Virus record (IMG/VR): IMGVR_UViG_3300025652_000301
Span: 1 to 31,933 of that record
DNA from: a virus
DNA: 31,933 nucleotides
Direction: 5' to 3' (one strand)
In this document: positions 1 to 31,933 of the stretch, piece after piece
Layout: every line of letters starts with the position of its first letter
Numbering within the stretch: position 1 is the first letter of the stretch
Notes under the pieces: generated by a model
What the model was told of the DNA's origin: nothing
Databases searched by the model: none
What the model saw: only the letters and a program-made list of their open reading frames with translations
Made by a program: the position numbers and the translations under genes

Positions 1-188
1 AAAGAAAATGAACCAAAGGAAAAACTATTGACATACGCCTGTGGCAAAGAACCTGAAACACTTTGAGTAGACGAAGAAGTATTTACTTGATTAAAGTTTA
101 TACCATCAACTACTAATTCAGTAGATGATGAACTTAATGGTGTTGAACCATCAAAATACTGCGGAAATACTATTAGTTGTACACTCAT
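1..188 (-). CDS. Tail/baseplate protein, N-terminal fragment cut by window edge (second allele)
   Basis: This is the first 62 codons of a second copy of the large tail/baseplate gene that is complete at 26783-29452. The ATG overlaps the TAA of the upstream tail protein by one base (TAATG), exactly as in the complete copy. The encoded peptide matches the N-terminus of the complete copy except for single substitutions such as Ser for Pro in the Leu-Ser-Ser stretch. The gene runs off the left edge, so it is truncated by the window and not broken. Confidence 0.85.
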   Translation of the reverse strand, partial: MSVQLIVFPQYFDGSTPLSSSSTELVVDGINFNQVNTSSSTQSVSGSLPQAYVNSFSFGSFS

Positions 189-1591
189 TATACAGACTGT
201 GTTCTTAGTGTTTTACTTTTCTCTACTTCAAAAGTGTATTGAATAAGTTTGTCGTTAGCTACTGTCTTCTTTACAAAACTTGAAGTAGTAAGTCTTACAG
301 GTTTTACATATTGATTAAGCGCTGAAGTAGCTGCGTCAGGTTGATAGCCTTCTAAAATATATACTTCAGGACTGTTTATTAGTTCTTCAAACATTTCGTT
401 TTCGATTTCACTAACAAAGTCTGTGTTCATTTTTATTTTCTCAGTAGCGTTTACTCTAAATGCTTTCTTTCCTCCTTTATAACTATCTACTCTATATGCT
501 GCTTCGTTCCAAGTTCCTGCTAGTTGCTCGTATGTAGAACCCTTAGTTGATATGTTCCTTACTGACTTCTGAGTGAATGTATAGTAATCCCAAACTCCCC
601 ATTGATTTAACCAACAAAGTCTTATGCTTTCAAATCCTTTAGTATTAGGACAATTTATGTTTATAGTGTATTGTTTAGCTATTCTATTACTGCTATCATC
701 AAAAGCTTGTATTTCTATTGAACCGCCCTGTATTGTTCCTGCTGTAACTAAACCTGCAAACATACTACTTCCGTCTCTCATTAAGTTAGCAGGAAAACAG
801 CCAAAGTATAAAAGTCTTGATGATATTTCTGTACTGAAAGTAGTATAAGCTCCATTTGTTACTGTCCTATTTATACTTTCATTACCTAACGGACTTCCTG
901 AGCTATCATTGTAAGTCAGTTTAATGTAGTCTAGATTGTCGTCAGGTGCTAAAAATGCAATCGTTCCGTAATCTTCTAAATTAGCATACTGAGTAGAAGG
1001 TGCGTTTGTTAAGAAGCTATCTGTTTGAGCTGCAAGGTTGTAGTTACTCAAATCATATCCAAAGTTACTTGCAGTTGCACCTGTACCCATTGTAAGAATA
1101 TCTGAGTATTTTAAATAACCATTGAACATCTGATAATCAACTGATACTGTAAATAAAGCTTCAGGTGTTACTACATCACCACTTGCGTCTGTGTATTGTG
1201 TTTTAAACTGAATAGTTAGCCATCTAGCACCTTTTTTATTTTTAGAATACTTATCTATCAAATGTAAAGGGTGAGGTGTGTCATCAGTTGTACTAACGCC
1301 TTTATACTCACTAAAGTTTGCAGCCATATTATCAGCACTAACATAATTTTCAACTACTTGCTTAAAATCAAATATTCCTACTCCTGCATTGTTTGGTGTA
1401 GTTTTAAATGTAGCTGTAGGAGTTGAAGTTGTAGTTACTGATGAAGGTATTGTGTCACTTATATAAACATCAGCAATAAATCTTACATTTGTTTGTGTAG
1501 CTACTATTGTATTATTTGATACTACAAAAATTACCTCTTGACCTACAGGAAGTTGAGTGTATAAAGGTTTTTGTTCTATTAGTGTTGCCAT
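188..1591 (-). CDS. Tail-associated structural protein, 467 aa (allele 1)
   Basis: A 467-residue, beta-rich protein of a type I associate with tail genes of Bacteroidota siphophages; its biochemical role is not known to me. Features include an N-terminal beta-rich part and a conserved central segment (Leu-Asn-Gln-Trp-Gly-Val-Trp-Asp-Tyr-Tyr). It has no signal peptide or membrane segment. It sits between the gp10-like gene and the large baseplate gene, abutting the first without a gap and overlapping the second by one base. A second allele of 473 residues is encoded at 29452-30873. The clearest difference is a short segment near residue 135, where the right copy has six extra residues. A distal-tail or baseplate-wedge role is inferred from position only. 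Confidence 0.75.
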   Translation of the reverse strand: MATLIEQKPLYTQLPVGQEVIFVVSNNTIVATQTNVRFIADVYISDTIPSSVTTTSTPTATFKTTPNNAGVGIFDFKQVVENYVSADNMAANFSEYKGVSTTDDTPHPLHLIDKYSKNKKGARWLTIQFKTQYTDASGDVVTPEALFTVSVDYQMFNGYLKYSDILTMGTGATASNFGYDLSNYNLAAQTDSFLTNAPSTQYANLEDYGTIAFLAPDDNLDYIKLTYNDSSGSPLGNESINRTVTNGAYTTFSTEISSRLLYFGCFPANLMRDGSSMFAGLVTAGTIQGGSIEIQAFDDSSNRIAKQYTININCPNTKGFESIRLCWLNQWGVWDYYTFTQKSVRNISTKGSTYEQLAGTWNEAAYRVDSYKGGKKAFRVNATEKIKMNTDFVSEIENEMFEELINSPEVYILEGYQPDAATSALNQYVKPVRLTTSSFVKKTVANDKLIQYTFEVEKSKTLRTQSV

Positions 1592-2116
1592 TTATTTTAC
1601 TGTTGTTAATCCGTTAATAATATCATCTTTTACTGCTCCTAACATTTCTTTTCCAAACTGCTTTAAACCTAACATTAAAGGTTTCTGAAAGAAACTTATT
1701 CCTTGTATTCCTTTTCTCTTAATACTTCTAGCTATTAAAAAAGATATGCTTTTCCTAGACATAAATCTACCTTTTTCATCTCTTGGAGCAATTCCTTTTT
1801 TTACTATCCACTTATCAAGCACTCTGCTAGGTGGTTGCTTTGTAGTGTACTTATAAGGACTTGAAATTGTTCTACCCTTATAATCTTTAAAACTTCTTTT
1901 TACTTCTGTTCCTGAAACTCCTTTATCTACAAAAGTACCGTAACTATCCATATAGAATTGTACACTAAACCCTTTAGCAGTTGTAATAACTTTAAAGCTT
2001 AATGAATTCTCTAAATTAGTACCACCTCCTTTAGATTTTTGTAAGTTTCCTTTAGCTCTGTTTACTACTTGTTTACCAAAGCTATTAAGATACCTTTCAA
2101 GAGCTTCTGTCTTCAT
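1592..2116 (-). CDS. HK97 gp10-like neck/tail-completion protein, 174 aa (allele 1)
   Basis: A basic 174-residue protein resembling the HK97 gp10/minor tail family: an N-terminal helix with a lysine-rich loop, then a central motif Tyr-Gly-Thr-Phe-Val-Asp-Lys-Gly-Val-Ser-Gly. Proteins of this type help join head and tail or close the tail. Its ATG overlaps the last base of the upstream 149-aa gene's stop. The first and last roughly 30 residues are nearly identical to the right-hand allele (30874-31422), but the middle differs strongly and is eight residues shorter, giving a mosaic pattern. The family call rests on motif appearance and is moderately secure. Confidence 0.6.
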   Translation of the reverse strand: MKTEALERYLNSFGKQVVNRAKGNLQKSKGGGTNLENSLSFKVITTAKGFSVQFYMDSYGTFVDKGVSGTEVKRSFKDYKGRTISSPYKYTTKQPPSRVLDKWIVKKGIAPRDEKGRFMSRKSISFLIARSIKRKGIQGISFFQKPLMLGLKQFGKEMLGAVKDDIINGLTTVK

Positions 2117-2565
2117 TATACTAGTGCTGCAAAGACTTCTACTTGAACATCAGTTGTTGCTGAAGGTCTTACCTCTACAGTAACTAAATCTTCTAATGTA
2201 GGAAATGCAGGAGTTGCATCTTCTTCACCAATTAATGCTTCCTCAGCTTGGAATAAGATATGTGAACCACCTGCTCTAACTGTTACTTGATAGTTTGTAG
2301 CTGCTGTTACATAAGCTACTTTCATATCTTGGTCATCACTTAAATTAGTTATTCTTAAGTATTTACAGTTCTCTACATCTAAAGCACCATCTGCTCCATA
2401 AGGAGTTGAATTAAATACTGCTACTGTTGTAGTCTGCGTGTGAGTGCAAGTTAATATCCTTTCAAATACATCAACTATGCCTGTAGTTGTTAAGACGTTT
2501 GTAGAACCTCTGACTGAGCCGTTCAATACGACATTCTCTGTGATTGTTGTTGTTAAATCTGCCAT
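2116..2565 (-). CDS. Small beta-rich structural protein, 149 aa (allele 1)
   Basis: A Thr/Val/Ala-rich 149-residue protein with an alternating pattern suggesting a beta sandwich. It has few Lys residues, two Cys residues (Leu-Thr-Cys-Thr and Asn-Cys-Lys) and no membrane segment. I cannot assign a named family. It lies between the tail completion gene and the gp10-like gene in the tail block, so a decoration or tail-surface role is possible. The right-hand allele at 31422-31871 differs by only two residues (Val/Thr and Thr/Ser), much less than its neighbour does. Confidence 0.75.
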   Translation of the reverse strand: MADLTTTITENVVLNGSVRGSTNVLTTTGIVDVFERILTCTHTQTTTVAVFNSTPYGADGALDVENCKYLRITNLSDDQDMKVAYVTAATNYQVTVRAGGSHILFQAEEALIGEEDATPAFPTLEDLVTVEVRPSATTDVQVEVFAALV

Positions 2566-2566
2566 T

Positions 2567-2641
2567 TTATAATTTTATTGTTATTTTAAATTTCTTCCAT
2601 CCTATTTGAACTATTAGTCTTCCTATCTTGAACTTTAGCAT
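2567..2641 (-). CDS. Very small basic protein, 24 aa
   Basis: A 24-codon frame starts at an ATG overlapping the stop of the upstream 181-aa gene (TAATG) and ends one base before the next gene's ATG. It fills a 75-base gap exactly. The peptide begins MLKFKIGRLIVQIGWKKF and is rich in Lys and Ile with one Trp, suggesting an amphipathic basic strand or helix. The part present in the right-hand copy (31873-31933) is conserved. Function is unknown. The tight coupling on both sides is the main evidence that it is translated. Confidence 0.5.
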   Translation of the reverse strand: MLKFKIGRLIVQIGWKKFKITIKL

Positions 2642-3186
2642 TAGTAACCTGCACCGCTATCGTTTACAGGAATATTACAAGTCTGAAAATCATTCTGAAC
2701 TAATACTCCTATATTAAATACAAACCCACAACACAAGTTATCAAAGCGTTCTTGAAATGGCTCTATTGTGAATTGGTCTTGTGTAAAGTAGATAGGTTCG
2801 TTTATATCATTAACCCCTTCTATTGATTGTCTTGAACTATGTCTAAGCATACCTATAATGTCTGTGCAAATAGCTAGAGTTTGATTGAATACTTCCTGTT
2901 CGTTATTCTCAGTGTTTACAAGCTTAGTTAAAAGCTCGTGCTGTTTAGTTTGCCAATCTGACTTTTCAGATACCATATCCATAATAAACACTTGGAAGTT
3001 ATATGTCAGCTGACTATCACCTGTTACTACTGATGTTGGATTTACGTGCATTAATGGAAACTTCTCCATCTTCTCAAGATTGATGTCATAAATGTCTCCA
3101 ACTGAAGTAGTGCTTATCTGTTCGTGATACTCGCCTAGTCTTAGCAAAGTGTTTACTACATTATTATAAGTCTTATTATTCACCAT
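2641..3186 (-). CDS. Putative tail completion/terminator protein, 181 aa
   Basis: A soluble 181-residue protein with a Phe-Pro-Leu-Met-His motif near residue 43 and a Tyr-Asn-Phe-Gln-Val-Phe-Ile-Met-Asp-Met strand. This pattern is seen in a conserved small tail protein of Bacteroidota phages that I take to be the tail terminator or completion protein. It follows the tail assembly chaperone directly: the frameshifted chaperone product ends inside this gene's first codons, so the two are translationally coupled. The specific role is inferred from size, fold pattern and position, not from a diagnostic motif. Confidence 0.5.
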   Translation of the reverse strand: MVNNKTYNNVVNTLLRLGEYHEQISTTSVGDIYDINLEKMEKFPLMHVNPTSVVTGDSQLTYNFQVFIMDMVSEKSDWQTKQHELLTKLVNTENNEQEVFNQTLAICTDIIGMLRHSSRQSIEGVNDINEPIYFTQDQFTIEPFQERFDNLCCGFVFNIGVLVQNDFQTCNIPVNDSGAGY

Positions 3187-3951
3187 TTCTTTTTACTTTA
3201 TTTTGTGAGTTTAAGTCTGTTTCATAACTTAACCAAGTTAAGCACTCTAACAATCCTAAATTCGTTATTCTTTCTAAGTTTACTATTTCAGCATTACACA
3301 ATCTATAAAAAACCCCAAACCACGACCACTTCTCTGCAAAGCTCTCTGTTGCTATTGCGTCTTCGTTTCCTTCAGCCGCTCCATCAAATACAATGGCAAA
3401 ATCTCTGACAACTCCTTCCCTAAAGTGTAAAAAAAAACCAATGCACTTTGCACTTGTTGAGCTGACATCTTTTTCATTTCTTCCGCCCTAAGCCGTATGT
3501 TTCCATCATAAGCATCAACAATATAAATATCATTCTTCTTTTCTTTTATCGGTGCATATAATACAGCCATTATCTCAGGCAAATTCTTCTCTATTCCGTT
3601 CTTTATAAAAGTCTCCAAATCTGCATATTGCCCCAAACTTATACTATCCAAATCAGGCATAAAGCCGTACTCAACACCATCTATTTCAATTATCCTTTTT
3701 AGCTTTGTATCTTGCTCTTGTTGTAGCTCTGCTATCCTGCTCATTATAACTGCTACATCTGATAAAGCTAATTCCTTTACTAACTGTTTAGGAATGTTAG
3801 ATAACGCTGCTATTGTTTCTGTTGCTTCTTCAGTCTTACTACCTGTTTCAAAATCAATAAGTTGCAACCATTTTTCAAGAGTTACATCTTCCCAACTGTT
3901 AATCAATTTGAACTCTTTTACCTTACCTTCCTTTTTGACTTTTACTTTCAT
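3176..3951 (-). CDS. Tail assembly chaperone, -1 frameshift product (gpGT-like), 258 aa
   Basis: Joined reading frame, minus strand 3951-3430 then 3430-3176. The frame of the 199-aa chaperone gene carries a run of nine T (3437-3429) in the context G-GTT-TTT-TTT-TAC. A -1 slip there enters a frame open for 84 further codons, up to a TAA overlapping the start of the 181-aa gene. The extension contains a conserved-looking segment with Glu-Lys-Trp-Ser-Trp-Phe-Gly-Val-Phe-Tyr and Leu-Leu-Glu-Cys-Leu-Thr-Trp-Leu. It resembles the C-terminal domain of other Bacteroidota phage tail chaperones. In lambda-like phages the G and GT products bind the tape measure and tail tube protein before tail assembly. 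The frameshift is inferred; the open -1 frame is directly visible. Confidence 0.65.
3352..3951 (-). CDS. Tail assembly chaperone, unshifted product (gpG-like), 199 aa
   Basis: The zero-frame product is a 199-residue, largely helical, acidic and soluble protein with an N-terminal Asn-Ser-Trp-Glu-Asp-Val-Thr-Leu-Glu segment. It has an internal Ser-Leu-Gly-Gln-Tyr-Ala-Asp-Leu-Glu motif and an Ala-Leu-Val-Phe-Phe stretch encoded over the slippery site. It would be the abundant G-type chaperone, with the longer frameshifted form made at lower level. The ATG directly abuts the late promoter-like motif, leaving essentially no leader. It opens the tail block after terL. The chaperone assignment depends on the -1 frame architecture, which a random hypothetical protein would not show. 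Confidence 0.65.
   Translation of the reverse strand: MKVKVKKEGKVKEFKLINSWEDVTLEKWLQLIDFETGSKTEEATETIAALSNIPKQLVKELALSDVAVIMSRIAELQQEQDTKLKRIIEIDGVEYGFMPDLDSISLGQYADLETFIKNGIEKNLPEIMAVLYAPIKEKKNDIYIVDAYDGNIRLRAEEMKKMSAQQVQSALVFFYTLGKELSEILPLYLMERLKETKTQ
3429..3437 (-). other. Probable -1 ribosomal frameshift site (nine-T slippery run)
   Basis: On the coding strand the sequence reads GG-TTTTTTTTT-AC, which permits tandem slippage of two tRNA-Phe. The zero frame ends 25 codons later, while the -1 frame stays open for 84 codons and encodes a plausible chaperone domain. Because this is a homopolymer, a length error in the sequence could mimic or hide the effect. However, overlapping G/GT frames are a known feature of tail chaperone genes. 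Confidence 0.6.
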
Positions 3952-3972
3952 CTGTTATATAATAGAAATTTG
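3951..3972 (-). promoter_or_regulatory. Late promoter-like motif, copy B (tail block)
   Basis: Minus strand reads TTTCTATTATATAACAG followed at once by the ATG of the tail chaperone. The TCTATTATATAACAGA core is identical in four of the five copies found. The final A of the motif is the A of the start codon, so if the AT-rich core is a -10-type element the mRNA would be leaderless or nearly so. It marks the start of the tail transcription unit. Confidence 0.6.
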
Positions 3973-3983
3973 TTGTTTTTAGT

Positions 3984-5180
3984 TTACTGCACATAATACT
4001 TACCTGCGTTTGGATTGTCTAGGTGATAAATAACATTATACCTTATACCGTCAATAGCGTGGTTGTAGTTATCTACATAAAGCTTAGAACCCTTGTCAGC
4101 GTATATGTAATTGTTTAACTCTTTAGCTATGTTTGTACTCTCAGGAGTTATTATAAGTTCATAGTCTTGCATACGAGTTATACCACTCTCAATAGTTCCT
4201 TTTTTTACAGGCTTGATGTTTACCCCTAAGTGTCTAAGGTCTGCTATTAGTCTTGGTTCTGCACTATCAGCAATGATAAGTTTGTTATCTACTTTGTCTA
4301 ATATGATTTTAGCCAACTCATTTGACTTTATACCATTCTTATAGATATGTTCTTTTAAATATATCTTACGCTTCCTTTTGTCAATAGCTACTTCTGTAAG
4401 GCTGTCAGGGTCTACACTAAAACCAAAGTCCATTCCACAAGAAGTTTGTAAGCCATCAGGATTAAATTCTCCTATTGACCAATTGGTGAACACGACACCA
4501 TCGGCACGGTCTAACCACCCTCCGAGAATTTTGTGCTGATACTTTTTAAAGTTTCTATGCTTTATAGTCTTAATACGCTCTAGGAAGCTCTGTGAGAGAT
4601 TATCTTTGTTGTCTAGGTATGTACTATGTATATAGCATACATTGTCTTTAAAGCCGTTAAAACCTGCTTCAACTCCTTTGTCCTCAAAGAACCTTTTGTA
4701 TATCCAATGCTCTTTAGTAACAGGATTAAGTATAAGTATAATTCTATTCTGTATTCCCTTTTCTCTAATACTCAAATCAATAGTGTCAAAAATATCCTCA
4801 TCAATAAGTTCCTCGGCTTCATCAAGTACCCAAGTGCTTATTCCTTGTAATGACTTTAGACTTGCTGTCTGATTTCCTGCTGATGTCTTAATACCTCTAA
4901 ATAGAATGTCTGACTTGTTTCCTAAATTTAAAACCTCAGCTTTGTTTACACTAAAGATGTTTTCAAAGCCTAACAGACTAATCTTTTCTAAGAACTCAGG
5001 AATGATAGATAGGTGAGCTGATACCATTGTAAATCTTGTAAACAATACTCTTATGTTCTTAGACATAGTAAGTAAAGTTAAAAAGACTGTAACAGCAAAA
5101 GATTTACCTGAACCTCTACCACCTGTTATAATGAAGTATCTAGCGTCAGAATTAAATAGAGGGTTATATTTATTACTCAG
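3984..5180 (-). CDS. terL: Terminase large subunit (non-ATG start, probably CTG), 398 aa
   Basis: The packaging ATPase/nuclease that drives DNA into proheads. The first in-frame ATG (5066) would give 360 residues and lose the Walker A motif. In the same frame upstream, codons encode Tyr-Phe-Ile-Ile-Thr-Gly-Gly-Arg-Gly-Ser-Gly-Lys-Ser, a perfect P-loop. There is no ATG, GTG or TTG before the in-frame stop at 5192-5190, so CTG at 5180 (or CTG/ATA at 5186/5183) is the likely start. Numbered from 5180: P-loop 20-27, Walker B Asp120-Glu121, and RNase-H-type nuclease acids near Asp251, Asp305 and Asp377. The start overlaps the end of terS by eight bases. A single-base change of an ATG, or a +1 shift from terS, are alternatives. 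Confidence 0.9.
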   Translation of the reverse strand: MSNKYNPLFNSDARYFIITGGRGSGKSFAVTVFLTLLTMSKNIRVLFTRFTMVSAHLSIIPEFLEKISLLGFENIFSVNKAEVLNLGNKSDILFRGIKTSAGNQTASLKSLQGISTWVLDEAEELIDEDIFDTIDLSIREKGIQNRIILILNPVTKEHWIYKRFFEDKGVEAGFNGFKDNVCYIHSTYLDNKDNLSQSFLERIKTIKHRNFKKYQHKILGGWLDRADGVVFTNWSIGEFNPDGLQTSCGMDFGFSVDPDSLTEVAIDKRKRKIYLKEHIYKNGIKSNELAKIILDKVDNKLIIADSAEPRLIADLRHLGVNIKPVKKGTIESGITRMQDYELIITPESTNIAKELNNYIYADKGSKLYVDNYNHAIDGIRYNVIYHLDNPNAGKYYVQ

Positions 5181-5442
5181 TATCAGTGTTTACAAATGTT
5201 ATTAAAGGTACATTAAGACTTTCATCATTTGTTGTAACATCTACCCTTTGTTGAGGTTTACCATAAAAGTATTCAAAGAACAGTTTGACTGCCCATTGTT
5301 CTTTCTTGTCAATACCACTTTCTAAAGACTTTAAAGCCTTCTCGTTCATTGGTGTTAAGTTCTCTATTAACTTTTGTTCTGCTGCCTTAGACTTTCGTCC
5401 TGCACCTTTTCTAGCACCGCCATTGTTTATTCGTTTATCCAT
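5173..5442 (-). CDS. terS: Putative terminase small subunit, 89 aa
   Basis: A short basic protein directly upstream of and overlapping terL. Its N-terminus has the Gly-Gly-Ala-Arg-Lys-Gly-Ala-Gly-Arg-Lys-Ser-Lys motif common at the start of phage terminase small subunits and related DNA-binding proteins, followed by a helical region. Small subunits recognise the packaging site and hand DNA to the large subunit. I chose the ATG at 5442 because the motif follows it at once; a TTG at 5466 would add eight residues. A late promoter-like motif lies 28 bases upstream. At 89 residues it is shorter than most small subunits, so it may be a minimal form. Confidence 0.65.
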   Translation of the reverse strand: MDKRINNGGARKGAGRKSKAAEQKLIENLTPMNEKALKSLESGIDKKEQWAVKLFFEYFYGKPQQRVDVTTNDESLNVPLITFVNTDTE

Positions 5443-5470
5443 AATTGAAATAGATTGATTATTCAATCCG

Positions 5471-5498
5471 TATTATATAATAGAAATAATTGTTATTT
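5471..5498 (-). promoter_or_regulatory. Late promoter-like motif, copy A (packaging block)
   Basis: Minus strand carries AAATAAATAACAATTATTT then CTATTATATAATACGG. The core matches the other four copies up to TATTATATAA and then diverges (TACGG instead of CAGA), making it the most degenerate copy. It lies 28 bases before the terS ATG and just after the end of the methylase gene, at the boundary between the early and packaging blocks. Confidence 0.6.
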
Positions 5499-5500
5499 AT

Positions 5501-6136
5501 TTAAAACATAGTTAATTGCTGCTTATGTTTTTCTATTCTTTTCATAGCTGCTTCATAATACTCTTTGTCTAATTCACATGCAGTTAAATCATAACCTAAA
5601 TTATGGCAGGCTATAGCTATACTACCACTTCCAAGATGTGTATCTAGTATCTTATCTCCTTCCTTTGCATAGTTCATTAAAAGCCATTCGTATAATGCAA
5701 TAGGCTTTTGTGTTGGATGCATTCTTATACTTTTTTTACCTACACCTTTTATAGCTCCAATAAAACCATATCTATTACCATCCCACATATATTTAAAAAT
5801 CTTTGCATTTTTATCAAAAGAAGTCCAAGCCATTTCACAATCAGCATAAGTATCAGAATGGTTTAATTTATCCCAATTTAGATAACATCTTGTATTACTT
5901 AAATGCTCTATAAAATAATTACCTCCCCAAATGATTTGGTTTTTACTTACTCTTTTTAATTCTTCAAAATACTCTTTTTTAGGAATTTCATTATCCCAAT
6001 CCTTATTAGATATATTATTTAATCTTTTATTTTTAGTAACACCTATTCCATAAGGAGGGTCTACTATCGCTAAGTCAAAGTGATTATCTTCATACCTTGA
6101 CATTAACTCCATATTACATTCGTTTGTTATATTCAT
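5501..6136 (-). CDS. DNA adenine/cytosine-N4 methyltransferase, beta-type order
   Basis: A 211-residue AdoMet-dependent DNA methylase. The catalytic Asp-Pro-Pro-Tyr motif is at residues 26-29, a His-Pro-Thr-Gln-Lys-Pro segment at 140-145, and the AdoMet-binding Asp-Thr-His-Leu-Gly-Ser-Gly near 165-171, followed by an acidic Glu-Leu-Asp. DPPY before the AdoMet motif is the order of beta-class enzymes. No restriction endonuclease is adjacent, so it is an orphan enzyme that probably protects phage DNA or alters regulatory sites. It overlaps the NinB-like gene by four bases (ATGA) and ends the early block. Target sequence and base cannot be read from the sequence. Confidence 0.9.
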   Translation of the reverse strand: MNITNECNMELMSRYEDNHFDLAIVDPPYGIGVTKNKRLNNISNKDWDNEIPKKEYFEELKRVSKNQIIWGGNYFIEHLSNTRCYLNWDKLNHSDTYADCEMAWTSFDKNAKIFKYMWDGNRYGFIGAIKGVGKKSIRMHPTQKPIALYEWLLMNYAKEGDKILDTHLGSGSIAIACHNLGYDLTACELDKEYYEAAMKRIEKHKQQLTMF

Positions 6137-6516
6137 TCGTATTCGTTTGGAAGCATTAGTCTAATCCCTAAGTCAGTTAAAGCCCACACTCTTATTTGCT
6201 CTGTATATTGCTCAAAGGCTTTAGTGTTTAAAGCTGTTGTACTTCCTATTTTATTTATTGCTATTTGATTATCATTAAAACTTATCATTTCATATTCAGA
6301 CAAGAACTTAGCTCTTAAAGCATCGTGCATTTCGTTTGGAAAATATCCTAGTTCTTCTGCTAGTCCTTGTACGATACATTTCCAATAGTAACTGTTCTGC
6401 ATATTGCTACGAGTGTTTCTTTGTTTCTTTACACTTACTATGTAGTCGTTCTCTAATTCCTTTAGGTAACTAAAAAGGCTTTGCTTGTCTCTATTGTCTT
6501 TTATTACAAACTTCAT
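6133..6516 (-). CDS. NinB-like recombination protein, 127 aa
   Basis: A 127-residue protein with an Arg-Ser-Asn-Met-Gln-Asn-Ser-Tyr-Tyr-Trp segment near residue 37 that resembles the conserved Arg-Ser-x-x-Gln-Asn motif of NinB. In lambda, NinB (Orf) is a single-strand DNA-binding recombination mediator. The C-terminal part contains an Ile-Arg-Val-Trp-Ala segment and ends in Leu-Pro-Asn-Glu-Tyr, as in related Bacteroidota phage proteins. It shares the operon with a NinG homologue, which fits lambda-like recombination functions. Start and stop overlap both neighbours by one to four bases. The family call is moderate. Confidence 0.5.
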   Translation of the reverse strand: MKFVIKDNRDKQSLFSYLKELENDYIVSVKKQRNTRSNMQNSYYWKCIVQGLAEELGYFPNEMHDALRAKFLSEYEMISFNDNQIAINKIGSTTALNTKAFEQYTEQIRVWALTDLGIRLMLPNEYE

Positions 6517-6749
6517 TACTCAGTCTTGCTTCTTATCTTTTCTGTTGCTCCTTCCCATAGCTTGTCTCGTTTTATACTTAGAGTAGGTTCTGTTCTTTTA
6601 AGGTTAGGCATACCGTCTGTTGGTTTACTATCCATATACTTACCACAACTGCATTGAGCTTCTTTGCATACCCATTTTTTATCTCTTAGAACTATTGTAG
6701 CTTTTCCTATTTCCATAGTGTTTCCACATTCGCAAGTATATAGTGTCAT
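6516..6749 (-). CDS. Small zinc-ribbon protein, 77 aa
   Basis: A 77-residue protein with paired cysteine motifs: Cys-Glu-Cys-Gly near the N-terminus, a single Cys before Ala-Gln, then Cys-Ser-Cys-Gly. This suggests one zinc site of ribbon type. The C-terminal half is charged and probably flexible. It overlaps the NinB-like gene by one base. Such tiny zinc proteins are common in phage early operons; the partner and role are unknown. Confidence 0.6.
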   Translation of the reverse strand: MTLYTCECGNTMEIGKATIVLRDKKWVCKEAQCSCGKYMDSKPTDGMPNLKRTEPTLSIKRDKLWEGATEKIRSKTE

Positions 6750-6752
6750 ATC

Positions 6753-7025
6753 TTATTTGCTTAATCTGTCTAGCTCAAAGTGTAAATGGTTTATTGCTTT
6801 CTGTATATCTTGTTCAGCAGGGTTACCTTCTTTTTTACCTGCACGTAAGAGGTAACTGATTGCCGTTCCTATGTTGTAGCTATCAGGTTGAAAGTCCTCA
6901 ACTACTTTTCTTGCTGAGTAACCGTACTTCTTTCCTGAGTAGTAACTTGGTTCAGGTGTTGCTTTATAGTCTAAGTCTATTGGCATAGTTTCTAGGTTTT
7001 TAATTAGTTTCTCGTTCTGTGTCAT
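6753..7025 (-). CDS. DUF3310 family protein, 90 aa
   Basis: The C-terminal half carries the signature of DUF3310 proteins (often labelled nucleotide kinase-like): Tyr-Asn-Ile-Gly-Thr-Ala-Ile-Ser-Tyr-Leu-Leu-Arg-Ala-Gly-Lys-Lys, then Asp-Ile-Gln-Lys-Ala-Ile-Asn-His-Leu. It is a small all-helical phage early protein whose function is not established. It overlaps the 63-aa gene by 26 bases and ends three bases before the zinc-ribbon gene. The kinase label in databases is not supported by any visible P-loop here. Confidence 0.75.
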   Translation of the reverse strand: MTQNEKLIKNLETMPIDLDYKATPEPSYYSGKKYGYSARKVVEDFQPDSYNIGTAISYLLRAGKKEGNPAEQDIQKAINHLHFELDRLSK

Positions 7026-7191
7026 TATTTAAAAGATTAAGTAATTGATGCGGTGTATAAATGCGACTATCACCTGAGTAATTTTCAAAAATACAAGTAA
7101 AGTTATCGTTCTCCCAAGTCCAAAGACTTCTGACATTCTTTTTAACGTGGTTGTTTAATACCCATTTAATTGTTTTATAAGTTCTTTTCAT
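7000..7191 (-). CDS. Hypothetical small protein, 63 aa
   Basis: A short, positively charged protein with three Trp residues and a charged C-terminus. No family recognised. It is the first gene after a 113-base intergenic gap, so it may begin a sub-operon, and it overlaps the DUF3310 gene by 26 bases. Its start is the only ATG near the gap. Coding status is supported by the tight packing and lack of any competing frame. Confidence 0.55.
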   Translation of the reverse strand: MKRTYKTIKWVLNNHVKKNVRSLWTWENDNFTCIFENYSGDSRIYTPHQLLNLLNNDTERETN

Positions 7192-7316
7192 ATCTATTGT
7201 TTTAATTGAGCCAATTAGTATTTATATTCGGTTCATTTTTTTTTAAATACGCTAAGGGTTCAGAAAAAAATAAGAAAATAACCACATTGTTATTTAAGTT
7301 AAGTTTAGCCCTTAGC
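7192..7316 (-). promoter_or_regulatory. Intergenic gap with wide inverted repeat
   Basis: This is the only sizeable gap inside the early block. GCTAAGGG at 7251-7258 and CCCTTAGC at 7309-7316 form an inverted repeat matching at 11 of 12 bases (ATACGCTAAGGG against the complement of CCCTTAGCATAT) with about 50 bases between arms. The right arm lies in the last codons of the 134-aa gene. A short perfect palindrome, AATTGAGCCAATT, lies at 7204-7216. No Bacteroidota -7 box or late motif is present. It may be a transcript-processing or regulatory structure; the role is not clear. Confidence 0.3.
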
Positions 7317-7709
7317 ATATTCTTTATATAGTTTTTTTATCCCATCAAAGCAAGTTGAAATACACGAACCGCAATTCGTTCTTACTCCATAGTTTGTATT
7401 GTAAATTGTGTTATATGTTTCAATCATTCTCTTTTTAGCTGCTTGGTCTTTTGCTCTACCTGTTTTTAAGTCTTCCCACATATCTAAAATTTCATCTACT
7501 ATTTCCTGAGGTAAAGTTTCAGGAGTTTCTACTTCTGTTGTTTTATCCCAATACTTCTGAGGACAAGCCATAGGTGCTATTCGTGCTTTCACTTTCATAA
7601 AGCATTTACAAATGGAGCAATTTCCTAATAAAGATTTATAGTAAACACATCCCTTACAAATTGCTATTCTATCTTCATAGACTTCGTTAGGTACAAAGAA
7701 CTTATTCAT
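7305..7709 (-). CDS. Cysteine-rich zinc-binding protein, 134 aa
   Basis: The N-terminal half holds a cysteine cluster: Cys-Lys-Gly-Cys near residue 18, Cys-Ser-Ile-Cys-Lys-Cys near 31, and Met-Ala-Cys-Pro-Gln-Lys-Tyr-Trp near 48. This suggests a zinc-binding domain. A second pair (Cys-Gly-Ser-Cys) lies toward the C-terminus. This arrangement recurs in Bacteroidota phage proteins of unknown function. It overlaps the sigma factor gene by eight bases and so is translated with it, making a regulatory partnership possible but unproven. Confidence 0.65.
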   Translation of the reverse strand: MNKFFVPNEVYEDRIAICKGCVYYKSLLGNCSICKCFMKVKARIAPMACPQKYWDKTTEVETPETLPQEIVDEILDMWEDLKTGRAKDQAAKKRMIETYNTIYNTNYGVRTNCGSCISTCFDGIKKLYKEYAKG

Positions 7710-8247
7710 TCAATTCTTTTTTAAGTATCTCTCTTACTTTATCTATTGTAGTAAATAAACTATTTCTGCTTATTCCTGTTTTCTTTGCTAGACTGTCTAG
7801 TGTCTCCCCTGAGTAATATAACTCGAATATCTTTTTATCGTACCAAGTTTGCTTATCTAATACTTTGTCAATTTCTTCTAGCTTAGTCCATTTGTAATTG
7901 TCTTCTATTTCTTCAGGTAAGTTATAGATACTATTATGAAAAGCGTTCTGACTAGAGCTTACCATATACACTCCTACTAAATTAGTGTAGTACTTCTTAT
8001 ACTTATAATAAAAAGGACTTCTTACACTTGTCAAACTTCTTCTTAATACTACTGCACCGTAACCCTTTATTCCTTTGATACCATCTTTTTCATAAATGTT
8101 TTTTAATGTTTCAGGGTTCATCTGTAGGAAATACAAGAACATTTCTTGACAAGCGTCATTAATAGCTTCTTCATCTTGCGTTATACCATAACACATATTT
8201 CTAAAGAAAGAACTTAGCTTTGATATTTCTGCGTATATCTCAGTCAT
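7702..8247 (-). CDS. Phage RNA polymerase sigma-70-like factor, 181 aa
   Basis: An ECF-sized sigma-like protein. Residues about 15-60 resemble region 2 (Asp-Glu-Glu-Ala-Ile-Asn-Asp-Ala-Cys-Gln-Glu-Met-Phe). Residues about 135-175 resemble region 4: a Tyr-Asp-Lys-Lys-Ile-Phe-Glu-Leu-Tyr-Tyr helix, then Leu-Asp-Ser-Leu-Ala-Lys-Lys-Thr-Gly-Ile-Ser, a helix-turn-helix, and a basic C-terminus. It would bind host core RNA polymerase and select promoters. It lies in the early block, before the late genes, and five matching AT-rich motifs precede the late operons. It is therefore the natural candidate for the late regulator. The sigma call is good; the motif link is inferred. Confidence 0.75.
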   Translation of the reverse strand: MTEIYAEISKLSSFFRNMCYGITQDEEAINDACQEMFLYFLQMNPETLKNIYEKDGIKGIKGYGAVVLRRSLTSVRSPFYYKYKKYYTNLVGVYMVSSSQNAFHNSIYNLPEEIEDNYKWTKLEEIDKVLDKQTWYDKKIFELYYSGETLDSLAKKTGISRNSLFTTIDKVREILKKELNE

Positions 8248-8593
8248 TTACTTGTTCTAAAGCGTCTATTTTGTCTACTACATCAAAAACCATCTCACTA
8301 AGTACAACCTTATAAGCTCTTATTATTGAAGCGTTAGTTTTAGTTTCAAGCCCTGCAAAGAAACCATTTGTAGCTACTGATAGATTTATTGGTATTATCA
8401 TAATCCAATCGTACCAATTTCTCTCAACTCCTTTGCCATAGTTGTTGTGATATTCTAAGATAGTATCTAGCACATCTAAATAATTATTGTATCTTGATTT
8501 TGAACTTACATCTTTTGCAAACTCAGTACACATAGTTATATAAGTTTCGATTATGTTCTTGTGTTCTTCACTTGCGTATATCGGTTCTATCAT
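8240..8593 (-). CDS. Hypothetical early protein, 117 aa
   Basis: A 117-residue protein, predicted mainly helical, with a hydrophobic stretch near residues 65-80 (Trp-Ile-Met-Ile-Ile-Pro-Ile-Asn-Leu-Ser-Val-Ala) that could be one membrane segment or a buried helix. No family recognised. It overlaps the sigma gene by eight bases and follows NinG after a 22-base gap. Position before the sigma gene is the only functional hint. Confidence 0.6.
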   Translation of the reverse strand: MIEPIYASEEHKNIIETYITMCTEFAKDVSSKSRYNNYLDVLDTILEYHNNYGKGVERNWYDWIMIIPINLSVATNGFFAGLETKTNASIIRAYKVVLSEMVFDVVDKIDALEQVND

Positions 8594-8615
8594 ACGCCAA
8601 ACTTAATAAAAAAGT

Positions 8616-9026
8616 TTACTCAATTCCTCTTTCTTTTTTTAACTTATCAACAAGTGATTTGTAATAACTTATCTTTTCTTCATATTCAACACGACTTATC
8701 TTTACAGTTGTTCTAGCTAAGTATTGTAATTCTTCAGCTTTACCTTCCCCATACTTTGCATCTAATGCTAGACTGAATTTATACTGTTCCCCCCAAGAAT
8801 AGACATTACATTTCACGCACTGATTTTGACAATTTTCCTCATCAAAACGAGTTGATAGATGTTTCCTACTTTGAAAGTGTCCGTTTTGCATACCATCTTT
8901 ATAGTACCTGACTACTCCACAAGTGAAGCATTGACACATTCCATATTCGTTAGCTTCTCTAAGTCTTATGTAAAGACTGAACCACTTGTCAAGTTCCTTT
9001 TTTAATTTACTTACTGTCTTCTTCAA
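8616..9026 (-). CDS. ninG: NinG/Rap-like recombination protein (TTG start)
   Basis: A 136-residue protein with the NinG pattern: Cys33-Phe-Thr-Cys36 zinc pair, Gly-His-Phe-Gln-Ser-Arg near residue 50, Thr-Arg-Phe-Asp-Glu-Glu-Asn at 59-65, then Cys70-Val-Lys-Cys73-Asn. NinG (Rap) of lambda is an HNH-like, structure-specific nuclease that promotes recombination and cleaves branched DNA. It follows the PD-(D/E)XK nuclease gene, overlapping by 20 bases. No ATG precedes the conserved part, so the TTG at 9026 is the best start. Together with the NinB-like protein this forms a lambda-type recombination set. Confidence 0.8.
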   Translation of the reverse strand: MKKTVSKLKKELDKWFSLYIRLREANEYGMCQCFTCGVVRYYKDGMQNGHFQSRKHLSTRFDEENCQNQCVKCNVYSWGEQYKFSLALDAKYGEGKAEELQYLARTTVKISRVEYEEKISYYKSLVDKLKKERGIE

Positions 9027-9435
9027 TTCTTATTAAGTTTTTAATTAATACTTTAACGATTTGTTCTTGGTCAAACGTGCTGCCTTCTCTTACTGCTCTA
9101 CCTCCATAATAAAAGATACCTTTCAAGTTGTTTATTCTTTCATAGACAATAGCGTTATTGAAAGCCCATATAATAGCTACAGGTTTACCGCTATTGACTT
9201 GAAGCTGTTGAGCTCTTACTATCTTTCTCATTGCTACAATAACATCTTGTCCGTCCTCTATATTCTTATGAACTCCTTTTACTTCAGCGAAGCCTGTTAT
9301 CTTTCCTTTGTTATAAAGAACTGCGTCTATGTGAGCATATTCCTGATGTGAGCCATAAGTCAAATCAAAGTGATTGCAAAACTGAGTTAAAGCTTTGTTC
9401 TGTCTTTCTCTATGTGCTTTTCTTTCAAATTTCAT
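9007..9435 (-). CDS. PD-(D/E)XK nuclease, possible Holliday junction resolvase, 142 aa
   Basis: A compact nuclease-fold protein. The catalytic pattern is visible as His-Ile-Asp37-Ala-Val-Leu, then Gly-Phe-Ala-Glu51-Val-Lys53-Gly, i.e. D-x13-ExK. A basic N-terminus and a later Arg/Gln helix fit DNA binding. Small phage proteins with this core are resolvases or VRR-NUC-like nucleases; which one cannot be told. I chose the ATG at 9435 over a TTG two codons upstream because the tiny gene before it ends 11 bases inside. It lies next to NinG in the recombination part of the early operon. Confidence 0.75.
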   Translation of the reverse strand: MKFERKAHRERQNKALTQFCNHFDLTYGSHQEYAHIDAVLYNKGKITGFAEVKGVHKNIEDGQDVIVAMRKIVRAQQLQVNSGKPVAIIWAFNNAIVYERINNLKGIFYYGGRAVREGSTFDQEQIVKVLIKNLIRIEEDSK

Positions 9436-9514
9436 CTTCAAACTTAGAACAAAATATTGCTTCTAAAATACAAAGTACAATTATTATTCCCCATACGATT
9501 GTTAATATCTTCAT
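9425..9514 (-). CDS. Single-pass membrane microprotein, 29 aa
   Basis: A 29-codon frame: short basic start, a hydrophobic segment (Ile-Leu-Thr-Ile-Val-Trp-Gly-Ile-Ile-Ile-Val-Leu-Cys-Ile-Leu) and an acidic tail. The ATG shares bases with the TGA of the 19-aa gene upstream (ATGA), and the stop lies 11 bases inside the nuclease gene. A chain of such overlaps from 9782 downward suggests coupled translation. It would sit in the inner membrane. Function is unknown; an anti-host or superinfection role is only a guess. Confidence 0.5.
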   Translation of the reverse strand: MKILTIVWGIIIVLCILEAIFCSKFEDEI

Positions 9515-9570
9515 TTTAATTTTCTTATTAGCCACATTACAATGGCTGTTATTAATACCCAACCTATCAT
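9511..9570 (-). CDS. Single-pass membrane microprotein, 19 aa
   Basis: The frame encodes MIGWVLITAIVMWLIRKLK, which is almost entirely a transmembrane helix with a basic C-terminus. Its ATG overlaps the TGA of the 71-aa gene (ATGA), and its own TGA overlaps the next ATG in the same way. Four-base overlaps on both sides are hard to explain unless it is translated. It is far below the usual gene-calling cutoff. Function is unknown. Confidence 0.5.
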   Translation of the reverse strand: MIGWVLITAIVMWLIRKLK

Positions 9571-9782
9571 TTTATGCCCCATATTTTTTTATCTTCTTCT
9601 GTTAAATAATTATCAGCTTCTAGTTTATCTGTATGTTTTTTAGCTTCTTTATAAAGTTTTATATTTTTTTCTTCAATATAATTTATAAATTCTTCTTGCC
9701 AATCTATCCTTTCGCAATTCTTTCTATTCACGTCAAGTACGTGTAATAAGATTTCTAATGGTGCTGTTTCTTTTTTTTTCAT
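9567..9782 (-). CDS. Hypothetical charged helical protein, 71 aa
   Basis: A soluble, strongly charged protein rich in Lys, Glu and Asp, probably helical. I chose the ATG at 9782, which overlaps the upstream TGA by four bases (ATGA). An ATG ten codons earlier (9812) would overlap the upstream gene by 34 bases and is less likely. No family recognised. It lies between the replication genes and the recombination genes. Confidence 0.6.
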   Translation of the reverse strand: MKKKETAPLEILLHVLDVNRKNCERIDWQEEFINYIEEKNIKLYKEAKKHTDKLEADNYLTEEDKKIWGIK

Positions 9783-10147
9783 TTTAATAATTTTATTGGT
9801 TCTTGATACCATAAGGTCTTTCCTTTTGGCTTTCCTAATGTATGCACTTCATAGTACGCATTGTCTACTAACTTTTTCTGAGCATATACCCACTTGTAAA
9901 AAGTTCTGATATTTAAAAAGGGTTCGTCTTTACCAAATCTTACGCCCTGCCTAAATGCGTCTTGAACTTGATTGAAAGTCATATTGCCAAAACGCTTTTC
10001 TTGTATTAAGTCTTCTGCAAAGATTTTAGATAGTGAAGCTAAAGTCTGAGCGTCTGACCTGTGTCCTATCTCAACTGAAGTCTTAGCAACTAAGTCTAGG
10101 ACTTTTTCAGTTAGGTCTTTTAAGTTTTCTTGTTTTAATGGTTTCAT
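9779..10147 (-). CDS. Conserved-type replication-region protein, 122 aa
   Basis: A helical protein of unknown function placed directly after the replication initiator, with its ATG at 10147 overlapping the initiator's TGA (ATGA). The C-terminal half carries a Phe-Leu-Asn-Ile-Arg-Thr-Phe-Tyr-Lys-Trp segment. Its position matches that of helicase-loader genes in lambda-like replication modules, but no P-loop or loader motif is visible, so this is only a positional idea. A start eight codons earlier (10171) is possible. Confidence 0.55.
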   Translation of the reverse strand: MKPLKQENLKDLTEKVLDLVAKTSVEIGHRSDAQTLASLSKIFAEDLIQEKRFGNMTFNQVQDAFRQGVRFGKDEPFLNIRTFYKWVYAQKKLVDNAYYEVHTLGKPKGKTLWYQEPIKLLK

Positions 10148-10863
10148 AATAATTCTTTTGCTTTTTGCCATTCATTAATTTGAGCGTCTAACTTACTCAT
10201 TGTTTTTTTATTAGACTTAGGTTTATCCCATTTCTTTTGATTAGATACCCAAGTCTTTAATCTGAGATTTGTACTCCAAGTTTTGTTTAATTCATATTTC
10301 ATTTTTGTATTAGACTTATTAGGCTCTGTCCAATAATCTATAAATCCATTTAAAATACTTTCATCATAATCAAAAGACAAAACCTCAAATACAAATTCAT
10401 TACGCCTATTAGATATATTATTTTTATTATTATTCTTATTGTTATTCTTATTAATAGTTTGCGTTTTTTTAACTGCTAGTTGTTCACTTTCTTTACAACT
10501 AGTTTGCGTTTTTTTAACAACTAGTTTTGCAGTTTCTTCACAACTAGTATTGAAATAACTTAACAACTTGGCTTCCATTATTTTAAAGTGCTGCTTTGCA
10601 GGAACTCCAATTACTTTAGTTTCTATTATTCCTAAGTCCTTTAGCCTTTTAATTGCTTTCCTTTGCTGATGTGAAGTTAAACAAGTGTCTTCTTCTATAT
10701 TCTTAGCAGTATTAAAAAACCATCCGTCAGTCATTCCGTTAGCCATAAAGTATTCTTCTTTGCTAATTAGGTCGGCAAGTAGGACTGCCCCTTTCAATCC
10801 TACCTGCTTCGCTAATTGCTTGTTCACTATTAAAAAAGCTGAACTACTTAATAAATGTTTCAT
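10144..10863 (-). CDS. Replication initiation protein with internal origin, 239 aa
   Basis: The N-terminal 100 residues look like a winged-helix domain typical of phage and plasmid initiators: Leu-Leu-Ala-Asp-Leu-Ile-Ser-Lys, then Ser-His-Gln-Gln-Arg-Lys-Ala-Ile-Lys-Arg-Leu-Lys recognition helix, Leu-Gly-Ile-Ile and a wing. Residues 106-135 are two 15-residue repeats (TSCxExxxLxVKKTQ), encoded by the iteron array, followed by an Asn/Lys run encoded by a very AT-rich tract. A C-terminal domain with several Trp residues follows from about 160. This matches lambda O, whose gene holds the origin between its domains. It would bind the iterons and recruit the host helicase. Confidence 0.7.
   Translation of the reverse strand: MKHLLSSSAFLIVNKQLAKQVGLKGAVLLADLISKEEYFMANGMTDGWFFNTAKNIEEDTCLTSHQQRKAIKRLKDLGIIETKVIGVPAKQHFKIMEAKLLSYFNTSCEETAKLVVKKTQTSCKESEQLAVKKTQTINKNNNKNNNKNNISNRRNEFVFEVLSFDYDESILNGFIDYWTEPNKSNTKMKYELNKTWSTNLRLKTWVSNQKKWDKPKSNKKTMSKLDAQINEWQKAKELL
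10410..10550. other. Probable replication origin: iterons plus AT-rich unwinding tract
   Basis: Inside the initiator gene, the plus strand carries CTAGTT-type units whose equivalent bases fall at 10454, 10476, 10499, 10521 and 10544. The spacing is 22, 23, 22 and 23 bases, about two helical turns. Three units have ACTAGT; the outer-left two are degenerate. Larger 45-base units share AGTTTGCGTTTTTTTAAC. A tract of almost pure A/T (10410-10452) lies beside the array. Phased iterons next to an AT-rich tract within an initiator gene is the lambda origin layout. Confidence 0.6.
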
Positions 10864-11369
10864 ATAACTTCTATTTCGTGTTGATAATTTTGAAGGGCTA
10901 ACTTACATAATTCTAATTGATTGTAGAAGTCTTTGTAAGAAACTTTAACATCAGTTCCAAATTTACCTGAAGTTATACGTATAGTAGTTTGGTGTGTTCT
11001 GCTGTCGTGTATGTCATTTTTTCTTAAATGTTCCTGTAAGTTATACAAGTCAATGAAAGTTAATTTAGCGTCCTTGATTTCCGTATAAGCGTTAAATATT
11101 TTATTAAATGTATCACGATATAAAGGAAAAGAAGAATAGTTAGCTGAGTGACATCTTTCGTAATGGTTCACGCTTGTTCTATTCCTATCCAATACCTTAG
11201 CAATTACTTCTCTGTGGGTTTCATCTTCAATTCTTGCAACCATAGCTGCAATCATTCTAGGGACTTGGTATTCTAACTTTCTGCTTTTTAAAGCTAGAGA
11301 GCCTTTAGGCAACCCCACTAAACTTGTAGTGAGGTCGCAAAGGTTTTTAAAGTTATCTTCTGTATTCAT
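10860..11369 (-). CDS. DnaA domain IV-like DNA-binding protein, 169 aa
   Basis: The N-terminal half contains a segment resembling the C-terminal DNA-binding domain of DnaA: Ser-Arg-Lys-Leu-Glu-Tyr-Gln-Val-Pro-Arg-Met-Ile-Ala-Ala-Met-Val-Ala-Arg, then Val-Leu-Asp-Arg-Asn-Arg-Thr-Ser-Val-Asn-His-Tyr. The latter sits where DnaA has its Asp-His-Ser-Thr-Val signature. No AAA+ ATPase part is present. It could bind DnaA boxes or the phage origin. I placed the start at 11369 just after the SSB stop; an upstream ATG (11396) falls inside the SSB coding sequence. It overlaps the initiator gene by four bases. Confidence 0.55.
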   Translation of the reverse strand: MNTEDNFKNLCDLTTSLVGLPKGSLALKSRKLEYQVPRMIAAMVARIEDETHREVIAKVLDRNRTSVNHYERCHSANYSSFPLYRDTFNKIFNAYTEIKDAKLTFIDLYNLQEHLRKNDIHDSRTHQTTIRITSGKFGTDVKVSYKDFYNQLELCKLALQNYQHEIEVI

Positions 11370-11370
11370 C

Positions 11371-11691
11371 TTAGAAAGGCATATCTTCTTCTCCATTCTG
11401 TATTTTGTCTGAAGATTTATTACTTTGATTAGTGAAAAAGTAGCCGTCTATATTGTGAAAATATCTTCCGTTATATTCTCTAGAATAAACATTACAAAGA
11501 ACTGATACTTCCATTCCTATTTCTAGCTTGTTCATTTGTTGTAATTTATCACCAAAGGCACTTACACATACTTCATTATTAAACTCTCCACCTGTATCAA
11601 TTACTATTGATTGCTTTTGCCATTCTTTACCTGCTTTAGATGTTCCTGTTTCTAATTCAAGTTTCTTTACTAGTTTTCCTGTTACTTCCAT
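11371..11691 (-). CDS. Single-stranded DNA-binding protein-like (DUF3127 type), 106 aa
   Basis: An OB-fold-like protein beginning Met-Glu-Val-Thr-Gly-Lys-Leu-Val and ending in a short acidic tail (Glu-Glu-Asp-Met-Pro-Phe). This is like the Asp-x-x-Pro-Phe tip of bacterial SSB, which recruits partner proteins. The N-terminal pattern and size fit the DUF3127 family found in Bacteroidota and their phages. It would coat single-stranded DNA at the fork. It lies just upstream of the DnaA-like and initiator genes. Confidence 0.75.
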   Translation of the reverse strand: MEVTGKLVKKLELETGTSKAGKEWQKQSIVIDTGGEFNNEVCVSAFGDKLQQMNKLEIGMEVSVLCNVYSREYNGRYFHNIDGYFFTNQSNKSSDKIQNGEEDMPF

Positions 11692-11705
11692 TTTTATTTA
11701 TTTAT

Positions 11706-12098
11706 TTAATTATTACTCTTTTTAAAATCTTCTGCTTCATCTTCTCCAAATACTCCAAGTTCATAGAACCCTGTAAGCTTCAGTACAGCTCTTGACATAG
11801 CTCTCTTTTCTGCCATTTCCATTGTATACCAAGTGTTAGTGTTTCCGTCTTTAAATCCCGCTCCTTTTAAAGCTGAACCAAAAGTTTGGATTGCCTTCCC
11901 TTCTTTTCTTGCATTGGCTTTTACTACGCAAAAATCTTTTTCACATTTAATAACATCATAATCTATGTTGATGTTTTCCAAAGCTTGTATCTTGTCAATA
12001 CCGCTTCTTGTCAAGATGATGTAGTGTTGATGTTTGAACACATCATCTTTGGTTAGATTGTACTTAATGTACTTTTCTTTTAGTGCTTCTGTTTTCAT
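11706..12098 (-). CDS. Conserved phage protein, possibly ssDNA annealing/recombination, 130 aa
   Basis: A 130-residue protein with Leu-Thr-Arg-Ser-Gly-Ile-Asp-Lys-Ile near residue 30 and a C-terminal Tyr-Thr-Met-Glu-Met-Ala-Glu-Lys-Arg-Ala-Met-Ser-Arg-Ala-Val-Leu helix. The Ala-Glu-Lys-Arg-Ala-x-Ser-Arg-Ala pattern recalls the core helix of ERF/Rad52-type annealing proteins, and the neighbour is an SSB, which fits. It is shorter than standard ERF proteins, so the assignment is tentative. Start overlaps the upstream stop by one base. Confidence 0.45.
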   Translation of the reverse strand: MKTEALKEKYIKYNLTKDDVFKHQHYIILTRSGIDKIQALENINIDYDVIKCEKDFCVVKANARKEGKAIQTFGSALKGAGFKDGNTNTWYTMEMAEKRAMSRAVLKLTGFYELGVFGEDEAEDFKKSNN

Positions 12099-12487
12099 TA
12101 TTTTGTTCTTAATATTAATGCTTTTCTACCTTTTTGGTTATAAAGCTTGTTGTAGTGTTCTAGTTTATCTATTACCTTCTGATTGTCTTCATCTGTTATA
12201 TTCAAGATGTTGTTCCAATATGAACCTTTAGGCTCAACTTTGTAGTTGTAACATTCATTAAGCATAAGTCCATTCTTCTTACTGTATTCAACTGATGCTA
12301 AATCTATCTGTTCCTTAGTTCCATAAATCCTTATAGACCTTTCGTTCCCTTTTACATCATTATTCAAAATGAATAGGTTGTAATCCCAAGTGGCTTCATT
12401 TGTGTAGCCGTCTCCCTTATAAAAGAAGTCTTGACAAATTAAGTTCAATGTATTGTATTCTATGTATTCTGCGTCTAGTCTAGTCAT
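12098..12487 (-). CDS. Hypothetical early protein, 129 aa
   Basis: A soluble 129-residue protein rich in Asn, Tyr and Asp. The N-terminal part (Leu-Ile-Cys-Gln-Asp-Phe-Phe-Tyr) and a central Ile-Arg-Ile-Tyr-Gly-Thr-Lys-Glu-Gln-Ile give it an alpha/beta appearance. No family recognised. It is second in the early operon, one base after the 73-aa gene, and its stop overlaps the next ATG. Confidence 0.6.
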   Translation of the reverse strand: MTRLDAEYIEYNTLNLICQDFFYKGDGYTNEATWDYNLFILNNDVKGNERSIRIYGTKEQIDLASVEYSKKNGLMLNECYNYKVEPKGSYWNNILNITDEDNQKVIDKLEHYNKLYNQKGRKALILRTK

Positions 12488-12488
12488 C

Positions 12489-12710
12489 TTAGTAGTTTTG
12501 AATGTAAATTAATGTAGCTAAGATTGAAGCTCCTACTATTGCTAATTGAGCAACTACATCTAACAACTTGTTTATTCTTTTTGCTCTCTCTTTAGTTAGA
12601 TTTATCTCATTATAATTTTGTTCTTTGTTTTTAATAAAAAAGTTTGTCTTTTCTTTTTCATTTAAGAAGTAAGTAGCTCCTGTGTTATTGTTTACGATTT
12701 TGTATTTCAT
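12489..12710 (-). CDS. Small C-terminal-anchored membrane protein, 73 aa
   Basis: First gene of the early operon. About 50 polar, charged residues are followed by one hydrophobic helix (Val-Val-Ala-Gln-Leu-Ala-Ile-Val-Gly-Ala-Ser-Ile-Leu-Ala-Thr-Leu-Ile-Tyr) and a short tail, so it is probably membrane-anchored with the N-terminal part in the cytoplasm. It lies about 30 bases after a Bacteroidota -7 box. First-expressed membrane proteins in phages often act on the host, but nothing here shows what it does. Confidence 0.6.
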   Translation of the reverse strand: MKYKIVNNNTGATYFLNEKEKTNFFIKNKEQNYNEINLTKERAKRINKLLDVVAQLAIVGASILATLIYIQNY

Positions 12711-12739
12711 TTCTTAAAATTGTATTGATTAATATGCAG

Positions 12740-12770
12740 CAAAGATATAAAAATAAATAGATACTAACAT
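12740..12770 (-). promoter_or_regulatory. Early promoter, Bacteroidota type (TAnnTTTG)
   Basis: Minus strand has TATCTTTG at 12747-12740, a full match to the Bacteroidota -7 consensus TAnnTTTG. It precedes the first early gene (ATG at 12710), giving a leader of roughly 25 bases. The -33 element (TTG) is not clear; TGTTAG lies at about the right distance. It would be read by the host primary sigma factor on infection. Confidence 0.6.
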
Positions 12771-12816
12771 AATTATTATCAAAGTTATTAACAATTTAAG
12801 TGTTAAGAGTGTTTTT

Positions 12817-12847
12817 ACTAGATAAGCAACTTTAAGTGCTGTCTAGT
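12817..12847. promoter_or_regulatory. Imperfect palindrome in the main intergenic region
   Basis: ACTAGATAAGCA and TGCTGTCTAGT form a stem of 11 bases with one bulge around ACTTTAAG. It sits in the 262-base non-coding gap 12711-12972, the largest gap in the window, upstream of the early promoter. A related direct repeat, CAATTTAAGTGTT against CAACTTTAAGTGCT, lies at about 12792 and 12827. There is no T-run after the stem on the minus strand, so it is not a typical terminator. An operator or activator site is possible. Confidence 0.4.
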
Positions 12848-12972
12848 ATATTACCATTAAAAAGATGAGAAAGTGCCTAAAACGGCTAAAGGGGGTTATA
12901 AATTTAGCAATAAAATCACTAAGATTATAAGCATATACATTAAAAATATGTTGGTTGATTGGCTTTCTTCCA

Positions 12973-13695
12973 TTACAAAGGCATTAACAAATTGATTGGA
13001 GTTTGACCGTTATTAAGGACTACTGCACAACCAACAGCAGGTCTTTTACCATATTTAGCGTAAGCCATAGCGTAAGATTTGTGATTGATACCACAACCGA
13101 CCTGAGTTCCATAAACTCTAAACTTCTTTCCTACATAATGTTCTGTATAACATTGAGTGTGAAGATGTCCTTGTACGGTATTCATCATATCAGCTCTACA
13201 CTTAGTTCTAGCCGTACCTCCTTCTCCGTGAATATATTGTACTCCGTCTGTTTCGTATCGTTCAACAAAGTTCCAATCAGGAGTTTCTAAGACTTCTTTG
13301 AAAGACTTAATCCATTTAGAAGGTATTGAGGAAGTCTGAGCTTTACGCATTATAATTCTATCGTGGTTTCCAATGATTACAGTAGCCATAGGAAAAGCAT
13401 CACGCCATCTACCTATTTTCTTAATAGCTAATTCTAGCTCGTCTAAGCCACCCATTCCGTCAGCTGATGCCTCGTGATAGCTTGAGTAATGATTGTCTAT
13501 TACATCACCTATAAACACAACCTCTGTGCAATTATAAGCATAGTATTGTTCTATACAGAAGTCTAAGTAGCCGTCTAAACAGAATGGTTCGTGCAAGTCG
13601 CCAATAACTAGAACATTTCTAGTCTCGGCTTCTCGCATTTTTTCTAGTGCCACAATTTCATGCGGCTTTAATCTGTATCTGTTACTTTTTAGCAA
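12973..13695 (-). CDS. Calcineurin-like metallophosphoesterase, 240 aa (TTG start)
   Basis: All five metal-binding motifs are visible: Gly-Asp-Leu-His at 32-35, Gly-Asp-Val-Ile-Asp-Asn-His at 63-69, Gly-Asn-His-Asp at 109-112, His156 and Gly-His-Leu-His at 176-179. It should be an active di-metal phosphoesterase acting on a nucleotide, phosphoprotein or nucleic-acid phosphate. It is the last gene of the late transcript, after the lysis genes, and overlaps the 64-aa membrane protein by 14 bases. No ATG precedes the conserved part within the frame, so TTG at 13695 is the likely start; ATG at 13638 is an alternative. Confidence 0.85.
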   Translation of the reverse strand: MLKSNRYRLKPHEIVALEKMREAETRNVLVIGDLHEPFCLDGYLDFCIEQYYAYNCTEVVFIGDVIDNHYSSYHEASADGMGGLDELELAIKKIGRWRDAFPMATVIIGNHDRIIMRKAQTSSIPSKWIKSFKEVLETPDWNFVERYETDGVQYIHGEGGTARTKCRADMMNTVQGHLHTQCYTEHYVGKKFRVYGTQVGCGINHKSYAMAYAKYGKRPAVGCAVVLNNGQTPINLLMPL

Positions 13696-13876
13696 CGTCA
13701 GCTATTCCCTGTCCAACAATTAAAGTAAGGATTGCGTAGTATAAATCTTTTGCAGTAGCTTCATCAACTCCTAAGTAAGTAACTAAAGCAGGTACAACTA
13801 CAGAACTAACTGCATACCAAAACTTCTTGCTCTTAATCATTTGACCGATTAAGTACTTTTCTAAAAACTTTTTCAT
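13682..13876 (-). CDS. Small membrane protein, holin candidate, 64 aa
   Basis: A 64-residue protein with a basic N-terminus (six Lys in the first 18 residues) and two hydrophobic segments: Phe-Trp-Tyr-Ala-Val-Ser-Ser-Val-Val-Val-Pro-Ala-Leu-Val and Tyr-Tyr-Ala-Ile-Leu-Thr-Leu-Ile-Val-Gly. They are separated by a short turn. Size, two-helix layout and place beside the DUF5675 gene suggest a holin. A second holin candidate is the 52-aa protein at 14402-14560, so one may be a holin and the other an antiholin or pinholin. Confidence 0.55.
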   Translation of the reverse strand: MKKFLEKYLIGQMIKSKKFWYAVSSVVVPALVTYLGVDEATAKDLYYAILTLIVGQGIADVAKK

Positions 13877-13878
13877 AA

Positions 13879-14331
13879 CTATTTATTTTTGATTATTAAA
13901 TTAATATTTTCTCCGCCCAAATATATAATTTCTTGCATAACTAAATCCATAGCTAAGCGAGAGTTTTCAACAATGTCTTGTTCACGACCATTTCCTACTA
14001 GAATACAGCCGCTTGTATCTTTAGCTGTGTTACCCCTATGAAATAAGATATAATCCCTATTAGGAACGTCCTGAACTAACAAATGCAAGTAATCCCTTGT
14101 AGCACTTTCTCTTGCTAATCTAAGTCTTACCTTATACCGACCTTTAGGAATACAGCTTATACTTCTTTGATTGTCTATCCAAGGATTTTCTAATGTATCA
14201 CAAAAACTTTCACCATTAATAAACAATCTACCAATAGTTGATTTTTCTGTGAAGGTATCTCTTATGATTAAAAGATTAACGACCTTGACCTCTGTAGGCT
14301 TTTTTAAAACCGTTCTGTCCTTTACTTGCAT
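13879..14331 (-). CDS. DUF5675 family protein, probable lysis/cell-wall function, 150 aa
   Basis: The core shows the DUF5675 pattern: Ile-Gly-Arg-Leu-Phe-Ile-Asn-Gly, Asp-Thr-Leu-Glu-Asn-Pro-Trp, Ile-Pro-Lys-Gly-Arg-Tyr-Lys-Val, then His-Arg-Gly-Asn-Thr-Ala-x-Asp-Thr-Ser-Gly-Cys-Ile-Leu-Val-Gly. The His...Ser-Gly-Cys arrangement recalls L,D-transpeptidase-like active sites, so a peptidoglycan role is plausible, as is an endolysin role by position between two holin candidates. An open frame extends to a TTG at 14418. That part overlaps the 41-aa gene on another frame, so I start at the ATG at 14331. Confidence 0.65.
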   Translation of the reverse strand: MQVKDRTVLKKPTEVKVVNLLIIRDTFTEKSTIGRLFINGESFCDTLENPWIDNQRSISCIPKGRYKVRLRLARESATRDYLHLLVQDVPNRDYILFHRGNTAKDTSGCILVGNGREQDIVENSRLAMDLVMQEIIYLGGENINLIIKNK

Positions 14332-14401
14332 TTTTGGAGTGTATTCCCTTTCGTTTCTTTTTAACGCTCTTAAAAGAGCTTGTAACAACTTTACGAGCCA
14401 T
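14276..14401 (-). CDS. Very basic small protein ending Tyr-Arg-Gly-Gln-Gly-Arg, 41 aa
   Basis: A 41-codon frame with ATG directly after the stop of the 52-aa gene. The product is extremely basic: a Lys-Lys-Lys-Arg-Lys stretch, Ile-His-Ser-Lys-Asn-Ala, and a C-terminal Lys-Lys-Ala-Tyr-Arg-Gly-Gln-Gly-Arg. I recall small proteins with this kind of ending in Bacteroidota phages, always without known function. It overlaps the start of the DUF5675 frame. A nucleic-acid-binding or capsid-internal role would fit the charge but is a guess. Confidence 0.55.
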   Translation of the reverse strand: MARKVVTSSFKSVKKKRKGIHSKNASKGQNGFKKAYRGQGR

Positions 14402-14560
14402 CTAGTTATTTTTATCAAATTGAATGAATTTATATATAGTATATGCTATTGAAAGTATTAGTGCAATAAAACTTAGTATTTCATTTGCACTTGCTAGAGT
14501 GAACCCAATAGCTGAAAAATTAGCTAACCCTACTTGTAGAGTATCTTTTACTTCTGTCAT
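14402..14560 (-). CDS. Holin-like membrane protein, 52 aa
   Basis: A 52-residue protein with two short hydrophobic segments. The first is Leu-Ala-Asn-Phe-Ser-Ala-Ile-Gly-Phe-Thr-Leu, and the second is Ile-Leu-Ser-Phe-Ile-Ala-Leu-Ile-Leu-Ser-Ile-Ala-Tyr-Thr-Ile-Tyr. A Lys-rich tail follows. This arrangement (Asn-Glu before the second helix, then Tyr-Lys) is like small holin-type proteins of marine Bacteroidota phages. Its stop abuts the ATG of the 41-aa gene, and it overlaps the 38-aa frame upstream. Confidence 0.6.
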   Translation of the reverse strand: MTEVKDTLQVGLANFSAIGFTLASANEILSFIALILSIAYTIYKFIQFDKNN

Positions 14561-14636
14561 TGTTTTTTGTTTTTTTATCTAAGTAAGATTTTAACTTAGT
14601 AACATTTTTAGTTTTCGGTTTATAGTGTCTTTTCAT
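14520..14636 (-). CDS. Possible basic microprotein, 38 aa
   Basis: The ATG overlaps the TAA of the connector gene by one base (TAATG), and the 38-codon frame is Lys-rich with a mid helix (Lys-Leu-Lys-Ser-Tyr-Leu-Asp-Lys-Lys). It overlaps the 52-aa holin-like gene by 41 bases, which is longer than other overlaps here, so the C-terminal part may be fortuitous. The start coupling favours translation, perhaps mainly to feed ribosomes to the next gene. Confidence 0.35.
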   Translation of the reverse strand: MKRHYKPKTKNVTKLKSYLDKKTKNNDRSKRYSTSRVS

Positions 14637-15202
14637 TATGAGTAATCAGAAGCGTTTAAAAAGTTTCTCAATGTAAGTTTAGTTCCTTGTCTCATTGGTC
14701 TTTCAAGGTTCATACCGTTATAGTAAGCGTTTTGGTCAGGAGAAATGTCTGCTCCACTATTAGTATTGTATTCAGGAAAAAGAGTTATATTGTTAGTGAT
14801 ATACTGTATCATTCTTTCTGTAAAGTATTCAGCATTGTTTCTTACTTCTTCTCTAAGGTGTTGAGCTTCTTCTGTGCTTAACGCATTTCCTGTCTCAGAA
14901 GTCTTAGAATAGATGTTACCGTTTTCCGTTTTAAAGCGTAAATAAGGTATGGACATATGAAACGCCCACGAAGGCAAACAGTCGCCTATATACTCATCTA
15001 CTAAAGTCTTGTATGCCCCTGTTAAAGTTCCTGCTGTAATTTCAGCTTCTAGCTTTTGGTACAAGTCAGTTCCTAGTTTTGGCTCTATATAAATACGCTG
15101 TGCCTGTAAAACATAAGGTAACAATATTTGAGGGTCAACATTTAAGTTAATTGCTGTGCTATCTTTTAGCTTTGCTTCTGATATAAATAATACGTAGCTC
15201 AT
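14636..15202 (-). CDS. Putative head-tail connector/adaptor, 188 aa
   Basis: A 188-residue, mostly helical protein starting two bases after the portal stop. An Ile-Tyr-Ile-Glu-Pro-Lys-Leu-Gly-Thr-Asp-Leu-Tyr motif near residue 36 and the overall helical pattern resemble head-tail adaptor proteins of Bacteroidota phages (DUF6712-like, related in role to gp6/gp15 adaptors). It would dock under the portal. Its position right after the portal supports this; the family name is from memory and moderate. Confidence 0.55.
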   Translation of the reverse strand: MSYVLFISEAKLKDSTAINLNVDPQILLPYVLQAQRIYIEPKLGTDLYQKLEAEITAGTLTGAYKTLVDEYIGDCLPSWAFHMSIPYLRFKTENGNIYSKTSETGNALSTEEAQHLREEVRNNAEYFTERMIQYITNNITLFPEYNTNSGADISPDQNAYYNGMNLERPMRQGTKLTLRNFLNASDYS

Positions 15203-15204
15203 AA

Positions 15205-17046
15205 TTAGTTGTAATATCCGTTATTTTTCATTTTTCTAGGTGGTGTTGCTACCAACTTATCGTTCTTCTTAGCAGTAAATCCTTCTGACTTAGCTTTAGT
15301 GTAGCCAATCATATCAGCGTCTTCTATTTTAGTTGTCTTACTTTCACCTATAACTGTCTTGTAAATTCTTCTACTCCAAAAGTGATGACATTGAGGTCCT
15401 CCTTTGTAGAGCCAAATTGAATAAGTAGCTGCTCCGTCAATACCAAACCCTGCATTTACAGGTTTTTTACCCATATTAATTATATCTTCCTTTCTGTAAA
15501 GCTTTTTAGCTGCTGTCATTTTCTTGCAGAAATCTCTTTTAGTTCCTGATTTGTTTTCTAAGAAATTGTCATTAGCGTAAACATATCTAACTCTAAAGTA
15601 ATCATAAGACTTTTTAGAGATACCATCTTGCTCTGACTTACGGCTTGGAATAGCTCTACCTGTTGAAGCTAGTTCTAACTTCTCAGTCATTAATTCGTTT
15701 AATACTTCTTCATAGTTAAAGTCTTGGTGTTCTCCATCTACAACTTCTTCTTCTATTAATTCCCATTCTTCAGGTATATCCTCTCCAAATTCTTCAATAA
15801 ATTTATCAAGCTCTGTCTTTTCACTTGCAAAGTCTTCTCTAACTTCTACATCTGCTAAAGGCTTCAAGCCAACTTCTTCTCTTATCTCGTCTTCAGTCAT
15901 TACTCCTTTTAAGTCTTCTGAAGTAAATTCTACTGTTATAGGTTTTAATTGTACAAACTGAACAGGTAAGTCCATATTGTTTACTGAGAATATAGTCTGT
16001 AAAGTATTTAAGATATGGAGTTGGAACGGCTTTACAACTGTGTTCAAATAGAAATTTCCTGCTGCGTTAAGTTCATCTACATTTGAGCCTAAACCTGTGT
16101 CAGATTTAATACCCATAAGCATAGGAGACGTTACACGGTGTCCTGTAAGTATGTTTTGAACTAATAGCTCTTGTAGTGCTAAGTATTGTTTGTCTGCGTC
16201 AGAAACGCTTATAGGAGTTATTTCAGGTGTTCTAGTCTTATCATCTGAGAACGTTAAAATAAACTTCCCTGAGTTTGAAGCTCCTGTAAATTTCTCTACT
16301 AAACTTTGTTCTATCTGTCTTCTTTCTTCTTGCGTAGGAATACCATTAGCAAAAGAAACAAAATAGCTCCCACTAAATCCATTTTCTATATTGTTTAAAT
16401 GAAACTCTGCTACCTTTTGGTCTACTAAGCACCAATTATTAGCCGCTAAATAGTCAGGTGTATGATAGCAATCCATATTAGGACTGTAAGCACCTGTATA
16501 AAGTAACTGACTTCCTGAAGTTCTATCGTTCACATTAAAAGCATTAATAGGATAGGGTTTATTTGTCCTAGTGTTTGCCCAATCAGCACTTATATAGTAA
16601 CAGTCTACCTTACCCATTGCGTTTGGTCTTCCTGCTCTTACACGCTCTACAGGTACGTGATACACCTCTGCTATTTCTGTTCTTTCTCTATTCCATACAA
16701 TATGCAAAGCGTATGCTCCTTGAAGTTTAAAATCAAAAGCTACTTTCTTTATTACTTGGTGTAAACTTTCGTTGGAATTAGCGTGTCTTAGAAACTTTTT
16801 AAGCTTTACGTAATTTTCTAAATTAGTATCTTCTTCTTCAGCTATTAAGTCTTCTCCTGCTATCATTTCAGCTGTAGCGTTTATGATTGCAGCGTGTGTA
16901 CTAGAATTATAATAAAGGTCAATTAAGAACTGAGGGTAAAGGTTTCTCCAATCTTCTGTTCCGTACTCTATGTAATCACGTCCTCTTACTTCTTGTACTA
17001 TTGGAGCTGTTGATGTTTCTAAGTTTATACTAAGTATTTTATCCAT
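15205..17046 (-). CDS. Portal protein with C-terminal extension, 613 aa
   Basis: The head portal, a ring at one capsid vertex through which DNA enters and leaves. The first 430 residues follow the HK97/SPP1 portal plan: an N-terminal clip/wing region, a conserved His-Val-Pro-Val-Glu-Arg-Val-Arg, a Pro-Met-Leu-Met-Gly-Ile loop and a long stem helix. An acidic linker follows (about 425-480, many Glu/Asp). The last 130 residues form a separate domain with Phe-Cys-Lys-Lys-Met, Tyr-Arg-Lys-Glu-Asp-Ile, Leu-Tyr-Lys-Gly-Gly, Cys-His-His-Phe-Trp and Arg-Arg-Ile-Tyr. That domain may be a fused minor head protein. The gene lies far from terL, at the end of the structural genes. Confidence 0.85.
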   Translation of the reverse strand: MDKILSINLETSTAPIVQEVRGRDYIEYGTEDWRNLYPQFLIDLYYNSSTHAAIINATAEMIAGEDLIAEEEDTNLENYVKLKKFLRHANSNESLHQVIKKVAFDFKLQGAYALHIVWNRERTEIAEVYHVPVERVRAGRPNAMGKVDCYYISADWANTRTNKPYPINAFNVNDRTSGSQLLYTGAYSPNMDCYHTPDYLAANNWCLVDQKVAEFHLNNIENGFSGSYFVSFANGIPTQEERRQIEQSLVEKFTGASNSGKFILTFSDDKTRTPEITPISVSDADKQYLALQELLVQNILTGHRVTSPMLMGIKSDTGLGSNVDELNAAGNFYLNTVVKPFQLHILNTLQTIFSVNNMDLPVQFVQLKPITVEFTSEDLKGVMTEDEIREEVGLKPLADVEVREDFASEKTELDKFIEEFGEDIPEEWELIEEEVVDGEHQDFNYEEVLNELMTEKLELASTGRAIPSRKSEQDGISKKSYDYFRVRYVYANDNFLENKSGTKRDFCKKMTAAKKLYRKEDIINMGKKPVNAGFGIDGAATYSIWLYKGGPQCHHFWSRRIYKTVIGESKTTKIEDADMIGYTKAKSEGFTAKKNDKLVATPPRKMKNNGYYN

Positions 17047-17047
17047 T

Positions 17048-17413
17048 TTATTCTATTATTAATTCATCAGGGTCTACATCTGTACCTTCTGCGTTCTTTT
17101 CATAACCTAAGAACGAATGTACACAATTTACAGGAAATAACTCGTGTATTCCAAAGTCAAATTCTTCTGTAGTCATTAGGTCGTAAAATACTCCATCATA
17201 ATAAATAGGTGGAGTTAATTCTTTACCATCTTTATCATAAGTTGCAGGTACTTCTACTATCTTACCAAGATACACGATTGCTTGTGTACCATTTCTGTAA
17301 ACATCTTGAGTAACTCCTTCTTCAGTTATTACTTCGTAAGTACCTTTAGCAAGTAAGTCAGCATCTCCTTCTGCTTTTGTGTCGTAGTGTAATTTATATA
17401 TGTTTTGATTCAT
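17048..17413 (-). CDS. Small acidic protein before portal, 121 aa
   Basis: A 121-residue acidic protein with an N-terminal segment resembling repeated beta strands (Tyr-Lys-Leu-His-Tyr-Asp, then Val-Ile-Thr-Glu-Glu-Gly-Val). No family recognised. It lies one base from the portal gene and overlaps the end of the homing endonuclease by one base, so it was probably next to the LamG gene before the endonuclease arrived. A minor structural or assembly role is possible. Confidence 0.6.
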   Translation of the reverse strand: MNQNIYKLHYDTKAEGDADLLAKGTYEVITEEGVTQDVYRNGTQAIVYLGKIVEVPATYDKDGKELTPPIYYDGVFYDLMTTEEFDFGIHELFPVNCVHSFLGYEKNAEGTDVDPDELIIE

Positions 17414-17988
17414 TATGCGTAAATTAAGTTTGTTCTATTTTTAAGTCTTCCCGACATCATTGCCCGTAATGTACTTATATTTATATCAAAAATTTTACTT
17501 GCAATTATCATACTTTCATAAAATATACCTGTGCTTGAGTCTAACAATATTTTGCTGTGTTTAGAAGATATTTTTCTTTTTGTTTCATCTGAATGAGTAT
17601 AACCTTTTTTAGAAGTAACTCTTTTGTTTATATGCTCATTACTTTGTTTTCTTCCTTTTCCTGCAATACTCATTTTTTTTCTAACCTCTGTACTAAAAAC
17701 TGCTTTTTTATCTGTTGTTTTAGTTAATATACAATTCAATCCGTTTGTAATAGCATTATAAAACTCTTGCCAATATCTTTCACGATAATTTAATTGTTCA
17801 ACATCACATTCTTCTATTATTTCAATTTGATGATTTTCTATCCCATACTTTAAAATAGAATTAAATATTTTTGGCTGTCCATTACAATTTTTTTGTTTTT
17901 TGTATTCCAATAATCTTTCTTCTAATCTTATAGATTGACCTATATAGACTCTATTTGATGGAGAAGTTATTTTATAAATTCCTATCAT
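17413..17988 (-). CDS. Free-standing GIY-YIG homing endonuclease, 191 aa
   Basis: Residues 1-90 form a GIY-YIG nuclease domain: Gly-Ile-Tyr-Lys-Ile at 3-7, Val-Tyr-Ile-Gly-Gln-Ser at 14-19, a following Arg, and a later Tyr-Arg-Glu-Arg-Tyr-Trp. Residues about 105-145 contain NUMOD3-like repeats (Arg-Lys-Lys-Met-Ser, Gly-Arg-Lys, Lys-Arg-Lys-Ile-Ser). The C-terminus has a NUMOD1-like helix-turn-helix segment (Ala-Ser-Lys-Ile-Phe-Asp-Ile). Such SegA-type enzymes cut a related phage lacking the gene and copy themselves in. It is inserted cleanly between the LamG and 121-aa genes, leaving both intact. Confidence 0.85.
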   Translation of the reverse strand: MIGIYKITSPSNRVYIGQSIRLEERLLEYKKQKNCNGQPKIFNSILKYGIENHQIEIIEECDVEQLNYRERYWQEFYNAITNGLNCILTKTTDKKAVFSTEVRKKMSIAGKGRKQSNEHINKRVTSKKGYTHSDETKRKISSKHSKILLDSSTGIFYESMIIASKIFDINISTLRAMMSGRLKNRTNLIYA

Positions 17989-17989
17989 A

Positions 17990-19126
17990 TTATGAAGTTA
18001 ATGCTGCTAGTTGAGTATCTGAGAGTGCTGTCTTGTAGACTTGTAGTTGTTTTACTTTGCCGAATAAGTTTTCACTTCCTGAACCATTATCAAGTGCTAA
18101 TCTATTCATACTTGTTGGTGTTGTTCCACTAGTATCAGTTCCTCTTTCTACTCCATTAATCCATATAGAAAAATCATTTTCTTTATATTTTAATGCTACT
18201 TTATTAAAATCAATAACTGTAATTCCTGTTATGTCAAAAGTAACTTGAGTTGAACCACCTACTTTAACTTGAGAAACTATTCTGTTACTTGAATTACTAA
18301 AATAAAGTCTAACTAGATTATTTCCTGTGCCATCTGATAACGCTATTGTCCTATTAGTTCCATCATTACTAAATGCAGCCATTTCTACAAACAAAACCCC
18401 CTCTGTACTATTAATCAAACTACCTATACCATCTCTTGTGAAGATGTCTTGGTTTCTTGTTACTGTACTTCCTGATGTTGGAATGTATGATGTTGGGTAA
18501 GAGCCTTCTTCTAATTGTGCTCCCCATATTAACACTTCAGTAAGAGTAGATGAACCTCTGAAATCTACTGCATAAAAATTATTTACACTTGAAGTAATTT
18601 CTATTCTTTGCCATTCAGTAGTAACTGTTGTTAAAACACCACTGTCAAGACTGCCATTTCCAAAGTAAGCAGTACCACTTCCACTAATAGTTCTTGCCCA
18701 AATTGATTTACTATATTCTACAGAACTACTTCCTATTACTTTTGCAATTTTAGAATTACTACCATCTTTAACAATATGCCAAGCATTATAATTACCATCA
18801 GGAGATTTTATTGTTGTACTTTTAACAGGAGTTTCTACATCTGTATTAGAAGTCCAATAAGTATCTGTAAAATCTTCACTATAATGTATAAGATTTGTCC
18901 TCTGTGGCTCTGCTAATATATGTGGACAACCTCCTCCTGTGTAGTCTATACGAGGTACGTTAGATAAAACATCTTCAATTAAACCATTCTCATCTACTCT
19001 TGTAGCAGCAGTTGCTCTAGTAACATCCATATCTGCCGTTCCATCACTAGGAATAACTGCATACAATTCTCCTGCCTTATATCCATTAGGAGTTACTACA
19101 ATACTTACATCATCTAATAAACTCAT
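17990..19126 (-). CDS. LamG/concanavalin-like lectin structural protein, 378 aa
   Basis: An N-terminal segment contains Ala-Thr-Arg-Val-Asp-Glu-Asn-Gly-Leu-Ile-Glu and Ala-Glu-Pro-Gln-Arg-Thr-Asn-Leu-Ile, a signature seen in phage carbohydrate-binding virion proteins. A central beta domain follows, then a C-terminal LamG-like domain from about residue 240 (Val-Leu-Phe-Val-Glu-Met, Trp-Ile-Asn-Gly-Val-Glu-Arg). It probably binds host or environmental glycans on the virion surface. It is placed after head/tail-tube genes and before the portal, not near the tail fibre, so it may decorate the capsid or collar. Its ATG overlaps the 55-aa gene's TGA. Confidence 0.75.
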   Translation of the reverse strand: MSLLDDVSIVVTPNGYKAGELYAVIPSDGTADMDVTRATAATRVDENGLIEDVLSNVPRIDYTGGGCPHILAEPQRTNLIHYSEDFTDTYWTSNTDVETPVKSTTIKSPDGNYNAWHIVKDGSNSKIAKVIGSSSVEYSKSIWARTISGSGTAYFGNGSLDSGVLTTVTTEWQRIEITSSVNNFYAVDFRGSSTLTEVLIWGAQLEEGSYPTSYIPTSGSTVTRNQDIFTRDGIGSLINSTEGVLFVEMAAFSNDGTNRTIALSDGTGNNLVRLYFSNSSNRIVSQVKVGGSTQVTFDITGITVIDFNKVALKYKENDFSIWINGVERGTDTSGTTPTSMNRLALDNGSGSENLFGKVKQLQVYKTALSDTQLAALTS

Positions 19127-19290
19127 GCTATATTACTTAAATTAGTTAATTGTGCTTCTAAACAAGCCTTAGCCTCAAATACACCTCCATCAGCAACAAC
19201 TCTAACCTTAAAGTCATTTACTTGCTTTTGTACAGGTGTTAATCCTCCTTTATTACTAGAAGGTAAAGACATTCCTAGTGCTAACTTCAT
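19123..19290 (-). CDS. Small structural-region protein, 55 aa
   Basis: A 55-codon frame fills the gap between the 94-aa gene and the LamG gene. Its ATG overlaps the upstream TAA by one base and its TGA overlaps the LamG ATG by four bases. The peptide has a short flexible start, then Asn-Asp-Phe-Lys-Val-Arg-Val-Val-Ala-Asp-Gly-Gly and Phe-Glu-Ala-Lys-Ala-Cys-Leu-Glu. I do not recognise a family. Overlap on both sides is good evidence for translation. Confidence 0.65.
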   Translation of the reverse strand: MKLALGMSLPSSNKGGLTPVQKQVNDFKVRVVADGGVFEAKACLEAQLTNLSNIA

Positions 19291-19574
19291 TATATTACTT
19301 GGTCATAGTAACAAATAGCAATACCACTTGTTAAAGTAATTGCTGAAACTGCAAGAAATAAAGTCGTTCCTGCTGCGATAGTCGTATGAAGCCTTGCAGC
19401 TGAGCTTCCTGTTCCTGTTTGAATATTAGCAGCAGTTATAGAAGCTATAACGCTTTCTGTAACAAAGTAAACTGCATAATAGTCTTTATCTGTCATTGCT
19501 GTTGTTGTAATAACATCACATCTATTTTTCCCTAGTTGCTCAGTTAATAATTGTTGTACGTTTTCTATTGCCAT
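19290..19574 (-). CDS. Small Ala/Thr/Ile-rich structural protein, 94 aa
   Basis: A 94-residue beta-type protein with an N-terminal helix and alternating hydrophobic strands (Leu-Phe-Leu-Ala-Val-Ser-Ala-Ile). It has no clear membrane helix despite the hydrophobic content. Family unknown. It lies between the 160-aa gene and the 55-aa gene in the operon leading to the portal. A capsid decoration or minor tail role would fit its size and composition. Confidence 0.6.
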   Translation of the reverse strand: MAIENVQQLLTEQLGKNRCDVITTTAMTDKDYYAVYFVTESVIASITAANIQTGTGSSAARLHTTIAAGTTLFLAVSAITLTSGIAICYYDQVI

Positions 19575-19585
19575 TTTTTTTTATT

Positions 19586-20068
19586 TTATTGTCCGTAATA
19601 TATATAATTCGTTTCTGTTGGTGCTTCTCTTTGTGTGTATTGAACTTGCTGTGTTCCGTCTTTTTCTGATACGTTCATTTTGCCTTTAGTTACTAAACCC
19701 TGTACTACTCCTTTATCGTTAGCAGCAGGACTTAAAACATCATCTTCTGTTGCAGGTGCATTACCTAAAGATATTGTTACTGTTCCTATCCAACTAACTT
19801 CGTAAACTTCATACTTCCAATATCCTGAAGGTAAAAAGTTAATCTGACCTGCATATAAATTTGGAGTTAATTGATAAACAAATGCTGCTTCTGTGAACCT
19901 TTCTTTTATATCTTCAATAAAAGCGTAAGCGTACTGAACAGACTTATCCATATCATTTGTAAACTTAAACAAATGTCTTATTTGAGTAGAAGCTACAGAA
20001 GTATCTATACGATTATCCTCAGTCTGCACATTTATCTCTAAGTTTGTTTCAGTTATTGCTTGTATCAT
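19586..20068 (-). CDS. Structural protein heading the portal operon, 160 aa
   Basis: A 160-residue protein rich in beta strands, with Phe-Lys-Phe-Thr-Asn-Asp-Met-Asp, Tyr-Gln-Leu-Thr-Pro-Asn-Leu-Tyr-Ala-Gly and Gly-Tyr-Trp-Lys-Tyr-Glu-Val-Tyr-Glu-Val. This strand pattern is seen in small Bacteroidota phage virion proteins near the tail tube gene; I cannot name the role. It is the first gene after the late promoter-like motif at 20079 and the terminator of the capsid operon, so it opens the portal/lysis transcript. Confidence 0.65.
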   Translation of the reverse strand: MIQAITETNLEINVQTEDNRIDTSVASTQIRHLFKFTNDMDKSVQYAYAFIEDIKERFTEAAFVYQLTPNLYAGQINFLPSGYWKYEVYEVSWIGTVTISLGNAPATEDDVLSPAANDKGVVQGLVTKGKMNVSEKDGTQQVQYTQREAPTETNYIYYGQ

Positions 20069-20078
20069 AGTTAGTTTG

Positions 20079-20113
20079 TCTGTTATATAATAGAAATAAG
20101 TTATATTTATTTG
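20079..20113 (-). promoter_or_regulatory. Late promoter-like motif, copy C (portal/lysis block)
   Basis: Minus strand reads CAAATAAATATAACTTATTT then CTATTATATAACAGA, ending ten bases before the ATG at 20068. The core is identical to copies B, D and E, and the upstream CAAATAAATA is shared with copies A and D. It follows an intrinsic terminator by about 15 bases, the arrangement expected of a true promoter. Confidence 0.65.
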
Positions 20114-20126
20114 TATTCAGTTAGTA

Positions 20127-20157
20127 ATAAAAAGAAAAAGGTGAGCCTAAGCCCACC
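20127..20157 (-). terminator. Intrinsic terminator after tail tube gene
   Basis: On the minus strand GGTGGGC-TTAG-GCTCACC forms a seven-pair stem (one G-U) followed by TTTTTCTTTTT. It lies about 28 bases after the stop of the 193-aa gene and just before late motif C, so it ends the scaffold-capsid-tail tube transcript. Confidence 0.75.
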
Positions 20158-20184
20158 CTAATCAAGAAATATATAAGAAAACTA

Positions 20185-20766
20185 CTAAGATGTAACGATT
20201 GTTCCCATTGTAAATGCTGCATTGTCAAATGGGTCTGTAGTGTAATCTTCTACCATTGGGAACGGTTCTGCTTCCATACCGTCAAAGGTAAGAGTATATC
20301 CGTTTTTATCTCCCCAAGCTGCACCACTGTCCATAGTACCTGCATTTAATTCCATTCCATTTACTCTACCTAGACACACGATAACATCGTGTCCGTTAGC
20401 TAGTTGTTGGTTTAATTGAGCAAAGATAACTACTTTTGTAGCTCCTAGCAATTTAACCTGATTTTGGTCTTCTTTTGTAAGTCTGTTGAATAATACCTGA
20501 ACTGTTGGTGTATAGTAGATTGTTCCGTTATCTCTACTTCCAACTATTGTATCTGTAACAGAAGCTACACCTAAAGGCATAGCATATCTGTAAAGAACAT
20601 TAGCTCCCATTTCAATATCAGTAACTTCTCCTGAAGCTTCAACAATTCCTGTTCCGTCTATTGGTGCGTCAAATTGGTCGTAAACTCCGAAATAAATAAA
20701 TTTTACTCCTCCACTGATACGATTACAGTCGAGCCCCCTACCTTTTGTTAGTGCTGTACAAGCCAT
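20185..20766 (-). CDS. Putative major tail tube protein, 193 aa
   Basis: A 193-residue protein starting Met-Ala-Cys-Thr-Ala-Leu-Thr-Lys-Gly-Arg with a Cys-Asn-Arg-Ile-Ser-Gly-Gly-Val-Lys segment. This N-terminal pattern is typical of a tail tube-like protein of Bacteroidota phages. The middle is rich in beta strands, as expected for a gpV/gp17-like fold. It polymerises into the tail tube around the tape measure. It is last in the capsid operon, between a strong hairpin and an intrinsic terminator, which would favour high expression. The assignment is by family resemblance and place. Confidence 0.6.
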   Translation of the reverse strand: MACTALTKGRGLDCNRISGGVKFIYFGVYDQFDAPIDGTGIVEASGEVTDIEMGANVLYRYAMPLGVASVTDTIVGSRDNGTIYYTPTVQVLFNRLTKEDQNQVKLLGATKVVIFAQLNQQLANGHDVIVCLGRVNGMELNAGTMDSGAAWGDKNGYTLTFDGMEAEPFPMVEDYTTDPFDNAAFTMGTIVTS

Positions 20767-20790
20767 TTTATTTGTTTTTTTTAGGTTAAG

Positions 20791-20813
20791 GGAGGAAGGG
20801 TTTTACCCCCTCC
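20791..20813 (-). other. Strong hairpin between capsid and tail tube genes
   Basis: GGAGG-AA-GGG-TTTTA-CCC-CCTCC on the plus strand forms a five-pair and a three-pair stem with a two-base bulge and five-base loop. On the minus (coding) strand it is followed by an A-rich sequence and not by T, so it is not a standard terminator. It may stabilise the upstream capsid mRNA end or mark a processing site. Confidence 0.5.
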
Positions 20814-20832
20814 TTCCGTATTATTTATTTTA

Positions 20833-21744
20833 TTATGATTGGTGTACGATATCAGCTCCGATACCTAACTGAACACCTCCTGAGTAACGAGCAACTAATC
20901 TCATATTGTCAGAACCATCTAAAGCAGCCATATCCATCAAAGCAATTCTTGTTTGATCGCTTAATAAGTCAGTTCCAAAGAATAAGTTAGATTTTTCTGC
21001 TGCTACTAATTGGTCGTTTGGCATACCGTTACAAACAGCGATTTTGTACCCTTCAAATACAGGTGCATAGTCTCCGTTCATATTGTAAGCATTAACATAT
21101 CCTAAAGTAGATACTGCTGAAATATATAAAGCATAAGTCTTTGGAGACATATAGATATGTAAGTCTTCTTTTCTCAATACTGCTGAAATATCAGTTGCCA
21201 TATCTTTTGTTAAAGTTTGTAAGTTAGCAATGATGTTAGCTGCTGTGTAAGCACCTGAAGCAGTTGAAGTGTTTACTGTACCATCTACTGCAAATGCTCC
21301 TGTAGTAGCTGTTAAGAACCCTTCAAATTCTCCTCCTGTTGCTCCTGTTCCTGACCATACTGAAGCCTCAACTCCATTAGCGATAATTTCTCCCATATAA
21401 GAAATTACATAGTCATCAAAACTTGCAGGTGGTGGTGCTCCTGCTCCTGCTCTCATTTGTAATGCTTCCCAACTGTCAAGTAAAGTAGCCTTGCAAAGGT
21501 CTAAGTTGATTTGTAGATTTTTTGGTGTAAGTACATTTTCAGTAAGTGCTAAAGTACCTGCTCCGTCAAAGTTGCAAGTAGCGTCTGCTACTAAAGATGA
21601 ACCTGCCATTTTTTGAATGTTAGACTTAAACTTGATGTTTTCAATCATAGTTAAGTAGTCTAGTGAGTTTGCTTGGTTTAAAGCTGCTGAGATGTAAAAT
21701 CCTGCTGCCTTTCCTGCATAGTTGCTTGTCGTAGTGAAAGCCAT
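20833..21744 (-). CDS. Major capsid protein, HK97-type, 303 aa
   Basis: The main shell protein. At 303 residues it fits an HK97-fold subunit of a roughly 30 kb phage. Features include an N-terminal Thr/Ala-rich arm, an Ala-Pro-Pro-Pro-Ala-Ser loop, and a central helix region with Leu-His-Ile-Tyr-Met-Ser-Pro-Lys-Thr-Tyr. The C-terminal strand set ends Leu-Val-Ala-Arg-Tyr-Ser-Gly-Gly-Val-Gln-Leu-Gly-Ile, as in many Bacteroidota phage capsids. It follows the acidic scaffold gene and precedes the tail tube gene, the standard local order. No delta-domain is evident, in keeping with a separate scaffold. Confidence 0.8.
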   Translation of the reverse strand: MAFTTTSNYAGKAAGFYISAALNQANSLDYLTMIENIKFKSNIQKMAGSSLVADATCNFDGAGTLALTENVLTPKNLQINLDLCKATLLDSWEALQMRAGAGAPPPASFDDYVISYMGEIIANGVEASVWSGTGATGGEFEGFLTATTGAFAVDGTVNTSTASGAYTAANIIANLQTLTKDMATDISAVLRKEDLHIYMSPKTYALYISAVSTLGYVNAYNMNGDYAPVFEGYKIAVCNGMPNDQLVAAEKSNLFFGTDLLSDQTRIALMDMAALDGSDNMRLVARYSGGVQLGIGADIVHQS

Positions 21745-21770
21745 AATTTTTGTTTTTTATTTATTAATTA

Positions 21771-22457
21771 TTATTTATTTAAATCGTGTAAGAACTTTTC
21801 TCTTTTAGATAGTTTGTTATATTCTTTTCTAGCCATTGGCTTTCTATCTGAACTGAACTTGTTTGTATCTAAAGGTGCTGAAGCAGGTTGTGAAGCCAAC
21901 TCAGTCTTTAGTTTTTCGTTTTCTTCTTTTAACTTAGTTAATTCGTCTTCTGCTGAGAATTCAACTACTTCTGTAGTTTTAATAGACTTAGGAGTTGTTC
22001 CTCTTTCTTCAACTTCTTCAACTTCCTCAGCTAATTCTTCAACTTCTTCTTCAGTATCTTTTTCTTCACCTTTTAAGTCTGCAACTGCATCCTCTAGGTT
22101 TTTAATTCTTTTCTCCATACCTTCCCAATCAGCAACATCTGCTTCTTCAGCTAATTCTTCAGTAACTTCCATTTCTTCTTCTTCAACTACTTCTTCAGTT
22201 TCGCTTTCAATAACCTCAGCAACAATACCTTCTTCTTCAACTCTGAAAGATACTCCTGTATCAGTCTTGTAAGTTCCAACAGGTAATAAAATTGTAGTAC
22301 CATCTTCAGTTAATACTGAGATGTCCACTCCTGCTTCTAATTCTTCAGCAGTTGAAACGAAAATAGTTCCATCTTCTGATTTTGCTTGCCACTCTAAAGA
22401 GATTGTTTCTTCTTTGTCAAGTCCAAGTGCTACTAAAATTTGCGTCTTTAAATCCAT
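21771..22457 (-). CDS. Acidic scaffold protein, 228 aa
   Basis: A highly acidic, low-complexity 228-residue protein. Residues about 80-155 are dominated by Glu, Val and Ala, and a coiled coil follows (Leu-Lys-Glu-Glu-Asn-Glu-Lys-Leu-Lys-Thr-Glu-Leu near 175-190). The C-terminus is basic (Lys-Glu-Tyr-Asn-Lys-Leu-Ser-Lys-Arg-Glu-Lys). That charge layout and its place directly before the capsid gene are typical of scaffolds, whose basic tail binds the shell. A late promoter-like motif lies 16 bases upstream of its ATG. The Ser-rich open frame on the opposite strand is only its shadow. Confidence 0.7.
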   Translation of the reverse strand: MDLKTQILVALGLDKEETISLEWQAKSEDGTIFVSTAEELEAGVDISVLTEDGTTILLPVGTYKTDTGVSFRVEEEGIVAEVIESETEEVVEEEEMEVTEELAEEADVADWEGMEKRIKNLEDAVADLKGEEKDTEEEVEELAEEVEEVEERGTTPKSIKTTEVVEFSAEDELTKLKEENEKLKTELASQPASAPLDTNKFSSDRKPMARKEYNKLSKREKFLHDLNK

Positions 22458-22473
22458 AGTTTATTTTTTAAGT

Positions 22474-22504
22474 TCTGTTATATAATAGAATAATTATTTA
22501 TTTG
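22474..22504 (-). promoter_or_regulatory. Late promoter-like motif, copy D (capsid block)
   Basis: Minus strand reads CAAATAAATAATTAT then TCTATTATATAACAGA, 16 bases before the scaffold ATG. The 16-base core is identical to copies B, C and E. It would give scaffold, capsid and tail tube a transcript of their own, ending at the terminator near 20140. Confidence 0.65.
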
Positions 22505-22528
22505 TTTGATTTTTAGATTTTATTAGGG

Positions 22529-22963
22529 TTACAGAATTTTCTTTAACATTTCATTCCAACCATTTAAAGCATTTTGATTTTCAAACATTTCATTTATTAA
22601 TTTATTTGCTTCTTTATATCCTTTCACATCATTTACAGGCACTCCTAATTCTTTTGCTTGAACTTCTATTTTATTCAAGACTTTATCACTTTCTTTCTTT
22701 AATGTACCTGCTTGTCTTATAGCACCTCTAGTAATTCCTTCTGCATCAGAAATTACTTTTTTTACTTCTTTAAATTGAGTTTCTGCTTTTTCTCCCCATT
22801 TAAAACCATCTTCTTGTAAGCCAATTATTCTTTTAGCATCACTAACTATATTTTTTAAATCATCAGCAACTCCCAACTCAACCTTCTCAGTCTTAAGTTC
22901 AGTTTTGTTTTCTCTTATTAGCTTGTTTAAAGCACTTAGTATTTGTTCTTGTTTTGTTTTCAT
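22529..22963 (-). CDS. Helical protein, paralogue of the 154-aa protein, 144 aa
   Basis: A Lys/Glu-rich, all-helical protein. It shares layout and motifs with the 154-aa protein at 23842-24306: Lys-Val-Glu-Leu near residue 27 and Gln-Ala-Lys-Glu-Leu-Gly-Val near 105, followed by a short linker and a helix with Leu-Ile-Glu/Asn. The two flank the protease gene and seem to be products of an old duplication. Role unknown; proteins co-expressed with the maturation protease may be internal head or scaffold-like proteins. Confidence 0.6.
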   Translation of the reverse strand: MKTKQEQILSALNKLIRENKTELKTEKVELGVADDLKNIVSDAKRIIGLQEDGFKWGEKAETQFKEVKKVISDAEGITRGAIRQAGTLKKESDKVLNKIEVQAKELGVPVNDVKGYKEANKLINEMFENQNALNGWNEMLKKIL

Positions 22964-22964
22964 A

Positions 22965-23837
22965 TTATAAGTTTAATTTTTTCTCGTAACTTAAAGCTTC
23001 TTTCTGCTTTCCTGAAGCTATTGTAATTTGTTTACTTATGTCTTTTATAGCTTCTTTAGAACCTAATTCTTTAGCCATTGTTAGTGCTTTTTCATATATC
23101 TTAATAGCTCTATCGTAATTGTGTGCTGAAAGTTTCCACCCTCCCTGAGCATTTGATTGTGTTTGTACAGCTTCTTTATAAAATGAATTACCTAAATCCA
23201 TTAATTTAGCAGCGTCATCCATTATACTTAAATCAACCTTCTGAACACTTAACAATTCTTTTAGTGCTGTCTTAACTTCTTCGTTTGTAAATTCTTTCTT
23301 TTGCATTTGTTCAAATTTATTAGTAAAGTAGCCTTCTATTGAAAGACCTTTTAATTCTCCTTCTTTGATTTTATTCCAAAGTTCGTCATTTTCTATCTTC
23401 ATTTTAACAAACCAAGTGCCGTTAGGTAAGTCGTAACCGTATAACTTAGATTTGTCTTGGTCACCTTCCTTAATCCAACTTTCAACTGTTAGAACGCCTG
23501 AAACTCTATCTTGATGTTGGTATGTAGCTTTATGGTGGTTGTTATGTTTTAAATAAAGTTCACTTGCTTTCCTAACTGTATCAGGACTAAAGTAAACATA
23601 ATAGTCGCTGTCTGTATTAGGGTCGTGTCTGAATATTTGCTTATTAGGAATAAGTGCAGGACTAACCAACATTCTTTTCTCCTCATCTACCTTAGCGAAT
23701 GTTAAGTTGTTCTTTTCTTTTCCAAAGTAAACAAAGTCTTGTTCTATTGCAGGTGAAGTTACTAAACTGATAGCGTCAATAGCTAGTTCTTGACTATCGT
23801 CTGCAATTACTAATTCTACTATTTTAGTTGGTGTCAT
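22965..23837 (-). CDS. XkdF-like prohead protease with helical C-terminal domain, 290 aa
   Basis: Residues 1-190 resemble the XkdF/S78-like phage serine protease family: Ala-Ile-Ser-Leu-Val-Thr-Ser-Pro-Ala-Ile, then Arg-Met-Leu-Val-Ser-Pro-Ala-Leu-Ile-Pro, His-Lys-Ala-Thr-Tyr-Gln-His-Gln-Asp, Val-Glu-Ser-Trp-Ile and a Leu-Lys-Gly-Leu-Ser-Ile-Glu-Gly-Tyr-Phe strand near 175 that would hold the catalytic Ser. The C-terminal 90 residues are helical with a repeat-like Tyr-Asp-Arg-Ala-Ile-Lys-Ile-Tyr-Glu-Lys-Ala-Leu (TPR-like). The enzyme would cleave scaffold and capsid arms during head maturation. It lies between two paralogous helical proteins. Confidence 0.7.
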   Translation of the reverse strand: MTPTKIVELVIADDSQELAIDAISLVTSPAIEQDFVYFGKEKNNLTFAKVDEEKRMLVSPALIPNKQIFRHDPNTDSDYYVYFSPDTVRKASELYLKHNNHHKATYQHQDRVSGVLTVESWIKEGDQDKSKLYGYDLPNGTWFVKMKIENDELWNKIKEGELKGLSIEGYFTNKFEQMQKKEFTNEEVKTALKELLSVQKVDLSIMDDAAKLMDLGNSFYKEAVQTQSNAQGGWKLSAHNYDRAIKIYEKALTMAKELGSKEAIKDISKQITIASGKQKEALSYEKKLNL

Positions 23838-23841
23838 AATT

Positions 23842-24306
23842 TTATTTTAAAGCTGATACATTAATAATTCCTTTTGCAGTATTCATAAACATATCAATAG
23901 TTTCTTGCGCACCCTCAGCTTGTTCTATTAAATCTACAAGCTCTCTAACATTAGGTATTTCACTAGGATTAACTCCTAATTCTTTTGCTTGTTTTACTAT
24001 TTGCTTAGAAAGTATTTCTGAATTTTTAACTGCTAAATCAACTGCTTTTTTGTTTTCTACAGCAGTATTGTATTGCTTTTCTACTTCTTTTCTTTGTTCT
24101 TGTATATCTCTTAAAGATTTACCTAATTTACTTTTATTACTTTTAATTTGTTTTACTGCTGTACCTAAAGCTTTTACAAATTTGTCTAACTCCTTGATAT
24201 TAGCCAACTCAACTCTTTCAACTTTACTCAAGTTAATTTCTTTATATTCCTTTAATTCTTTTTTGTATTGCTCGTAAGTCTTTCCTAATGGTGTTGGAGT
24301 GTTCAT
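23842..24306 (-). CDS. Helical protein heading the protease operon, 154 aa
   Basis: A 154-residue, strongly charged coiled-coil-like protein with Val-Glu-Arg-Val-Glu-Leu-Ala-Asn near residue 26 and Gln-Ala-Lys-Glu-Leu-Gly-Val-Asn near 110. It is paralogous in outline to the 144-aa protein on the other side of the protease gene. It is the first gene after late motif E. No named family is recognised; internal head or assembly role inferred only from its neighbours. Confidence 0.6.
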   Translation of the reverse strand: MNTPTPLGKTYEQYKKELKEYKEINLSKVERVELANIKELDKFVKALGTAVKQIKSNKSKLGKSLRDIQEQRKEVEKQYNTAVENKKAVDLAVKNSEILSKQIVKQAKELGVNPSEIPNVRELVDLIEQAEGAQETIDMFMNTAKGIINVSALK

Positions 24307-24334
24307 AGTATTTATTTAAGATTGTAATTAAGGT

Positions 24335-24370
24335 TCTGTTATATAATAGATATATAGTTAATATATTTGA
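24335..24370 (-). promoter_or_regulatory. Late promoter-like motif, copy E (protease block)
   Basis: Minus strand reads TCAAATATATTAACTATATA then TCTATTATATAACAGA, 28 bases before the ATG at 24306 and just after the tape measure stop. The core is identical to copies B, C and D. It separates the tail operon from the capsid-maturation genes. Confidence 0.6.
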
Positions 24371-24372
24371 TT

Positions 24373-25908
24373 TTAAATTGTAGCTCTACGTCTAATGTTT
24401 GCTAATTGGTTTTGACTGTTTGTCATTTCATCTGTAACTACATAAGCACGAGTTGGTTCAGGTTCTACTCCTCCACTTAATTCAAAAGCTCCTGACATCA
24501 TTTGAGGTGCAGGTGCTTGTGCAGGTGCTGAAACTCCTCCTCCTCCTCCTGAGTTTGGCACATCTGTTTGCATAATTGTTTTTACATTGTTTAAACCTGC
24601 TGCAATTACGGCTGCTCCTGTTACAAACCCTGCTACACCTCCTTGAGCAAATGCTTTATTTGCACCTACATAAGTATCTATTACGGCTGAAGCTACGGCT
24701 AACGCTTTATTCTCACCTGCTAAAGAACTTAAAGCTCCTGCAAGTCCTGAGAACGCTTCTAACTGACTATTTACATTTTCTTGTATTAGGAGTGATTTTT
24801 GTTTATTAAATTCTTTTTCAATAGCAGTAGTGTCCATTCCTGACTTTCTAGCCATCTCTTTCTTTAACTCATAAGCAGTTTTAAGTTCTTCTAATTCTCT
24901 TTGCAGTCCTGAAAGTCCTTCAGCTCTTACTTCATTTTGAGTTTCTAAAAGTTCTTTTTCTAAAGCTACTGCATTTGTCTTTTGTTCTGACAACTGCCCT
25001 GTAATAGTTTCTTCAAGCTCAAGCATTGCAACTTTAGCTTCCTGTAAGGCTATGTAGTTTTCTTCACTTGCGTTTATATTATACTGTTGCTGTGCTGCGT
25101 CTATACCTATTTGAACTTGCTCTCTTTGAAGTTCTTGTTGTTCTGCAAGTATGTCATTTAACTTATTATTGGCTTCAATTCTTTCTGCAAAAGTCTTAGT
25201 TTCATCATCTCTTATTTGTCTTTGTACCTCAGCATCTTTTAAGTATTGAGCATTTAACATAGCAAATTGTACTGCTGCTCTATCTGCTGCCTTTGCCGTT
25301 TGAGTAATTGCGTCTGCTTGTTTTAAGGTTTCAGTAACATATCCTTTAATAGTTTCAGTAACTTTCTCAAAACTATCATCTACACCTGTATATACGTCTA
25401 CAACTTGAACTCCTGCCTCTTTAATAGTATCAAAGGCTTTACTAAACTCTCCGTCTATTAATTGACCAAACGCTTTACCTACTAACCCTAAGACTTCTAA
25501 GAACTCATTAAACCTAACTACTAATCCATCTTTAATAGCTACACCTAACTCTTTAATCTTTACACTTGGGTCTTCAAATAGTGCTTTAAAATAACCTACT
25601 ACTGTTCCTATATTATTTTCAATAAAACCAAACAAGTCATTGAATGCAATACTTAATGCAGTCATAGCTGTATTAAATACGTCTAATACTTTTTGGTTCT
25701 TACTAAAGACTTCCATTAATTTAGCAAGTAAAGCCACTACAAGACCTATCCCTGCTGCTTTAATAGCCGTTCCCATTCCTTTAAAAGCTGTTCCTATTTT
25801 ACCTACACCTTTTGAAGCCTTTTCTGATGATGTAGTTAGTTTATCTGTGTCTTTTGCAACATCACCAATGTTAGACTTAACTTCCATTTCTAATACTTCC
25901 TTTGCCAT
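24373..25908 (-). CDS. Tape measure protein, 511 aa
   Basis: Sets tail length and is ejected ahead of the DNA. The order is: an N-terminal coiled segment, a hydrophobic region at about 50-65 (Ala-Ala-Gly-Ile-Gly-Leu-Val-Val-Ala-Leu-Leu-Ala), and a long helical coil at about 200-390 rich in Gln, Glu and Lys. A second hydrophobic zone (Gly-Phe-Val-Thr-Gly-Ala-Ala-Val-Ile-Ala-Ala-Gly), a glycine/proline linker and a C-terminal Thr-Asn-Ser-Gln-Asn-Gln-Leu-Ala-Asn-Ile-Arg-Arg follow. At 511 residues it is short and, by the usual ratio, implies a tail of roughly 75-80 nm. It is last in the tail block, which is unusual. Confidence 0.85.
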   Translation of the reverse strand: MAKEVLEMEVKSNIGDVAKDTDKLTTSSEKASKGVGKIGTAFKGMGTAIKAAGIGLVVALLAKLMEVFSKNQKVLDVFNTAMTALSIAFNDLFGFIENNIGTVVGYFKALFEDPSVKIKELGVAIKDGLVVRFNEFLEVLGLVGKAFGQLIDGEFSKAFDTIKEAGVQVVDVYTGVDDSFEKVTETIKGYVTETLKQADAITQTAKAADRAAVQFAMLNAQYLKDAEVQRQIRDDETKTFAERIEANNKLNDILAEQQELQREQVQIGIDAAQQQYNINASEENYIALQEAKVAMLELEETITGQLSEQKTNAVALEKELLETQNEVRAEGLSGLQRELEELKTAYELKKEMARKSGMDTTAIEKEFNKQKSLLIQENVNSQLEAFSGLAGALSSLAGENKALAVASAVIDTYVGANKAFAQGGVAGFVTGAAVIAAGLNNVKTIMQTDVPNSGGGGGVSAPAQAPAPQMMSGAFELSGGVEPEPTRAYVVTDEMTNSQNQLANIRRRATI

Positions 25909-25919
25909 ATCTTTATTTT

Positions 25920-26783
25920 TTAAAGTGCTACTCCTGTTTTAATTTGTGTGAATGTAATGTTACTACACCATTCTATTGTTGTGTCTGCGTGTCCTCTTAC
26001 TCTCATTGCAAAGTTAGTTCCACTTACTATTCCTGTTGGTTGCCAATTAGTAGTATGTCCACTATGTTTAATTGCATCTCTTTCTCTTTCTATACTTAAT
26101 GTTCCTGATTTATTAATAATAACTCCTCTTTCAACCCAACTTGCAAAATCACCTACTGCTCCTCCTCCTGACGTATCTGTTCCACCAACTCTTACAGCTA
26201 CAACGTCAGCGTGAAAATACATTACAGCGTTCTCAGGAACGGCTAAGAGTTTATCAGTTGTATTGTTTAGATAACTTATAGTATTTGTTCCATTAGTAGT
26301 TTGTATCCCATATAGCACTTGTATGCTCTGTCTTTCACCTAATAGGTCAGTTGCTACGTTACCCCCTAGGACTATTGAGTTATCAGCTGTAGCTTCTCCT
26401 AAAGTGCCATAGACGTTAGCATTGTTTACTCCGTTTGCTATTTCATTTTCATTACCTACAATAATATTGTTTCTTGATAAACCTTTTACTGTATTGTTCT
26501 GACCTATTATTAAGGTATTGTTAGTTCCTGTTTCTGTTGTGTTGTTTGCTCCTTGTACTTTATTACTTTCATTGCTAAAACTTCTGTTGAGATTTGTGTT
26601 ATATCTAAAAGTAGAGCAAGTTCCATCTGCTTTGTTATAAGTATATCCGTAAGCTTCGCATTGTAGTTGATTAGGTGTTATGTCGTTAGTTCCGTCTGTA
26701 AAGGTAACAACTCCTAAAACTGAGGTTGAAGAAGGCTTTACATCAAATCCTGATAAATATGGTATTGTTGGTACTTTGCTCAT
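25920..26783 (-). CDS. Probable tail fibre/receptor-binding protein, 287 aa
   Basis: Residues about 70-140 contain short repeats (Asn-Asn-Thr, Ile-Ile-Val-Gly-Asn-Glu-Asn, Ala-Asn-Val-Tyr-Gly-Thr). Their spacing recalls the left-handed beta-roll of trimeric adhesins and phage fibres. The C-terminal 120 residues look like a globular beta domain with Trp-Val-Glu-Arg-Gly-Val-Ile-Ile and a closing Ile-Glu-Trp-Cys-Ser-Asn-Ile. It follows the baseplate gene by a one-base overlap and precedes the tape measure. Receptor recognition is inferred from the repeat architecture. Confidence 0.6.
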   Translation of the reverse strand: MSKVPTIPYLSGFDVKPSSTSVLGVVTFTDGTNDITPNQLQCEAYGYTYNKADGTCSTFRYNTNLNRSFSNESNKVQGANNTTETGTNNTLIIGQNNTVKGLSRNNIIVGNENEIANGVNNANVYGTLGEATADNSIVLGGNVATDLLGERQSIQVLYGIQTTNGTNTISYLNNTTDKLLAVPENAVMYFHADVVAVRVGGTDTSGGGAVGDFASWVERGVIINKSGTLSIERERDAIKHSGHTTNWQPTGIVSGTNFAMRVRGHADTTIEWCSNITFTQIKTGVAL

Positions 26784-29452
26784 TATGGTATAAGTATAAA
26801 TTCTACTGTTGCTAAGTCGTTTGGTTTATAGTCTATCTTGTTCACTCTGAATGTTCTGTTTTTAATAAATACTGTATCGTTAAATTTAAATGTATTAATA
26901 TCTGAAGGACTTAAATTAACTTTAATAGTCATAATCCTAGTGTCAGGGTTGTACAGTTCTGAGTAATAAGGCAACCAATACAAATTAAATAGATTATTGT
27001 TTGTAGGTGACCCTACAGGTAGTATTAATTGACATTCCCCAAAGTGAAAATCCCTTCTGTTCGTAGCTATTGCTCCGGGTGGTAGTGATGTCAAATGACT
27101 AAATTGTAAAAACTGATTTTCAAAAGCATCTCCTATAACTCCGTTTTGGTCAGGGATAAAATATGTACAACTTGTTAAAGTCTTTTCACCATTATCAAAC
27201 ATTATTCTAGGACTATTTTCAAAGCCTTCAGAAGTATTATCATCAGGATTGTAAGAATAAACAGCAGGTGTTATAAAATCAGCAAATAGTTCGTCTAAAG
27301 GCTTTACTACTGTTGCTGCAAAAGGTTCTGCAATTATTTCATCTTCTCCTGCTAGAATTGTAAACTCTGAAGCATCATATTTCTTACTACCGTACAAATG
27401 ACCACCTACTGAATTTTTATAATTATTAAAAGCATAGTCATCATCATCTTCTACAAACTTAAATATAGTTTTTTTGTTTAAATCAGTTAAAGGCATAAGC
27501 TTCATTTCTGAAACATCTATCTTGTCAGTCCAATCTAGTTCAATAGAAGTATCGTCAAAGAAGTTAGGATTTGCAGCATCATTACTAGACATAAAAATAT
27601 CTCCATAAGGTTCTATCTTTATATTGCTAGGATTGTCTTCATCAGGCAAAGTAACTAAGTTAAACATTGTAAGAATTCCTTTTAAGAAATCCCATTGTCC
27701 TAATTCACCCCTTAGTGTTCCTAAGAGTGTGTCTGTTGTAGTTTGCGCAACAGATGTTGTTATTGTTACAAGTGAAGGAGTTACTCCTAAAGGATTATAT
27801 ACTCCTTCTAAATCATAAGTTCCTAAAGAAGACTTAGCTTGACATAAAACAGTATCGCCTGATGTTAAAGGGGGTGTAGTAAAAGTTCCTGTATAATTAA
27901 AAGAAAAATTTGTAGTAGTTGCAAAATCAACTGAAACTCCATTTACTAACCATTCAACTTCTAAAATGTCAGGTACTATGCTACGCTTAAATTCCATATC
28001 AAAAGTAAAAGTATAAACTTGTGCGTCTTCCTGAGCTGTAAAAACTCCTGCTGAATATCCAAAGTTTGCGTCTAAATTATTACCACCAACAGTAGCCATT
28101 TCATCAAAAGGCAAAGTCGTAAAAGTTGCAGCAATACTAAAATCTAAAAGATTTGTCAATTCACCACTTGAATTAAATACTACAGGAGCATTATCAGAAC
28201 CCCAATTAAAGTCCATAAAAAGCTTTGCAAAATCTGCTGTATCAAAAAATGCACTTTCATAAGTAAAATCTGTTGCAGCAAATATTCTATCTATTAAATA
28301 CTTTAATGTTAAAAAAGGTCTAAAAGCACTTTCTAAATTTGGTAAAACAGGAAAGCCTGAACTAGCATCAAAAGTAAATTGGTGCGTCCAATCTACAAAA
28401 GGGTATTTAACTGTTTCAGCAGCTCTAAAGCCTGAAGTACTAGGGTTGGTATATGTTACCCCTGTTGCACCCCAAGAAGCTTGTATGTTTGATAAATTAT
28501 AAGCGTGATTTAATTCAGAAAAGTCTAAATCAGAAAAAGTTCTATCTCCTAATACATCAGCTAGTGCAACAACTTCAGAATAAAGATTGACATTGTAGCT
28601 TATCTCTCCTTCCTTGTCTGAAATATCTATCATTCTTAAATAGCCTTCAAATAATAAAAAGCCATCTTGTTTTAGAATACATTTTGTTTTCTTATAAGGA
28701 TTAAAGTTAAGTCCTGTATCAGTTCTAGTTACTTCAAATATATTATCAAAGATTTTATTGTTTCTTTTTGTAGCAGGTAAGTTAAAAGCCTTTGAATATG
28801 ATTGCACTTTCTCAGCTACATTTTTAAAGTCATCTACACTAAGACTTAAAGGAATATCCTCATCTTCATAAAGGTCGCATATTACTTGTCCATTACTTAA
28901 ATCTGTAAATACTCCACTAGGTGTTGATGTAGATGAAACACAAGATATGTCAGCTATACCAACAACTGAGGTTGCACTGTATATTATGATTTGGTCTGAA
29001 GTTGAATAAGCGTTAAACGATACAGTCTGTAATCCTGTTCCTGTTATTGTGTGAGAGCTTCTTAATACATTTCCTGTATATTGATAAACTGAAAAATTAG
29101 TTGTGTTAGAATTTATGTTTAAAGTTAAGTCGTAAGTAGCTCCGAAAGTAAGGTTAGACAATCGTTGAACTATACCTGTGTTTATTGGTATTGCTAACGA
29201 GCCTGAACTTTGTGTTATCTCACTTGCAACACCACTAAAACGATACCAAGTGTTTAAAATAAAAAAAGAAAATGAACCAAAGGAAAAACTATTGACATAC
29301 GCCTGTGGCAAAGAACCTGAAACACTTTGAGTAGACGAAGAAGTATTTACTTGATTAAAGTTTATACCATCAACTACTAATTCAGTAGATGGTGAACTTA
29401 ATGGTGTTGAACCATCAAAATACTGTGGAAATACTATTAACTGTACACTCAT
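26783..29452 (-). CDS. Large tail/baseplate protein, 889 aa
   Basis: The longest gene. Residues 1-170 look like a beta-sandwich carbohydrate-binding domain rich in Ser, Thr and Asn. From about 190 it matches a conserved Bacteroidota phage tail protein: Asp-Leu-Tyr-Glu-Asp-Glu-Asp-Ile-Pro-Leu-Ser-Leu-Ser, then Tyr-Ser-Lys-Ala-Phe-Asn-Leu-Pro-Ala-Thr-Lys, Phe-Asn-Pro-Tyr-Lys-Lys and Leu-Phe-Glu-Gly-Tyr-Leu. Later parts are beta-rich with a C-terminal Phe-Lys-Phe-Asn-Asp-Thr-Val-Phe-Ile-Lys. It probably forms the baseplate hub or tip (Tal-like). The N-terminal 62 codons recur as a second allele at 1-188. Confidence 0.7.
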   Translation of the reverse strand: MSVQLIVFPQYFDGSTPLSSPSTELVVDGINFNQVNTSSSTQSVSGSLPQAYVNSFSFGSFSFFILNTWYRFSGVASEITQSSGSLAIPINTGIVQRLSNLTFGATYDLTLNINSNTTNFSVYQYTGNVLRSSHTITGTGLQTVSFNAYSTSDQIIIYSATSVVGIADISCVSSTSTPSGVFTDLSNGQVICDLYEDEDIPLSLSVDDFKNVAEKVQSYSKAFNLPATKRNNKIFDNIFEVTRTDTGLNFNPYKKTKCILKQDGFLLFEGYLRMIDISDKEGEISYNVNLYSEVVALADVLGDRTFSDLDFSELNHAYNLSNIQASWGATGVTYTNPSTSGFRAAETVKYPFVDWTHQFTFDASSGFPVLPNLESAFRPFLTLKYLIDRIFAATDFTYESAFFDTADFAKLFMDFNWGSDNAPVVFNSSGELTNLLDFSIAATFTTLPFDEMATVGGNNLDANFGYSAGVFTAQEDAQVYTFTFDMEFKRSIVPDILEVEWLVNGVSVDFATTTNFSFNYTGTFTTPPLTSGDTVLCQAKSSLGTYDLEGVYNPLGVTPSLVTITTSVAQTTTDTLLGTLRGELGQWDFLKGILTMFNLVTLPDEDNPSNIKIEPYGDIFMSSNDAANPNFFDDTSIELDWTDKIDVSEMKLMPLTDLNKKTIFKFVEDDDDYAFNNYKNSVGGHLYGSKKYDASEFTILAGEDEIIAEPFAATVVKPLDELFADFITPAVYSYNPDDNTSEGFENSPRIMFDNGEKTLTSCTYFIPDQNGVIGDAFENQFLQFSHLTSLPPGAIATNRRDFHFGECQLILPVGSPTNNNLFNLYWLPYYSELYNPDTRIMTIKVNLSPSDINTFKFNDTVFIKNRTFRVNKIDYKPNDLATVEFILIP

Positions 29453-30873
29453 TATACTGATTGTGTTCTTAGTGTTTTACTTTTCTCTACTTCAAAAGTG
29501 TACTGAATAAGCTTATCGTTTGCTACTGTTTTCTTTACAAAACTAGATGTTGTAAGTCTAACAGGTTTTACATACTGATTAAGTGCTGAAGTAGCTGCGT
29601 CAGGTTGGTAGCCTTCTAAAATATATACTTCAGGACTGTTTATTAGTTCTTCAAACATTTCGTTTTCGCTTTCACTAACAAAGTCTGTGTTCATTTTTAT
29701 TTTTTCTGTAGCGTTTACTCTAAATGCTTTCTTTCCTCCTTTATAACTATCTACCCTGTAGGCTGCTTCATTCCAAGTTCCTGCCAATTGCTCGTATGTA
29801 GAACCTTTAGTTGATACGCTTCTTACTGACTTCTGAGTGAATGTGTAGTAATCCCAAACTCCCCATTGATTTAACCAACAAAGTCTTATGCTTTCAAATC
29901 CTTTAGTATTAGGACAATTTATGTTTATAGTGTATTGTTTAGCTATTCTATTACTGCTATCATCAAAAGCTTGTATTTCTATTGAACCGCCCTGTATTGT
30001 TCCTGCTGTAACTAAACCTGCAAACATACTACTTCCGTCTCTCATTAAGTTAGCAGGAAAACAGCCAAAGTATAAAAGTCTTGATGATATTTCTGTACTG
30101 AAAGTAGTATAAGCTCCATTTGTTACTGTCTTATTTATACTTTCATTACCTAACGGACTTCCCGAGCTATCATAGTAATTAAGTTTTATGTAGTCTAGAT
30201 TGTCGTCAGGTGCTAAAAATGCAATCGTTCCGTAATCTTCTAAATTAGCATACTGAGTAGAAGGTGCGTTTGTTAAGAAGCTATCTGTTTGTGAAAACAA
30301 ATTAAAGTTACTCAAATCATATCCAAAATTGTTAGCAGTTGCACCTGTACCCATTGTAAGAATGTCTGAGTATTTTAAGTAGCCATTAAACATCTGATAA
30401 TCAACTGATACTGCAAATAAAGCTTCAGGTGTAATTATTTGCCCAAATGTAGAAGAAGTAGGGTCTTGGTCTAAATACTGTGTTTTAAACTGAATAGTTA
30501 GCCATCTAGCACCTTTTTTATTTTTAGAATACTTATCTATTAAATGTAAAGGGTGTGGTGTGTCATCAGTTGTTGTAACACCTTTATACTCACTAAAGTT
30601 TGCAGCCATATTATCAGCACTAACATAATTTTCAACTACTTGCTTGAAATCAAATATACCTACTCCTGCATTGTTAGGAGTTGTTTTAAATGTAGCTGTA
30701 GGAATTGAAGTTGTAGTTACTGATGAAGGTATTGTATCACTTATATAAACATCAGCAATAAATCTTACATTTGTTTGTGTAGCTACTATTGTATTATTTG
30801 ATACTACAAAAATTACCTCTTGACCTACAGGAAGTTGAGTGTATAAAGGTTTTTGTTCTATTAGTGTTGCCAT
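29452..30873 (-). CDS. Tail-associated structural protein, 473 aa (allele 2)
   Basis: The full-length counterpart of the 467-aa protein at 188-1591, with the same start and stop contexts. Differences are mostly single substitutions (for example Ile/Thr near residue 57, Ser/Ile in the Glu-Ser-Glu-Asn-Glu segment). There is also one exchanged stretch near residues 133-147 with six extra residues (Asp-Gln-Asp-Pro-Thr-Ser-Ser-Thr-Phe-Gly). That stretch is probably an exposed loop. Role as for allele 1: tail or baseplate part of unknown chemistry. Confidence 0.75.
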   Translation of the reverse strand: MATLIEQKPLYTQLPVGQEVIFVVSNNTIVATQTNVRFIADVYISDTIPSSVTTTSIPTATFKTTPNNAGVGIFDFKQVVENYVSADNMAANFSEYKGVTTTDDTPHPLHLIDKYSKNKKGARWLTIQFKTQYLDQDPTSSTFGQIITPEALFAVSVDYQMFNGYLKYSDILTMGTGATANNFGYDLSNFNLFSQTDSFLTNAPSTQYANLEDYGTIAFLAPDDNLDYIKLNYYDSSGSPLGNESINKTVTNGAYTTFSTEISSRLLYFGCFPANLMRDGSSMFAGLVTAGTIQGGSIEIQAFDDSSNRIAKQYTININCPNTKGFESIRLCWLNQWGVWDYYTFTQKSVRSVSTKGSTYEQLAGTWNEAAYRVDSYKGGKKAFRVNATEKIKMNTDFVSESENEMFEELINSPEVYILEGYQPDAATSALNQYVKPVRLTTSSFVKKTVANDKLIQYTFEVEKSKTLRTQSV

Positions 30874-31422
30874 TTATTTTACTGTTGTTAATCCGTTAAT
30901 AATATCATCTTTTACTGCTCCTAACATTTCTTTGCCAAACTGCTTTAATCCTAACATCAAAGGCTTTTGAAAGAAACTTATGCCTTGTATTCCTTTGCTA
31001 TATATGCTTCTTGCAATTATATAACCCATACTTTTATGGCTCATAAATCTACCTTTTTTGTCACGCCATTGAAAGCCTTTCTTTTTTACCCACTTAGCCA
31101 TAATTCCTGACATCCCCCCTTTTGCTTTGCCTACTCTTGAAGAACCTGTACCAAACTTATAAGGACTTGTAATTACTTTACCTTTATAATCTTTAAAACT
31201 TCTTGCCTTATTAGTTCCTGAAACTCCTTTATCTACAAAAGTACCGTAATCAGTCATAAAAAACTGTACAGCAAAACCCTCAGCATTATTAGTAACTTTA
31301 AAATCTATTGACTTTTCTAAATTAGTGCCACCGCCTTTAGCTTTTTGTAAATTTCCTTTTGCTCTGTTTACTACTTGTTTACCAAAGCTATTAAGATACC
31401 TTTCAAGAGCTTCTGTCTTCAT
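30874..31422 (-). CDS. HK97 gp10-like neck/tail-completion protein, 182 aa (allele 2)
   Basis: Counterpart of the 174-aa protein at 1592-2116. The first 26 and last about 32 residues are nearly identical. Between them the sequence is clearly diverged (for example Lys-Phe-Gly-Thr-Gly-Ser-Ser-Arg against Lys-Tyr-Thr-Thr-Lys-Gln-Pro-Pro), with an inserted Gly-rich loop (Lys-Ala-Lys-Gly-Gly-Met-Ser-Gly). The Tyr-Gly-Thr-Phe-Val-Asp-Lys-Gly-Val-Ser-Gly motif is kept. This allele is longer, and the pattern suggests recombination of the central domain from a related phage. Confidence 0.6.
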   Translation of the reverse strand: MKTEALERYLNSFGKQVVNRAKGNLQKAKGGGTNLEKSIDFKVTNNAEGFAVQFFMTDYGTFVDKGVSGTNKARSFKDYKGKVITSPYKFGTGSSRVGKAKGGMSGIMAKWVKKKGFQWRDKKGRFMSHKSMGYIIARSIYSKGIQGISFFQKPLMLGLKQFGKEMLGAVKDDIINGLTTVK

Positions 31423-31871
31423 TATACTAGTGCTGCAAAGACTTCTACTTGAACATCAGTTGTTGCTGAAGGTCTTACCTCTACAGTAACTAAATCTTCT
31501 AATGTAGGAAATGCAGGAGTTGCATCTTCTTCACCAATTAATGCTTCCTCAGCTTGGAATAAGATATGTGAACCACCTGCTCTAACTGTTACTTGATAGT
31601 TTGTAGCTGCTGTTACATAAGCTACTTTCATATCTTGGTCATCACTTAAATTAGTTATTCTTAAGTATTTACAGTTCTCTACATCTAAAGCACCATCTGC
31701 TCCATAAGGAGTTGAATTAAATACTGCTACTGTTGTAGTCTGTGAATGAGTGCAAGTTAATATTCTTTCAAATACGTCTACTATGCCTGTAGTTGTTAAA
31801 GTATTAGTAGAACCTCTGACTGAGCCGTTCAATACGACATTCTCTGTGATTGTTGTTGTTAAATCTGCCAT
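31422..31871 (-). CDS. Small beta-rich structural protein, 149 aa (allele 2)
   Basis: Differs from the 149-aa protein at 2116-2565 at two residues only, and the DNA differs by a handful of mostly silent changes. Its neighbour in the same repeat is strongly diverged, so divergence is patchy along the redundant segment. Function unknown, as for allele 1. Confidence 0.75.
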   Translation of the reverse strand: MADLTTTITENVVLNGSVRGSTNTLTTTGIVDVFERILTCTHSQTTTVAVFNSTPYGADGALDVENCKYLRITNLSDDQDMKVAYVTAATNYQVTVRAGGSHILFQAEEALIGEEDATPAFPTLEDLVTVEVRPSATTDVQVEVFAALV

Positions 31872-31872
31872 T

Positions 31873-31933
31873 TTATAATTTTATTGTTATTTTAAATTTC
31901 TTCCATCCTATTTGAACTATTAGTCTTCCTATC
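31873..31933 (-). CDS. Very small basic protein, C-terminal fragment cut by window edge
   Basis: The last 19 codons plus stop of the second copy of the 24-codon gene at 2567-2641. The visible part encodes the same residues as the left copy, and the spacing to the next ATG is the same. Its start lies beyond the right edge. Confidence 0.45.
   Translation of the reverse strand, partial: IGRLIVQIGWKKFKITIKL

Follow-up and report, generated by a model that had tools for sequence, protein, structure and literature searches.

The described systems closest to the one considered here are those of phages phiEco32 and 7-11, each of which encodes its own sigma factor. In the account of these systems given in PMC8948821, the phiEco32 sigma factor gp36 serves middle and late genes from single-element promoters (tAATGTAtA), which are A+T-rich and -10-like, and transcription starts 6-8 bp downstream of the element. 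In the Salmonella phage 7-11, the same source describes early genes that are transcribed via the host primary sigma factor and an ECF-type sigma factor, gp47, presumably produced at first off an early transcript, that reads several bipartite late promoters (GTAAtg-(16)-aCTA) upstream of late genes, with the start a few nucleotides from the element. The authors predicted in their Discussion that phages hold more such sigma-promoter pairs (PMC8948821).

The DNA analysed here, hereafter the window, is a stretch of 31,933 nucleotides that makes up positions 1 to 31,933 of IMG/VR record IMGVR_UViG_3300025652_000301. Its phage is akin to known viruses that infect flavobacteria of seawater, its host being presumed from these kin, and its relatives in culture are the Nonlabens (Persicivirga) phages P12024S and P12024L (genus Inhavirus). 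Five elements on the minus strand of the window (Table 1) are very probably late promoters read by a phage sigma factor, which would itself be made early from a host-type promoter; from sequence we infer the recognition of the elements by this factor, its timing and the exact start. By analogy the system would work like that of 7-11, with which it shares the ECF-type factor, the several bipartite late promoters, the host-type early transcription and the start close to the element, whereas promoter sequence, spacing and host phylum differ. With phiEco32 it shares a phage sigma factor for later genes and an A+T-rich -10-like element, but the phiEco32 promoters are described in that source as having no -35 element, whereas the window has a clear upstream box and a sigma region 4. 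No earlier description of such a system was found in the accessible text of the open-licence PMC literature, and an Rfam search returned nothing at gathering thresholds.

The original prediction held that five near-identical sites lie on the minus strand, and this is borne out. The 16-mer TCTATTATATAACAGA is exact at 3951-3966, 20079-20094, 22474-22489 and 24335-24350; the terS copy, which had been placed at 5471, is real but occupies 5469-5484 and is a variant (TCTATTATATAATACG) with three mismatches to TCTATTATATAACAGA. Matches to the 16-mer with at most three mismatches number 11 on both strands of the window, against a mean of 1.54 in shuffled controls (largest 5, with 0/100 reaching 11). 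Each real site is counted twice among the 11 because the element is nearly self-complementary, and the eleventh match, at 12192, lies inside a gene and has no upstream box. The upstream extension that had been reported for several copies is present in all five, as an A-rich box at equal distance; the AT-rich recognition sequence is indeed conserved, but it is bipartite and not one AT-rich core. The labels "tail chaperone" and "scaffold" were not confirmed for two of the downstream genes: w3352 matches PHROG 32199, a family of unknown function, and w21771, which encodes an acidic protein of 228 aa and lies ahead of a putative capsid gene, has no PHROG match.

Table 1. Coordinates of the predicted promoter elements and associated features in the window
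Feature	Position	Strand	Details
Late promoter element before w3352 (199-aa gene)	3951..3985	-	box 3977-3985; core TCTATTATAT 3957-3966; predicted start near 3953; w3352 ATG at 3951
Late promoter element before terS (5173-5466)	5469..5503	-	box 5495-5503; core 5475-5484; predicted start ~5471
Late promoter element before 160-aa gene 19586-20068 (w19586)	20079..20113	-	box 20105-20113; core 20085-20094; predicted start ~20081
Late promoter element before 21771-22457 (w21771)	22474..22508	-	box 22500-22508; core 22480-22489; predicted start ~22476
Late promoter element before 23842-24306 (w23842, 154 aa)	24335..24369	-	box 24361-24369; core 24341-24350; predicted start ~24337
Phage-encoded ECF-like sigma factor, 181 aa	7702..8247	-	profile and predicted fold
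117-aa gene, possible sigma partner	8240..8593	-	overlaps sigma start by 8 nt
Early control region, host-type -7 boxes	12740..12787	-	TAACTTTG 12787-12780 and TATCTTTG 12747-12740
Intrinsic-terminator-like hairpin and U-run	~20126..20165	-	just upstream of 20079 element

Seen from the relatives, the element pairs a box, [CA]AA[AC][TC]AAA[TA], with TCTATTATAT, which follows it at a fixed distance. In an alignment of 81 distinct sites, window included, for which the search had fixed the core alone and not the upstream positions, A stands at -18 in 80, at -17 in 81 and at -12 in 80. Where a spacing of 5-16 nt between CAAATAAAT and TCTATTATAT was allowed, 92 of 96 sites have 10 nt, three have 6 nt and one has 11 nt. 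The single 11-nt case comes from a contig without a window homologue. Across all collected loci there are 501 distinct contexts of the exact core: in 368 the strict box stands at the fixed distance, in 10 it occurs solely at another place, and 123 lack it. A matrix trained on 38 sites of distant relatives, chosen by exact core plus loose box and leaving out exact-core sites without the loose box at the fixed distance, ranks the five sites of the window first (28.7-37.0), followed by -0.7; the best of 60 simulated sequences scores 9.6.

The claim that the elements open late blocks is likewise upheld, in that a conserved, -10-like element with fixed two-box geometry, as expected of a phage late-sigma system, stands at the late-block starts. 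The exact core was sought at most 150 nt upstream of each gene in 24 related IMG/VR records, the sites of which are not independent because the relatives share ancestry. It precedes w3352 in 23/23 relatives having the gene, w19586 in 18/18, w21771 in 19/19 and w23842 in 5/5 relatives having that gene, and it precedes terS in 11/16, the other five carrying the core farther upstream, before a gene without a window homologue. The 24335 element has the weakest box and the least conserved position among the five: the exact core lies directly before w22965 in 6/20 records, and 8/20 have no exact core before either w23842 or w22965. The non-coding strand holds 10 of the 106 exact cores in the 24 records.

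The sigma-70-like gene that had been proposed encodes, by profile and predicted fold, an ECF-like sigma factor. Its product matches the NCBIfam model TIGR02937 over the full length (E 4.7e-8; residues 10-179, model 9-165 of 165) with 32.8 bits, under the curated naming cut-off of 42.9, and because of this score it is termed ECF-like and not filed as a member of that family; the P12024S homologue, with 29.5 bits, is also below the cut-off, and 7-11 gp47, with 54.8 bits, is above it. The match to PHROG 1740 has E 2.9e-4, that to Pfam Sigma70_r4_2 only E 0.084, and the best hit of a PDB sequence search (E 0.084) is not a sigma factor. An AlphaFold2 model of moderate confidence (pLDDT 74.5, pTM 0.42) has the regions expected of an ECF factor, with region 2 (~1-80) and region 4 (~117-180) joined by a flexible, disordered linker (~88-115) and no region 3. 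With this deeper alignment the best structural match is SigL (Foldseek E 8e-4); an earlier, shallower model (pLDDT 68.7) gave a best E of 0.055. Region 2 aligns with SigR 1h3l (Z 9.0, 1.8 A, 70 residues) and region 4 with DNA-bound sigma-E 2h27 (Z 8.6, 2.9 A, 67 residues), these fold matches being helical, with Z <13 and a whole-chain TM-score of 0.36, for which the tool warns of a possible common arrangement. Sequence comparison with 7-11 gp47 gave no significant similarity (BLASTP: 24 residues aligned at E 0.036; hhalign: probability 2.3), leaving the sigma fold and the predicted mode of working as what the two systems share. The neighbouring 117-aa gene adjoins the sigma gene in the relatives looked at and has no Pfam match; its product is a possible sigma partner.

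Co-occurrence of element and sigma gene was followed in 21 motif-selected records from 80 loci, comprising all 17 of at least 27 kb (four of them already among the earlier collected relatives), three of 18-21 kb and the contig with odd spacing. The gene is present in 17/17 contigs of at least 27 kb and in 18/21 overall; of the remaining three contigs, two are truncated and one is unrelated, and a relative keeping the motif without the gene, the case named beforehand as speaking against the proposal, was looked for and not seen among the 21. A sigma match is missing from 59 of the 169 loci that contain terL, a set in which some loci overlap on one contig. Eight of the 59 belong to the P12024 branch, 32 hold <2.4 kb upstream of terL, under the smallest terL-sigma distance (2.4-5.9 kb in the 110 loci having both), and 19 end 2.5-3.9 kb upstream, within the range of those distances. 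Divergence of the sigma factor and divergence of the motif are not coupled, since one locus (G050) has exact cores at four places with sigma identity down to 46%, yet another (L110), at 56% identity, has altered cores.

Primary promoters of Bacteroidota carry TTTG at -33 and TAnnTTTG at -7. As had been claimed, no TAnnTTTG occurs on the coding strand from -100 to +60 of any of the five sites (0/5), and a host-type promoter at these places was therefore rejected. The early control region sits ahead of the early operon that contains the sigma gene, and TAHHTTTG recurs at this position in 16/16 relatives examined, the chance frequency of TAnnTTTG being ~1 per 1 kb of strand. The proposed match of the early operon to the host box holds in part: TATCTTTG and TAACTTTG are present, but the pattern TTG-N17-23-TAnnTTTG is not found there. 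Window-wide this pattern occurs 6 times against 7.25 expected, and because it is not enriched it was not used alone as evidence. The intrinsic terminator noted ahead of the 20079 copy is recovered as a terminator-like hairpin of -16.6 kcal/mol (z -5.5) followed by a U-run.

Start codons were counted at 413 distinct sites that combine the core with a loose box, leaving out sites without the loose box at the fixed distance; an ATG had to open at least 40 codons and to lie at positions 10 to 59 past the first base of the core. The first usable ATG is at position 13 in 108/413 (used by 6 gene families), at 15 in 101/413 and at 10-12 in 0/413, and is absent in 13/413. Because it lies at least 13 nt after the core start and never at 10-12, the sequences point to late mRNAs that are leaderless or nearly so in many cases. 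Flavobacterium itself has mostly leadered mRNAs.

The P12024 phages resemble the window phage in terL (64% identical), in a syntenic sigma-like gene annotated as containing Sigma-70 region 2, and in an upstream A-rich box at nearly equal spacing, but they have the -10 box CGTTAATA in place of TCTATTATAT. Profile comparison by hhalign shows weak similarity between the sigma factors of the two branches (probabilities 43 and 30, P 2.5e-4 and 5.5e-4, 45 columns), and because tblastn of the window sigma against the phage collection gave no match at E 0.1, P12024S_33 was identified by conserved gene order and from its annotation. Elements of the CGTTAATA type lie in P12024S at 165, 3017, 5398, 21267, 23947, 25187 and 26788. 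Trained on 13 other sites, a matrix finds 6 sites in P12024S at 18.1-38.7, the next scoring 2.0 and the simulated maximum 15.0. The sole match of the strict P12024-type pattern elsewhere (L407), without a window homologue or a P12024-type sigma, was set aside as chance.

It is unlikely, given this evidence, that the late promoters are read by a host sigma factor (primary or ECF) with another phage activator while the 7702-8247 protein acts otherwise. In favour of this reading are the A+T richness of the core, a trait of many -10 boxes, and the adjoining 117-aa gene, which could supply an activator, the sigma-DNA link being a predicted one; against it stand the missing TAnnTTTG, the co-occurrence of the element with the phage sigma gene, and the P12024 branch, which differs in both sigma and -10 box. 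The 16-mer of the window matches its reverse complement at all but 2 positions, which suggests an operator bound by a dimeric repressor or activator; this reading is scarcely credible and was rejected, as the symmetry is lost in many relatives: the left part TCTATTATAT alone is strictly kept and the next 6 nt vary (AACAGA, ATTACA, ACTAGA, TTAAAA and others). The near-palindrome not being conserved, a directional promoter is likelier, and the fixed placement of the upstream box likewise gives the element a direction.

A signal acting on RNA, at translation start or in processing, is highly improbable and was rejected on the ground that the ATG position spans 13 to 53 in the window branch while the box-core geometry is fixed. 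The sites, moreover, open gene blocks and do not precede most genes, and one follows the terminator-like hairpin; these points outweigh two observations in favour, namely that elements of the P12024 branch, like those of several window-type genes, keep a constant distance to ATG, and that Flavobacterium ribosomes use an A-rich Kozak-like context (PMC6847099).

The sigma-switch cascade that had been suggested is instead supported by the conserved bipartite element, the sigma profile and fold, and their co-occurrence, with binding predicted. In such a cascade, host RNA polymerase with its primary sigma factor (Bacteroidota sigma-ABfr type) would start early at the TAnnTTTG-type promoter near 12.74 kb, and the early operon transcript would include the sigma gene. 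The phage factor, with regions 2 and 4 only, would join the host core enzyme and bring it to the bipartite element, where region 4 would read the A-rich box and region 2 would melt TCTATTATAT. Transcription would start ~13 nt after the core's first T, often on the start codon or within a few nt of it, and the resulting mRNAs would serve packaging, head and tail genes. The overall order would be as in phiEco32 and 7-11, from host-type early promoter through phage sigma to phage-specific late promoters.

There is about an even chance that a widely sampled, seawater-flavophage-like lineage carries its own ECF-like sigma factor with often leaderless late mRNAs, and that sister branches re-tuned the -10 box (TCTATTATAT vs CGTTAATA) and kept the A-rich box and geometry. 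If so, Bacteroidota phages would provide a naturally occurring set of sigma-promoter pairs that have diverged from one another, with transcripts beginning at the AUG itself. The window looks like a pair of the kind foreseen in the Discussion of PMC8948821, in a different host phylum. The two isolated relatives make the system testable, the elements give a readable late-gene map for the phage group, and the element is a candidate orthogonal promoter for Bacteroidota genetics. Hundreds of IMG/VR stretches belong to the same phage group, and the sigma gene is present in 213 collected loci, some overlapping on one contig; a scan of genome contigs found two, both in MAGs labelled as other organisms.

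On the minus strand, which also carries the long genes of the window, the motif TCTATTATATAACAGA occurs in four exact copies and one variant. As the original prediction had proposed, each copy precedes a gene that opens a late block, namely terS, w3352 (window genes are named here by left coordinate) and the 160-aa, 228-aa and 154-aa genes; w3352 sits just after terL, and the 228-aa gene lies ahead of the putative capsid gene. Conservation was counted in 24 related records as the exact 10-mer core TCTATTATAT no more than 150 nt upstream of the gene, and is listed with the coordinates of other features in the table. In the five records without a core adjoining terS, the core lies farther upstream, ahead of an inserted gene, and at the position equivalent to 24335 the exact core is absent in eight records. 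The 24 records hold 106 distinct exact cores, 96 of them in coding-strand orientation. Alignment of 81 distinct coding-strand sites places an A-rich box at -19 to -10, with A near-invariant at -18, -17 and -12, and the 6 nt 3′ of the core are variable. Because these nucleotides vary while the A-rich box is kept, selection does not maintain the palindrome of the window copies, which was ruled out as a conserved feature. Judged from its sequence, the late element is bipartite and directional.

Positions of features and conservation of the exact core ahead of late genes in relatives
Feature	Record	Position	Exact core before gene (relatives)
w3352	window		23/23
w19586 (160-aa gene)	window		18/18
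w21771 (228-aa gene)	window		19/19
terS	window	5173-5466	11/16
w23842 (154-aa gene)	window		5/5
w22965 (core directly before)	window		6/20
Sigma-70-like gene	window	7702-8247	
117-aa gene	window	8240-8593	
Open frame upstream of first terL ATG	window	5067-5190	
Variable cargo slot	window	5501-6136	
Variable cargo slot	L159	6553	
Variable cargo slot	L171	3711	
Variable cargo slot	L192	8783	
Presumed GIY-YIG-like gene	window	17413-17988	
GC-rich inverted repeat	window	20767-20832	
Similar contig ends	window	1-2207 and 29265-31513	
Altered core before terS	L110	6862	
Altered core before w3352	L110	about 8450	
Seventh site	P12024S	23947	

The distance between box and core is also fixed. With gaps of 5-16 nt allowed, it is 10 nt in 92 of 96 matches, 6 nt in three and 11 nt in one (an unrelated contig), in loci that had been preselected with a 9-11 nt gap allowed. 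Across all loci collected, a strict box stands at the fixed distance in 368 of 501 distinct exact-core contexts and only elsewhere in 10; it is absent in 123, where weak boxes and chance cores are counted together. A matrix trained on 38 sites of distant relatives (exact core and loose box required; sigma identity at most 64% where known) gave its top scores to the five window sites (28.7-37.0), while no other site of the window exceeded -0.7 and 60 simulated sequences reached 9.6 at most; as the training sites are homologous promoters, this result measures conservation and not independent invention.

The predicted sigma-70-like gene is supported by both profile matches and predicted fold. Its 181-aa product is matched over its full length by NCBIfam sigma70-ECF (E 4.7e-8, score under the curated cut-off) and by PHROG 1740 (E 2.9e-4). 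The AlphaFold2 model, built from a 32-sequence alignment (pLDDT 74.5, pTM 0.42), is helical and has two domains joined by a disordered linker; with a Foldseek E of 8e-4 and a TM-score of 0.36, ECF sigma L is its closest PDB structure. The first part resembles SigR region 2 (Z 9.0, 1.8 Å, 70 residues) and the last part sigma-E region 4 on -35 DNA (Z 8.6, 2.9 Å, 67 residues), in a range (Z below about 13) that the structure-comparison tool describes as possibly unspecific for helical folds; among the matches listed, nearly all structures are sigma factors or sigma-containing complexes. The region-4 helix-turn-helix is nearly invariant across the alignment, as would be expected if its DNA target were invariant. 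Viral matches include an ECF sigma of phage GAP52 (E 6.3e-3), which PMC8948821 places together with 7-11. The 117-aa gene overlaps the sigma start, adjoins sigma in the relatives looked at and was matched in neither Pfam nor PHROG searches; its product is a candidate anti-sigma factor or activator.

Motif and sigma gene were expected to occur together, and they do so in contigs chosen on the motif alone (at least 80 loci). Among the matches listed, 21 records were examined, comprising all 17 of at least 27 kb, three of 18-21 kb and one odd-spacing case; sigma is present in 18 of these, including 17/17 of at least 27 kb, four of which (G010, G016, G021, G042) had already been found via sigma or terL searches. 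Of the three records lacking it, one stops at terL, one breaks off within the sigma-adjacent gene and one is an unrelated contig. Conversely, sigma is found in 110 of 169 terL loci, and the remaining 59 consist of eight from the P12024 branch, 32 that are too short and 19 that end 2.5-3.9 kb upstream of terL, within the 2.4-5.9 kb range of terL-sigma distances, and may or may not have had the gene. Two contigs argue against simple co-variation of sigma and motif: G050, with sigma down to 46% identity, yet has exact cores at four places, and L110, with sigma at 56% identity, has altered cores at both sites seen. The L110 cores read TACATTATAT before terS and TCTATATATT before w3352, and its promoter set has perhaps been re-tuned or is decaying.

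P12024S and P12024L, Nonlabens (Persicivirga) phages isolated from seawater whose terL is 64% identical to that of the window, contain no site within three mismatches of the 16-mer; 31 of the 33 records compared do match. The record note for their syntenic gene names Sigma-70 region 2, the P12024S gene exceeds the Pfam cut-off (25.2 vs 24), and by profile comparison the window and P12024 sigma groups are only weakly alike. Both phages have a repeated element of their own, consisting of AAAACAAA, a gap of about 10-11 nt and a -10 box ending in CGTTAATA, with the start codon directly after. With a matrix trained on 13 sites from further contigs of this branch, six P12024S sites scored 18.1-38.7 and the next 2.0, the best of 40 simulated sequences reaching 15.0; a seventh site, outside the matrix list, was found by consensus and has its box one base nearer. 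As this element joins an A-rich AAAACAAA to a different -10 sequence, the A-rich box is kept between the two branches and the -10 box is changed.

The sigma gene is located inside the early gene run, and the matrix search of the window found no late element before it. At the early operon, for which the original prediction claimed a host-type box, the window has two TAHHTTTG boxes (the refined host -7 box), without the TTG-N17-23 element. TAHHTTTG follows w12973, ahead of the early genes, in 16/16 relatives with the region examined; because it is common (31 on the window minus strand, about 0.5 per 500 nt), it serves only as supporting evidence of a host-type early promoter. The proposed early/late sigma scheme of the window follows the one known from phages phiEco32 and 7-11. 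The 7-11 sigma has no significant similarity to the window sigma, and the 7-11 promoter, given as GTAAtg-(16)-aCTA in PMC8948821, differs from the late element. No description of such a system in Bacteroidota phages was found in the accessible portion of the open-licence PMC literature.

Start codons were counted at 413 distinct sites of the window type, each with a core and a loose box, as the first ATG at positions 10-59 opening at least 40 codons, the first base of the core being 0. This ATG is never at 10-12; position 13 accounts for 108 sites and positions 14-16 for 118 (101 of them at 15), and 13 sites lack one. Sites with ATG at 13 belong to six gene families, and all six matrix-found P12024S sites have ATG at 13 or 14. 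So sharp a floor common to unrelated genes would be expected if RNA started at about position 13, yielding leaderless or nearly leaderless late mRNA; we infer this position from start codons that were picked mechanically at mostly orthologous sites. In Flavobacterium johnsoniae, in contrast, leaders exceed 10 nt on 87% of predicted transcripts, according to PMC6847099.

Matches of terL and portal assign the window, a virus record 31,933 bases long, to a tailed phage, with a large group of IMG/VR contigs as close kin. Close to the left end are three 300-nt stretches that have second copies, 91-95% identical and accompanied by the same genes, 29.26-29.31 kb downstream. The two ends of the contig thus resemble variants of a single region, which suggests a genome that is circular or circularly permuted, with a probable size of about 29.3 kb. 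The MAGs in which two contigs of the group (L197 and L198) were found bear the labels Pseudooceanicola and Euryarchaeota; misbinning is the probable cause. Upstream of the first terL ATG, a 41-codon open frame containing a Walker-A-like GGRGSGKS adjoins the terS stop; exactly 41 upstream codons are present in 111 of 162 loci measured, and terL probably starts at a non-ATG codon, by eye CTG. A GC-rich inverted repeat seen by eye, GGAAGGAGGGGGTAAAACCCTTCCTCC, separates the putative capsid gene from 20185-20766 and may act as an attenuator or a terminator. A variable cargo slot is situated between terS and the sigma operon; it holds a DNA methyltransferase in the window, a ParB-N protein in relatives and, in others, a gene that we take to resemble QueD; cargo genes of relatives carry their own copy of the late element, often with ATG at position 13. 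The late region also includes what is presumably, by eye, a GIY-YIG homing endonuclease-like gene.

Follow-up and report, generated by a model that had tools for sequence, protein, structure and literature searches.

The question of where replication of a phage genome begins arises here from a replication initiator gene that carries a series of short repeats in the middle of its coding region. The gene lies in IMG/VR record IMGVR_UViG_3300025652_000301; the window referred to below is the whole stretch of 31,933 nucleotides that was analysed. The repeats could be a property of the encoded protein or a signal in the DNA. The best explanation, with a probability of about 0.88, is that window positions ~10572 to 10406 form a phage theta-type replication origin, situated inside the linker-coding part of its own initiator gene and read by the winged helix of the initiator.

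The initiator gene and its protein

The initiator is a 239-amino acid protein encoded on the minus strand. By profile match, it resembles PHROG O-like and replication initiation families (phrog_9773, E=2.3e-14; phrog_428, E=2.6e-14; phrog_678, E=1e-8), and at the PHROG level these matches assign it to the O-like phage replication initiators. The gene and the parts of its protein are as follows.

10144–10863, minus strand: O-like replication initiator gene, 239 aa (PHROG families; Foldseek matches to plasmid initiator Rep structures)
10549–10863, minus strand: predicted N-terminal winged-helix DNA-binding domain, residues 1–105 (AlphaFold, Foldseek)
10423–10548, minus strand: predicted flexible linker of the initiator, residues 106–147, coded by the putative origin (pLDDT <50)
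10147–10416, minus strand: predicted C-terminal helical domain, residues 150–239 (AlphaFold), common to initiators of another type

In an AlphaFold model built with 43 relatives, the confident winged-helix domain spans approximately residues 14–105, with the order helix-helix-HTH-wing and a pLDDT of 86–93 for residues 21–100. Residues 106–147 are unstructured (pLDDT <50), and these are precisely the part coded by the repeat array and the adjoining A/T tract. A C-terminal helical domain follows, with a pLDDT of 87–92 for residues 151–210. The pTM of the whole model is low (0.41), as expected because the linker is floppy. The architecture of the modelled protein is thus an N-terminal DNA-binding domain, a flexible origin-coded linker and a C-terminal domain, as in the lambda O type, and the original prediction, which had placed the array between a winged-helix N-terminus and the C-terminal domain, agrees with the model.

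The PDB structures matched by Foldseek are winged-helix proteins, including the plasmid Rep initiators 4pql and 4pt7 and the Rep–DNA complex 5kbj; their probability is near 1, with weak E-values (0.004–0.03; approximately 0.01–0.03 for plasmid Rep). Among viral structure models, the best named matches are replication proteins of Lactobacillus phage Ld17 and a protein of Eggerthella phage PMBT5. A PDB sequence search with the initiator profile returned chance matches only.

A ladder of iterons beside the least stable DNA of the window

Six repeat units with the coding-strand consensus AACTAGTTGTTAAA occupy window positions 10572 to 10446, in the middle of the initiator gene, and an A/T-rich tract adjoins the last of them.

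10559–10572, minus strand: iteron 1 (GCCAAGTTGTTAAG), 23 bp before unit 2 and missed by the original prediction
10536–10549, minus strand: iteron 2 (TACTAGTTGTGAAG)
10513–10526, minus strand: iteron 3 (AACTAGTTGTTAAA)
10491–10504, minus strand: iteron 4 (AACTAGTTGTAAAG)
10468–10481, minus strand: iteron 5 (AACTAGCAGTTAAA)
10446–10459, minus strand: iteron 6 (AACTATTAATAAGA), which runs into the A/T tract and is the most constant unit of the family
10406–10456, no strand assigned: A/T-rich tract, candidate DNA-unwinding element, coding for an Asn/Lys run (nearest-neighbour energy; synonymous identity)

The 14-bp unit cores start at 10572, 10549, 10526, 10504, 10481 and 10459, with spacings of 23, 23, 22, 23 and 22 bp, or approximately 22.5 bp. 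On the minus strand, ACTAG starts at 10548, 10525, 10503 and 10480 and ACTAT at 10458 (spacings 23, 22, 23 and 22). Five CTAGT-type units at 22/23-base steps had been predicted; their positions and spacing hold, but their number does not, as a sixth unit, CCAAGTTGTTAAG at 10571, lies 23 bp before the first of the five and just beyond the range then given. This iteron 1 is weaker in the window (GCCAAGTTGTTAAG) but reads AACAAGTTGTTAAG in many relatives. Units 1 and 6 deviate, and the palindrome is limited to an 8-bp core, AACTAGTT, in two to three units.

The array is not a product of chance. The score of its ladder of three or five units at 22/23-bp steps was reached in 0 of 400 synonymous-codon randomisations, which kept the protein and the phage codon usage, and in none of 400 dinucleotide shuffles. 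Moreover, the best 5-unit ladder on either strand of the whole window is the array in the initiator gene, and a pattern for two adjacent perfect units occurs in at most one place per genome in four whole relatives.

By nearest-neighbour energy, positions 10406–10456 are the least stable 50 bp of the 31.9-kb window (dG −46.0 kcal/mol; next peak −48.3), which bears out the A/T tract described beside the units. The tract overlaps the end of unit 6 and extends past it on the C-terminal side of the array. GC skew shows no inflection at the array; it is uninformative on the origin because nearly all genes lie on one strand.

Selection on the DNA rather than the protein

Codon identity was compared among 68 distinct full genes from a viral scan; a second viral scan mostly returned loci of the first, and identical sequences were dropped before the statistics. 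Synonymous identity, defined as the fraction of identical codons among pairs with the same amino acid, is 0.93–0.98 over most of codons 106–150, compared with approximately 0.58–0.77 over the DNA-binding domain and approximately 0.6–0.75 elsewhere. It is 0.98 in codons 136–150, the region of the A/T tract; codons 121–130, the second repeat, are covered by too few sequences for judging. Amino acid identity in codons 106–150 is among the lowest in the gene (0.5–0.7), so the expectation that the DNA repeats would be kept more strongly than the residues is strongly borne out. In 20 sequences of <88% identity, the excess of synonymous identity adjusted for amino acid is 0.24 inside the array and tract and 0.01 outside. 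The excess of the array and tract is reached in 0 of 238 circular shifts, which is a better control than the Mann-Whitney test on the same set (p=3e-11), indicative only as the sequences are related. In a comparison of neighbouring genes that covers four genes, the control genes of the same loci (SSB, DnaA-like and 130-aa) have no internal synonymous peak of this size; they peak instead at gene starts, in places where one gene overlaps or adjoins the next. The iterons are therefore under selection at the DNA level.

Two explanations for the array that do without a DNA-binding site can be weighed against these data. One holds that the repeats are a protein feature only, the periodicity of the DNA mirroring the 15-residue repeat of a duplicated low-complexity linker. 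The protein does contain a tandem 15-residue repeat (TSCEETAKLVVKKTQ / TSCKESEQLAVKKTQ) and an Asn/Lys run, both as predicted, and its linker is disordered in the model. However, the DNA period is half that of the protein repeat, and the unit starts fall in all three codon frames, such that the DNA motif is translated variously as AKLLS, TSCE and LVVK. The 15-residue repeat accounts for a 45-bp repeat but not for 22/23-bp half-repeats in different frames, and the signal therefore belongs to the DNA. As the protein-preserving randomisations never yield the ladder and the DNA is conserved where residues vary, this explanation is barely credible. The other would attribute the synonymous constraint to an overlapping gene or an RNA element, and constraint by itself cannot separate a DNA function from an RNA function. 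Yet no other ORF of at least 60 aa overlaps 10406–10572, Rfam and tRNA searches found nothing, and the constrained unit is a 22–23-bp ladder that varies by pairs, as is typical of protein-binding iterons; such an element is equally improbable.

Variation of the array among relatives

The array comprises six units in the window and the nearest relatives; in relatives of 222–224 aa it is shorter by exactly one 45-bp step, or two units, leaving four. As iterons 22–23 bp apart stay in frame only when gained or lost two at a time, arrays change length in steps of 45 bp (15 codons). More diverged groups contain approximately three to five weaker units (AACAAGTT..., AACTTGT..., AACTATTAATAAG), which match the consensus of the window with lower scores, in some cases within the range of shuffles, but always occupy the same place in the gene. 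Motif-like units at 22–23-bp steps are thus retained by relatives that have this DNA-binding domain. The walk along the relatives' arrays tried 22- and 23-bp steps only; it thus fixes the spacing in advance, and what counts as evidence is how well the sequence matches at these steps. Unforced evidence for the spacing comes from the ACTAG positions and from the tandem-repeat and ladder results.

Exchange of the DNA-binding domain together with the array

The gene directly upstream of the initiator (10860–11396) was followed in 80 fetched loci; 63 of them contain a relative of this initiator, and the remaining 17 lack one. Where the sequence permits, these other loci contain an initiator with a different N-terminal domain (MKEKPSYYAII...) that matches other replication-initiation PHROGs, and two further scans yielded 138 genes of this other type. 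A search for the DNA-binding domain of the window among the 138 genes gave no match. In contrast, the C-terminal domain of the window has 73 matches among them, with up to 80% identity over 90 residues (L342). The other-type initiators, which have an unrelated HTH domain and the same neighbours, score at the level of shuffles on the CTAGT ladder (median 24, vs 30 for the window type; shuffles, median 23 and 90th percentile 25). The CTAGT array is thus absent where the DNA-binding domain has been replaced and the upstream gene, and often the C-terminal domain, retained, and therefore the array goes with the DNA-binding domain. No relative sharing the DNA-binding domain was seen to keep the protein and lose the repeats, the case that would have counted against the prediction; loss of the repeats is confined to genes in which this domain has been replaced. 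This exchange is the strongest evidence that the initiator reads the repeats and, judged from sequence comparison, points to binding of the array by the protein.

The linkers of the other type have a synonymous-constraint peak of their own just past the DNA-binding domain. In type B1, synonymous identity is 0.92–0.95 in codons 101–120, and in type B2 it is 0.84–0.94 over most of codons 81–140. One distant other-type initiator (L367) has three GGTATTAAGAAAACT copies in its linker at 22–23-bp steps, followed by an A/T-rich stretch. Repeats are also seen in the linkers of the distant other-type initiators L356 and L371.

In the proposed mechanism, the N-terminal winged helix of the initiator would contact the iterons, with dimers probably sitting on the near-palindromic AACTAGTT cores. 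Once assembled, this complex would strain and open the adjacent A/T tract, and the C-terminal domain would recruit the replicative helicase or its loader.

Explanations that accept protein binding and dispute either its purpose or the protein involved are the closest competitors of this origin. Iteron-type initiators often autoregulate, and the array might accordingly be an operator or a copy-control (handcuffing) site that limits expression of the initiator's own gene while replication starts elsewhere; binding alone would account for the constraint and for the association of the array with the DNA-binding domain. Against this, the array lies approximately 300 bp inside the gene and not at a promoter, it adjoins the least stable 50 bp of the window, and the window holds no better 5-unit array at this spacing. 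Furthermore, the order of domain, constrained repeats and A/T-rich stretch is found again in an unrelated initiator type. A purely regulatory site is therefore unlikely, though it is the most plausible of the alternatives. It is less plausible still that another phage or host protein binds the repeats. The obvious candidate would be the product of the upstream gene, an immediate neighbour with the DNA-binding fold of DnaA, but this protein is kept at 72–93% identity in loci that have the other initiator DNA-binding domain and yet lack the CTAGT array. Nor does the window contain a TTATNCACA DnaA box, with one loose match only.

An origin read by the initiator remains the preferred reading, and it places a candidate origin within approximately 170 bp, from sequence alone, in an uncultivated, probably flavobacterial phage lineage. 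The combination of a synonymous-constraint peak and a repeat ladder independent of reading frame, both in the linker of an initiator, is a reusable recipe. Additionally, as DNA-binding domain and origin travel together in natural swaps, initiator–origin specificity is directly testable in many natural variants.

Comparison with known initiators and origins

On the best reading, by analogy, the origin would work as do those of lambda O and the plasmid pSK41 Rep. The original description of the locus as a lambda-like origin holds for the layout and the probable mechanism but not for direct sequence homology. Membership of the lambda O protein family proper was rejected on that count (hhalign probability vs lambda O, 0.07%), and the link to lambda O is transitive only, through the common PHROGs phrog_678 and phrog_9773. 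The iteron sequence is unrelated to that of lambda, as had been anticipated.

In lambda, as in the window, the iterons lie in the middle of the initiator gene with an AT-rich region 3ʹ of them, and the initiator has, by prediction in the case of the window, an N-terminal DNA-binding domain, a flexible linker and a C-terminal partner-binding domain. The lambda AT-rich region lies beyond ITN4, and each iteron is occupied by a dimer of O, a protein with a flexible linker between its domains (PMC6022878). As a positive control, the four annotated iterons of lambda were located at offsets 348–432 of gene O, with starts 20, 24 and 23 bp apart; the spacing in the window is 22/23 bp, a pair measuring 45 bp. 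The lambda iteron dyad measures 18 bp (18–19 bp for the lambda O type), whereas the window has an 8-bp palindromic core. Lambda also has a P gene, whereas the window has no recognisable one. Stx phages P27 and 933W have six iterons where lambda has four, the two extra ones adding 13 codons (PMC7466680). An iteron pair therefore adds 13 codons in Stx phages and 15 in the window family, both being whole-codon steps.

Of the RepA_N plasmid initiators, such as staphylococcal pSK41 Rep, the Rep structures 5kbj, 4pql and 4pt7 are among the fold matches of the window initiator. Membership of RepA_N was rejected, the similarity being one of fold only: Pfam RepA_N (PF06970) matched none of 43 members of the window family. 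In pSK41, the four boxes bound by Rep occupy the centre of rep itself, and the part of the protein coded by the origin is a dispensable linker (PMC5703833). In the pPR9 chimera, the DNA-binding domain and origin have been exchanged for those of an HTH_36 (pfam13730) type while the C-terminal domain is kept (PMC5703833), the same kind of swap as that among relatives of the window. Unlike pSK41 and pPR9, the window comes from a phage and not a plasmid, and its repeat sequence is different.

Closer in sequence are the O-like initiators of Flavobacterium phages Fpv5-11 (45–48% identity over the DNA-binding domain) and of Lactobacillus phages LL-Ku and Ld17 (37–41%); for LL-Ku, the hhalign probability against the window initiator is 99.4%. 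The repeats of these initiators are different from those of the window or not obvious, and a search for exact 9-mer repeats revealed no obvious iterons in the initiator genes of the Flavobacterium phages. In LL-Ku and Ld17 the initiator is adjoined by a DnaC-like gene, whereas none was recognised in the window. A limited open-access keyword search returned no paper describing an iteron origin in a Bacteroidota phage, which does not prove that none exists.

Neighbouring genes

The initiator gene is flanked by two conserved genes.

10860–11396, minus strand: DnaA-domain-IV-like protein, directly upstream of the initiator (Pfam Bac_DnaA_C; Foldseek)
9779–10171, minus strand: 130-aa protein in the position of lambda P (helicase loader), a conserved neighbour

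Pfam Bac_DnaA_C is found in 35 of 38 relatives of the upstream protein at E<=0.1 (best E=3.6e-5). By Foldseek, the protein matches DnaA domain IV (1j1v/3pvp; target TM 0.79–0.83) and has an extra C-terminal part. It had no match among 50,697 phage records. This protein is a neighbour that is not needed to explain the origin. The 130-aa gene is present in 55 of the 63 fetched loci with the initiator, and its product is strongly conserved (84% mean column identity). No family or PDB match was found for it with family profiles or in the PDB, PDB sequence searches with the DnaA-like and 130-aa profiles gave chance matches only, and family and structure searches recognised no helicase or loader beside the initiator. 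The 130-aa protein is a candidate new helicase loader.

The feature that exceeds a routine annotation is that domain-plus-origin cassettes are naturally exchanged while the neighbouring genes, one of them DnaA-domain-IV-like, stay constant. A more speculative idea, and a rather doubtful one, is that the slot between the DnaA-like and 130-aa genes accepts, as a docking site, interchangeable cassettes that each combine a DNA-binding domain with its origin. The two proteins would then be the fixed components of a new initiation machinery, one a DnaA-type DNA binder encoded by the phage and the other a helicase loader not recognised as such, and would serve any cassette. Elsewhere in the window, a non-coding AT-rich stretch of approximately 260 bp (12711–12972) between two minus-strand genes has a GC skew near zero and is a possible promoter region of the replication operon.

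Host and contig

The phage is probably marine. Its nearest portal proteins are those of Nonlabens phages P12024S/L (30% identity), which were isolated from seawater on Persicivirga. The SSB of the window is of the DUF3127 type, also present in a Nonlabens phage, and the nearest annotated initiators are those of Flavobacterium phages. Together, SSB, portal and initiators make the predicted Bacteroidota host likely. A search of bacterial genomes for relatives of the initiator gave one match only (L091), a 51% relative in a metagenome-assembled genome titled Pseudooceanicola. It gives no host information because it is probably a wrongly binned phage contig.

The two ends of the window (1–2627 and 29265–31933) are copies of one three-gene stretch and are 93–94% identical. 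In six related records of 26.6–29.0 kb, the 467-aa gene occurs only once, and the end repeat is therefore probably not a true duplication. The contig probably represents one circularly closing or permuted genome of approximately 29.3 kb, with ends from two strain variants.
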